From Zoogloea ramigera (GTDB taxonomy: Bacteria > Pseudomonadota > Gammaproteobacteria > Burkholderiales > Rhodocyclaceae): 43,870 nucleotides of DNA. How positions within the stretch are numbered: position 1 is the first letter of the stretch; each line of letters starts with the position of its first letter. The translations under genes and the position numbers were made by a program. Shown here one piece after another: positions 1-43,870 of this stretch. The notes beneath the pieces are model-generated. The model was not told the DNA's origin. It did not search any database and was given only the letters and a program-made list of their open reading frames with translations. The stretch is taken from contig NZ_BJNV01000045.1 in assembly GCF_006539865.1 (NCBI RefSeq), forward strand, positions 1 to 43,870, in the 5' to 3' direction.

Positions 1-1
1 T

Positions 2-30
2 TTGGAAAAACGGAAATGTTCGCATATAGT
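2..30 (+). promoter_or_regulatory. Candidate sigma70 promoter of the TonB-like gene
   Basis: TTGGAA at 2-7 and TATAGT at 25-30 are separated by 17 nt, which is the ideal spacing. Transcription would start near 37 and give a leader of about 25 nt. A ribosome binding site AAGGGG lies at 51-56. TTGACA at 41-46 is too close to the start codon to be a -35 box. This is read by eye, without transcript data. Confidence 0.4.
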
Positions 31-61
31 TAAAAGTCAATTGACATTCGAAGGGGCTGCG

Positions 62-748
62 ATGCGTTTGCGCGAGTGGGCGGGGCTTGTTGCCTTTTCG
101 GTTTTGCTGCATGTTGTAATATTTTGGCCATTGCCAGCGCCCTCCGATGGAGGAGGGCGCGTTAGTCCGTTGATCGTTTCCCTGCCTGAGGTTCAATCAA
201 ACGTTACACCTGAGGTCGAGCCGGTTTTTGTTGAAGACCGTGATCCTGGGTTCGAAGACGCTGATCAGGCTGTACGTCAAGCCACAAAATCTCATCCCAA
301 GAGAGCGTCCAACAGGCTGGCTGAGGTGAAACCAACGATGCCGTCCCCGCTTGAATCCGACAAGGAGCCGATTGGGGCTGAATCGAAGACGAGTCAGCTT
401 GAAGAGGCCAGGGATCTTAGCGCAGCTGTTTCAAAAGAAGATCTCGGCCCATCGCTATCAAGATATCGCCTTGCAGTAGCCGCGGAGGTTATTCGTATGC
501 GTGCTTCCGTGGAGGGGCTGGTGGCGCCGGATTTTCAAGGAAAACTTGTTGTGCTGGTGCAATTCCGCGGACTCGATGCCGCTCCTCTGGTTAGCCTGGA
601 GGAGACTGTGGGTTCGGATCGGCTCGACCGCGAAATCTTGGTTGTATTCAGGAGAGCAGCCAATCTCGTACCCGTTTCAATCGCCGGAGATGTGGGGGAT
701 GCTTCCGTGCGCTTGCCGGTTCATTTTGGCATGGCTGCGCTGGAGTGA
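62..748 (+). CDS. TonB-like protein with one N-terminal membrane anchor
   Basis: The start ATG at 62 follows AAGGGG with 5-nt spacing and gives 228 residues; the frame stays open to the left edge. Residues about 6-25 form a single hydrophobic helix. A long acidic and proline-containing linker follows to about residue 125. The last 90 residues have the pattern of a TonB C-terminal domain: a YRLAVAAE helix, a LVVLVQF strand, SLEETVGS, a helix with paired Arg, and a final VRLPVHF strand. TonB proteins transmit energy from the inner membrane to outer-membrane receptors, but no exbB or exbD is in view, so it may instead serve a dedicated envelope system such as polysaccharide export. The DNA is more AT-rich than the rest of the window. 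Its convergent neighbour is the asparagine-synthetase-like gene, 14 nt away. Confidence 0.6.
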   Translation: MRLREWAGLVAFSVLLHVVIFWPLPAPSDGGGRVSPLIVSLPEVQSNVTPEVEPVFVEDRDPGFEDADQAVRQATKSHPKRASNRLAEVKPTMPSPLESDKEPIGAESKTSQLEEARDLSAAVSKEDLGPSLSRYRLAVAAEVIRMRASVEGLVAPDFQGKLVVLVQFRGLDAAPLVSLEETVGSDRLDREILVVFRRAANLVPVSIAGDVGDASVRLPVHFGMAALE

Positions 749-762
749 ATCCCCCACTTGGC

Positions 763-2571
763 TCAGATTTGATTCTGACTGGGGGTGGACGAAGGCTGAC
801 AGGCGTGCAGCCATTGTCCAAACATCATCGATATCCAGACCATTTCGCCGTAGTAGCCGGGGAAAGCGGGCAGATGAGTCGTGAACAGCTCATCGACGAA
901 ATCTTTCCGGAGGATATTTTTCTCGGTAAGGACCGCCAGGGACTCACGGGCGAGTTTCAACAAGCCTTGATGCTTGAGAACCCAGTGCCCGAACGGTAGT
1001 CCGAACCCTTGTTTTTTCTTGGTAATGATCTCCTGCGGTAGAAAACCATGGAGAGCTTCCTTGAAAAACCAACGTAACTGCATTCCCTTGAGCTTGTACT
1101 CTGGAGGAAGCTTGAGTGAGAAATCGAGCAGATCGTCGTCGAGAAGTGGGAATACAGCATCGACACCGGCTAGCCGGGTAGCTCCGATCACTTTTGGGAG
1201 GTCGTTGTCTGCAAGGGTGAAGCGCCAATCGAAGCCGAGCATTCTGTTGACGAGCGCGTGAGCATTGACGTCTTGCCAGACGCGGCGCTGGAGTTTGAGC
1301 GGGGCCTCGGGATCGATACCTGAAAGGAATGAGCTCGGAAAGACGTTGTCTATTCCAAGGTGATAGATGAGATTATATTTTGCCGTACGATCGGGAAGGG
1401 GCGTGCGTGCCTGTTCGATATAGCTGGCAGCCTTGCGCATCAGCGGCAGTTTCCCGAGCGGTGTCTGCATCAGGGCGGGTTCGAGTAGCGCTCCCTTGAT
1501 GAGGCCTGGGACTTTCTCGTAAAGGCCGAAGATGCGTTGCTTCGCATAGCGGGAATTGCCACCGAACAGTTCGTCTCCTCCATCTCCGGCAAACATTCGG
1601 GTGAGTCCGTCATCGTGGGCGAGCTTCGCACACATGTATGCAGGAAGGACCGATGAGTTGCCGAAAGGTTGATCGTAGGAGGCGGCGACGGCCGGGATGT
1701 GGTTGGCCAGATCATCAGAGGTGATGTAGTAGGGCTGATGCTTTACGCCAAAATGCTTTGCGGCGATGCGTGCAAACTCCATCTCGTCATAGCCCTCTGC
1801 TTCAAAGCCTATCGAATAGGCTGTGACGGGGCTGCCGCTCTGGCTCAGCATGCCAACTACGGTCGAGCTATCGGTGCCGCCAGACAGAAATGCTCCGACG
1901 CGGGAACCATCCAGATCACGTTCGACGGCATTCTTGATGAGTTGCCTGAAGTTACTCGCGCAAGCTTCGAAGTCTGCGTCGGCAGGCTCTTCGAAGTGCG
2001 CCCGCCACCAGGGGCTGGCGTCGACGTGACGGCGATCTGCGACGAGGCGCGAGCCTGGCTCAAGCCTCAGGATATTCTCGAAGATCGTGCCGGGGGCTGG
2101 AATTACATGGAAGTACAGGTAGTCAAAGATCGCCTGCTTGTCTAGCTCGCGGTTGAGCGCAGGTACCGCGTTGGCCCGGTCTGCAAAACTCAGGCGAGAC
2201 CCCTCTTGTGCGTAGCAGAAGCCATTGGTGTTGAAGCGGTCAGATGCGAGACCCAGCCTGCCCTTGGCAAGGTCCATCCAGAGGAAGGCGAATCGACCGG
2301 AGACCTGCTTGAGAAATGTGTCTGGAGCGTCGCACAGCGATGGGAGCGCTGCGATCCAGCCATCCTGTTTGATTCGCTGTGCAAGGCTCGCGTCGCGGAC
2401 CCGTGGGTCGCCAATTATTATGACCGCCTGCTGTCCGCGTGCGAACGAGCGTACCTTGTCAGCGTCGATTTCCAGCCGGAGGCCTGGGAGTGTGACGCCG
2501 CTTTCAAGGGTAGTGCTGGTGAAAGACTGCTTGCTGTCGAGGGTGTTGAAGTCGATAAAGCCGCGGATCAT
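763..2571 (-). CDS. Asparagine-synthetase-like amidotransferase lacking Cys2
   Basis: This 602-residue protein has the two-domain layout of class B asparagine synthetases. Residues about 85-140 match the end of the glutaminase (Ntn-hydrolase) fold (GRFAFLWMD, LASDRF, LSFADRANAVPAL). Residues 230-236 are the ATP pyrophosphatase loop SGGTDSS, followed by YSIGF, the YDE motif and AGDGGDELFGG. The N-terminus reads MIRGFID, so the catalytic Cys at position 2 needed for glutamine hydrolysis is missing, and the N-terminal domain is shortened. The synthetase half looks intact, so the enzyme may use free ammonia or act as an adenylating ligase on an unusual acceptor. Such proteins are frequent in exopolysaccharide and capsule clusters, which would fit the AT-richer DNA and the TonB-like neighbour; that setting is inferred. 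No strong ribosome binding site is seen. Confidence 0.8.
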   Translation of the reverse strand: MIRGFIDFNTLDSKQSFTSTTLESGVTLPGLRLEIDADKVRSFARGQQAVIIIGDPRVRDASLAQRIKQDGWIAALPSLCDAPDTFLKQVSGRFAFLWMDLAKGRLGLASDRFNTNGFCYAQEGSRLSFADRANAVPALNRELDKQAIFDYLYFHVIPAPGTIFENILRLEPGSRLVADRRHVDASPWWRAHFEEPADADFEACASNFRQLIKNAVERDLDGSRVGAFLSGGTDSSTVVGMLSQSGSPVTAYSIGFEAEGYDEMEFARIAAKHFGVKHQPYYITSDDLANHIPAVAASYDQPFGNSSVLPAYMCAKLAHDDGLTRMFAGDGGDELFGGNSRYAKQRIFGLYEKVPGLIKGALLEPALMQTPLGKLPLMRKAASYIEQARTPLPDRTAKYNLIYHLGIDNVFPSSFLSGIDPEAPLKLQRRVWQDVNAHALVNRMLGFDWRFTLADNDLPKVIGATRLAGVDAVFPLLDDDLLDFSLKLPPEYKLKGMQLRWFFKEALHGFLPQEIITKKKQGFGLPFGHWVLKHQGLLKLARESLAVLTEKNILRKDFVDELFTTHLPAFPGYYGEMVWISMMFGQWLHACQPSSTPSQNQI

Positions 2572-3192
2572 GAGTGTGCAGCGCCTCGGAGGTGAGTGAG
2601 CGGGGCGATCGACCCAGGCTGGTTCGTCGCAACCTTGGGTCAGGGATGTGTTCGGAGTTCAGCGCCTGAAGCGTTCAGGAGCGAGGCCGGTGTCTGAAGT
2701 GTTCGTTTGGATCATCCTGGCCTTCAGGATTCAGATCAGCGGATCGCGCTGTGCGGCGTACGATCTGTCTGCTGGCCGGGTGTTGTTTCAATGGTAGCGA
2801 AGGGTAGCAAATGATCATGATGATGGCACGATCACGTAACGAGAATTGTGACGTAGTGCATCGGCGGAAGAGCCGGAGGCCCGACTGCGCTCGGGAGGGC
2901 TCATGCCGGTGCACCACTGGTTGCAGGCTGACGCCAGCTCACGCCCTTCAGCAGTGTACACAACGAGGCCGTTTTGAATTAGGATTGTAAGCCTATTACT
3001 GGACATAAAACGGCGGCGTAAGTCGCCGTTTCGCCTTTCTGCCGATTGGAGTTTCCGCCACTGGCGGTTCCAGGCCCGATCGGTACGAGGATTCGCCCAG
3101 GTCCAGCCTGTTGCTTTCGGGAAAGGGCGCCATCATCGGGCCGAAAGCCGGTGCGGGTCGATGTTCCCGCGCCACAACCAAGAACGAGTGCC
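2572..3192. other. Intergenic region between amidotransferase gene and argF
   Basis: This 620-bp stretch separates divergent genes. I see no convincing coding sequence. A hairpin with arms AAACGGCG and CGCCGTTT lies at 3007-3032; the sequence after it (cgcctttctg) is only weakly T-rich, so it may be a weak terminator or a leader structure of argF. The sequence shifts from AT-richer to GC-rich along the region. No clear promoter for argF was found. Confidence 0.4.
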
Positions 3193-4125
3193 ATGAACGC
3201 ACCGAGACACTACTTACAGTTCAAAGACTTTTCTCGCGCCGAGTACGACTATCTCTTCGATCGAACGCACTGGATCAAGGATAGGTTCAAGCGCTACGAG
3301 CCGCATCATCCGTTGTTCGATCGAACACTGGTCATGATCTTCGAGAAAGCCAGTACGCGCACGCGCCTGTCCTTCGAGGCGGGCATGCAGCAGCTGGGCG
3401 GCTCGGCGATCTACCTGAATACCCGCGACTCGCAGCTGGGGCGCGGGGAACCGGTCGAGGATGCGGCACAGGTTATCTCCCGGATGAGCGATATCGTGAT
3501 GATCCGCACCTTCGAGCAGACGATCATCGAGCGCTTCGCCGAGTACTCCCGGGTGCCGGTCATCAACGGGCTGACCAACGAATACCACCCCTGCCAGATT
3601 CTCGCCGACATCTTCACCTTCATCGAGCATCGCGGCCCCATCCAGGGCAAGACGGTTGCGTGGGTGGGGGACGCGAACAACATGTGCAACACCTGGCTTC
3701 AGGCGGCTGAATTGCTTGATTTCAAGGTGCATGTATCAACCCCGCCAGGCTATGAGGTCGAGCCCGAGCAAGCGGGTTGCACCCGAACGGATCACTTCGT
3801 CCGTTTCGATGACCCCATGGAGGCTTGCCGCGGTGCCGATCTCGTCACCACCGACGTCTGGACCAGCATGGGCTTCGAAGCCGAGAACGAAGAGCGCATG
3901 CGCGATTTCGCCGATTGGCAGGTGGACGCGGACATGATGCAGGTGGCGAACCCCGGCGCGGTGTTCATGCACTGTCTGCCGGCACACCGGGGCGAGGAAG
4001 TTTCCGCCGAGGTGATCGACGGCCCGCAGTCGGTGGTTTGGGAGGAGGCGGAGAACCGGCTCCACGTGCAGAAGGCCCTGATGGAGTTCCTTCTGATCGG
4101 CAAGGTTGAAGGTGACTGCGCCTGA
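3193..4125 (+). CDS. argF: Ornithine carbamoyltransferase
   Basis: The enzyme makes citrulline from ornithine and carbamoyl phosphate, the sixth step of arginine synthesis, in the cytoplasm. The chosen ATG at 3193 gives 310 residues, normal for the family, and begins with a typical N-terminus (HYLQFKDFS). The carbamoyl-phosphate loop STRTR is at residues 54-58, HPCQ at 132-135 and the catalytic HCLP at 260-263. The frame is open upstream to 3046, but that extension is Pro/Arg-rich and does not resemble the family. argG follows after 51 nt, so the two genes for consecutive steps are probably one transcription unit. Confidence 0.97.
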   Translation: MNAPRHYLQFKDFSRAEYDYLFDRTHWIKDRFKRYEPHHPLFDRTLVMIFEKASTRTRLSFEAGMQQLGGSAIYLNTRDSQLGRGEPVEDAAQVISRMSDIVMIRTFEQTIIERFAEYSRVPVINGLTNEYHPCQILADIFTFIEHRGPIQGKTVAWVGDANNMCNTWLQAAELLDFKVHVSTPPGYEVEPEQAGCTRTDHFVRFDDPMEACRGADLVTTDVWTSMGFEAENEERMRDFADWQVDADMMQVANPGAVFMHCLPAHRGEEVSAEVIDGPQSVVWEEAENRLHVQKALMEFLLIGKVEGDCA

Positions 4126-4176
4126 GCGCGGTCTGGAAGAATCAAGACTCATCTACTCAATCGTTGAAAGCGGCAC

Positions 4177-5406
4177 ATGAGCGACGTAAAGAAAGCTGTA
4201 CTTGCCTATTCGGGCGGCCTGGATACCTCGGTGATCCTCAAGTGGTTGCAGGACACCTATCAATGCGAAGTGGTGACCTTCACGGCCGACCTCGGGCAGG
4301 GCGAAGAGCTCGAGCCGGCGCGGGCAAAGGCCCTGCAGTTCGGCATCAAGCCGGAGAACATCTTCATCGACGATCTGCGCGAAGAGTTCGTGCGCGACTT
4401 CGTGTTCCCGATGTTCCGCGCCAACACCATCTACGAGGGCGAATACCTGCTGGGCACTTCCATCGCCCGCCCGTTGATCGCCAAGCGCCAGATCGAGATT
4501 GCCCGCGCCACCGGCGCCGATGCGGTGTCCCACGGTGCCACCGGCAAGGGCAACGATCAGGTGCGTTTCGAACTCGGTTACTACGCGCTGATGCCCAACG
4601 TGAAGGTCATCGCCCCGTGGCGTGAGTGGGATCTGCTGTCTCGCGAGAAGCTGCTTGCCTACGCCGAGAAGAATGGCATTCCCATCGAGATGAAGCACAA
4701 GCAGGGCGGCTCCCCGTATTCGATGGACGCCAACCTCCTGCACATCTCCTTCGAGGGCCGTCACCTTGAGAACCCGGCCGCCGAGGCCGAGGAGTCCATG
4801 TGGCGCTGGACGGTTTCCCCCGAGGCCGCTCCCGATGCCGCCGAGTACATTGACCTGGAGTTCGAGAAGGGCGACCTGGTTGCCATCAACGGCACCCGCA
4901 TGAAGGCCCATGAGCTGCTCGCCAAGCTCAACGAGCTCGGCGGCAAGCACGGCATCGGCCGCCTCGACCTCGTCGAAAATCGCTATGTGGGTATGAAGTC
5001 CCGCGGCTGCTACGAGACCCCGGGCGGTACCATCCTGCTGCGTGCTCACCGGGCCATCGAGTCGATCACTCTCGACCGTGAAGTCGCCCACCTCAAGGAC
5101 GACCTCATGCCGCGTTACGCCAGCATGATCTACACGGGTTACTGGTGGTCCCCCGAGCGGCTCGCCTTGCAGGCCCTGATCGACAACACCCAGCAGACGG
5201 TCAATGGCTGGGTCCGCATCAAGCTCTACAAGGGTAACGTGATCGTCGTGTCCCGGGATTCCAAAACCGACTCCCTGTTCGATCCTACCATCGCCACCTT
5301 CGAGGACGACCAAGGCGCCTACAACCAGAAGGACGCCCACGGTTTCATCCGCCTCAACGCGCTGCGCATGCGGATCGCCGCCAACGCGAAGGCCAAGCGA
5401 GACTGA
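4177..5406 (+). CDS. argG: Argininosuccinate synthase
   Basis: This ATP-dependent ligase joins citrulline and aspartate, the step after ArgF. The product has 409 residues. The N-type ATP pyrophosphatase loop SGGLDTS lies at residues 12-18. Other family stretches seen are [10 protein letters not shown], the [13 protein letters not shown] segment, [11 protein letters not shown] and the C-terminal [12 protein letters not shown]. It lies 51 nt after argF and 9 nt before the DUF2788 gene, which suggests cotranscription. A large open frame exists on the opposite strand over the whole gene and is a codon-bias shadow. Confidence 0.97.
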
Positions 5407-5415
5407 TAGCCAGGC

Positions 5416-5649
5416 ATGGATCCCAACGCGCCGTTCATGTTCGGTCTGACCATCGCAGAGTTTGAGGACATCTCCCTCACAGTCTGCGTGGGCGGCCTGA
5501 TCGCCTACATGGTCTTCATCATCGGCCAACTCGCCTGGGAGTCCAAGGCAGGCAAGTACGGCGCACTCTGGATGTTTGTCGGCCTTGGAGTCGGCTTCAT
5601 CGGCTTCATGGCCAAGGGCATCATCCAGAGACTGCTAGGCATTGAATAA
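5416..5649 (+). CDS. DUF2788 family small membrane protein
   Basis: This 77-residue protein has two hydrophobic segments, about residues 22-40 and 50-68, joined by a short polar loop (WESKAGKYG). Length and sequence match the DUF2788 family of small inner-membrane proteins found in beta- and gammaproteobacteria; no function is established. The gene starts 9 nt after argG, and ppnP follows after 21 nt, so it is probably translated from the same transcript. Nothing in the sequence suggests a role in arginine synthesis. Confidence 0.75.
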   Translation: MDPNAPFMFGLTIAEFEDISLTVCVGGLIAYMVFIIGQLAWESKAGKYGALWMFVGLGVGFIGFMAKGIIQRLLGIE

Positions 5650-5670
5650 CTCCCGACCCGTTTAAAAGAC

Positions 5671-5994
5671 ATGACCCAGACTGCCCAGTTCGACGGCGTT
5701 TCCGTCGTCAAGAAAGCCAACGTTTACTTCGATGGCAAGTGTGTGAGCCACTCCATCGTCCTCGCCGACGGCACCAAGAAGTCCGTTGGGGTGATCCTGC
5801 CGTCCACCCTGACCTTCAACACCGGTGTCCCCGAGATCATGGAAGGCGTCGCAGGGAGCTGCCGGGTTCGCCTGAAGGGTGAAACGGAGTGGAAGAACTA
5901 CGGCGCGGGTGAGTCGTTCCAGGTGCCGGGCAACTCCAGTTTCGACATCGAAGTGGCCGACGAGGCCTATCACTACGTCTGCCATTTCGCCTGA
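5671..5994 (+). CDS. ppnP: Pyrimidine/purine nucleoside phosphorylase (PpnP)
   Basis: PpnP (YaiE, DUF1255) is a small cupin-fold enzyme that splits nucleosides with phosphate, releasing the base and ribose 1-phosphate. The 107-residue product is slightly longer than the E. coli protein. Family signatures are the N-terminal [21 protein letters not shown], broken here as [14 protein letters not shown] then CVSH, the [13 protein letters not shown] strand pair and the C-terminal [10 protein letters not shown]...YHYVCHF. The gene lies in the compact run after argG, and the YajQ gene starts 13 nt later. Function is inferred from the family. Confidence 0.88.
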
Positions 5995-6007
5995 GAGGAC
6001 GCATACG

Positions 6008-6493
6008 ATGCCGTCGTTCGACATCACCTCCGAAGTCGATATGGTCGCGCTGCGTAATGCCGTCGAAGGTGCGAATCGCAAGATCACCGGGCGTTACGAC
6101 TTCAAAGGCACGGATGCCCGGGTCGAGCAGGCCGACAAGCTGCTTACCCTCTATGGTGACAGCGAGTTTCAGCTTGAGCAGATCCAGACCCTCTTGCTGC
6201 CCGAGATGACCGCCAAGAAGATCGACGTGCGTTGTCTCAAGCATGGTGACATCCAGAAGGTCAGCGGCAACAAGGTCAAGCAGGAGCTGACGGTGAGGGT
6301 GGGGATCGAGCAGGAGCAGTCCAAGAGGATCGTCAAGCTCATCAAGGACAGCAAGCTCAAGGTACAGGCTTCGATCCAGGGCGAGGCGGTGCGCGTCAGC
6401 GGCGCCAAGCGCGACCTCCTGCAGGACTGCATCGCCCTGGTGCGCAAGGAGATTACCGATTTTCCGCTGCAATACGGCAACTTCCGTGATTGA
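6008..6493 (+). CDS. yajQ: YajQ family nucleotide-binding protein
   Basis: The chosen ATG at 6008 gives 161 residues, the usual YajQ length, and the canonical start MPSFDITSEVD; the frame is open upstream but that part is a shadow of ppnP. YajQ proteins have two ferredoxin-like RNP-type domains. Xanthomonas and Pseudomonas homologues bind cyclic di-GMP and act with transcription factors, while others bind tRNA or nucleotides. Conserved segments are NRKITGRYDFKGT, VRCLKHGDIQKVSGNKVKQE (two overlapping pieces) and the C-terminal DFPLQYGNFRD. It is preceded by ppnP and followed after 9 nt by a YjfB-like gene. Confidence 0.92.
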   Translation: MPSFDITSEVDMVALRNAVEGANRKITGRYDFKGTDARVEQADKLLTLYGDSEFQLEQIQTLLLPEMTAKKIDVRCLKHGDIQKVSGNKVKQELTVRVGIEQEQSKRIVKLIKDSKLKVQASIQGEAVRVSGAKRDLLQDCIALVRKEITDFPLQYGNFRD

Positions 6494-6502
6494 GCCGCGG
6501 CC

Positions 6503-6691
6503 ATGAACCTCGCGCCAGCAGCATCCATCCCTCAGGTGCAGGCCGGCGACGCCGTCTCCATCCTGATGTTGCGCAAGGTTCTGGACATGCAGCAGAGCAA
6601 TGCCGCGCAGTTGATCGCCAGCCTGCCGGTGGCACCACAGCCGCCTGAGCAGGATGCGACGCTTGGTCGAAGCGTCGATACGTACGCCTAG
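6503..6691 (+). CDS. YjfB-like putative motility protein
   Basis: This 62-residue protein carries the short signature of the YjfB family (named a putative motility protein in Pfam): a helix with AGDAVSILMLRKVLDMQQ followed by SNAAQLIASLP. It has no signal peptide or membrane segment. The ATG is 9 nt after the yajQ stop, and a strong terminator begins 15 nt after its own stop, so it closes the argG-ppnP-yajQ run. The motility label is weak in general, and no flagellar gene is in view. Confidence 0.65.
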   Translation: MNLAPAASIPQVQAGDAVSILMLRKVLDMQQSNAAQLIASLPVAPQPPEQDATLGRSVDTYA

Positions 6692-6706
6692 CCACCGTTC
6701 AGCGCA

Positions 6707-6738
6707 CAAAAAAACCAGCTTGAGGGCTGGTTTTTTTG
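6707..6738 (+). terminator. Rho-independent terminator after the YjfB-like gene
   Basis: Arms AAAACCAGC (6711-6719) and GCTGGTTTT (6726-6734) enclose a 6-nt loop and are followed by a T run to 6737. The A tract on the left makes it partly bidirectional. Confidence 0.9.
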
Positions 6739-6796
6739 TGGCTGGTCTCCGCTTGTTGCATCGCCAGGGTTGGCTGGTGGGCGTGTGTGGCATCAT

Positions 6797-7483
6797 ATGA
6801 CCATGCATGAGGGTGTTCCTTTGGAAAATTTCTCTAGACGGCTTTGCCGGTTTGCCGTGACAGCTTGTGTACTCGCCGGCCTCTCGACACCGCTGCATGC
6901 AACCGAGGTGGCGCTCGCCGGCGTGTTTCCAGGTAAGGCCTTGCTGGTCATCAATGGCGGCGCCCCGCGCGCGGTGGCCGCCGGGAGTGCCACGCCAGAG
7001 GGCGTGCGCGTTGTTTCGGTGGACGCTGAAAGTGCTGTCGCCGACTTCGACGGACAGCGCCACCGCCTGTTTGTCGGCCAGCAAACGGTGAGCATAGGTC
7101 GAGACAAGGGTGGCTCACCTCAAGTGACGATCGATGCGGATGGGCGGGGCATGTTCCGGAGCGGGGGCAAGGTCAACGGCGTGGCGATGCAGTTTGTGGT
7201 CGATACGGGGGCAACTTTCGTGGCTCTTGGTTGTGGCGATGCCCAGCGGGCGGGGCTGGATCTCACTCGGGCAGAACCCATCACGCTGCAGACGGCGAAC
7301 GGTGTTGCCCGCGGCTGGAAGCTGCCCCTCGACTCGGTCAGCGTCGGCGGCGTCACGCTGCGGAACGTGGAAGGGGTCGTGCATGCTGCGGATCTGCCGG
7401 TCGCGCTGCTTGGAATGAGTTTTCTCAACCGTATGGAGATGCGTCGTGAAGGCTCGACAATGCAGCTGCGGCAGCGTTTTTGA
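6797..7483 (+). CDS. Periplasmic retropepsin-like aspartic protease (TIGR02281 type)
   Basis: The product is 228 residues from ATG 6797. It has a basic N-terminus, a hydrophobic segment and a likely signal peptidase site after TPLHA, so it should be exported. The catalytic motif DTGAT is at residues 136-140, with the retropepsin pattern downstream (ITLQTANG, VSVGGVTLRNVEGVV, LLGMSFLNRMEMR). One DTG per chain means it should act as a dimer. The true start may be TTG 6821: it follows GAGGG at 6809-6813 with good spacing and leaves the compact signal peptide MENFSRRLCRF. A strong terminator lies upstream and a Nudix gene 12 nt downstream. The substrate is unknown. Confidence 0.8.
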   Translation: MTMHEGVPLENFSRRLCRFAVTACVLAGLSTPLHATEVALAGVFPGKALLVINGGAPRAVAAGSATPEGVRVVSVDAESAVADFDGQRHRLFVGQQTVSIGRDKGGSPQVTIDADGRGMFRSGGKVNGVAMQFVVDTGATFVALGCGDAQRAGLDLTRAEPITLQTANGVARGWKLPLDSVSVGGVTLRNVEGVVHAADLPVALLGMSFLNRMEMRREGSTMQLRQRF

Positions 7484-7495
7484 CTGTGCCGTGTC

Positions 7496-8101
7496 ATGAA
7501 GATGCGATTTTCGAAACCCTTCACCCCCAGTGCGGAATGGCTGCGAAGCCGGTTTCTTGCGGGCTTGCCCGACACGGGCCCTCTCGAAGATGGCGTTCCG
7601 CCCGGCCCATTGCGCCCAGCCGCGGTGCTCGTACCCATCGTGCTGCGGGAGCCTGAGCCGACTGTTCTTCTGACCCGTCGCACCGATCATCTGCATCATC
7701 ACCCGGGGCAGGTGAGTTTTCCGGGGGGGCGTGTGGAGGATGAGGACACCTCGCCGATCGAGACCGCCCTCAGGGAGACCGAGGAAGAGATAAGCCTTCA
7801 CCGGGCCCATGTGGAGCTGCTGGGCTGCCTGCCCCAATATCAGACCGGTACGGGCTTCGACATAACGCCTGTGGTCGGGCTCGTGACGCCACCTTTCGAG
7901 CTGCAGCTCGACCCCTTTGAGGTCGCGGAGGCCTTCGAGGTACCGCTGTCCTTTCTGCTCGATGAATCCAATCATCAGCGCCATTCGGCGATGATTCGCG
8001 GAGCGCGGCGTGAATACTACGCAATGCCTTATGGCGAGTATTTCATCTGGGGCGCGACCGCCGGGATGCTCGTGAGCCTGCAGCGTTTCGTGTGCCGCTG
8101 A
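7496..8101 (+). CDS. Nudix hydrolase, CoA pyrophosphatase (NudL-like)
   Basis: This 201-residue protein has the NudL pattern: the UPF0035-type stretch LTRRTDHLHHHPGQVSFPGG precedes the Nudix box (GGRVEDEDTSPIETALRETEEEI), quoted here only as its parts GGRVEDED and ALRETEEEISL. The RETEEE metal-binding core is intact; the usual Gly of EExG is Ser. Family members cleave CoA and its derivatives to phosphopantetheine and 3',5'-ADP. The C-terminal half contains YGEYFIWGATAGML, also typical. It follows the aspartic protease gene by 12 nt, and the CobD/CbiB-like gene comes 90 nt later. CoA as substrate is a family inference. Confidence 0.85.
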   Translation: MKMRFSKPFTPSAEWLRSRFLAGLPDTGPLEDGVPPGPLRPAAVLVPIVLREPEPTVLLTRRTDHLHHHPGQVSFPGGRVEDEDTSPIETALRETEEEISLHRAHVELLGCLPQYQTGTGFDITPVVGLVTPPFELQLDPFEVAEAFEVPLSFLLDESNHQRHSAMIRGARREYYAMPYGEYFIWGATAGMLVSLQRFVCR

Positions 8102-8191
8102 GCCCGGGGCGTTTGTGTTGGGTCCGTTTGATGGTATCTTGAAGCACCCCCAAATGGCTTGGATATATTGGGCTCTCCGGGCCCCTGCCGC

Positions 8192-9121
8192 ATGACCCTG
8201 TTCTCCCTGATCATAGCCCTGCTCATCGAGCAATTGCGTCCCCTCCCTGCTGCGCGTGTCGTCCAGGCACCGCTGAAGATGTTCGCCCGCTTTCTCGAAG
8301 ATCGCTTCAACGACGGCGATGCGAGGCATGGAGCCGTGGCCTGGTGGGTTGCGATTCTCTCCGCCTGTCTCGTCACGGCGCTGATCTACTTTCTCCTGTT
8401 GAGCCTTCATCCGCTCCTCGGCGTCGTCTTCAACGTCTTGGTTCTCTATCTGACCATGGGCTTTCGCCAGGTCAGCCATTTCTTCACCGACATCCAGCTT
8501 GCGCTGCGGATGGGTGAGCTCCCACGCGCGCGGCAACTGATCGGCGAATGGCGCGGCGCGTCCCATGATCAATCCGGCTCCAGCGAGGTGGCCCGGCTGG
8601 CGATCGAGGAGGCCTTACTGGCGTCGCATCGAAACGTGTTTGGTGTGGTCGTCTGGTTCGTGCTGTTGCCGGGGCCGATCGGTGCGGTCTTGTACCGCAT
8701 GGCGGCGTTTTTCGATGAGGCCTGGGGCCAGCGTCGTGACGAGCAGCAGTTCGGCGATTTCGGTGATTTTGCGCGCAAGGCTTTCGGGGCGCTGGATTGG
8801 GTTCCTGTACGGCTGACGGCCGCCGCATTTTCCATCGTCGGTGATTTCGAGGATGGCATCCATTGCTGGCGAACTCAGGCCAATCAATGGAAGAGCAAGG
8901 CTTCCGGTATACTGTTGGCAAGCGGTGGTGGCGCCCTCGGTGTCCGCCTCGGCATGCCGATTCACGAATCCGGTGAGGTGCTTGAACGTCCGGAAATGGG
9001 TGTCGGAGACGACGCCGATGCAGAGTTCATGCAGAGTACTATCGGCTTGGTATGGCGCACTTTGGTGCTGGTGTTCCTGGTGCTGGCGTTGCTTGGTGTT
9101 GCAGGCTGGGTCGGTAATTAA
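8192..9121 (+). CDS. CobD/CbiB-like membrane protein
   Basis: The ATG at 8192 gives 309 residues. Hydrophobic segments lie near residues 1-15, 50-95 (two helices), 150-170 and at the C-terminus, in keeping with an inner-membrane protein. The general layout and the FRQVSHFFTDIQLALRMG region match proteins annotated as CobD/CbiB-related regulatory proteins of betaproteobacteria. True CbiB makes adenosylcobinamide, but no other cobalamin gene is in the window, so this may be the paralogous type with no proven role. The frame extends upstream to 8159, but 8192 gives the usual MTLFSLI start. Confidence 0.7.
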   Translation: MTLFSLIIALLIEQLRPLPAARVVQAPLKMFARFLEDRFNDGDARHGAVAWWVAILSACLVTALIYFLLLSLHPLLGVVFNVLVLYLTMGFRQVSHFFTDIQLALRMGELPRARQLIGEWRGASHDQSGSSEVARLAIEEALLASHRNVFGVVVWFVLLPGPIGAVLYRMAAFFDEAWGQRRDEQQFGDFGDFARKAFGALDWVPVRLTAAAFSIVGDFEDGIHCWRTQANQWKSKASGILLASGGGALGVRLGMPIHESGEVLERPEMGVGDDADAEFMQSTIGLVWRTLVLVFLVLALLGVAGWVGN

Positions 9122-9146
9122 TCATAGCAATTGAGGAGGAAGTAAG

Positions 9147-10338
9147 ATGGCTAGTCGTGATGTTGTCGTTTTGAGTGCAGTCCGTTCCCCGATCGGTGCT
9201 TTCGGCGGTTCCCTGGCCGATTTCGATTCGAGTGAGTTGGCCGGTCTCGTCATGAAGGAGGCGATTGCCCGCTCCACCGTCGATCCGCAGCTGATCAACT
9301 ACGTCACCGTTGGCAACACCATGCCGACCGACTCCCGCTACGCCTACGTTTCCCGTGTTGCTTCCATCCAGGCCGGTCTGTCGATGGAATCCGTCGCCAT
9401 GCAGGTTTCCCGTCTTTGCGCGTCCGGCCTCCAGGGTATCGTGACGACCGCGCAGAACATCCTGCTCGGCGACGCCGACTACGGTATACGGTATCGGCGG
9501 CGGCGTCGAAGTCATGTCCAAGGCTGCTTACCTGATGCCAGCTCTGCGCAGCGGCGCCCGCATGGGTGACACCAAGGCCATCGATTCCATGGTTGCCGTG
9601 CTCACCGATCCGTTCGGCGTGGGCCACATGGGCATCACCGCCGAGAACCTTGCTGCCAAGCACGGGATCACCCGCGAGGAGCAGGATGCCTTCGCCGTTG
9701 AATCCCAGCGCCGTGCCGCGGCGGCCATCGATGCCGGCTACTTCAAGTCCCAGATCTTCCCGATCGTCAAGCAGACCCGCAAGGGCGACGTTGTGTTTGA
9801 CACCGACGAGCACCTGAAGCGCGGCACGACCATGGAGTCGCTGGGCAAGATGAAGCCCGCCTTCAAGAAAGACGGTACCGTCACTGCCGGTAACGCATCG
9901 GGCATCAACGACGGCGCTGCATTCTTCGTCCTGGCTGACGGCACCACCGCCGTCAATGCCGGTTACAAGCCCATGGCCCGCCTGGTTTCCTACGCCATCG
10001 CCGGTGTTCCGAACGACATCATGGGCGAAGGCCCGATCCCGGCTTCGCGCATCGCGCTGAAGAAGGCTGGTCTGACCCTCGACCAGATGGACGTCATCGA
10101 GTCCAACGAGGCCTTTGCTGCTCAGGCTTTGTCGGTTGCCAAGGTGCTGGGCCTGGACCCTGCCAAGACCAACCCGAACGGCGGTGCCATTGCTCTGGGC
10201 CACCCGGTTGGCTGCTCCGGCGCCTTCATCGCCACCAAGGCTCTCTATGAACTGCAGCGTACCGGTGGCCGTTACGCCCTGGTCACGATGTGCATTGGTG
10301 GCGGCCAGGGTATTGCCACGGTGTTCGAGCGTATCTGA
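9147..10338 (+). pseudogene. Acetyl-CoA acyltransferase (thiolase), frameshifted by 7-bp tandem duplication
   Basis: The gene starts at ATG 9147 after GAGGAGG. The N-terminal part (to about 9487) encodes a normal thiolase start with the nucleophile Cys91 in SRLCASGLQG. The frame is then broken: ACGGTAT occurs twice in tandem at 9481-9487 and 9488-9494. The first frame runs on to a stop at 9569, while the rest of the thiolase continues in another frame to 10338 (NEAFAAQ, GHPVGCSGA, CIGGGQG). Deleting one copy gives DADYGIGGGVEVMSK and a 394-residue enzyme of normal length with all active-site motifs. The family condenses or cleaves acetoacetyl-CoA (polyhydroxyalkanoate synthesis or beta-oxidation). 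A recent mutation, a phase-variable state or an assembly error are all possible. Confidence 0.9.
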
Positions 10339-10395
10339 TCATGAACTGATCCGTGGCCCGGTTTCTTGGGCCGCGTCATTATCATGTCTGAAAAG

Positions 10396-10430
10396 ACCCC
10401 GTCCGGCGTGAATGCCGGGTGGGGTTTTTT
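10396..10430 (+). terminator. Rho-independent terminator after the thiolase gene
   Basis: Arms ACCCCGTCCGGC (10396-10407) and GCCGGGTGGGGT (10414-10425) pair with two G-T wobbles around a 6-nt loop, and six T follow (10425-10430). Confidence 0.88.
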
Positions 10431-10808
10431 ACGTGCATGCCCAGCATGGGGGCACTCCTGCGGGTTGAGGGCCGAAGGCCATGTCGCTCGGACGTGCAGT
10501 GCATCAGATGCCTGGTAGGCCGGGGCGGAACGCGGGAAGGCGAGATGAAACCGAGCTCGAAGCGAGCGGCATGGAAACGTGTCAAATTCAGTCGTGTGGC
10601 AGTGCCGGGGTGGATGGATCGTCGATCGCCGAGACGGCGGGCTACCAGAGAACGCACTGGCCCCGGATTCGCGCGTCCTTGCTGGATGCCAGCTACCGGC
10701 GTCAGAGCTGCCCTATATCCCAATTCAGCTGCCAGAGGCGCCGGGAAGTTGCACGGGGCGAGTGATCCCTTGCGAGAGAATTTGCCTGGCGCGCTGCTGT
10801 GTAGTCTC
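10431..10808. other. Intergenic region upstream of hupB, no gene seen
   Basis: Open frames here have no family resemblance and no good start sites. In many betaproteobacteria the lon protease gene sits directly upstream of hupB; it is absent here, and the region holds no recognisable remnant of its C-terminus. Confidence 0.4.
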
Positions 10809-10837
10809 TTGACATCGTGTTTTTCACGGCGTTATAT
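10809..10837 (+). promoter_or_regulatory. Sigma70 promoter of hupB
   Basis: A perfect -35 TTGACA (10809-10814) and a near-consensus -10 TTATAT (10832-10837) are spaced by 17 nt. Transcription would start near 10844 and give a leader of about 80 nt before the GTG start of hupB. This is one of the best sigma70 matches in the window and fits a highly expressed gene. Confidence 0.75.
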
Positions 10838-10925
10838 ATGGGACGCAGTGGTTTCCAGGGCGTGTCGGTTCAGCATTTGTAGGGGTGGTTTCCTGTTTGT
10901 TAAATTCGATGACGAGGGGGCTGGC

Positions 10926-11198
10926 GTGAACAAATCCGAATTGATTGATCAGATTGCGCTTGACGCAGAGATTTCCAAAGCTGCTGCCGGACGAGCGCTC
11001 GATGCGGCCATCTCGGCCGTCAAGCAGGCGCTGAAGAAAGGGGATAGCGTCACCCTGGTTGGGTTTGGAACTTTCAACGTGGGGAAACGTGCCGCGAGAA
11101 CAGGCCGAAATCCAAGAACCGGAGCTGCGATCAAGATACAGTCGGCAAAAATTCCGAAATTCAGGCCTGGCAAGGCATTGAAAGATGCGTTAAACTAA
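10926..11198 (+). CDS. hupB: DNA-binding protein HU
   Basis: The GTG at 10926 follows GAGGGGG by 5 nt and gives a 90-residue protein, the standard HU length, starting [10 protein letters not shown]. The frame is open far upstream, but that part is noncoding. The sequence contains the dimerisation helices, the [18 protein letters not shown] segment that leads into the DNA-binding arm, and the C-terminal [16 protein letters not shown] helix. HU bends and compacts DNA as a dimer. Two tRNA genes and ppiD follow, an order common in betaproteobacteria. HU also assists several tyrosine-recombinase reactions; two such recombinases are encoded later in the window, but no link is shown. Confidence 0.96.
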
Positions 11199-11239
11199 TG
11201 GGCTATTGTTGTGGTGGATATTAAAGCCTCCCAGCAAAT

Positions 11240-11315
11240 GGGTGCTTAGCTCAGTCGGTAGAGCGTCGCCCTTACAAGGCGAATGTCGGCGGTTCGACCC
11301 CGTCAGCACCCACCA
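11240..11315 (+). tRNA. tRNA-Val (UAC)
   Basis: The 76-nt cloverleaf has acceptor arms GGGTGCT and AGCACCC, D-arm GCTCAGTCGGTAGAGC, anticodon TAC within CCTTACAAG, T-loop TTCGACC and an encoded CCA at 11313-11315. It lies 41 nt after hupB. Confidence 0.97.
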
Positions 11316-11344
11316 CTCTCACCGTGGTGTGAGGGTCGCATCAA

Positions 11345-11421
11345 GGAGTGGTAGTTCAGTTGGTTAGAATACCGGCCTGTCACGCCGGGGGTCGCGGGTT
11401 CGAGTCCCGTCCACTCCGCCA
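11345..11421 (+). tRNA. tRNA-Asp (GUC)
   Basis: The 77-nt cloverleaf has acceptor arms GGAGTGG and CCACTCC, D-arm GTTCAGTTGGTTAGAAT, anticodon GTC within CCTGTCACG, T-arm GCGGGTTCGAGTCCCGT and an encoded CCA at 11419-11421. It is 29 nt after tRNA-Val, so both are probably processed from one transcript. Confidence 0.97.
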
Positions 11422-11461
11422 ACACACTGGCTGACCAGGCAGGTTCGGTGTAGCTACTCCC

Positions 11462-11487
11462 AAAAGGGCCGCTTTGCGGCCCTTTTT
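11462..11487 (+). terminator. Rho-independent terminator after the tRNA pair
   Basis: Arms AAAAGGGCCGC (11462-11472) and GCGGCCCTTTTT (11476-11487) surround a TTT loop. The stem is strong and perfectly paired. Confidence 0.92.
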
Positions 11488-11682
11488 GTTGCAGCCGCCT
11501 GCAATGTATTCAAACGCCTTCATAAGGGCTTGTTTGGTGAGACTCGCCCGGGTAGACTCCGACGCGTCCATCAGCCGCGCTGCTCGCGGGCGTTGATGTC
11601 ATCCGGGCCTTGGCTGCCGCCGCGTGGGGTTGTCTGCCGCGTACGCAGAGGGCTGCTTCAGCGCCCCAGCCGAAATTTCGAG

Positions 11683-11707
11683 AGGCGAACGAGAGTTCGC
11701 CTTTTTG
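11683..11707 (+). terminator. Second terminator-like hairpin, 50 nt before ppiD
   Basis: Arms AGGCGAAC (11683-11690) and GTTCGCCT (11695-11702) enclose GAGA and are followed by T residues (to 11706). It stands alone between the tRNA terminator and ppiD, so it would end an unidentified short transcript or attenuate ppiD. Confidence 0.75.
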
Positions 11708-11756
11708 TTTTTCAAAGAAGCGGTTCACCGCCGTCATCAGTTTCTTGGGAGTCAGC

Positions 11757-13661
11757 ATGTTTGACGCCGTACGCAACAACAAGAAGGTCGTCCAGGTATT
11801 CCTGGTGATGATCACGCTGCCGTTCGCCTTCTTTGGCGTCGAGTCCTACGTCAAGAACGCCGGCAACAGCGATGGTGTGGCCACCGTCGGTGGCACGGCC
11901 ATTCAGATGGGAGAGTTCCAGCAGGCCCTGCGCGAGCAGCAGGAGCGCATGCGCGGTGCCTTGGGGGCCAGCTTCAACCCCGCCATGATGGATACACCCG
12001 AGACGCGCCGTGCAGTGCTCGAAAATCTGGTCAATCAGCGTCTTCTCGCGCTGGATGCCCAGAAGATGCGGCTCAGCGTTTCCGATGCCAGCCTGCGGGA
12101 CACGATTGCCGCGATCCCTGCTTTTCAGGAGAACGGGCATTTCTCGTTGCCGCGTTACGAGGCGGTGCTGAAGGCACAGGGTATGACGCAGGCCGTTTTT
12201 GAGGGGCGCTTGCGCCATGACCTGGCTCTGCAGCAGGTGCTTGGTGCCGTTGCCGAGGGCGTTCTGGTCCCCCAGAGCTCGGTGGATCAGGTGTATTCGG
12301 TTCAGCTCGAGGAGCGTACCGTCAGTGAAGTCCGCCTTCCGGCAGCCCAGTTCGCCGCCGGGGTGAAGCTTGCGGAGGATGCCGCACGCAAATTCTACGA
12401 TACCGAGCGCAAGCGCTTCGAGATGCCGGCCCAACTGAAGGCCGAGTACGTCGTGCTGAGCAAGGATGCCGTCGCCAATCAGCTGAGTGTGGCCGATGCC
12501 GATGTCCGCAAGGAGTACGACGCCCACCCTGAGCGTTTCAGCCAGGGCGAGGAGCGGCGCGCCAGCCACATCCTGATCCAGGCCGACAAGGGCGCCGGCG
12601 ATGCTGCGCTCAAAGCTGCCCGGGAAAAGGCCGAGGCGCTGCTCAAGCAGCTCACCGCCAAGCCGGATGACTTTGCCCGCCTTGCCCGGGAGAACTCCCA
12701 GGACCCCGGCTCCGCCGAGAAGGGGGGCGATCTGGGTTTCTTCGCCCGTGGCGCGATGGTCAAGGAGTTCGAGGAAGCAGCCTTTGGCCTGAAGAACGAG
12801 GGCGAAACCTCCGGCGTGGTGCAGTCGGATTTCGGCTTTCACATCATCCGCTTGACCGGCGTGAAGGCCAGCAAGTCGCGCCCCTTCGACGAAGTGAAGG
12901 GCGAGATTGCGGCAGAGCTCAAGCGCAACGAGGCTGCCAAGAAGTTTGCCGAACTCGTCGAGAGCTTCACCAACACGGTCTATGAGCAGGCCGACAGCCT
13001 GAAGCCGGCCGCCGAGAAGTTCAAGCTCGCCGTTCAGGCCACCGACTGGATTGCCGGGGACGGCAAGGCGCCGGCGCCCTTCAACAACGAGAAGCTCATC
13101 GGTGAGCTGTTCTCCGACGAGGCCCTCAAGAACAAGCGCAACACCAGTGCGGTGGATGTCGGCAACGGCACGCTGGTTGCCGCGCGGGTGCTCGAACACA
13201 AGCCTGCAGCCCTGCGGCCCTTCGAAGAGGTCAAGCCCGTTATCGAGAAGGCTCTCGGCAACGAGGAGGCCGTGAAGCTGGCCGAGCAGGACGGCGAAGG
13301 CAAGCTCGCCAAGCTCGCCAAGGGTGAAGCCGTCGATCTGGCGTGGAGCCCGGCCCGGGCGATTGCCCGTAGCGAGCAGGGCCTGCCGCCGGAGGTGTTG
13401 CGGGCGATCTTCCGGGCCTCCACCGAGAAGCTGCCTGCCTACGCGGGCGTGAAGGTGCCGGGCGCGGGTTATGCGCTGTATCGCATCGAGAAGGTGAATC
13501 GCCCTGTGGCCAAGGCCGACGACCCGCGCCGGGCGGCCATCAAGCAGCAGTACGCCCGCGTGCTTGCCGAACAGGATTTCGGCGCTTACATCGCCGCGCT
13601 GCGCAAGCGTCACGACGTCAAGGTTAACTACGCGCTGCTGGACGAGCAGAAAGACAAGTAA
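11757..13661 (+). CDS. ppiD: Peptidyl-prolyl cis-trans isomerase PpiD
   Basis: The ATG at 11757 gives 634 residues and the typical start MFDAVRNNKKVVQVF; the frame is open upstream to 11610 but passes through a terminator hairpin. A single membrane helix (about residues 13-31) anchors the chaperone in the inner membrane with the rest in the periplasm. A SurA-type N-terminal domain (about 35-180) is followed by a parvulin rotamase domain at about residues 265-365 (RRASHILIQADKG, FARLARENSQDPGSAEKGGD in parts, GFHIIRLTG) and a C-terminal chaperone region. PpiD works at the exit of the Sec translocon on outer-membrane and periplasmic proteins. The order after hupB and tRNA genes is conserved. 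Confidence 0.95.
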   Translation: MFDAVRNNKKVVQVFLVMITLPFAFFGVESYVKNAGNSDGVATVGGTAIQMGEFQQALREQQERMRGALGASFNPAMMDTPETRRAVLENLVNQRLLALDAQKMRLSVSDASLRDTIAAIPAFQENGHFSLPRYEAVLKAQGMTQAVFEGRLRHDLALQQVLGAVAEGVLVPQSSVDQVYSVQLEERTVSEVRLPAAQFAAGVKLAEDAARKFYDTERKRFEMPAQLKAEYVVLSKDAVANQLSVADADVRKEYDAHPERFSQGEERRASHILIQADKGAGDAALKAAREKAEALLKQLTAKPDDFARLARENSQDPGSAEKGGDLGFFARGAMVKEFEEAAFGLKNEGETSGVVQSDFGFHIIRLTGVKASKSRPFDEVKGEIAAELKRNEAAKKFAELVESFTNTVYEQADSLKPAAEKFKLAVQATDWIAGDGKAPAPFNNEKLIGELFSDEALKNKRNTSAVDVGNGTLVAARVLEHKPAALRPFEEVKPVIEKALGNEEAVKLAEQDGEGKLAKLAKGEAVDLAWSPARAIARSEQGLPPEVLRAIFRASTEKLPAYAGVKVPGAGYALYRIEKVNRPVAKADDPRRAAIKQQYARVLAEQDFGAYIAALRKRHDVKVNYALLDEQKDK

Positions 13662-13815
13662 GCGTTGGGGCCGGCTCCAGGGGGGCCGCAGGTATTTTCA
13701 GGGCCTGGCGAGTCATCGTCGGGCCCTGATTGCATCCACACCACTAAAACTGCCCTCAAGCTTTGTCGATCTGGTTCGCTAACCGCTTATCAACCATTTG
13801 ATAAGAGGCGGTTTC

Positions 13816-14619
13816 ATGTCAGATTTTGGCCGGCTTCGCCTCCTGCTCGTGGAGCCTTCCGCGCTGCAGGCAAAGATCATCCGCAAGGCCTGTGACGAGA
13901 TCGGAGTGGGGCAGGTGGATGTGATCGGAACGGCGCACGAGGCCCTGGAGGCGATGGCCCAGCGGCGGCCCGACGTTGTGCTGTCGGCCCTCTATCTGCC
14001 CGACGGCTCCGGTACCGGGCTGGTCGGGGCCATGCGTGCTGATCCGGCTCTGGCGGGCCTTCCGTTCATTCTGGTGTCCAGCGAGACCCGCCCCCAGGCC
14101 CTCGACCCGATACGCCAGGCCGGCGCATGCGGCATCCTGCCCAAACCCTTCGCGCCCAGGCAACTGGCGCTGGCGATCAATTCCACCCTGGATTACCTGT
14201 CGCCCGATTACAGCTTTGACAATCAGTTCGACCTGGAGGTCATCCGGGTGCTGCTGGTGGACGACAGCGCCAACGCCCGACACTTCATGCGACGGGTGCT
14301 GGAAAACCTGGGCATCCGCCACATCATCGAGGCCGCCGACGGCAAGGAGGCGGTGGCGCTGATGGAGGAGACGATGGTGGATCTCATCGTCACCGACTAC
14401 AACATGCCCGAGATGGATGGCCGCGAGTTTGTTGAATACGTGCGGGGGCGTAGCTGGCAGAGCAGCGTGCCGATTCTGATGGTCACCAGCGAGACCGATC
14501 AGGGGCGGCTGGCCGCGGTGGAAGAGGCTGGTGTGTCGGGCATTTGCGACAAACCCTTCGAGCCGGCGGTGGTGCGGCGCCTGCTCGCGAGGATGTTGAG
14601 CCAGGGTGCGGCCGGCTAG
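13816..14619 (+). CDS. Two-receiver response regulator with a degenerate first receiver
   Basis: The ATG at 13816 follows AAGAGGCGG and gives 267 residues made of two receiver domains and no output domain. The second receiver (about 142-262) is complete: acidic pair D149/D150, phosphoacceptor D194 in VTDYNMPEMDG, T224 and K246. The first (about 8-128) keeps Lys110 and the PKPF turn, but the phosphoacceptor position is Ala58 (LSALYLPDGSG) and only Glu13 remains of the acidic pair, so it should not be phosphorylated. Such a pseudo-receiver may act as a docking or dimerisation module. No histidine kinase gene is nearby. The mfd gene converges 15 nt downstream. Confidence 0.88.
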   Translation: MSDFGRLRLLLVEPSALQAKIIRKACDEIGVGQVDVIGTAHEALEAMAQRRPDVVLSALYLPDGSGTGLVGAMRADPALAGLPFILVSSETRPQALDPIRQAGACGILPKPFAPRQLALAINSTLDYLSPDYSFDNQFDLEVIRVLLVDDSANARHFMRRVLENLGIRHIIEAADGKEAVALMEETMVDLIVTDYNMPEMDGREFVEYVRGRSWQSSVPILMVTSETDQGRLAAVEEAGVSGICDKPFEPAVVRRLLARMLSQGAAG

Positions 14620-14634
14620 CCAGCGCCCGGCGGC

Positions 14635-17600
14635 TCAGGCCTTCACCGCGTCGAGCAGCGCTTTTACTGCGGCAACCCGGGCCTTCAGGTCGGGGGTGGC
14701 GACCTTGCGGATCAGCTTGTCCGGGCCGGACATCTTGGTCTGCCTGTCCTTCTGGATCAGCGTGATGATCTTCATCGGGTCGATCGGCGCGCTGGCGTCG
14801 AACTGCACGCTGATCTGGTTCTCCGACGCTTCCATCTTGGCGACGCCATAGGGCTTGACCAACATGCGCAGGCGGTGGGTTTCGAGAAGCGTGCGGGTTT
14901 GCTGCGGCATTTCGCCGAAGCGGTCGATGAGTTCTTCCTGCAGGGCCTGGAGCTCGTCCTCGCTCTCGCAGTTGGCGAGGCGCTTGTAGAGCGTGAGGCG
15001 TTCCTGCACGTCGCTGCAGTAATCGTTGGGGAGCAGGGCCGGGGCGTGGAGCTTGATCTCCGAGACCACCTCGAGCGGCTGGCTGAGGTCGGGCTCCTTG
15101 CCGCGCTGCAGGTCGCGCACGGCGCGCTTGAGCATCTCGGTGTACAGGCTGACCCCGACCTGCTGGATCTCGCCCGACTGGTTTTCGCCCAGCACTTCGC
15201 CGGCGCCGCGGATTTCAAGGTCCTGCATCGCCAGGTAGAAGCCCGAACCCAGCTCTTCCATCATCGTGATCGCCTCCAGGCGCTTCTGGGCCTGGGCGGT
15301 GGGTTTGGCGTGGGCGTCGGTGAGGAGGTAGGCGTAGGCCTGGTGGTGGGAGCGGCCGACGCGGCCGCGCAGCTGGTGCAGTTGGGCCAGGCCGAAGCGG
15401 TCGGCCCGGTTGATGATGATGGTGTTGGCGGTCGGGATGTTGATGCCGGTCTCGATGATGGTGGTGCACAGCAGCAGGTTGGCTTTTTGCGTGGTGAAGT
15501 CGCGCATCACGCGCTCGAGTTCGCGCTCCGGCAGCTGGCCGTGGCCGATCACGATGCGCGCTTCGGGCAGCAGCTCTTCAAGCGCCTCGCGCATGTTCTC
15601 GATGGTCTCGACTTCGTTGTGCAAAAAGTACACCTGCCCACCACGCTTGAACTCGCGGATCACCGCCTCGCGGATGACGCCCTTGCTGTGGCGCTGCACG
15701 AAGGTCTTGATGGCGAGCCGCTTCTGCGGCGCGGTGGCGATCACTGAGAACTCGCGCAGGCCTTCCAGCGCCAGCCCCAGCGTGCGCGGGATCGGCGTGG
15801 CGGTGAGGGTGAGGATGTCCACCTCGCTGCGCAGCGCCTTGAGCGCTTCCTTCTGGCGCACCCCAAACCGGTGCTCTTCGTCGATGATGACGAGGCCCAG
15901 GCGCTTGAAGGTGACGTCCTTCTGCAGCAGCCGGTGGGTGCCGATGAGGATGTCCACCTTGCCTTCGCCCAGCTGCTTGATGGCCTCGGCCTGCTCCTTT
16001 GCGTTCTTGAAGCGGGACAGCTCGGCCACCTTGATGGGCCAGTCGGCGAAGCGGTCGGCAAACGTTTGGTAGTGCTGTTCGGCGAGCAGCGTGGTGGGGC
16101 ACAACACGACCACCTGCTTGCCGTCGGCCACCGCGATGAAGGCGGCGCGCAGGGCCACTTCGGTCTTGCCGAAGCCCACGTCGCCGCACACCAGGCGGTC
16201 CATCGGCCGGCCGGATTTCATGTCGGCAACGACGGCCTCGATGGCGGCCATCTGGTCGGGGGTTTCCTCGAAGCCGAAGCCGTCGGCGAAGGCTTCCAGG
16301 TCGTGCTGCTTGAAGTCGAACTGATGGCCCTTGCGGGCCGCGCGCTGGGCGTAGAGCGCCAGCAGCTCGGCGGCGGTGTCGCGCACCTGCTGGGCGGCTT
16401 TCTTCTTGGCCTTTTCCCATTGGCCGGAGCCCAGGGTGTGCAGATGCACCGCCTCCGGGTCGGCGCCGGCGTAGCGCGTGATCACGTGGAGCTGCGACAC
16501 CGGCACGTAGAGCTTGTCGCCGTTGGCGTATTCGAGGTGCAGGAACTCGGTCTGGCCTTCGCCCAGGTCCATGTGCACGAGGCCCATGTAGCGGCCGATG
16601 CCGTGGCTGGAGTGCACCACCGGGTCACCGGGCTTGAGCTCGGAGAGGTCGCGCAGCCAGCCTTCCATGGTGGCGGCCTTGCGGCTGTCGCGGCGGGTGC
16701 GGCTGCGGGCGGTGGCGGCGTAGAGCTCGGATTCGGTAACGACAGCGAGGCCGGCCTCGGGCAGCACGAAGCCGGCGGCGAGGGGGCCTGTGCCGAGGGC
16801 GAGCCGGGTATCACCCGCCACGAAGGCGTCGAAGTCGGCGCTGGCGGCGGGCTTTAGGCCGTACTCGGCGAAGTATTCGGCGATGGTCTGCTGGCGACCT
16901 GCGGATTCGGCGAGCACCAGCACGCGGCCCGGGAAGCCCGCGCAGAAGGCCTTGAAGCGGTGGAGCGGGTCGCTGGCCTTGCGGTCGACGGACACGTCGG
17001 GCAGCGCCTCGGCGGGCCCGCCGGTGGCGCCGGCCGGCAGGGCCAGGCGGAGGCGCTCCTTGAGGGCGACGAAGAAGGCCTCTTCCGACAGGAAGAGCTG
17101 ATCCGGCGCCATGATCGGCCGGGTCTTGTCGCCACCCAGCAGCTGGTGGCGGCTGCGGGCGTCCTTCCAGAAGGCTTCGATGGCGGCCGGTACGTCCCGG
17201 TGCAGCAGGATCGCGCTGCTGTCGGGCAGGTAGTCGAAGAGCGTGGCGGTTTCGTCGAAGAACAGCGGCAGGTAGTACTCGATGCCCGCCGGGGCGATGC
17301 CGTTGGAGACGTCCTTGTACACCGTGCAGCGGGACGGGTCGCCTTCGAAGGTCTCGCGGAAGCGGCCGCGGAAGCGGGTGCGGCCGGTTTCGTCCATCGG
17401 GAACTCGCGGGCCGGCAGCAGGCGCACGTCGCGCACCGGAAACACCGTGCGCTGGGTGTCCGGGTCGAAGGTCTTGATGCTCTCGATCTCGTCGTCGAAG
17501 AGGTCGATGCGGTAGGGTAGGGCGGCGCCCATCGGGAAGAGGTCCACCAGCCCGCCGCGCACGCTGTATTCGCCCGGCGACATCACCTGGGTGACGTGGG

Positions 17601-18090
17601 CGTAGCCGGCCACGGTCATCTGGCGGCGCAGGCCGTCCACGTCGAGCTTGCTGCCCTGCTTGAGGAAGAAGGTGTAGGCCGCCAGGAAGGCCGGTGGCGC
17701 CAGCCGGTAGAGGGCCGTGGAGGCCGGCACCAGGGCGATGTCGGCCTCGCCGCGGCTGATCGCGTAGAGCGACGAGAGACGCTCGGAGATCAGGTCCTGG
17801 TGGGGCGAGAAGCTGTCGTAGGGCAGGGTCTCCCAGTCGGGCAGCAGGTGGGTGGAGAGCCCCGGGGCCAACCAGGCGATCTCGTCGGATAGGCGCTGGG
17901 CATCGAGCGGGTTGGCGGTGATGACGACCAGCATGCGCCCACTGCCGGCCTGGCGTGCCAGCTGGGCGATCGCCAGCGCGTCGGCCGAGCCGGCGAGGGC
18001 GGGCAGGTCGAGGCGCTGGCCGGGCCGGGCCTGGGCGAAGGAGACGAGGGACGGGAGCAGGGATGCGGAGGAGCTGGCTGGGGCGGTCAT
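14635..18090 (-). CDS. mfd: Transcription-repair coupling factor Mfd
   Basis: Mfd removes RNA polymerase stalled at DNA lesions and recruits UvrA. From ATG 18090 it has 1151 residues, close to the E. coli length. The N-terminal UvrB-like module contains LLPDWETLPYDSFSPHQD-like sequence (seen as DWETLPYDSFSPHQ), then the RNA polymerase-interacting domain near GDPVVHSSHGIGRYMGL. The helicase part has Walker A GDVGFGKTEVA, the DEEHRFG box and the TATPIPRTL motif, and the C-terminal TRCF domain closes the protein. The frame extends to a TTG at 18123, but ATG 18090 is more plausible. A TATAAT (minus strand, 18131-18136) lies upstream without a good -35. The NRDE gene ends 73 nt upstream. Confidence 0.97.
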   Translation of the reverse strand: MTAPASSSASLLPSLVSFAQARPGQRLDLPALAGSADALAIAQLARQAGSGRMLVVITANPLDAQRLSDEIAWLAPGLSTHLLPDWETLPYDSFSPHQDLISERLSSLYAISRGEADIALVPASTALYRLAPPAFLAAYTFFLKQGSKLDVDGLRRQMTVAGYAHVTQVMSPGEYSVRGGLVDLFPMGAALPYRIDLFDDEIESIKTFDPDTQRTVFPVRDVRLLPAREFPMDETGRTRFRGRFRETFEGDPSRCTVYKDVSNGIAPAGIEYYLPLFFDETATLFDYLPDSSAILLHRDVPAAIEAFWKDARSRHQLLGGDKTRPIMAPDQLFLSEEAFFVALKERLRLALPAGATGGPAEALPDVSVDRKASDPLHRFKAFCAGFPGRVLVLAESAGRQQTIAEYFAEYGLKPAASADFDAFVAGDTRLALGTGPLAAGFVLPEAGLAVVTESELYAATARSRTRRDSRKAATMEGWLRDLSELKPGDPVVHSSHGIGRYMGLVHMDLGEGQTEFLHLEYANGDKLYVPVSQLHVITRYAGADPEAVHLHTLGSGQWEKAKKKAAQQVRDTAAELLALYAQRAARKGHQFDFKQHDLEAFADGFGFEETPDQMAAIEAVVADMKSGRPMDRLVCGDVGFGKTEVALRAAFIAVADGKQVVVLCPTTLLAEQHYQTFADRFADWPIKVAELSRFKNAKEQAEAIKQLGEGKVDILIGTHRLLQKDVTFKRLGLVIIDEEHRFGVRQKEALKALRSEVDILTLTATPIPRTLGLALEGLREFSVIATAPQKRLAIKTFVQRHSKGVIREAVIREFKRGGQVYFLHNEVETIENMREALEELLPEARIVIGHGQLPERELERVMRDFTTQKANLLLCTTIIETGINIPTANTIIINRADRFGLAQLHQLRGRVGRSHHQAYAYLLTDAHAKPTAQAQKRLEAITMMEELGSGFYLAMQDLEIRGAGEVLGENQSGEIQQVGVSLYTEMLKRAVRDLQRGKEPDLSQPLEVVSEIKLHAPALLPNDYCSDVQERLTLYKRLANCESEDELQALQEELIDRFGEMPQQTRTLLETHRLRMLVKPYGVAKMEASENQISVQFDASAPIDPMKIITLIQKDRQTKMSGPDKLIRKVATPDLKARVAAVKALLDAVKA

Positions 18091-18163
18091 GCGGATTTGC
18101 TGCGTGAAGGTGGAAACAACCAAGTCTTGAATTATAGGTGTCTGCCCGGGGGCTTCGCGGTGC

Positions 18164-18931
18164 TCAGGCCCGAGTGCGCTGGAAGCTCTCGACCACCCGG
18201 TCGGTTTCTCGGCCGACCTCGTTCCAGGTGGATTCCTGGATGTGGGTCCAGCCGTGGCGGTCGCGGCGGATCACGGTGGAGCAGCGGGTGCCGTAGCCGG
18301 GGGCGCGGATGAAGGCGCTCGACAGCATCCGCTCCCAGGCCAGGCTGACGCCGGTGCGGGGGAGTTCGGCGTCGGGCGCCGGGCGGTCGTCCCGCAAAAG
18401 CTCGACGAGCGGCGTGTCGTCGGGCAGGGCCTGGAGCGCCCGGAACAGGCGCGCCTTGCCGGCCCGCACCTTGGGCCACGGCGTGTCGAGGAGGTGGTTG
18501 GAGAGCGCGTGCACGCCGGGCTCGAGCAGCCGGGCGGCGCCGCTTTCGCTCTCGTAGATGCCCAGCGTGTCGCCGTCGGAGACGAAGAGGTTGAAGGCGT
18601 TGTAGCGGGGGCCTTCGCGCTGCAGCCGGGCAAGGGCCTCGGCGGAGCTTTCGGTGCTGCCGAGGAAATCCGCCACCAGGGCCCCGCGGGAGGGCGTGCC
18701 CACCCGGTTGCGCCCGGGGTCGCGGAAGTTGGTGAGGCCGGCGAAGCGGCCTGCGCGGGTGAGCCCCAGCCAGGTGCCGCCGGCTTCAAGGTCACGGCCG
18801 GCGAAGACATCGGGCGCATCCTGCCACCAGCCCGCCGGGGCCGCCGGCCGGGCGAAGAACTCATCCCGGTTGGCGGCGACCACCAGCGGGTAGTCGGGGT
18901 GTGCCTGCCAGGCGACGAGGATCAGGCACAT
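18164..18931 (-). CDS. NRDE family protein (TANGO2-like)
   Basis: The 255-residue protein starts MCLILVAWQAHP and carries the family-naming NRDE motif at residues 21-24, followed by PAGWW, FAGRDLEAGGTWLGLT and RFAGLTNFRDP. The family includes bacterial proteins and the eukaryotic TANGO2; its members have been linked to haem handling in eukaryotes, and the N-terminal Cys2 after Met resembles an Ntn-hydrolase nucleophile. The bacterial function is not established. Its start overlaps the end of the DUF4936 gene by 10 nt, which indicates translational coupling in the ygfZ-DUF4936-NRDE run. Confidence 0.85.
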   Translation of the reverse strand: MCLILVAWQAHPDYPLVVAANRDEFFARPAAPAGWWQDAPDVFAGRDLEAGGTWLGLTRAGRFAGLTNFRDPGRNRVGTPSRGALVADFLGSTESSAEALARLQREGPRYNAFNLFVSDGDTLGIYESESGAARLLEPGVHALSNHLLDTPWPKVRAGKARLFRALQALPDDTPLVELLRDDRPAPDAELPRTGVSLAWERMLSSAFIRAPGYGTRCSTVIRRDRHGWTHIQESTWNEVGRETDRVVESFQRTRA

Positions 18932-19212
18932 GGGACGAAGCGTTCGGTATGGCGCCGGCCGCCCTCATCGACGAAGCGCAGCAGGCCGTGGTGCTCGATG
19001 GCCTGCTCGAGGGCCGCGTCGAAGGCGGGCACGTCGGTGACGTTCTCGTAGATCTCCATCCAGGTCCAGGGGTCGTCGGCCTTGCGCAGGACGCGGCCGG
19101 CGATGCCGGTCTGGGCCTGCAGCTCGGCCAGGGCGTTGTAGAGCGCCCGCGCCAGATCGGCCTCCAGGCCGATCCGGACCGGGTAGTAGATGTAGTAGTG
19201 GGAGAGGTTCAA
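18922..19212 (-). CDS. DUF4936 family protein
   Basis: This 96-residue soluble protein matches the DUF4936 family: MNLSHYYIYYPV at the start, a central Asp-Pro-Trp-Trp-like stretch (DDPWTWMEIYENV) and a C-terminal RHTERFVPC. The fold is probably a ferredoxin-like alpha/beta monooxygenase-type barrel, judging by the alternation of strands and helices, but no function is known. It lies 9 nt after ygfZ and overlaps the NRDE gene by 10 nt, a gene order that recurs in betaproteobacteria. Confidence 0.78.
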   Translation of the reverse strand: MNLSHYYIYYPVRIGLEADLARALYNALAELQAQTGIAGRVLRKADDPWTWMEIYENVTDVPAFDAALEQAIEHHGLLRFVDEGGRRHTERFVPCA

Positions 19213-19221
19213 GCCGTTTCC

Positions 19222-20256
19222 TCAGCCCAGGGCGTAAGGCAAGGGCAGGAAGGCGAGGGCCGGGCCGTCGGGGGCGCCCAGGTGGGCCTGGCCAGCGTCG
19301 GCGCTCGAGCTCTGCAGCACCACCAGGGCGTCGTAGCCACCCTCCGGGGCCGGGGCTGCGCTCACCACCTTGCCGGCGGACTGATCGCCGAAATCGGGGG
19401 CGTATATGTCGGTGCCCACCGCGGGCAGGGCGCCGACGGGGGCGTGCACCCGGTACATGCGTTTCTTGAGCTTGCCCAGGTAGTGGGTGCGGGCAACGAT
19501 CTCCTGGCCGGGGTAGCAGCCCTTGTTGAAGCTGACGCCACCGATGAGGTCGAAGTTGAGCATCTGGGCGACGAATTCTTCTTGCACCGGCTGGGTGACG
19601 GTGGGCAGGCCTTCACGGATGTCCAGCCATTGCCAGGCCTGGGTGCCGGCCGGCACGGCGCCGGACGCGACAAACTTGTTCCACAGCGCGGCGGCCTCGG
19701 AGATGGGCGTCGACACCACGAAGCGGGCGCCGTCGAGGCGCACCACGCTGGCGATGCCGGAGGCGGTGGCCCGCGGCGCGCCGGGGATCCCGAGGCCGGC
19801 GGCTTCGAGGGCGGCGCCGGCCTGGGAGCCCGCCAGGCCGATCAGCACGCTGTCGGAGCCGTCGTCCAGCAGGCGCACCTTGGAGCGCAGCACGTACATC
19901 GAGAGCTTCTTGAGCATCGCGGCGTGGATGTCGGCGGACATCGCCAGCAGGTAGTCGCTGCCCTGGCGCCACACCAGCATGCTCGCCAGCATGCGGCCCT
20001 TGGGGCTGTTGAAGCTGTTGAGCTGGGCCTCGTTGGCGCCCAGCTTCTTGACGTCGTTGGAGAAGAGGTTGTGCAGGAAGGCGCCGGCGTCCTCGCCGGT
20101 GGCGCGGATCACCCGCAGGTGTTCGAGGGGCACGACAACGGTGCCCTGGGCGACCAGGCTTGCGCCCTGCCGTTCGTCCTCGCCGAAGCGGACCGAAAAT
20201 TCGTCCGGAAAGCTTGCGCCTTGGGCGGCGAGATGGGTTTGCCAGCTTGCGTTCAT
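19222..20256 (-). CDS. ygfZ: Folate-binding protein YgfZ
   Basis: From ATG 20256 the product has 344 residues. YgfZ is a tetrahydrofolate-binding protein of the GcvT/IbaG superfamily needed for the repair or assembly of certain iron-sulfur enzymes such as MiaB. The hallmark motif KGCYPGQEIVAR is present with its conserved Cys, and the N-terminal half has LHNLFSNDVK and LNSFNSPKGRML. The frame is open upstream to 20673, but that part overlaps mltG on the other strand and is spurious. ygfZ is divergent from mltG with a shared 175-bp region; the minus strand there has TATAAT at 20338-20343. Confidence 0.93.
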   Translation of the reverse strand: MNASWQTHLAAQGASFPDEFSVRFGEDERQGASLVAQGTVVVPLEHLRVIRATGEDAGAFLHNLFSNDVKKLGANEAQLNSFNSPKGRMLASMLVWRQGSDYLLAMSADIHAAMLKKLSMYVLRSKVRLLDDGSDSVLIGLAGSQAGAALEAAGLGIPGAPRATASGIASVVRLDGARFVVSTPISEAAALWNKFVASGAVPAGTQAWQWLDIREGLPTVTQPVQEEFVAQMLNFDLIGGVSFNKGCYPGQEIVARTHYLGKLKKRMYRVHAPVGALPAVGTDIYAPDFGDQSAGKVVSAAPAPEGGYDALVVLQSSSADAGQAHLGAPDGPALAFLPLPYALG

Positions 20257-20431
20257 CAGTGTTCGGTGTCCTGTTGCGATACGAATCGGTAAACGGCCCC
20301 ACGTCCCTGCGGAGGGAGCCTCAAAGAGCTTTGCGTTATTATATGCGGCCGGCTGCAGCGTAAATCCAGGGCTGCGCCGTCTTTCCCTGTTCTCACTCCC
20401 TTCGTTCGTTTTCGACGCGCCTGGTTCCCTG

Positions 20432-21433
20432 ATGAAGTCTGTGTTGTTTCGATTGCTGGCCGCAGTGCTGGCCATGGCCGCCTGTTTCGCGGGGGCGCTG
20501 GCGTGGTTCGCCCATCGCCCGATCGCGCTGGCGGCGAGCCCGCTGGACTTCACCATCGAGCCTGGCTCGTCGATGCGCCAGGTTGCGCGCCAACTGGTGG
20601 ATGCCGGCATCGACGTGCAGCCGGCGGCCCTTGAGATGCTGGCCCGGGTCACCCGCCGGGCCAACGCCATCAAGGCCGGCAGCTACGAGGTGGAAGCCGG
20701 GCTCACGCCGCTCGCGCTGCTCGCCAAGCTCACCCGCGGCGACGTCAGCCAGGCGGAGCTGGCGATCATCGAGGGCTGGAACTTCCGCCAGCTGCGCGCC
20801 GCCCTCGACCGTCACCCGGATCTGCGCCACGACAGCGCCGGCCTCAGCGACGCCGAGCTGCTGGCGCGCATCGGCAGCACCGCGAGCCACCCCGAAGGCC
20901 TGTTCTTCCCCGACACCTATCTGTTCTCCCGCCGCAGCAGCGACCTCGACGTGCTGCGCCGCGCCCATCGCCACATGCTCGAGGTGCTCGATCGGGAGTG
21001 GGCCCGGCGCGCCGGCGGGCTGCCCTACAAGACCCCCTACCAGGCGCTGACCATGGCCTCGATCGTCGAGAAGGAGACCGGCCAGGCCGCCGACCGCCCG
21101 ATGGTGGCGTCGGTGTTCGTCAACCGCTTGAACAGCGGCATGCTGCTGCAGACCGACCCGACGGTGATCTACGGGCTCGGCGAAGCCTTCGACGGCAACC
21201 TGCGCAAGCGCGACCTGCTGGCCGATACGGTCTACAACACCTACACCCGCCCCGGCCTGCCGCCTACCCCGATCGCGCTGCCCGGCGTGGCGGCCCTGCG
21301 CGCGGCGCTCCACCCGCCGGCCACCGACTACCTTTATTTCGTCGCCCGCGGCGATGGCTCCAGCGAGTTTTCCCGCACCCTCGACGAGCACAACCGGGCG
21401 GTCGCCCAGTACATCCGGAAACGCAACCCGTGA
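20432..21433 (+). CDS. mltG: Endolytic murein transglycosylase MltG
   Basis: MltG cuts nascent glycan strands of peptidoglycan inside the chain and is thought to set their length. The ATG at 20432 gives 333 residues; the open frame upstream runs over the divergent ygfZ promoter and is not used. A membrane helix lies at about residues 6-25, followed by a LysM-like region ([16 protein letters not shown]) and the YceG catalytic domain with ASIVEKETG (the catalytic Glu), [18 protein letters not shown] and the [12 protein letters not shown] motif. Its stop codon overlaps the GTG start of tmk, so the two are translationally coupled. Confidence 0.95.
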
Positions 21434-22047
21434 AATCCCGCTTCATCACCTTCGAAGGCATAGACGGCGCCGGCAAGAGCAGCCAGATCGCCGCCGCCGT
21501 GGCCCTCATCGAATCCCGCGGCATCCAGGTCGTGCAGACCCGCGAGCCGGGCGGCACGCCCCTGGGCGAGAAGCTGCGGGAGATCCTCCTCCACGAGCCG
21601 ATGCACCTCGAAACCGAGGCCATGCTGATGTTCGCCGCTCGCCGCGAGCATCTGGCGGCGCTCATCGAACCGGCATTGGCGGCGGGCAAGTGGGTGGTGT
21701 CCGACCGTTTCACCGACGCCACCTACGCCTACCAGGTGGGCGGGCGCGGGCTCGACGAGGCGCGCTTCGTAGCCCTCGAGCGCTGGGTGCATCCCGATTT
21801 TCAGCCCGACCTAACGCTGATCTTCGATCTCGACCCGGCTGTCGCCGCCCGCCGCCTCGCTGGTACCGGCCAGGCTCCCGACCGTTTCGAGCGCGAGAAG
21901 GCCGACTTCTTCCAGCGCGTCCGGGCGGCCTACCTGCGCCGGGCCGCGGCCGCGCCCCAGCGCGTGAGGCTGATCGACGCGAGCCGCAAGCCCGATGAGA
22001 TCCGCGCCGAGGTCGAGGCGATCATCCTCGGGGCGTGCTTCCAATGA
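21430..22047 (+). CDS. tmk: Thymidylate kinase
   Basis: The enzyme phosphorylates dTMP to dTDP. The GTG at 21430 overlaps the mltG stop (GTGA) and gives 205 residues. The P-loop GIDGAGKSS is at about residues 10-18, the DR motif REPGG follows at about 38-42, and the dTMP-binding and LID regions are seen at [17 protein letters not shown] (SDRF, YAYQ, GGRG) and DRFERE. It overlaps holB by 4 nt. The gene is part of the conserved mltG-tmk-holB-pilZ-tatD operon. Confidence 0.96.
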
Positions 22048-23105
22048 TTTTCGAATGGCAGGCCGGCCTCTGGCGACGGGTGCTCGAGAGCAGCGGCCGG
22101 ATGCCCCACGCGCTGCTCTTCGCGGGCCCGGCGGGTGGTGGCAAGCGGCATTTCGCCGAAGCCCTGGCCGCGCGGGTGCTGTGCGCCCGGCCCGGCGCCG
22201 ACGGCCATGCCTGCGGTGTTTGCGAAGATTGCCTGTGGCGCCTGGCCGGCAACCATCCCGACCTGCTGCGGGTGATCCCCGAGGCCGACCGCGAGCCGCG
22301 GGACGATGCCCCCGAGAAGCCCGAGGGCGGCAAGGCCGCCAGCCGCCAGATCGTCATCGAGCAGATCCGCGAGCTGCAGCAGGCGCTCACCACCGGCGGC
22401 CACCGGGGCAGCCAGCGGGTGGCGATCGTCGACCCGGCCGAGGCGATGAACCTCTACACCGCCAATGCGCTGCTCAAGCTGCTCGAAGAGCCCACCACCA
22501 ACGTGCAGTTCATCCTGATCTCGTCGTCGCCGAAGCGGCTCTTGCCGACCATCCGCAGCCGCTGCCAGACCTGGGCCTTCCCGCGTCCGGCGGGCGAGCT
22601 GGCGGCGCGCTGGCTGCTCGAGCGCAAAACCCCCGACGCGGTCTCGCTGCTGGCTTTTTCCGGCGGCATGCCCCTCGCCGCCGCAGCGCTCGCCGAAGGG
22701 GGCGGCGCCGCGGGCCGCAAGCGCTTCGTGAGCGACATCGCGAGCATTCCGGGCAAGGCGCCGCTGCGCCTCGCGGGCGAGTGGGAGAGTTGGCTGAAGA
22801 GCAAGGATTCCCTCGCGGCGGGTTTCGACATGAACACGCTGGTGGGCTGGATGCAGCGCTGGGTGGCCGACGTCGTGAGCCTGCGCCTGGGCGGGCCGGT
22901 GCGATTCTTTCCTGCCGAGCACGATATCCTTCACGGGCTGGCCGGTCGCATGACGATTGACAGCGCGCTGGGCTGCTACAATGAAATCAATCAGACCCGT
23001 CGGGTAGCCCAGCATCCGCTCAACGCCCGGCTCTTCCTGGAAGACATGCTTTTGCGGTACGCCCGCGGCTTTGCCCGGTCGGCTGCCCCAGCGGTGCGCA
23101 AATGA
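22044..23105 (+). CDS. holB: DNA polymerase III subunit delta prime
   Basis: Delta prime is part of the clamp loader that places the sliding clamp on DNA. The ATG at 22044 overlaps the tmk stop (ATGA) and gives 353 residues. A P-loop-like GPAGGGK is at about residues 28-34, and four Cys ([17 protein letters not shown]) form the zinc-binding module. The sensor and SRC regions appear as [17 protein letters not shown] and LPTIRSRCQ. The C-terminal collar domain follows. The protein ends 4 nt into pilZ. Confidence 0.94.
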
Positions 23106-23470
23106 ACGATTCCCTCAAGCGCCCGGCCCAGTCGCGGCCGAGTGTCCTGTCGCTGAACATCACGTCCAAGTCGGCCCTCTACGCGGCCTACATGCCGTTC
23201 ATCAAGAACGGCGGGATCTTCGTGCCGTCCACCCGCGAGTACAAGCTGGGTGACGAGATCTTCATGCTGCTGCAGTTGATGGACGACCCGACCAAGCACC
23301 CGGTGGCGGGCAACATCGCCTGGGTCACGCCGCCGGGCGCCCAGGGGAACAAAACCCAGGGGATCGGGGTCAAGTTTGCCGGTGACGAAGCCGGGCAGAT
23401 CCTGCGCAACCGGATCGAGCAGATCCTGGCCGGCCACCTGGGTTCGTCCCGCCCGACCCACACGATCTGA
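23102..23470 (+). CDS. pilZ: Type IV pilus-type PilZ domain protein
   Basis: The 122-residue protein matches the PilZ orthologue that follows holB in many gamma- and betaproteobacteria (LSLNITSKSALYAAYMPFI, GGIFVPSTREYKLGDE, QGIGVKF). Unlike canonical PilZ receptors it lacks the RxxxR and D/NxSxxG cyclic di-GMP contacts, as PilZ of Pseudomonas and Xanthomonas does. Those proteins act in type IV pilus assembly through PilB and FimX. The ATG overlaps the holB stop (ATGA). No other pilus genes are in the window. Confidence 0.9.
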   Translation: MNDSLKRPAQSRPSVLSLNITSKSALYAAYMPFIKNGGIFVPSTREYKLGDEIFMLLQLMDDPTKHPVAGNIAWVTPPGAQGNKTQGIGVKFAGDEAGQILRNRIEQILAGHLGSSRPTHTI

Positions 23471-23499
23471 CCCCATTGATTCAAGCTTGAAGCGTACCG

Positions 23500-24270
23500 A
23501 TGCTCGTTGATTCCCACTGCCACCTGGATTTTCCCGACCTCATCCAGAACGAAGCCGACATGCTGGCCCGCATGGCCGACAACGGCGTCACCCACGCGCT
23601 GTGCGTGGCTGTGAAGCTGGAAACCCTGGCGGGCGTCATCGGCGCAGCCGAGCGCCACCCCAACGTGTTCGCCTCGGTGGGTGTGCACCCCGACAACGCA
23701 GATTGCGAGGAGCCCGACGAAGCCCGGTTGCTCGAGCTCGCGGCCCATCCCAAGGTGGTGGCGATCGGCGAGACCGGCCTCGATTACTACTGGCACAAGG
23801 ACGCGCCCGAATGGCAGCGGGCGCGTTTTCGCACCCATATCCGCGCCGCGCGCCGCTGCGCCAAGCCGCTGATCATCCACACCCGCGACTCGGCCGCCGA
23901 CACGCTCCGGCTGATGCAGGAGGAGGGCGCCGGTGAGGCGGGTGGCGTGATGCATTGTTTTACCGAGACCCTCGAGGTGGCCAGGGGTGCCCTCGAGCTC
24001 GGCTTCTACATCTCGTTCTCGGGCATTGTCAGCTTCAAGACCGCCGAATCCCTGCGCGAGGTGGCGCGCTATGTGCCAGCCGACCGCCTGCTCGTCGAGA
24101 CCGATGCGCCTTACCTCGCGCCGGAGCCTTTCCGGGGCAAGACCAACCAACCGGCCTATGTCCGCCATGTGGCCGAGGCGGTGGCTGCGGCCCGGGGTGA
24201 AACCCTGGAGGCGGTGGCCGAGGCCACCACACAAAACTTCTTCCGACTCTTCAAGGACGCCAGACCGTGA
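23500..24270 (+). CDS. TatD family metal-dependent hydrolase
   Basis: This 256-residue TIM-barrel amidohydrolase has the metal ligands of the TatD family: DSHCHLD at residues 4-10, the Glu of IGETGLDYYW, IIHTRD, MHCFTET and ETDAPYLAPEPFRGKTNQP (seen as ETDAPYLAPEP and GKTNQP). Homologues are 3'-5' exonucleases or deoxyribonucleases. It lies 29 nt after pilZ, and its stop overlaps the start of the ankyrin gene, so it belongs to the same operon. Confidence 0.93.
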   Translation: MLVDSHCHLDFPDLIQNEADMLARMADNGVTHALCVAVKLETLAGVIGAAERHPNVFASVGVHPDNADCEEPDEARLLELAAHPKVVAIGETGLDYYWHKDAPEWQRARFRTHIRAARRCAKPLIIHTRDSAADTLRLMQEEGAGEAGGVMHCFTETLEVARGALELGFYISFSGIVSFKTAESLREVARYVPADRLLVETDAPYLAPEPFRGKTNQPAYVRHVAEAVAAARGETLEAVAEATTQNFFRLFKDARP

Positions 24271-24950
24271 TGAAACCCCGTTTCCGCATCGCAGCCCCCC
24301 GGCCGGCCGGGCTTGCGGCGCTGCTCCTCTGCATGCAGCTTGCGCTGCCGGCGTCGGCGGCGTCCCTCGACGACCTGCTCAATGCCGCCAAGCTGGGTGA
24401 TGCCCGCGAGGTGGCCGAGCTCGTGGCCCGGGGCATGGACCCGAATTCGTCCGACCCGAGCGGCAACACCCTGTTGATATTGGCGGCCCGGGAGGAGCAA
24501 CCCGCCGTGGTGGCCGAGCTCATCAAGCAGCGCGGCATCAGGCTAGACGCACGCAATGCGGCAGGCGACAGCGCGCTGATGCTGGCTGCGCTGCGCGGCT
24601 ACACCGGTATCGCCGAACAGCTGCTCAAGGCCGGCGCACCCTTCGAGCACGGGGGCTGGAACCCCATGCTTTACGCTGCCTTCGAGGGGCGCAGCGCCAT
24701 CGTCGATCTGCTGCTGGCCAAGGGCGCCAGCCCCGATGCGCTGGCGCCCAACGGCAGTTCTGCGCTCATGTTCGCTGCCCGCAACGGCCACGAAGAGGTC
24801 GTCACCCGCTTGCTCAAGGCCGGTGCCAATCTCGATCTGAAGAATGATCAAGGCGAGACTGCCGAAAGCTGGGCGCTCAAGTATCGCAATACCGACATTT
24901 CCGAATTGATCGGCGCAGAACGCAAGGCTCGCACGGCCCGCAGCAAGTAA
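24270..24950 (+). CDS. Exported ankyrin repeat protein
   Basis: From ATG 24270 the product has 226 residues; a GTG directly before it (24267) could also serve. Residues about 1-31 are a signal peptide with a hydrophobic core (AALLLCMQLALPASA), so the protein should be periplasmic. About five ankyrin repeats follow (for example NTLLILAAREEQPAVVAELI, DSALMLAALRGYTGIAEQLL, SALMFAARNGHEEVVTRLL), ending in a basic tail. Ankyrin repeats bind other proteins; the partner is unknown. The start overlaps the tatD-like stop, and a terminator lies 120 nt downstream. Confidence 0.88.
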   Translation: MKPRFRIAAPRPAGLAALLLCMQLALPASAASLDDLLNAAKLGDAREVAELVARGMDPNSSDPSGNTLLILAAREEQPAVVAELIKQRGIRLDARNAAGDSALMLAALRGYTGIAEQLLKAGAPFEHGGWNPMLYAAFEGRSAIVDLLLAKGASPDALAPNGSSALMFAARNGHEEVVTRLLKAGANLDLKNDQGETAESWALKYRNTDISELIGAERKARTARSK

Positions 24951-25069
24951 GCTGCCGCGCTGGCTGGCGTGTCGAAGGCCGCAGGCAAGCCTTTTGGCCC
25001 TCTGGCTGAAGGCTGCTTTGGTTCAAGACTTGAGGTGCTTCACACACGGCGCTTCATGCACTGATGATT

Positions 25070-25111
25070 TCGCCGGCACTTGGCTTTGCCCGAGTGGCCG
25101 GCGATTTTTTT
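25070..25111 (+). terminator. Rho-independent terminator of the mltG operon
   Basis: Arms TCGCCGGCACT (25070-25080) and AGTGGCCGGCGA (25093-25104) pair with a single bulged base and are followed by seven T (25105-25111). On the minus strand no T run follows, so it acts on plus-strand transcripts only. Confidence 0.85.
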
Positions 25112-25163
25112 GTGGCCTGCCCGGCGGATGGGCTCAGGCCCAGGCGTACCGCCACCTTGAATC

Positions 25164-25370
25164 TCAGCGCCAGCCGGGAATGGGCGCTGGGGCGCTGCGG
25201 TAGCGGGCCCGCTTGAAGCGCCACGGAAGCGCGGGGGCGATGCGGCGCAGGAGCCCGGCGCAAACGATGGCCAGGATCGCCGGCACCAGGGCGCTGCTGC
25301 TCCCGCCGGCCAGCAAGACGCCTGCCATGAGGCCGCTCAACATCAAGATCCGGCAAATCAGGGTTTCCAT
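25164..25370 (-). CDS. Small two-helix membrane protein under a LexA box
   Basis: I do not recognise the family. The ATG at 25370 is preceded by AAAGGAG with 6-nt spacing, a strong ribosome binding site; an in-frame ATG directly upstream (25373) is too close to it. The 68-residue product has two hydrophobic segments, about residues 5-22 and 27-41, and a strongly basic tail (RRIAPALPWRFKRARYR). It should sit in the inner membrane with the tail in the cytoplasm. A sigma70-type promoter overlapped by a perfect CTGT-N8-ACAG operator lies about 100 nt upstream, so it is probably induced by DNA damage. Known SOS-induced small membrane proteins include TisB and division inhibitors such as SidA; resemblance is in size, topology and regulation only. 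Confidence 0.65.
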   Translation of the reverse strand: METLICRILMLSGLMAGVLLAGGSSSALVPAILAIVCAGLLRRIAPALPWRFKRARYRSAPAPIPGWR

Positions 25371-25467
25371 CATCGACTCCTTTGAAAGGTGGATTGAGGC
25401 CGCGCAGGGTTCCGGGCTTTACGAAGCGAAGGGTGTTTTTTGCACCACCGCTTTTCTTTATCGATAG

Positions 25468-25483
25468 CTGTAATTATATACAG
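25468..25483. promoter_or_regulatory. LexA (SOS) box between the small membrane gene and recombinase A
   Basis: CTGTAATTATATACAG is a perfect CTGT-N8-ACAG LexA operator with an all-AT centre. It lies in an AT-rich island in GC-rich DNA. It overlaps the -10 element of the minus-strand promoter for the small membrane protein and is 73 nt upstream of the recombinase start on the plus strand, so LexA could affect either gene. Confidence 0.75.
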
Positions 25484-25500
25484 CATCCGAGGTATTGCAA
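25473..25500 (-). promoter_or_regulatory. Sigma70 promoter of the small membrane gene
   Basis: On the minus strand, TTGCAA (25495-25500) and a perfect TATAAT (25473-25478) are 16 nt apart. The expected transcript start is near 25466, giving a leader of about 96 nt. The -10 is wholly inside the LexA box, the usual arrangement for a tightly repressed SOS gene. Confidence 0.65.
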
Positions 25501-25556
25501 GCCCGGCCCAGGGATTGGTGCCCGTGCACGCCGTTCCGCCGGGGTAAACTCAGGCC

Positions 25557-26804
25557 ATGGACACGAAACTGACTGCCCCATCCGTGGCCGAGACCTCCTC
25601 ATCCGGCCTGATTCCCTTGCGCCCCCTCGATGTGCTCCAGATTCCGCCCGAACTTGACGGAAGCACCGGGGAAAACCGGGCCGATCCAGCCCGCCTGCAG
25701 ATCGATGCCGCCTGTGACGCCGACGCGATACGTTGTTTTCTCGTCGAGTACGACCGCTCCCCGGGCACGCTGCGTATCTACCAGCGGGAGTGCGAGCGCC
25801 TGTTGCTGTGGTCGCTGGTCGAGCGCCGGAAGCCCTTGTCCAGCCTCAATCGGCAGGATTTCGAGGGCTACCTCAACTTTCTTCTCGACCCTCAGCCCGC
25901 GGCCCGGTGGTGCGGCCCGAAGGCCGAGCGGGCATCCGAGAAGTGGCGGCCCTTCGTCGGCCCGCTCAGTGAAAGCGCCGTGCTCACCACCATGGCGGCG
26001 ATCAATTCGCTGATGCGCTACCTGGTGGATGCCGGCTACCTGCTGGGTAACCCGCTGGGCCTGATCCGGCAGCGTCGGCGCAAGATGGCCGCCGAGGCGG
26101 GCGGCCCGCTGCGGGCGGTGGCCAGCACCGAAGAGGTCGACAAGATCGAGCGTTTTCTCGACGAGCAGATGTGGCAGGCCGTCACCACGGCCATCGAGGC
26201 GATGCCCCGCGACGCCGAGCGGGGGCGCGACGAATACGAGCGGGCGCGCTTCATCGCGGCGACGCTCTACATGCTGGCCCCCCGGGCCGGCGAGCTCGAG
26301 AACCACCGCATGAACAGCTTCCGCGAGGAGCGTGGCCTGTGGTGGTGGCACGTGGTGGGCAAGGGCGGCAAGAAGGCCAAGGTGCCGGTGGCCGACGACA
26401 TGCTGCAGGCCCTGATCCGCTACCGCAAGCACCTGGGCCTGTCCGCCGTGCCCCGGCGGGACGACACGACGCCGCTGCTGGTGTCGGTCAAGGACGGCAG
26501 CCCGATCACCGCCCGGCGGCTCAACCAGATTCTCAAGAAGATCTTCTCGGCCGCCGCCGACCTGCTGCCTGCCGATGCCGAGCACAAGAAAGAGAAGCTG
26601 CGCGCCGCCTCGGCCCACTGGGGCCGCCATACCGGCATCACCGCCAAGCTCGACAGCGGCATCGACGAACGCTTTGTGCAGAAGGACGCCCGGCACACCG
26701 ACGCACGCACCACCCAGCGCTACATCCACGAAGAAGAGGAGCGCTGGCACGACGAGGCGCAGAAGCAGCGCCTGCCGTGGACAGGGCTCAAAACGGGGGG
26801 CTGA
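25557..26804 (+). CDS. Tyrosine recombinase A of the recombinase/KfrA pair
   Basis: This 415-residue protein is a tyrosine site-specific recombinase. Residues about 52-170 form a SAM-like core-binding domain (GTLRIYQRECERLLLW, NRQDFEGYLNFL). The catalytic residues are R243 (APRAGELEN), K269 (GKGGKK), H354 and R357 (HWGRHTG), H380 and the nucleophile Y389 (TTQRYIHEE). The spacing matches the family, so it looks active. Compared with XerC/XerD it is about 110 residues longer, with an extended N-terminus and a long insert around 110-140. The KfrA-like gene follows after 163 nt in the same direction. A LexA box lies 73 nt upstream. The target site is unknown. Confidence 0.88.
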   Translation: MDTKLTAPSVAETSSSGLIPLRPLDVLQIPPELDGSTGENRADPARLQIDAACDADAIRCFLVEYDRSPGTLRIYQRECERLLLWSLVERRKPLSSLNRQDFEGYLNFLLDPQPAARWCGPKAERASEKWRPFVGPLSESAVLTTMAAINSLMRYLVDAGYLLGNPLGLIRQRRRKMAAEAGGPLRAVASTEEVDKIERFLDEQMWQAVTTAIEAMPRDAERGRDEYERARFIAATLYMLAPRAGELENHRMNSFREERGLWWWHVVGKGGKKAKVPVADDMLQALIRYRKHLGLSAVPRRDDTTPLLVSVKDGSPITARRLNQILKKIFSAAADLLPADAEHKKEKLRAASAHWGRHTGITAKLDSGIDERFVQKDARHTDARTTQRYIHEEEERWHDEAQKQRLPWTGLKTGG

Positions 26805-26967
26805 GCGGGGGGCTGAGCAGGTTTGGGCGCCGTGGGCCGGCGCGTCGCCGTTAAAGTGTGTTGAATTGGCGTTTCGTCATGAGTATTACGTTATCCGGCC
26901 TTATTCGTATGCTATGGTGTCCTGTGTAGCAGTTTTTTGCATTCTTGGTGAGGCAGGGGAGATGTCC

Positions 26968-28011
26968 ATGGCGCGTAGCAGCAGTGTCAATTTCGAGTCG
27001 GTCGAGCAGATCTGTTTTCAGCTGCTCTCCCAGGGCGAGAACCCCTCTTTCAACCTCGTCTATGCCGAGCTGGGCAACAAGGGCTCGAGCGAAGTCGTGC
27101 AGCGTTACATCGACCAATGGCGTCGTGAGACGGGGGCGGCGTTCTTTCGCCAGCGCAGCATTCCGGGCATGCCCGACGAGCTCGTCTCGGCGGCGGACGC
27201 CTTCATGGCCAACGTCTGGTCGTTGTCGTTGCAACAGGCCGACCGGGTGCTGGCCAGCCAGCGCCAGGAGCTCGAAGCCGAGCGTGAGGCCGTGCATGTG
27301 CGCCTGCAGGCGGCCCACGACCGCATCCAGCAGCTCGAAGCCGCATCCAGTGACACGCTGCAAAACATCGCGAGCCTCGAAGAGGCCGTCCAGAGCCGCG
27401 ACGGCACGATTGCCGAGCTGCGCATCCAGATCCAGGAAACCCAGCGCCAGCGCGACGCCCTCGAGAGCCGTGTGAAGTTGCTGGAGGATGCCGCCGAGGG
27501 GCGCGAGCAGAAGTTCGTGGCCGAATCCGAACGCCTCACCCGGCTCTTGCAAAACGATCGCGACCGCTACACCGCCGCCCTCAAGGAAGAGCAGGAGCGC
27601 AGCGCCAGTGAGCGGGAGACCCTGCTCAAGCAGATCGAGCAGGCCCGCCAGGACAAGGTGGCCGAGATGCTCGCGCTGCGCCAGCAGGTCTCCAACCGGG
27701 AAGAGCGCGAGGCCCGTCAGCGCGAGCAGACCGAGGATGCCCGCGCCGCGCTGCGGGAGGCGGTCTCCAAAGCGCGCCAGATCGAGACATCCCTGGCTGC
27801 TGCTGAGGGGCGCATCGAACGCCTGCAGGCCCAGCTCAAGATTGCCAGCGACGCAGCCCACGGCAAGGAGTCGGCGGTGGCCGCCGCCGAGGCCCGCGCC
27901 CGGGCCATCGAAGAGCTTCGCCTCGCCGAAACAGTAAGGGCCCAGCGGGCCGAGGCCCTGGTGGCCGAGATGCAGGCCGAGCAGGCAGCCCGCCGCAAGC
28001 AGAGCGCCTGA
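26968..28011 (+). CDS. KfrA-like coiled-coil DNA-binding protein A
   Basis: The ATG at 26968 is 6 nt after AGGGGAG; the ATG at 26962 is directly adjacent to it and less likely. The 347-residue product has an N-terminal DNA-binding domain of the KfrA type (VEQICFQLLSQGENPSFNLV, then KGSSEVVQRYIDQWR, about residues 10-50), a short linker, and a coiled coil over residues about 90-340 rich in Glu, Arg, Gln and Ala. KfrA of plasmid RK2 is an autoregulated DNA-binding protein that forms filaments and supports plasmid stability. This gene is chromosomal in appearance and paired with a tyrosine recombinase, as is its homologue at 41099-42175. Confidence 0.85.
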   Translation: MARSSSVNFESVEQICFQLLSQGENPSFNLVYAELGNKGSSEVVQRYIDQWRRETGAAFFRQRSIPGMPDELVSAADAFMANVWSLSLQQADRVLASQRQELEAEREAVHVRLQAAHDRIQQLEAASSDTLQNIASLEEAVQSRDGTIAELRIQIQETQRQRDALESRVKLLEDAAEGREQKFVAESERLTRLLQNDRDRYTAALKEEQERSASERETLLKQIEQARQDKVAEMLALRQQVSNREEREARQREQTEDARAALREAVSKARQIETSLAAAEGRIERLQAQLKIASDAAHGKESAVAAAEARARAIEELRLAETVRAQRAEALVAEMQAEQAARRKQSA

Positions 28012-28121
28012 CGGCGACGCGGCGCCCGCTGGCCGCCCGGTGGCTTGGCGGCCCAAACTCGCGCCTCGAACCCCAGCCCGAAACGCCTTCAGCAGCAGAT
28101 CTATCCGGTAGACTGGGCGCC

Positions 28122-30308
28122 ATGCGCGCAATCACTTCTCCGACGATCCAACGCCTGGCGGCTCTCCTGGCGGCGGCCTTGCTCAGCGGCTGCGGCCAGG
28201 TGTGGAACGACCCGTACCCCGCGGCAGAGCGGGGCGGCAACATCCTGTACACCGCTTTCAGCCAGCGCCCCAAGCACCTCGACCCGGTGCAGTCCTACAG
28301 CGAGGACGAGGCGACCTTCCTGTACCAGATCTACGAGCCGCCGCTGCAGTACCACTACCTGAAGCGCCCCTTCCAGCTCCAGGTGGCCGCCGCGGCAGAG
28401 ATGCCCACGCTGCGCCAGTTCGACGCCGCCGGCAAGCTGCTGCCCGCCGGGGCCGACCCGGCGACGATCGCCCGCAGCGAGTACGAGATCCGCATCCGGC
28501 CCGGCATCCGTTACCAGCCCCACCCGGCCTTCGCCCTGGATGCTGCGGGCAAGCCGGTGTACCTCGACCTGCCGCTCGAGGTGGTCGCAACCAAGCGCAG
28601 CCTCGCCGACTTCCCCCACACCGGCACCCGGGAGCTCACCGCCGAGGACTACGTCTACCAGATCAAGCGCCTGGCGCACCCGCGCCTGCATTCCCCGGTG
28701 CTCGAGCTGATGGGCGACTACATCGTCGGCCTGAAAGACCTGCACGCCCGCCTGCTGGCCGACGAGAAGACGCGCAGCGCGAAGGGCGAGGGCGGCGGCT
28801 GGATCGACCTGCGCAACTACCCGATGGCGGGGGTCGAGCTGGTCGATCGCTACACCTACCGGGTGCACATCAAGGGCACCTACCCGCAGTTTCCCTACTG
28901 GCTGGCGATGCCCTTTTTCGCGCCGATGCCCGTCGAGGCCGAGCGCTTCTTCGCCCAGCCGGGGATGGCCGAGCGCAACTTGAGCCTAGACTGGTGGCCC
29001 ATCGGCACCGGCCCCTACATGCTCGTCGAGAACAACCCCAACGCCCGCATGGTGCTGGCCCGCAACCCCAATTTCCGGGGCGAGCGCTACCCCTGCGAGG
29101 GCGAGCCCGACGACCAGGCGGCGGGCCTGCTGGCCGACTGCGGCAAGCCGATCCCCTTCATCGACAAGGTGGTGTTCAGCCGCGAGAAGGAGAGCATCCC
29201 GGCCTGGAACAAGTTTCTGCAGGGTTACTACGACGCCTCTGGCGTGTCGTCCGACAACTTCGACCAGGCGGTGCAGATGGGCGGGCAGGGCGACGTGAGC
29301 CTGAGCGACGAGATGGCCGCCAAGGGCATCCGGCTCAACACCTCGGTGGCGCCGACGGTGATGTACATGGGCTTCAACATGCTCGACCCGGTGGTGGGCG
29401 GCGCGAGCGAGCGGGCCCGCAAGCTTCGGCTGGCGATCTCGATCGCCATCGACCAGGAAGAGTTCATCTCGGTGTTCCAGAACGGTCGCGGCGTGCCGGC
29501 CATGCACCCGATCCCGCCGGGCATCGCCGGCTACCGGGCCGGCGAGGCGGGGATCAACCCTTTTGTTTACGACTGGGCCGACGGCAAGCCCCAGCGCAAG
29601 CCCGTGGACGAAGCCCGCCGCTTGCTCGCCGAGGCGGGCTACCCCGGCGGGCGCGACGCGAAGAGCGGCGAGCCGCTGGTGGTGTATCTCGATACCACCG
29701 GCTCGGGCATGGGGGACAAATCCACCGTCGACTGGCTCGCCAAGCAGTTCCGCAAGCTCGATGTGCAGCTGGTCGTGCGCGCCACCGACTACAACCGCTT
29801 CCAGGACAAGATCCGCAAGGGCAACGCCCAGCTCTTTTATTGGGGCTGGAACGCCGACTACCCCGACCCGGAGAACTTCCTGTTCCTGCTCTACGGCGCC
29901 CAGGGCAAGGTGAAGAGCCAGGGCGAAAACGCCGCCAACTACCAGAACGCCGAATACGACCGGCTCTTCGAGCAGATGAAGGCGATGCCCGACAGCCCCG
30001 CGCGGCAGGCCATCACCGAGCGCATGCTGGCCATCCTTCAGCACGACGCGCCGTGGGTGTGGGGCTTCTACGAAAAAGCCTACACGCTCCAGCACGGCTG
30101 GCTGTACAACCGCAAGCCGGGCAAGATCGTCCGCAACACCCTCAAATATCAGCGCATCGACCTGGCCCAACGGGAGCGCCTGCGGGCCGAATGGAACCGG
30201 CCCATCCTGTGGCCGCTCGTGCTTGTCGGGCTGCTCGGCGCCTTGGTGGTGGCGCCGGCGGTAATGCACTACCGGCGCCGGGAGCAGGCCGGGGGGGACG
30301 GCGGCTGA
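28122..30308 (+). CDS. Family 5 extracellular solute-binding lipoprotein with C-terminal membrane helix
   Basis: The 728-residue protein begins with a lipoprotein signal and lipobox LLSGC (Cys24). The body matches SBP family 5 (peptide, oligopeptide or nickel binders of ABC importers): ILYTAFSQRPKHLDP, the YEPPLQYHYLKRP region, WWPIGTGPYMLVENNP and FYWGWNADYPDPENF. Unusually, residues about 697-716 form a hydrophobic helix followed by a basic tail (YRRREQ), so it would be anchored at both ends. No permease or ATPase gene is adjacent; the next gene is convergent. It may be an orphan binder or a sensor-like protein. The ligand is unknown. Confidence 0.88.
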   Translation: MRAITSPTIQRLAALLAAALLSGCGQVWNDPYPAAERGGNILYTAFSQRPKHLDPVQSYSEDEATFLYQIYEPPLQYHYLKRPFQLQVAAAAEMPTLRQFDAAGKLLPAGADPATIARSEYEIRIRPGIRYQPHPAFALDAAGKPVYLDLPLEVVATKRSLADFPHTGTRELTAEDYVYQIKRLAHPRLHSPVLELMGDYIVGLKDLHARLLADEKTRSAKGEGGGWIDLRNYPMAGVELVDRYTYRVHIKGTYPQFPYWLAMPFFAPMPVEAERFFAQPGMAERNLSLDWWPIGTGPYMLVENNPNARMVLARNPNFRGERYPCEGEPDDQAAGLLADCGKPIPFIDKVVFSREKESIPAWNKFLQGYYDASGVSSDNFDQAVQMGGQGDVSLSDEMAAKGIRLNTSVAPTVMYMGFNMLDPVVGGASERARKLRLAISIAIDQEEFISVFQNGRGVPAMHPIPPGIAGYRAGEAGINPFVYDWADGKPQRKPVDEARRLLAEAGYPGGRDAKSGEPLVVYLDTTGSGMGDKSTVDWLAKQFRKLDVQLVVRATDYNRFQDKIRKGNAQLFYWGWNADYPDPENFLFLLYGAQGKVKSQGENAANYQNAEYDRLFEQMKAMPDSPARQAITERMLAILQHDAPWVWGFYEKAYTLQHGWLYNRKPGKIVRNTLKYQRIDLAQRERLRAEWNRPILWPLVLVGLLGALVVAPAVMHYRRREQAGGDGG

Positions 30309-30369
30309 GCCGCTCCAGCACCCGGCGAATGAATCCCTGAAGGCCTGTTGCCCAGCGTGAGCGTCAGTC

Positions 30370-31011
30370 TCAACGCCCGGGCAGCAGGCCTTCGTCGCGC
30401 AGGCGTTTGCCGATCAACTGGATCAGGTCTTCGACCACCTCGCTGGATGAGGCGGGGTTGAAGGATTCGCTCACGGCCGACCACACCGGTTTGCCTTCGG
30501 GCAGGCGGTAGAGCAGGGTTTCGACAATCACCCGGGTGTCCTCGATCACCTGGGGCGTCGTGTAGGCATACGGATAGAAGGGGTGAAACGGGTAGAAGGG
30601 GCTGAAGTACGGGTAAGGCCCCCGGCGCCACAGGAAAGGCTCGGGCAGGAACGGGGGCTGGGGCGGGACGAGGCTCTGGGTCTTGTCCACCGACACCAGG
30701 CGGGCGAGCAGGGCGGCGTCGAAGCCGGCCTCGGTGAGGCGGGTGCGCACCTCGGGGGTGTCGAGCTGCGCCTCAAGGCCCAGCTGGTGGGCCGCCTGGG
30801 CCGCGAGGCTCGGCTGCAGGCTCTGAGCCACCCGGTTCTCGGCCATCCGGCGCAGGTTGTCGTCCTTCACGGCGACGAAGACGGCGAGCTTGCGCGGAGG
30901 GCCGGCGGTGTCGGCGCCGTCACGCCAGCTGGTCTTGATGGTCGACATGCCGCCGCAGCCGGCGAGGAGGAAGAGTGCGGCGAGCAGCGTGAGGATCAGG
31001 CGGTGTGGCAT
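30370..31011 (-). CDS. DUF4136-type lipoprotein
   Basis: The ATG at 31011 follows AAGGAG and gives 213 residues; the open frame further upstream is spurious. The signal peptide ends in lipobox LLAGC (Cys19), so it is a lipoprotein. The pattern STIKTSWRD near the N-terminus and the C-terminal TRVIVETLLYRLPEGKPVWSAVSE with LIQLIGKRLRDEGLL is that of DUF4136-like lipoproteins. A central stretch is rich in Pro, Tyr and Phe (YPYFSPFYPFHPFYPYAY). The role is unknown. It lies downstream of dnaE2 on the same strand, separated by a GC-rich repeat. Confidence 0.7.
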   Translation of the reverse strand: MPHRLILTLLAALFLLAGCGGMSTIKTSWRDGADTAGPPRKLAVFVAVKDDNLRRMAENRVAQSLQPSLAAQAAHQLGLEAQLDTPEVRTRLTEAGFDAALLARLVSVDKTQSLVPPQPPFLPEPFLWRRGPYPYFSPFYPFHPFYPYAYTTPQVIEDTRVIVETLLYRLPEGKPVWSAVSESFNPASSSEVVEDLIQLIGKRLRDEGLLPGR

Positions 31012-31084
31012 GGTGTGCTCCTTGGCGGGGACGGCTTGTCTGGTCAGACCTTGCGGCCGGCCCGGGATTCCCGCCGTCCCAACT

Positions 31085-31158
31085 AAACGCAGGGCCGCCC
31101 CAGGTTTTCTTTGACTGCCATGGTGGGGCGGGCCGAGCGAAGCCCTGTTTGGGGGCAC
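31085..31158. repeat. GC-rich interspersed repeat, copy 1
   Basis: This 74-bp element begins AAACGCAGGGCCGCCCC and ends GGGGGCAC. It is clearly related along its whole length to 42818-42889. It can fold through GCCGCCCC and GGGGCGGGC. It starts where dnaE2 ends (on the 3' side of dnaE2), and no transposase is linked to it. Confidence 0.75.
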
Positions 31159-34100
31159 TCAGTGGAAATCCCGGCTGTGGGTGGCCAGCTGGCCGAGCAG
31201 GGGGCTGCGGTCGACGACCCGTTTGGCGTGCAGATGCACGACACTCCCCTGGCGGGTGATCTGCCCATAGACGCCCAGCAGGCGGGCGCCGAGCAGGATG
31301 TGCCGCTCGGCCTCGAGGAGCTCCGGCCGCACCACCACGTTCACCCAGCCGGTCTCGTCTTCGAGGGTGACAAACATGGTACCCCTGGCGGTGCCGGGCC
31401 GCTGCCGGCAGGTGACGATGCCGGCGGCGCGGGCCAGCTTGCGGTCGTCGGCCGCAGCGATGTCGGCGGCGCTCAGGAAGCGCTCGGCACCCAGCTGGGC
31501 GCGTAAAAACACCAGCGGATGGCGGCCGAGGCTGAAACCCAGGCGGGCGTAATCGGCGACGAGGTCGTGGGTTTCGCCGGGGGGCGGCAGGGGCGGGGGC
31601 GGGTCGGCGACCGGGGCGTCGTGGAGCATGCCGGGGGGCGCCTGGCTGCCGGCGGCGGCCCATAAGGCCTGGCGCCGGTGGCCGGCCAGGCTGGCCAGCG
31701 CGCCGGCCGAGGCGAGGGTACGCAGCTCGGCAGTCGACAGGCCGGCGCGGCGGGCGAGGTCGTCCACCGAGCCGAAGGGCGCGCGTTGGCGGGCCCGGCT
31801 GATGCGCTCGGCGGCGGCGGCATTGAAGCCCTTGACGAGGCGCAGGCCAAGGCGCGCGGCGGGCGGGCGCTCGCCGGGGCGGGCTTCGAGGCTGCATTCC
31901 CAGTCGCTGGCGGCGGCATCGGCGGGCAGGACTTCGACCTGATGGCGGCGGGCGTCCTGGATCAGCTGGGACGGGCCGTAGAAGCCCATCGGCTGGCTGT
32001 TGAGGAGGCCGCATAAAAAGGCCGCCGGCTCGAAGCGCTTGAGCCAGGCCGACACATACACCAGCAGCGCGAAGCTGGCGGCGTGGGATTCCGGAAAGCC
32101 GTAGCTGCCGAAACCCTGGATCTGCTGGCACAGGGCTTCGGCGAACTCCCGGGCGTAGCCGCGGGCCAGCATGCCGGCCATCAGTTGGTTCTGGTAGCGC
32201 TGCAGGTCGCCCTTGCGGCTCCAGGCGCCCATGCTGCGGCGCAGCTGGTCGGCCTCGCCGGGGGTGAAGCCGGCGGCGACCACGGCCAGCTGCATCACCT
32301 GCTCCTGGAAAATCGGCACGCCGTGGGTGCGGCTGAGCACGGGCTCGATCTCGGGCCGGGGGTAGCGGATGGGCTCGTGGCGGGTGAGCTTTTCCCGCGC
32401 CTGCAGGTAGGGATGGACCATGCCGCCCTGGATCGGCCCGGGCCGTACGATGGCCACTTCCACCACCAGGTCGTAGTAGCAGCGTGGCCGGAGGCGCGGC
32501 AGCATGCTCATCTGGGCGCGGGATTCGACCTGGAACACGCCCATTGCGTCGGCCTGGCACAGCATGGCGTAAACCGCGGGGTGTTCGCGGGGGATGTCGG
32601 CCATCGTGAAGGGCTGGCCGCGCTGCTGGGACACCAGGGCCAGGCTGCGGCGGATCGCCGACAACATGCCCAGGGCCAGCACGTCGACCTTGAGCAGGCC
32701 GAGGGTTTCAAGATCGTCCTTGTCCCACTGGATGACGGTGCGCTCGGCCATCGCGGCGTTTTCGACGGGCACGAGCTCGGCCAGCGGCCCGCGGGAGATG
32801 ATGAAGCCGCCCACGTGCTGGGACAAATGGCGGGGAAAGCCGACCAGCTGGTTGGCGAGCTCGAGGAGCATCCGCACCCGCGGGCTGTCCGGGTCGAGGC
32901 CGGCTTCGCGCACCCGCTCGGCAGCCACCTGGAGCCCGTCCCACCAGGCCAGCCGGCGGGAGAGGTGGTCGAGCTGGCCGGGGTCGAAGCCCAGCGCCCG
33001 GCCCACGTCGCGCAGCGCGCTACGGGGGCGGTAGCGGATCACGGTGGCGGCCAGGGCGGCCCGGCTGCGGCCGTATTTGGTGTAGATGTACTGGATGACT
33101 TCCTCGCGCCGGTCGTGCTCGAAATCGACGTCGATGTCGGGGGGCTCGTTGCGCTCCCGGGAGATGAAGCGCTCGAAGAGCAGGCGGGCCTCACCCGGGT
33201 CGACCTCGGTGATCCCCAGCGCGTAGCACACCACTGAGTTGGCAGCCGAGCCCCGGCCCTGGCACAGGATGCCGCGGCTGCGGGCGAAGCGGACGATGTC
33301 TTCGACGGTGAGGAAGAAGGCCTCGTAGCGCAGCTCGGCGATCAGGGCGAGTTCCTTGAGGGCCTGCTCACGGACTGCGGTGGGAATCCGCCCGCTGCCG
33401 TCGGCCCCCGGCGGGTAGCGCCGACGCAGGCCCTGGCCGACCAGGGCGCGCAGGTGGGCGCTGGGGGTGAGGCCCGGCGGGACGATCTCTTCGGGGTATT
33501 CGTAGCGCAGCTCGCCGGGCGAGAAGTGGCAGCGGGCGGCGATGGCCAGGCTCTCGGCCAGCCATTCGGGCGGATGGCGGCGGGCCAGCACGCTGCGCGG
33601 CTGCAGGCGCTGCTCGGCGTTGGCGGCGAGGAGGGTGCCGGCTTCGTCGAGGCTGACCCGGTGGCGCAGGGCGGTGAGCACGTCGGCCAGGCGGCGGCGG
33701 GAGGCGTCGTGCATCAGCGGCGCACCGGTGGCGACCACCGGGATGCCGGCACCGGCGGCGGCCGCGGCGATGTGCCGGCGGCGGGTGGTGTCGTCGGGGC
33801 CGAGCAGGAGCGGGGCGGCCAGCCAGGCGGCGCCGGGGAAGCGCCGGGCCAGCCAGTCGGCGTCGTCGGCCAGTTGCTGCGGATTGCAGGCCACGTCGCC
33901 CGGGGGCAGCAGCAGGGCCAGGCAGCCGGGCAGGCCGGCGTCGAGGTCGGCGCGGGTGAGGTGGTAGCTGCCTTTTTCGGCGGCCCGGCGGCCGCGGGTG
34001 ATGAGGCTGGAGAGGCGGCCGTAAGAGCTGCGATCGGTGGCCAGCAGCACCAGCCAGGGGCCGTCTGCCAGCTGGAGGTGGGTGCCGACGATCAGCTGAA

Positions 34101-34311
34101 TCGCACCCTGCTGTTGTTGCCACGCCGCGTAGGCCCGCACCATGCCGGCCAGCGAACATTCGTCGGTGATGGCCAGCGCGGTGTAGCCGAGGCTGGCCGC
34201 CTGGGTGAGCAGCTCATCCGGGTGTGAGGCGCCGGTGAGGAAGCTGAAGCAGGAGCGGCAGTAGAGCTCGGCAAAGGGCGGCGGAGGGGGGGGCGAACCG
34301 GCATTGGGCAT
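31159..34311 (-). CDS. dnaE2: Error-prone DNA polymerase DnaE2 (ImuC)
   Basis: This C-family polymerase carries out damage-induced mutagenic synthesis with ImuA and ImuB. From ATG 34311 it has 1050 residues, normal for DnaE2. The N-terminal PHP domain starts FAELYCRSCFSFLTGASHP; the catalytic Asp cluster PDIDVDFEHDRR is at about residues 389-400; AMGVFQVESRAQMSMLPRL is typical; the C-terminus has the OB domain and ends SRDFH. An earlier TTG (34341) would run through the operator and is unlikely. A perfect LexA box lies 8 nt upstream, so transcription is probably SOS-controlled with a very short leader. imuA and imuB are not adjacent. Confidence 0.95.
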   Translation of the reverse strand: MPNAGSPPPPPPFAELYCRSCFSFLTGASHPDELLTQAASLGYTALAITDECSLAGMVRAYAAWQQQQGAIQLIVGTHLQLADGPWLVLLATDRSSYGRLSSLITRGRRAAEKGSYHLTRADLDAGLPGCLALLLPPGDVACNPQQLADDADWLARRFPGAAWLAAPLLLGPDDTTRRRHIAAAAAGAGIPVVATGAPLMHDASRRRLADVLTALRHRVSLDEAGTLLAANAEQRLQPRSVLARRHPPEWLAESLAIAARCHFSPGELRYEYPEEIVPPGLTPSAHLRALVGQGLRRRYPPGADGSGRIPTAVREQALKELALIAELRYEAFFLTVEDIVRFARSRGILCQGRGSAANSVVCYALGITEVDPGEARLLFERFISRERNEPPDIDVDFEHDRREEVIQYIYTKYGRSRAALAATVIRYRPRSALRDVGRALGFDPGQLDHLSRRLAWWDGLQVAAERVREAGLDPDSPRVRMLLELANQLVGFPRHLSQHVGGFIISRGPLAELVPVENAAMAERTVIQWDKDDLETLGLLKVDVLALGMLSAIRRSLALVSQQRGQPFTMADIPREHPAVYAMLCQADAMGVFQVESRAQMSMLPRLRPRCYYDLVVEVAIVRPGPIQGGMVHPYLQAREKLTRHEPIRYPRPEIEPVLSRTHGVPIFQEQVMQLAVVAAGFTPGEADQLRRSMGAWSRKGDLQRYQNQLMAGMLARGYAREFAEALCQQIQGFGSYGFPESHAASFALLVYVSAWLKRFEPAAFLCGLLNSQPMGFYGPSQLIQDARRHQVEVLPADAAASDWECSLEARPGERPPAARLGLRLVKGFNAAAAERISRARQRAPFGSVDDLARRAGLSTAELRTLASAGALASLAGHRRQALWAAAGSQAPPGMLHDAPVADPPPPLPPPGETHDLVADYARLGFSLGRHPLVFLRAQLGAERFLSAADIAAADDRKLARAAGIVTCRQRPGTARGTMFVTLEDETGWVNVVVRPELLEAERHILLGARLLGVYGQITRQGSVVHLHAKRVVDRSPLLGQLATHSRDFH

Positions 34312-34318
34312 GGGTTGA

Positions 34319-34334
34319 CTGTATAAATAAACAG
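34319..34334. promoter_or_regulatory. LexA (SOS) box of dnaE2
   Basis: CTGTATAAATAAACAG is a perfect CTGT-N8-ACAG operator directly upstream of dnaE2. On the minus strand it contains TATACA, a possible -10, with TTGATT 15 nt further up as a weak -35. dnaE2 is a well-known LexA target. Confidence 0.85.
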
Positions 34335-34422
34335 TCACCAAATCAAGCGCGGCCTGCTCGGGATGCCCGGGACACCCGCAGTACGGTGGGGGCCTCGTCC
34401 CGGTGAGGCCCCCGCAGGCCTG

Positions 34423-36267
34423 CTAACGCAGCAGGCGGCGACCGGCAGCCAGCAGGGCCAGGGCGAGCAGGGTGGCCAGGCTGGCGAGGTCGGTTGCACC
34501 GCCGCCACCGCCGCCCGAGCTGCTGGGGGCGGCCTGGACGACGATGGAAACATCCTGCACACCGGCTCGGCCGGCGCTGTCCGTTACCGTGAGCCGCAGA
34601 ATGTAGGTGCCGGCTGCCGGTGCCGTGAAGGTGGTGCTGGGGGTGTTGGAGCCCAGCGTGCCGGCGGGGCCGCTCAACTGGGACCACTCCCAGGTGCTCA
34701 GCCCGGCGCCGGGGGCCGCCTGGCTTTGTTCGGAACCCAGGGTGAAGGCGGTGCCGGCCCGCGGTGATGCGGGCACGCTGATGACGACGGATGGATTCTG
34801 CGCCCCGGCATCGATGGCTGCGGCCACTGCGGCGCTGGCGTTGAGCATCCCGGCGCCGCAGGTGATGGTGGTGCAATTGCACTGGCCATCGCCGTCGATA
34901 GCCGGGCAGATCGGCAGGTTGCTGTCGACCGGGAAAGTGCGGGCACTGCGCTTGATGCGGCTGGCGATCTCGGCTTCATCGAGCCCGGGGTTGGCCGCGA
35001 TCATCAGCGCGGCTGTGCCCGCTACCAGGGGCACCGCGAAGCTGGTGCCGATGGTGATGTCGTTGATGCCCGTGTAGCCGTTGCTGCCCGGTGTGGTCGA
35101 GCCGAAGTTGATGGCATTGACGAAGGGGAACAGGCAGGGCTGGCCGCTGAGGATATTCACGCAGTTGCCCGCCGGCGCGCTGATGCCGACTTCCGGCCCG
35201 TAGCTCGAGTAGCCCACCTTGGTGCCCGTGTGGCGGATGCCGGCGACGGCCAGCACGCCGGCACAGCTGGCGGGCTCTTCGACCGGGCTGGTCTCGTTGC
35301 CGGCGGCGGCCACGATCAGTGCGCCTGCCTGGCGGATCTCGGCGATGGCGCTTGCGTAGGCGCTGCTGCAGCCGCTACCGCCGGCCAGGCTCAGGTTGAT
35401 GACCCGGGCCGGGTTGGGGTTGGCGGGCACGCCGGGCACCGTGAGCCCGGCGGCCCAGCGCATGCCGGCGATGATGTCGGAGTCGAAGCCGCCGCATTTG
35501 CCCAGCACACGCACCGGCAGCACGCGGGTGGCGCCGCCGACGCCGGCGATGCCCAGCCCGTTGTTGGCCTGGGCCGCGACGATCCCGGCTACCTGGGTGC
35601 CGTGCCATGAGCTGGCATGGGTGTCCGAGGTGCCGCACATGCTGCGCAGGGTCGCGTTGGCGAGATCGGCGCTGGAGAGGTAGTCGCCGGGGTCAGAGGC
35701 GTCGGCGTCGCGGTCGCTGTCACCGTCGCCGGAGTTGAGGCCGTCCGCGATGAAGTCGTAGCCCGGGAGCAGGGGTGCGGCGAGGTCTTCATGGTCGAAG
35801 CGCACGCCGGTGTCCACGACGGCGACCACCACGCTGGCGCTGCCGCCGGTGAGGCTCCAGGCTCCGACGGCGTCGATGGCCGCCGGTTGGGTGATGCCGG
35901 GCGCCTGCAGATACCACTGGTTGCCCAGCAGCGGGTCGGTGGGCAGAGCGCGGATGGTCTTGATGCGGTCGGGCACCGCGTATTCCACGTCGGCCTGCTG
36001 GGCAAGGCGGGCGGCGAGGGCTTCGGAGCTGATCCCGCTGGCCTGCATCACCTGCAGGTCGGGGGCCGGCTGGCCGAGCATTCTGGCGCTGACGCCCAGG
36101 CGTGCGCCAAGGCTCCGCACCCGGCTGGCCGCCTGGGCCTGCTTGAGGGGCGACGCGGCCTTGAGCTTGACGATCACCCGGGCTTCGAGATCGGCCGCGG
36201 GGGCAGGGGAGGAGAGCAGGGCGCCGAGGCCGAGAATGGCTGCGCAAAGGGCATAGCGGTGGGTCAT
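34423..36267 (-). CDS. Secreted subtilisin-like (S8) protease with C-terminal sorting signal
   Basis: The 614-residue precursor has a signal peptide (cleavage near PAPAA, residue 25), an I9-type propeptide (about 28-102, with VIVKLKA and VEYAVPD), and an S8 catalytic domain with D152 (VDTGVRFDHEDL), H222 (WHGTQVAGIVAA), N324 and S409 (GTSFAVPLVAGT). Many Cys suggest disulfides. An Ig/PKD-like domain (about 490-585) follows. The end is Gly-rich (SSSGGGGGG), then a hydrophobic helix and the basic RRLLR, the layout of a GlyGly-CTERM sorting signal recognised by rhombosortase. A small exported I9-like gene overlaps its start by 4 nt (ATGA). Confidence 0.92.
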   Translation of the reverse strand: MTHRYALCAAILGLGALLSSPAPAADLEARVIVKLKAASPLKQAQAASRVRSLGARLGVSARMLGQPAPDLQVMQASGISSEALAARLAQQADVEYAVPDRIKTIRALPTDPLLGNQWYLQAPGITQPAAIDAVGAWSLTGGSASVVVAVVDTGVRFDHEDLAAPLLPGYDFIADGLNSGDGDSDRDADASDPGDYLSSADLANATLRSMCGTSDTHASSWHGTQVAGIVAAQANNGLGIAGVGGATRVLPVRVLGKCGGFDSDIIAGMRWAAGLTVPGVPANPNPARVINLSLAGGSGCSSAYASAIAEIRQAGALIVAAAGNETSPVEEPASCAGVLAVAGIRHTGTKVGYSSYGPEVGISAPAGNCVNILSGQPCLFPFVNAINFGSTTPGSNGYTGINDITIGTSFAVPLVAGTAALMIAANPGLDEAEIASRIKRSARTFPVDSNLPICPAIDGDGQCNCTTITCGAGMLNASAAVAAAIDAGAQNPSVVISVPASPRAGTAFTLGSEQSQAAPGAGLSTWEWSQLSGPAGTLGSNTPSTTFTAPAAGTYILRLTVTDSAGRAGVQDVSIVVQAAPSSSGGGGGGATDLASLATLLALALLAAGRRLLR

Positions 36268-36590
36268 CGCGAATCCTTCAGGGTGTCGGGGCTCAGGTAG
36301 TCGACGGAAGGCTGGGCCTTGAGTGCGGCGAGGGCGCGCCCGCAGCCGGGGTCACTTGCCGGGCAGCGCAGCCGGTAAACGTGGCTGCGGGGCGAGAGGG
36401 ACGACACAAAGGCGAATTCTGCGCCACTGGCCGCGGCAAGCCGGGCGAGGGTGGCCGGCGCGGCGCCATCGACGGGCTCGGTGAAGCCGATGATGACCTG
36501 CACCGGAGCGGCGGGCGCGGGCGCCGTGGCGCAGGCCTGGGCGCCCACCAGGCTGGCGGCGACCAGCAGGAGGCGGCCGGTGGGCGTCAC
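36264..36590 (-). CDS. Small exported I9-propeptide-like protein, possible partner of the S8 protease
   Basis: The likely start is GTG 36590, giving 108 residues with a signal peptide; Cys20 in GAQAC is a weak lipobox, so it may be a lipoprotein or be cut by signal peptidase I. The rest reads like a peptidase inhibitor I9 domain: strand VQVIIGFTEPV, helix ATLARLAAASG, strand HVYRLRC, helix RALAALKAQPSVDYLSPD. The last piece matches the usual end of a subtilisin propeptide (ALKADPDVEYVEPD type). The stop overlaps the start of the S8 protease gene, so they are translationally coupled. An inhibitor or folding helper for that protease is a reasonable guess. The start codon is uncertain. Confidence 0.6.
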   Translation of the reverse strand: MTPTGRLLLVAASLVGAQACATAPAPAAPVQVIIGFTEPVDGAAPATLARLAAASGAEFAFVSSLSPRSHVYRLRCPASDPGCGRALAALKAQPSVDYLSPDTLKDSR

Positions 36591-36612
36591 GCCGGGCCTT
36601 CGGGGCGGACGC

Positions 36613-36861
36613 TCAGCGCGGCGGGCCGCGGCGGGCAGGCTTCGGGGCGGCGGCGGGGGCCGGCTTGGAATAGAGCTTGAAGACACGCTTGGCGTCCTGC
36701 TCTGCGCGCAGCTGGGTGCAGAGCGAGGGGTCGTCGTCGTGTTCGCTGAAATAGCCGTCGGCCTGGGCACGCATCACCAGCTTCACCGAAGCGTCTTCGC
36801 TCAGGCCGAAGCGTTCGAAAATAAGGGTGGTGACTTCGTCCAGGTGCTGTTCGTAATTCAT
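36613..36861 (-). CDS. Hypothetical small protein
   Basis: I do not recognise this 82-residue protein. It starts MNYEQHLDEVTTLIFERFG, is acidic in the first 50 residues and mostly helical by pattern, and ends in a Pro/Ala/Lys/Arg-rich tail (KPAPAAAPKPARRGPPR). There is no signal peptide or membrane segment, so it is cytoplasmic. It ends 22 nt before the I9-like gene on the same strand and is divergent from the MOSC gene. The composition of the first half looks like real coding sequence. Confidence 0.55.
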   Translation of the reverse strand: MNYEQHLDEVTTLIFERFGLSEDASVKLVMRAQADGYFSEHDDDPSLCTQLRAEQDAKRVFKLYSKPAPAAAPKPARRGPPR

Positions 36862-36968
36862 CGTCGGTCCAGGTTGGGTGGGCAGGGGAGTTTGCTCGGG
36901 GTTCAATTGTGGAAGGATAATCCCTTTCACGCCCTGTGATCCCACCGAGTTCGACCTGCGAGGCCCCC

Positions 36969-37766
36969 ATGTCTGCTGTTCCTGTTCTTTCTGCCCTTTA
37001 CCGTTATCCGGTCAAGTCCATGCGCGGCGAGTCCCTCGATGCCAGCCCGGTGGGGCCCCACGGCTTGCCCTACGATCGAATGTGGATGGTGGCCGACGAA
37101 GGTGGCCGTTTCGTGACCGGGCGGACGCATCCCGAGCTGGTGCTGGTGTCCGCCCGGCCGGGGCCGGCGGGTGTCACCCTCAGTGCGCCCGGGCGTGACG
37201 AGCTGTTCGTGCCCAACAGTGCCTTCACCGAGGCCTGGCCGACGACGGTCTGGGGCAGCGAGTTTCCGGCCTGGCGGGGCGCTGCGGCGGCTGATGCGTG
37301 GGTCTCAGCCTACCTGGGCAGCCGTCTGCGCTTCATGTGGATCGGAGCAGCCACCGCGCGCCGGGTAAAAACCGACAGCGACGTCCCCCTTACCTTTGCC
37401 GATGGCTATCCGCTGCTGCTGATCGGCCAGGCCTCGCTCGACGCGCTGTCGGCGCGCCTCGGCCGGCCGCTGGCGATGGCTCGTTTTCGGCCCAATCTGG
37501 TCGTCTCCGGTGCCGAGGCCTTCGCCGAGGACAGCTGGAAGCGCATCCGCATCGGTGGGGCCATCTTCCGCATTGCCAAGCCCTGCGAGCGCTGCGTGTT
37601 CACCACCGTCGACCCCGACACCGGCCACAAGGCCCTCGACCAGGAGCCGCTGCGCACCCTGGCGAAGTTCCGCAAGGCGCCGGATGGCGTGCTCTTCGGG
37701 CAGAACGTGATCGCCGAGGGCGAGACCGAGCTGGTGGTGGGAATGCCGGTTGAAGTGCTCGATTGA
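36969..37766 (+). CDS. MOSC domain protein
   Basis: The ATG at 36969 gives 265 residues. An N-terminal MOSC beta-barrel domain (LSALYRYPVKSMRGESLD, YDRMWMVADEGGRFVTGRTHP in parts) is followed by a MOSC domain (MARFRPNLVVSG, WKRIRIGGAIFRIAKPCERC, FGQNVIAEG). The conserved Cys in KPCERC is the expected molybdenum ligand. Members include YcbX and the mARC proteins, which reduce N-hydroxylated compounds using a molybdenum cofactor and electrons from a ferredoxin or flavoprotein. This protein lacks the C-terminal 2Fe-2S domain seen in YcbX. It stands alone, divergent from the small hypothetical gene. Confidence 0.9.
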   Translation: MSAVPVLSALYRYPVKSMRGESLDASPVGPHGLPYDRMWMVADEGGRFVTGRTHPELVLVSARPGPAGVTLSAPGRDELFVPNSAFTEAWPTTVWGSEFPAWRGAAAADAWVSAYLGSRLRFMWIGAATARRVKTDSDVPLTFADGYPLLLIGQASLDALSARLGRPLAMARFRPNLVVSGAEAFAEDSWKRIRIGGAIFRIAKPCERCVFTTVDPDTGHKALDQEPLRTLAKFRKAPDGVLFGQNVIAEGETELVVGMPVEVLD

Positions 37767-37899
37767 GCGCCTGAATGAACCGGCAGGGCTACGCCGCACG
37801 CCCGACATCCAGCGCCGCCGCCGTCCAAATTTGGGCGGGGCGGGCCGAACTGGATAGAATCGCGGCTACTTTACCGTTCAACCCAGGCCAAAGAAGCTC

Positions 37900-39213
37900 A
37901 TGACTATCACCTCCCTGAATCAACTTCCGCAAACCAACATCTTTCGCAAGGGCGACGTGTTCGTGCTGTTCGGCGAGCTCTTCGGGCGCGGCTACGCCAG
38001 CGGCCTCGTCGGCGAAGCGCGGAAGGCCGGCATGGAGATCGTCGGCATCACCGTTGGCCGCCGCGACGAAAACAACGCGCTGCGCCCCCTGAACGCCGAA
38101 GAGCTGGCCGCCGCCGAGGCCAACCTGGGTGGCAAGATCATCAACGTGCCGCTGATGGCCGGCTTCGATCTCGACGCCCCGGCCGGCGAGCCCACGCCCA
38201 CCGATCTCCTCGGCAGCCTGACCCTGAAAAGCTGGGAGGCCGACAAGCTCGACTGGGCCCATATCGAGAAATGCCGCCAGGTCGGCATCCAGCGCTTCAA
38301 GAGCGGCGTGGCCCAGGTGATGGCCGAGCTCGACGGCCTGATCGGCGAGGGGCGCAACGTCTTCTTTGCCCACACGATGGCGGGCGGCATCCCCAAGGCC
38401 AAGGTCTTCATGGTGATCGCCAACCGCATCTACAAGGGTCGCGGCGACCGCTTCATGTCGTCCCAGACCCTGCTCGACAGCGACCTGGGCAAGCTGATCC
38501 TGCAGAACTTCGACGAAGTGTCGGCCAACAGTTTTCAGTACCTCATCGAAGGCAGCGCGGCGATCCGCGCCCGCGTCGAGGCCGCTGGCGGCCAGGTGCG
38601 CTATTCGGCCTATGGCTACCATGGCACCGAGATCCTGCAGGGCGGCGCCTACCAGTGGCAGACCTACACCAACTACACCCAAGGCTACGCCAAGATGCGC
38701 CTCGAGCGCATCGCCCAGGACGCCTGGGCCCAGGGCATCAAGGCCACGGTGTACAACTGCCCGGAGATCCGCACCAACTCCACCGACGTGTTCGCTGGCG
38801 TCGAGCTGCCGCTGATCTCGCTGCTCCATGCCCTCAAAAAAGAGGGCGGCGGCGCCTGGGCCGATGCCCAGTGGCAGGCCTGCCGCGACCTGCTGGCCGA
38901 CGGCCACACCCTTGAAGACGTGCTGCAGAAGGTCGCCGATTTCCACGCCAGCGAGGTGATGCAGGGCTACCGCGACTTCGCCGCCTGGCCGATGCCCAAC
39001 AGCCCGGCCCAGGCCGAGCTGACCATCGGCACCTCCGACGACATCGCCCAGATGCACACCGACCGCAAGGCGCTGATCACCGATCTGCTCAGCACCCTGG
39101 TGCTGGAAGCCACCGGGCCGCTGATCCTGCGCGAATCGTCGGCGCCGGCCGGCCCGGTGCTGTGGCTCAACCACGACATCATCGCGCGGCAGCTCAACCA
39201 GCTCCACGCCTGA
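37900..39213 (+). CDS. FabMG-type putative enoyl-ACP reductase
   Basis: The 437-residue protein matches, as I recall it, the FabMG family of putative enoyl-ACP reductases, some of which came from triclosan-resistance screens. Visible features are the N-terminal FRKGDVFVLFGELFGRGYASGLV and VGRRDENNALRPL, the central FFAHTMAGGIPKAKVFM and the segment YTNYTQGYAK (Y256-x8-K265), a spacing like that of FabV catalytic residues; Y259 and Y263 are alternatives. It would be a soluble nucleotide-dependent enzyme. A classical fabI lies 3.7 kb downstream, so this would be a second, non-FabI reductase. The name rests on memory of the family, not on a search. Confidence 0.6.
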   Translation: MTITSLNQLPQTNIFRKGDVFVLFGELFGRGYASGLVGEARKAGMEIVGITVGRRDENNALRPLNAEELAAAEANLGGKIINVPLMAGFDLDAPAGEPTPTDLLGSLTLKSWEADKLDWAHIEKCRQVGIQRFKSGVAQVMAELDGLIGEGRNVFFAHTMAGGIPKAKVFMVIANRIYKGRGDRFMSSQTLLDSDLGKLILQNFDEVSANSFQYLIEGSAAIRARVEAAGGQVRYSAYGYHGTEILQGGAYQWQTYTNYTQGYAKMRLERIAQDAWAQGIKATVYNCPEIRTNSTDVFAGVELPLISLLHALKKEGGGAWADAQWQACRDLLADGHTLEDVLQKVADFHASEVMQGYRDFAAWPMPNSPAQAELTIGTSDDIAQMHTDRKALITDLLSTLVLEATGPLILRESSAPAGPVLWLNHDIIARQLNQLHA

Positions 39214-39523
39214 GCCCGCTCGGGCGCTGCGGGCGACGCTCCTTCGGGGGTTCGTCCGTTGCCGCGGCGCCGGAGCGCGGGCAGTCTGGCAGCGCTGACC
39301 AGCGAAAGCCGGGTTTTGGCGCTGCCTGCACCCCTGGGCGGCAAGCTGGCGCGATGAGTGGCGCCGAGGGCTTGAAGGGGTGCAAACGGGCCTTCGGCGT
39401 CCATTTTTGTATGTTCTGAAAATTACTATTTTCAGAAATTGAGGCATGGAAAAAGGCGCCGCCCCACTGCATCGGCCACAAAACTCACTCAATCGCCGTC
39501 GCCCGGCTGGCCGGCTCAGTTTC
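39214..39523. other. Intergenic region between convergent FabMG-type and recombinase B genes
   Basis: This 310-bp region has no supported gene. It contains a perfect AT-rich inverted repeat at 39414-39437. The remainder is GC-rich, with a small hairpin just after the FabMG-type stop (GCCCGCTCGGGC at 39214-39225). Confidence 0.5.
39414..39437. repeat. AT-rich 10-bp inverted repeat near recombinase B
   Basis: Arms TTCTGAAAAT (39414-39423) and ATTTTCAGAA (39428-39437) are perfectly complementary around TACT. It lies 87 bp beyond the 3' end of recombinase B in otherwise GC-rich DNA. It could be a recombination core site, an operator or a weak bidirectional terminator; sequence alone does not decide. 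Confidence 0.7.
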
Positions 39524-40897
39524 TCAGTTTTCGTCGAGCAGCCTGGAGATCGAATCGATCGCTCCACCACGGGCCTCGTCGTCGAGGTGCACGTAGTACT
39601 TGCTGGTTGTCCGCGGGTCTTTGTGGCGGAGATGTTCGGCGGTCATCGCCAGTGACACCTGGCCTAGCGCGAAGTGACTGCCCCGCGTGTGCCTGAGCCA
39701 GTGGGACGCGGCCTGGCGCAGGATGGGCGCCCAGTCGGGGTTCTGCCTGGCGGCAAACGGCGCGGCGTAGCTGAAGAAACGCTGCAGTTCGGTGTTCAGG
39801 TAGCCGGCCGTCACGCCTTGGCCGGTTTTCAGCGCATGGTTGGGGCGCACGCGCTTGGGGGTGAGCTTGGCGATCAGCGGTGTCTGGCCCTCGTCGGGCG
39901 ATGGATGGCCCGGCAGGCCGCGGGCGAGCCGATAGCGGATGAGCGCGTCGAGCGCCTGATCGTCTAGCGTGACACGGTCGGGGCCGTCGGTAGCCGTCCT
40001 GCCCTTGCCGATCACCTTCCAGACCCAGCGCTGCCCGCTCCGGACGATGGCGTTCATCATCGTCTCGGTGAGCTCCGCCCGGCGGCTGGCCGCTGCGTAG
40101 CCGAACAGCAGGATGCAGCGCAGGCGCTCGCGACGCTCCTGGGGCCAGCAGCGGGCCTGCCCCGGCTCTGTTGGGTCGTTGGCCAGGCCCGGTGAGTCGG
40201 GAATCTGCCAGGTGTTTTCATCGGAATCGAGGAAGCCGCGGAGCCAGCGCCACAGGGCGATCGAGAACGCCTTGCCCTGGTCCTGGTTGTCGAGGGCGAT
40301 GGCCTCCTGGCGGCGCTGGCGCGCGTAGCGCTCCGGGCTCAGTTGCAGCTTTTCGAGCTCGTCGTGGGAGATCTCCTCGCCGGTGAGCCTGCCGAGCTTC
40401 ATGCAGGGGTTGGCGGCCAGGTAGCCGCCCTCGTGTAGAAAACGGAAGAAGCTGCGGATCGTCGTGTCGGCCCGGCGACGGCTGCCGATCGAGAGCCCGC
40501 GCAAGCGTGGCGTCTGCCCGTCGCCTGCAGCGCCGTCCGGCTTGAAGGGCATGAAATCCGCCGGCCAGCCCTCCGCCGGCAGATAAGGCACGGCGAGCCA
40601 CACCCGGAACGCCTCCAGATCGCCCAGCGTGGCACTCGACACCGGCCGGCCGCGGAGATAGAGCATGAAGGCCATGAAGCGCCGCAGCTCCTGCAGGTAG
40701 GCCTTGCGGGTGTGGGCGTTCTTGGCCCGGGTGTTCAGCCAGACGACGATCGCCTCGTGGTCGCTGTCCACGCCGAGGGCGTTGGCTGAACTCACGGCCC
40801 GCTGCGTGCCCGGCACGCCCTGGAGGTGCGCCGGTACAGGCGGCAGCGCATTGCCTGCACTGCTGAATGAAGCTTTCACGGGTAAATCCTTGCTCAT
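39524..40897 (-). CDS. Tyrosine recombinase B of the recombinase/KfrA pair
   Basis: From ATG 40897, preceded by AGGGGC, the product has 457 residues; an ATG at 40915 is also in frame. The core-binding domain (about 45-165) has AHTRKAYLQELRRFMAF and TTIRSFFRFLHEGGYL around a long insert. Catalytic residues are R272 (SRRAELTE), K298 (GKG), H399 and R402 (HWLRHTRG), H425 (LRHKD) and the nucleophile Y434 (TTSKYYVH). It resembles recombinase A in its catalytic motifs and length but is clearly diverged. It is divergent from the second KfrA-like gene, whereas pair A is codirectional. An AT-rich inverted repeat lies beyond its 3' end. Confidence 0.88.
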   Translation of the reverse strand: MSKDLPVKASFSSAGNALPPVPAHLQGVPGTQRAVSSANALGVDSDHEAIVVWLNTRAKNAHTRKAYLQELRRFMAFMLYLRGRPVSSATLGDLEAFRVWLAVPYLPAEGWPADFMPFKPDGAAGDGQTPRLRGLSIGSRRRADTTIRSFFRFLHEGGYLAANPCMKLGRLTGEEISHDELEKLQLSPERYARQRRQEAIALDNQDQGKAFSIALWRWLRGFLDSDENTWQIPDSPGLANDPTEPGQARCWPQERRERLRCILLFGYAAASRRAELTETMMNAIVRSGQRWVWKVIGKGRTATDGPDRVTLDDQALDALIRYRLARGLPGHPSPDEGQTPLIAKLTPKRVRPNHALKTGQGVTAGYLNTELQRFFSYAAPFAARQNPDWAPILRQAASHWLRHTRGSHFALGQVSLAMTAEHLRHKDPRTTSKYYVHLDDEARGGAIDSISRLLDEN

Positions 40898-41098
40898 CGC
40901 GCCCCTGCCCTCCATGTGACTGAGCTGATTTAACTGAAGTAAAGCTCAAGATGGCTAATTGTAACGATAACAAACAAACTCGCCATTATTAATAGTAAAA
41001 CGCAACAAAATTGCGCAATGGCGCAATATATGAAACGATAGCAACGTAAAGTTCCGCATGTCGCGGATCGGGCAAAATACCGACGGAAAGGGCTGGCC
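40898..41098. promoter_or_regulatory. Divergent regulatory region of recombinase B and KfrA-like B
   Basis: This 200-bp AT-rich region must hold both promoters. It contains the perfect inverted repeat TTGCGC-AATG-GCGCAA (41011-41026), in which GCGCAAT also occurs as a direct repeat, and an imperfect palindrome CCGCATGTCGCGG near 41056. RK2 KfrA represses its own promoter by binding inverted repeats, so 41011-41026 is a candidate operator. No promoter matches consensus well. Confidence 0.5.
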
Positions 41099-42175
41099 AT
41101 GGCGAGTGCCGTGACTTACGAGATGGTCGAGGATGTCTGCAATCACCTGGCCGCCGGCGGCGAGAGCCCGACCTACCTGAAGGTGCATCAGCGTCTGGGC
41201 AAAGGCTCCACGCGCATCGTGTCGGCCTACATCCGGCAGTGGCGGGAGGCCCAGGTGCTCAGCCAGGCGCTGGAGCGTGATCCGCTTTTTGGGGAATGGC
41301 CGGAGGCCTTGCAGCTGAAGGCCCGGAGCCTGTTCGATGGCCTGCTGGCGCTCTCGGCCGAGGCCGCAAACGCCTCGGCCGAGAGCCAGAGATCGAGTTT
41401 CGAGGAGCGGGCGCGGGTGCTTGCCGCAGAGGCGCAGGAGGCCGCCCGCGTGGCAGATGACGCCCTCGGCAAGCTGCGCACCGAGCAAGCCGAAAGCGCA
41501 CGTCTCGCGGCGGAGATCAGGTCTCTCGAGGCAGCGGCGGAAGGCCGGCAGAACATGATCTCCGACCTGATCGGGCAGCGTGCGCTGCAGGAAGCCCGCC
41601 TCGCCGAAGCGGCGGCGGGCCTGGAAGCCCTGCGGGCCGAGCACGCGCAGCAAGTCACGCGACTGGCCGACGAGGCCGCGGCCGAGCGTCAGCGCTTGCT
41701 GGAGGAGATCCGCCTGGAGCAGGAAAGAGCCGGCGGTGAGCGCGAACTTCTGATGCGCCAGACCGACAGCCTACGCCAGGATCACATGGCGGCGGTGGAA
41801 GAGTTGCGGCAGCGGGTGGCGAAGCTGGATGGCGTACTGGTGAGCCAACGGCAAAAGAACCAAGAGGCGGAGCAGCGCGCTTCAGCGCTCGCGGCGAGCC
41901 GGCAGCAACTCGAGGAGACAGTGGCCGCGGCCGAGCGTCGGTCGGCTGGGCTGGAGGACGAGCTGACCCGGCTGCGGGCCCGGCAGGTTGCGGATGCGGC
42001 CAGGCTTGGCGGGCAGGAGACGCAGATCTCCATGCTCATGCAGCAGCTGGGCCGGGAGTCACAACGGGCCGTGGCCGCTGAAGAGCGCCTCCAGGCGCTC
42101 ATGCTTAAACCGCCCGCAGCCCCCTCCCCCCTGCCTGCGGCCGCGGGGCCCGACGCTCCTGAGGGTGGAGCGTGA
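41099..42175 (+). CDS. KfrA-like coiled-coil DNA-binding protein B
   Basis: The 358-residue protein starts at ATG 41099 after GAAAGGG. Residues about 5-48 are the KfrA-type DNA-binding domain (VEDVCNHLAAGGESPTYLKV, then KGSTRIVSAYIRQWR). This aligns without gaps to the same region of the protein at 26968-28011, so the two are paralogues. A coiled coil rich in Ala, Glu, Arg and Gln covers residues about 75-335, and a Pro/Ala tail follows. It is divergent from recombinase B and convergent with the ProQ-like gene. A role in controlling the recombinase or organising its DNA site is inferred from the repeated pairing. Confidence 0.85.
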   Translation: MASAVTYEMVEDVCNHLAAGGESPTYLKVHQRLGKGSTRIVSAYIRQWREAQVLSQALERDPLFGEWPEALQLKARSLFDGLLALSAEAANASAESQRSSFEERARVLAAEAQEAARVADDALGKLRTEQAESARLAAEIRSLEAAAEGRQNMISDLIGQRALQEARLAEAAAGLEALRAEHAQQVTRLADEAAAERQRLLEEIRLEQERAGGERELLMRQTDSLRQDHMAAVEELRQRVAKLDGVLVSQRQKNQEAEQRASALAASRQQLEETVAAAERRSAGLEDELTRLRARQVADAARLGGQETQISMLMQQLGRESQRAVAAEERLQALMLKPPAAPSPLPAAAGPDAPEGGA

Positions 42176-42223
42176 GTTTCAGCGGGAGGGCTGCAGGCCT
42201 TTGCGGGAAGCCTGGAGTTTCGC

Positions 42224-42670
42224 TTACTTGCGGCCGAACTTGCTGGCCAGGGCCTCGAGCTTGCGGGTGCGCTCGGCTTCGGCGGCGGCTTCAGCCGCGG
42301 CGGCTTCGGCAGCCGCCTTTTCGGCCCGGCGCTTTTCGGCGCCGGCCTTGAAGTGTTCGCGCAGCTGCTGGGCGGCGTGGTCCCGCTGCTCGGCCGTCAC
42401 CGGGTCGGCGGGCGTGCCGTCGAGATTGAAACGGTTCGAGGCGTTCTGCATGGCCTTGAGGTAGGAGATCGACCGGGTGTGGAAGCCCATGGCTGGCCGC
42501 AGCAGTTTCTTTTCGAACTCGGGGTGGATCGCCATCACCTGCTTGTCGATACCGATGGCCAGCGGCTTGAACTCCGCGAAAACCGGGAAAGCCGCGCGCA
42601 GGACCTTGAGCATTTCTTTGGCGCTCCGGATCTCGGCAGGGGCGGTCTGATTGGGGGTGGTGTTGTCCAT
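42224..42670 (-). CDS. ProQ/FinO-domain RNA-binding protein
   Basis: The 148-residue protein has a ProQ/FinO domain at residues about 15-110: EMLKVLRAAFPVFAEFKPLAIGI, then HPEFEKKLLRPAMGFHTRSISYLKAM and RFNLDGTPADPVT, each a family landmark. An Ala/Glu/Arg helix and the basic end KLEALASKFGRK follow. ProQ proteins bind structured RNA and sRNA-mRNA pairs after transcription. The length is like the minimal chaperones of Neisseria and Legionella, without the E. coli C-terminal Tudor-like domain. It converges with the KfrA-like gene B and is divergent from fabI. Confidence 0.9.
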   Translation of the reverse strand: MDNTTPNQTAPAEIRSAKEMLKVLRAAFPVFAEFKPLAIGIDKQVMAIHPEFEKKLLRPAMGFHTRSISYLKAMQNASNRFNLDGTPADPVTAEQRDHAAQQLREHFKAGAEKRRAEKAAAEAAAAEAAAEAERTRKLEALASKFGRK

Positions 42671-42817
42671 CGGTAAGTTGCTTCAAGCTTGCGAGGGCTG
42701 GGATGTTAGCACTCCGAGCGGGCTTCGTCGTAAAGCGGATGTCACAATGTAGGCGCTTGCATGCGTGAAATATCTGCATGTGCTGCTGCTGGCAGTGTGT
42801 CGCAACGGCTCTCAAGG

Positions 42818-42889
42818 AAACGCAGGGCCGCCCCAAGTTTCCTTACCCCCACGGGGGGCGGGCTGGGCGGAGCCCGGCTCCGGGGGCAC
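42818..42889. repeat. GC-rich interspersed repeat, copy 2
   Basis: This 72-bp element starts AAACGCAGGGCCGCCCC and ends GGGGGCAC and aligns with 31085-31158, in the same orientation, with a 2-nt gap and scattered changes. It lies just upstream of the fabI promoter. Confidence 0.75.
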
Positions 42890-42896
42890 GCTGAAG

Positions 42897-42924
42897 CTGC
42901 AAGCGGCGAGCCATCCGCTATAAT
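42897..42924 (+). promoter_or_regulatory. Candidate fabI promoter
   Basis: A perfect TATAAT (42919-42924) is preceded by a weak -35 CTGCAA (42897-42902) at 16 nt. The leader would be about 24 nt, with GGAGG at 42942-42946 before the fabI ATG. Confidence 0.5.
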
Positions 42925-42953
42925 CCTCGGCCTATCTCAATGGAGGCACCTTG

Positions 42954-43745
42954 ATGGGCTTTCTCGCCGGCAAACGCATCCTGATCACCGGATTGCTCTC
43001 CAACCGCTCGATCTCTTACGGCGTCGCCAAGGCGATGCAACGCGAGGGTGCGGAACTGGCCTTCACCTATCAGAACGATCGCTTCGAAGAGCGTGTCACC
43101 AAGATGGCCGCCGAGTTCGGCAGTTCACTGGTTTTCCCCTGCGATGTGCAGCACGACGAGGAAATCACCGCCCTGTTCGACAGGCTGGGCCAGCACTGGG
43201 ACGGCCTGGACGGGCTGGTGCATTCCATCGCCTTTGCGCCCGGCGAAGCCCTTGAGGGGGATTTCCTCGAGGGGGCGTCCCGTGAGGCCTTCCGCACGTC
43301 GCAGGACATCAGCGCCTACAGCTTCGTGGCCCTCGCCAGGGCTGCACGCCCGATGATGAAGGGCCGCAACGGCTCGCTGCTGACCATGACCTATCTGGGC
43401 GCAGTGCGGACGATGCCTAACTACAACATCATGGGGATGGCCAAGGCCAGCCTGGAGGCCGCCGTGCGTTATGCGGCGGTTAGCCTGGGGCCCGAGGGCA
43501 CCCGGGTCAATGCCATTTCGGCCGGCCCGATCAAGACCCTCGCGGCGTCTGGCATCGGCAGCTTCGGCAAGCTGCTGGCTTTCAACGAGCACAACGCCCC
43601 GCTCCGCCGCAACGTCACGATCGACGAGGTTGGCAACACGGCGGCCTTTCTGTGCTCCGACCTCGCCAGCGGCGTGACCGGCGAGATCATGTACGTGGAT
43701 GCGGGTTTCAACATCACGGCGCTGGGCAACCCGGACCAGGCCTGA
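42954..43745 (+). CDS. fabI: Enoyl-ACP reductase FabI
   Basis: FabI reduces enoyl-ACP with NADH in the last step of fatty acid elongation. ATG 42954 is 7 nt after GGAGG and gives 263 residues; the TTG directly before it is less likely. The nucleotide-binding start is [23 protein letters not shown], seen as [11 protein letters not shown]. The active-site pair is Y157 and K164 in YNIMGMAK, the FabI Y-x6-K pattern, with TYLGAVR just upstream and [14 protein letters not shown] as the substrate loop. It matches the triclosan-sensitive class by family. A strong terminator follows 17 nt after the stop. Confidence 0.96.
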
Positions 43746-43762
43746 AGTTTTCCGCGCCTCGC

Positions 43763-43790
43763 AAAAAGCCCTTGGAAACAAGGGCTTTTT
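43763..43790 (+). terminator. Rho-independent terminator of fabI
   Basis: Arms AAAAAGCCCTTG (43763-43774) and CAAGGGCTTTTT (43779-43790) are perfectly paired around a GAAA loop. The A and T runs on both sides would allow action on both strands. Confidence 0.93.
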
Positions 43791-43870
43791 GTTGCGCGTG
43801 GTGCGTTTGGGCCCACTTCGACTGCCACCACGCAAGCGCGGGTGGAGCAACGCAGATCCACCCGTCGGCC

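What the first reader, a model, noticed from the sequence alone, without database searches (positions are those of the whole stretch)
25557..42175. Two copies of a tyrosine recombinase plus KfrA-like gene pair
Seen: recombinase plus KfrA-like genes occur at 25557-28011 (codirectional) and 39524-42175 (divergent). The KfrA DNA-binding domains align without gaps and both recombinases are unusually long with complete catalytic residues. Known: KfrA is studied as a plasmid stability and autoregulatory filament protein; I know of no described system pairing it with a recombinase on the chromosome. Inference: a two-gene module in which the coiled-coil protein controls or organises the recombination site, perhaps for replicon resolution, DNA inversion or mobility.
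Basis: partly seen in the sequence, partly recalled or inferred. Interest (0 to 1): 0.8.

Follow-up and report, generated by a model that had tools for sequence, protein, structure and literature searches.

The report
Substitute chromosome dimer resolution recombinase, Zoogloea
The first of the two recombinase genes appears to be the enzyme that separates doubled chromosomes at cell division in Zoogloea and some relatives, standing in for the usual XerC/XerD pair, and its likely target site on the chromosome lies beside the second recombinase gene in the same window.

Summary
Both recombinase + KfrA_N pairs exist as described. The window is from Zoogloea. Pair A's recombinase (YR-A, 25557-26804) does not look like a mobile-element integrase: it is in 21 of 23 Zoogloea genomes (84-94% identical) and in Methyloversatilis and other Betaproteobacteria. 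Genomes of this clade lack canonical XerC/XerD; nearly all others tested have them. 18 of 23 Zoogloea (15 of 15 good assemblies) and 18 of 20 other YR-A genomes carry a 28-bp palindrome ACTTCTGAAAA-N6-TTTTCAGAAGT (window 39412-39439), usually one copy. In five genomes it lies where the FtsK-guiding KOPS motifs reverse; for one complete genome, with gene and site 327 kb apart, this was predicted beforehand. One Methyloversatilis has a filamentous prophage between two copies. Best reading: a single-recombinase Xer/dif chromosome dimer resolution system drawn from a plasmid-type family of recombinase + KfrA_N modules. KfrA adjoins YR-A only in Zoogloea and probably regulates its own promoter; a LexA-box-like site precedes YR-A. 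Pair B is an accessory divergent module laid out like TnpS/TnpT of Tn4651, an already described recombinase + KfrA_N pairing. No activity was tested; orthology to Legionella XerL could not be tested.

The parts
25468..25483 (.). LexA-box-like palindrome CTGTAATTATATACAG upstream of YR-A
   Evidence: 2 matches to CTGT-N8-ACAG in the window, 0.42 expected, 6 of 100 shuffles reach 2; form CTGTRAKTATATACAG once in 20 of 23 Zoogloea genomes, each time upstream of YR-A. Name of the box recalled.
25557..26804 (+). YR-A: tyrosine recombinase, proposed single Xer recombinase
   Evidence: found in 21 of 23 Zoogloea genomes; XerC/XerD absent
26874..26899 (+). imperfect inverted repeat upstream of kfrA-A, operator candidate
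   Evidence: arms change together between genomes; only match over 9 in the window to a matrix that includes it (33.3)
26968..28011 (+). kfrA-A: KfrA_N DNA-binding domain plus coiled coil
   Evidence: KfrA_N 3.9e-21; start read from conservation
39412..39439 (.). proposed dif site tgTTCTGAAAA-TTACTA-TTTTCAGAAat
   Evidence: only match in the window at up to 3 mismatches, 0.00 expected
39524..40915 (-). YR-B: accessory tyrosine recombinase; its 3' end lies 84 bp from dif
40952..40989 (.). conserved element between YR-B and kfrB, accessory site candidate
   Evidence: alignment of pair B intergenic regions; limits approximate
41005..41032 (.). palindromic core candidate of pair B (inner part ATTGCG-CCATTG-CGCAAT on the - strand)
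   Evidence: perfect 11-6-11 in G020, 7 of 11 pairs in the window
41099..42175 (+). kfrB: KfrA_N protein divergent from YR-B

Best explanation
YR-A is the sole Xer-type recombinase of Zoogloea and a set of related Betaproteobacteria. Two YR-A protomers would bind the symmetrical 11-bp arms of a 28-bp dif (ACTTCTGAAAA-CAGTAA-TTTTCAGAAGT; window 39412-39439) at the replication terminus. When sister chromosomes have fused into a dimer, FtsK at the septum, steered by KOPS, would bring two dif copies together, and YR-A would exchange strands across the 6-bp spacer, giving two monomers. Shown here: YR-A is conserved with the catalytic residues; canonical XerC/XerD are absent in the YR-A clade; the site is present in one or rarely two copies, conserved at its core with unconserved flanks, and lies at the KOPS reversal in the five genomes sampled; the FtsK gamma domain is kept. 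Inferred: that YR-A binds and recombines this site, and that FtsK drives it. The gene belongs to a family otherwise found on plasmids and other DNA as a recombinase + KfrA_N module with its own 11-6-11 site. In Zoogloea kfrA-A sits beside YR-A with a likely self-operator, and a LexA-box-like site suggests SOS induction, which would suit an enzyme that cleans up after homologous recombination. Pair B is a separate accessory module of the TnpS/TnpT layout.
For: XerC model: none of 17 Zoogloea genomes (G000-G016) has a match over 175 bits, and the best in the own genome is YR-A itself (54.9); all 10 other-family genomes have a match of at least 300 bits and 9 of 10 a second of at least 267. XerD model: 0 of 28 Zoogloea and YR-A-clade genomes have a match over 218 bits (in 27 of 28 under 191; G053 repeats G039, G018 has no YR-A found), 16 of 19 others have both enzymes. 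A second, overlapping set: 0 of 6 with YR-A against 21 of 21 without (G000, G039 and, by identical coordinates, G292 and G314 were in the first sets; G450 and G245 are new). dif pattern, up to 1 mismatch: 18 of 23 Zoogloea, 15 of 15 good assemblies; 18 of 20 other YR-A-clade genomes, 14 of them without mismatch, against 4 of 34 others; G450 and G245 yes, 0 of 15 same-family genomes without YR-A; reversed-pattern control 0 throughout. KOPS main switch: G006 377,794-380,846 (dif 379,025), G041 1,016,058-1,020,653 (1,017,083), G044 2,061,931-2,070,074 (2,065,135). Checked afterwards: G450, last + 3,842,922, dif 3,844,141, 3 minus in the stretch from 3,852,001. Inovirus genes between two dif copies in G044. 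FtsK gamma in 19 of 19 genomes. Top structural match XerH bound to difH.
Against: No recombination was measured. KOPS counts are small, KOPS is the E. coli motif (recalled), and opposite motifs occur near the switch (G006: minus at 373,639, plus at 412-418 and 439-442 kb; G041: minus at 996,051 and 1,006,594; G044: minus at 2,051,403 and 2,054,516). GC skew is noisy and in G006 changes sign 30-50 kb beyond dif. Two YR-A MAGs carry XerD-like matches that could be partial true genes (G057 217.7, G051 190.5 bits). G051 and G059 have no dif match; in G039, G040, G054 and G056 it has one mismatch, as have likely chance matches in G026 and G066. G016 and G018 show neither YR-A nor dif (80% and 86% complete). 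XerC/XerD were not found in two MAGs with only a distant divergent module (G065, G066), so absence can also reflect incomplete assembly. TM-scores of the PDB matches are low (0.33-0.35 for XerH). The pattern occurs in 18 viral contigs, several T4-like, so alone it is not diagnostic.
Confidence: 0.88

Rival explanations
1. The 28-bp palindrome is a conserved transcription terminator between convergent genes, and YR-A is a resident mobile-element recombinase that acts on some other site.
For: In some genomes the palindrome extends outwards, in L038 followed by a T run; it often follows kfrA.
Against: The spacer CAGTAA is kept in most Zoogloea and Methyloversatilis copies while flanks and neighbouring genes change; one, rarely two, copies per genome; it lies at the KOPS switch even 327 kb from the gene; prophage genes lie between two copies.
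Confidence: 0.05
2. Both pairs are one mobile two-gene module in which KfrA organises the recombination site.
For: Pairing in 28 of 36 more distant loci with congruent histories; TnpT is described as a helper of TnpS (PMC7157771, passages).
Against: Within the YR-A clade KfrA adjoins only in Zoogloea; its operator-like repeat was not found near dif; YR-A sits at a genus-wide locus with conserved left neighbours, not patchily.
Confidence: 0.12
3. Chromosome dimers are resolved by YR-A together with an unrecognised second recombinase, or by pair B, with YR-A as helper.
For: YR-B ends about 55-84 bp from dif in 3 of the 7 genomes that have it; other tyrosine recombinases exist in the genomes.
Against: The dif arms are identical inverted repeats in most copies, fitting one enzyme; YR-B is in only 7 of 23 Zoogloea genomes.
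Confidence: 0.06

Closest known systems
XerS/difSL and XerH/difH single-recombinase systems
   Same: One long recombinase (XerS 356 aa, XerH 354-362 aa; PMC5357621, passages), dif near the gene in many genomes, terminus location; XerH-difH is the top structural match
   Different: YR-A is 415 aa, its dif has symmetrical 11-bp arms, and the gene family is plasmid-type with KfrA_N partners
XerL/dif of Legionellales (PMC9765430; abstract, sections 3, 5, 7 and passages)
   Same: Single recombinase where XerCD is missing, uninterrupted inverted arms, terminus location, tyrosine at 387/389 (YR-A 389), mobile element integrated at dif, gene on a plasmid in one genus
   Different: Its authors searched Legionellales only; orthology could not be tested because no XerL sequence was at hand; XerL dif arms are 10 or 12 bp; KfrA is not mentioned in the text (find)
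TnpS/TnpT/rst of Tn4651 (pWW0)
   Same: Tyrosine recombinase + divergent KfrA_N protein with core and accessory repeats between them; matches the layout of pair B and of the distant modules
   Different: TnpS shows no significant BLASTP similarity to YR-A or YR-B; no transposase among the window proteins scanned; pair A is codirectional
XerC/XerD-dif
   Same: 28-bp 11-6-11 site at the terminus, KOPS convergence, FtsK gamma kept
   Different: One recombinase, 61.6 bits to the XerC model against a cut-off of 335

Membership tests
Single-recombinase Xer/dif chromosome dimer resolution system | Tyrosine recombinase with complete catalytic residues | tested here: met
Single-recombinase Xer/dif chromosome dimer resolution system | No XerC/XerD pair in the genome | tested here: met
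   two MAGs with sub-canonical XerD-like matches
Single-recombinase Xer/dif chromosome dimer resolution system | Conserved site of about 28-31 bp at the replication terminus | tested here: met
Single-recombinase Xer/dif chromosome dimer resolution system | Recombinase acts on the site; loss causes filamentation or dimers | not testable with these tools
   experiment needed
Single-recombinase Xer/dif chromosome dimer resolution system | Recombination depends on FtsK | not testable with these tools
   only the presence of the gamma domain was seen (19 of 19 genomes, 12 of them YR-A clade with G053 repeating G039)
XerL family | Orthology to Lpg1867 | not tested
   no named XerL sequence was fetched; an Aquicella (Legionellales) plasmid homologue is 40.9% identical to YR-A
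XerC/XerD equivalogs | Score over the NCBIfam cut-off | tested here: not met
   61.6 of 335 and 45 of 330 bits
TnpS/TnpT resolution module (pair B) | Divergent recombinase and KfrA_N protein with two repeats between | tested here: met
   the second repeat is only a conserved element, its symmetry weak
TnpS/TnpT resolution module (pair B) | Recombinase homologous to TnpS | tested here: not met
   E 0.12 (both are tyrosine recombinases)
TnpS/TnpT resolution module (pair B) | Lies within a Tn3-family transposon | tested here: inconclusive
   no transposase among the window proteins scanned; terminal repeats not searched
LexA regulon (YR-A) | CTGT-N8-ACAG near the promoter | tested here: met
   consensus recalled; induction not tested

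The most novel reading that the evidence does not exclude
A plasmid-type resolution recombinase, once paired with a KfrA-type DNA-binding protein, was taken onto the chromosome of several betaproteobacterial lineages, displaced XerC/XerD, works alone at a symmetrical dif, is placed under SOS control in Zoogloea, and is exploited by filamentous phages that integrate at that dif; XerL of Legionellales may be another branch of the same capture.
Probability: 0.5. Interest if true: 0.82.

Novelty: new variant of a known kind. Interest (0 to 1): 0.74.

Why it matters
A 2009 survey reported that 12.2% of the proteobacterial species studied had no dif motif, most of them without known Xer enzymes, and called the gap in Aromatoleum aromaticum EbN1 surprising (PMC2731167, passages). 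This gives a concrete enzyme, site and test for one group without XerCD, suggests that a core cell-cycle enzyme can be replaced by a plasmid-type one, and offers a compact recombinase-site pair (28 bp, symmetrical arms) that may work without a partner.

Tried and rejected
1) I first took the conserved palindrome upstream of YR-A (25462-25489) for dif. It fits CTGT-N8-ACAG, lies just outside the KOPS switch interval in G006 (375,285 against 377,794-380,846) and was not seen in the Methyloversatilis stretches, so it is now read as a LexA-like box. 2) The repeat upstream of kfrA was considered as a core site; it stays with kfrA where YR-A is separated and no second copy was found near dif. 3) First scans for dif in Methyloversatilis missed it; it was found once the KOPS switch showed where to look. 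4) Viral contigs holding the site (18) were tested as possible integrating phages: of 8 contigs tested with Pfam (10 proteins), 4 were T4-like, one had a VapE-like protein, three had no match; the other 10 were not tested. No support. 5) XerC rows in the tree were wrong ORF picks; only the tree without them is used. 6) The numbers printed come from wrong loci and are void. 7) Notes are superseded where they differ from this report (one search says 19 of 21; the listing gives 18 of 20).
Full report
WHAT IS THERE. The window is G000:C45, a 43,870-bp contig of a 4.6-Mb genome; the genus is Zoogloea by the titles of the closest contigs. It holds two recombinase + KfrA_N pairs: YR-A (25557-26804, +) with kfrA-A (26968-28011, +), and YR-B (39524-40915, -) with kfrB (41099-42175, +). 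YR-A and YR-B are related (28% identity, E 3e-27), as are their KfrA proteins (29%, E 9e-17).

PAIR A IS A GENUS-WIDE LOCUS. Searches of 40 genomes including the own find YR-A in 21 of 23 Zoogloea genomes (interrupted in G014); it was not found in G016 and G018, which are 80% and 86% complete. It is 84-94% identical within the genus where intact. KfrA_N follows within 0.6 kb in 19 of the 21; in G020 it lies 18.9 kb downstream beyond an insert shared with G019. The nearest genes to the left (yceG-like to ankyrin, window 19979-24950) have matches in 19-20 of the 40 loci searched, the genes to the right, up to 36770, in 3 or fewer. Pair B's recombinase is in 7 of 23.

XERC/XERD ARE MISSING IN THE YR-A CLADE. 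With the XerC model none of 17 Zoogloea genomes (G000-G016) has a match over 175 bits, and in the own genome YR-A itself is the best match (54.9); all 10 other-family genomes have a match of at least 300 bits and 9 of 10 a second of at least 267, the exception being 68% complete. With the XerD model 47 genomes were searched. Of 28 Zoogloea and YR-A-clade genomes (G000, G017-G022, G039-G057, G059, G060; G053 repeats G039, and G018 has no YR-A found) none exceeds 218 bits; the best are G057 (217.7) and G051 (190.5), both MAGs. Of the 19 others 16 have an XerD over 340 bits and a second match of at least 249; G062 has one match, G065 only 168 bits, G066 none. In 399 genomes of the order, asked for at 95% completeness or more, YR-A at E <= 1e-90 is in 6: G000, G039, G292, G314, G450, G245. 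By identical site coordinates G292 and G314 are G056 and G055 of the first set, so G450 and G245 are new. None of the 6 has XerC/XerD at E <= 1e-50, while 21 of 21 genomes without YR-A do have both (the 15 listed same-family genomes, G023 and G034-G038). Variovorax WDL1, with a YR-A homologue (67%) on an 816-kb plasmid, keeps XerCD. In the tree the YR-A clade (41 rows, Variovorax included) has SH-aLRT 100 and pair B (7 rows) 100 (quick method).

THE SITE. A scan around the terminus gave ACTTCTGAAAA-N6-TTTTCAGAAGT in Methyloversatilis, Zoogloea and the window. In the window it is 39412-39439, unique up to three mismatches with 0.00 expected. The pattern TTCTGAWAA-N6-TTWTCAGAA with up to one mismatch is in 18 of 23 Zoogloea genomes, 15 of 15 of good quality, once each but twice in G000; the five without it are 72-86% complete. 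Of 54 further genomes, 18 of 20 of the YR-A clade have it, 14 without mismatch and 4 with one, and 4 of 34 others: G058 without mismatch, just upstream of its plasmid-type recombinase; G061 with one, about 1.6 kb from its recombinase; G026 and G066 with one, probably chance. In a last set it is in G450, G245, G292 and G314 (two of them repeats) and in 0 of 15 same-family genomes without YR-A. The reversed-pattern control is 0 throughout. Aligned copies keep the arms and, in Zoogloea (but TAGTAA in the window) and most Methyloversatilis, the spacer CAGTAA, while flanks differ. It lies about 1.4-4 kb from YR-A in 10 of 12 Zoogloea genomes with both on one contig, 13.9 kb in the window and 31.8 kb in G020; in 6 others they are on different contigs.

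IT LIES WHERE KOPS REVERSES. GGGNAGGG (the E. coli KOPS, recalled) has its main strand switch between 377,794 and 380,846 in G006 (dif 379,025), 1,016,058 and 1,020,653 in G041 (dif 1,017,083), and 2,061,931 and 2,070,074 in G044 (dif 2,065,135 and a second copy at 2,072,126), with opposite motifs on either side as listed under evidence against. I then wrote down a prediction (note): in the complete genome G245, where gene (1,132,724) and site (1,459,649) are 327 kb apart, the switch should be at the site. Seven 8-kb samples put it between 1.408 and 1.500 Mb: 4 plus and 0 minus between gene and site, 0 plus and 3 minus beyond, GC skew +0.025 and -0.034. G450 was checked next: last plus 3,842,922, site 3,844,141, 3 minus in the stretch from 3,852,001, with one minus in an earlier stretch. 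GC skew supports this broadly but is noisy, and in G006 changes sign 30-50 kb beyond dif. If the site fell at random, the five intervals multiply to about 2e-13; this is rough, because intervals were set at the main switch and G041 and G044 are congeners.

A PROPHAGE AT THE SITE. G044 has two copies 7.0 kb apart enclosing filamentous phage genes: Zot-type assembly protein 1.9e-22, replication initiator 1e-16, TspB-like 3.3e-6. G043 has a related initiator (56%) about 5 kb from its dif. This resembles elements that integrate at dif in other bacteria (PMC9765430, section 3).

HOW IT MOST LIKELY WORKS. Two YR-A protomers per site would bind the two arms; FtsK, whose gamma domain is kept in 19 of 19 genomes tested (12 of them YR-A clade, one a repeat), would drive synapsis at the septum. 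These steps are inferred. AlphaFold2 gives mean pLDDT 82.6 and pTM 0.60; XerH bound to difH is the top PDB match (E 3.8e-9, TM 0.34, so the domain arrangement differs or is uncertain).

CONTROL. Upstream of YR-A, 25468-25483, lies CTGTAATTATATACAG; the form CTGTRAKTATATACAG occurs once per genome in 20 of 23 Zoogloea, each time before YR-A. The only other CTGT-N8-ACAG of the window is at 34319-34334, at the start of a DNA polymerase III alpha-type gene (31159-34341, -) that by length I take for dnaE2; two matches are not rare by chance (0.42 expected, 6 of 100 shuffles). I read both as LexA boxes (consensus recalled); the case for YR-A rests on its conservation.

THE KFRA PARTNER. Among 36 more distant loci of the capped list (35-57% identity; Caballeronia, Paraburkholderia, Cupriavidus, Vreelandella and others), 28 have a KfrA_N gene divergent from the recombinase; those closest to YR-A (L128, L129, L131, L132, 46-57%) have none. 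Many keep an 11-6-11 core between the genes, such as atttgacatta-N6-taatgtcaaat; recombinase and KfrA distances agree (rho 0.80, n 28; some rows are close relatives). [quoted passage not shown] it is a KfrA_N protein. In the YR-A clade outside Zoogloea no KfrA_N gene is near (0 of 21 loci, some cut short). So YR-A most likely descends from such a module and now acts alone, with kfrA-A autoregulated in Zoogloea. Whether its ancestor was paired, or Zoogloea regained kfrA, is not settled.

PAIR B. Its intergenic region keeps two elements in the genomes where it is intact, as in rst. Its 3' end lies about 55-84 bp from dif in the window, G012 and G021, but not in the other 4 genomes. I read it as an accessory mobile or resolution module parked at dif, with moderate confidence.

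LITERATURE. Seven searches of open PMC papers, read as listings, some of them capped, showed no report of dif/Xer in Zoogloea or Methyloversatilis; subscription papers and preprints were not searched. XerL (PMC9765430) is the nearest idea, and its authors searched Legionellales only; orthology remains open.

Noticed in passing
G000:C27:12143-12166 (L272) and C27:50757: A second dif-like site with spacer TCCCGG on a 56.9-kb contig that also carries a lone KfrA_N gene and serine resolvase-like ORFs; possibly a plasmid using the host recombinase.
   Followed up: partly
L250:3133-10151: Filamentous prophage genes between two dif copies in Methyloversatilis universalis EHg5 (G044).
   Followed up: yes
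L277 around 9810-15854: Second inovirus-like replication initiator and regulator near dif in G043.
   Followed up: partly
L051:5611-6831: A third recombinase of the family in G017 (38% to YR-A) close to dif, beside pair B.
   Followed up: no
L058 and G015:C431:57197: kfrB looks broken near its start in G015, with a KfrA_N match lacking its first positions about 28 kb away; pair B is also split in G020.
   Followed up: partly
L133, L134 (G065, G066): Two MAGs carrying divergent modules show no canonical XerC/XerD; incomplete assembly or independent replacement.
   Followed up: no
plasmid searches: About 580 Klebsiella plasmid records hold a distant homologue of YR-A/YR-B; context not examined.
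   Followed up: no
L254-L271: 18 viral contigs carry the palindrome; in 4 of the 8 tested it is in T4-like phage DNA with portal or sheath genes; probably unrelated.
   Followed up: partly
window 11240-11418: Two tRNA genes.
   Followed up: no
window 37900-39213 and 42951-43745: Two different enoyl-ACP reductase genes (FabMG and FabI) on either side of dif and pair B.
   Followed up: no
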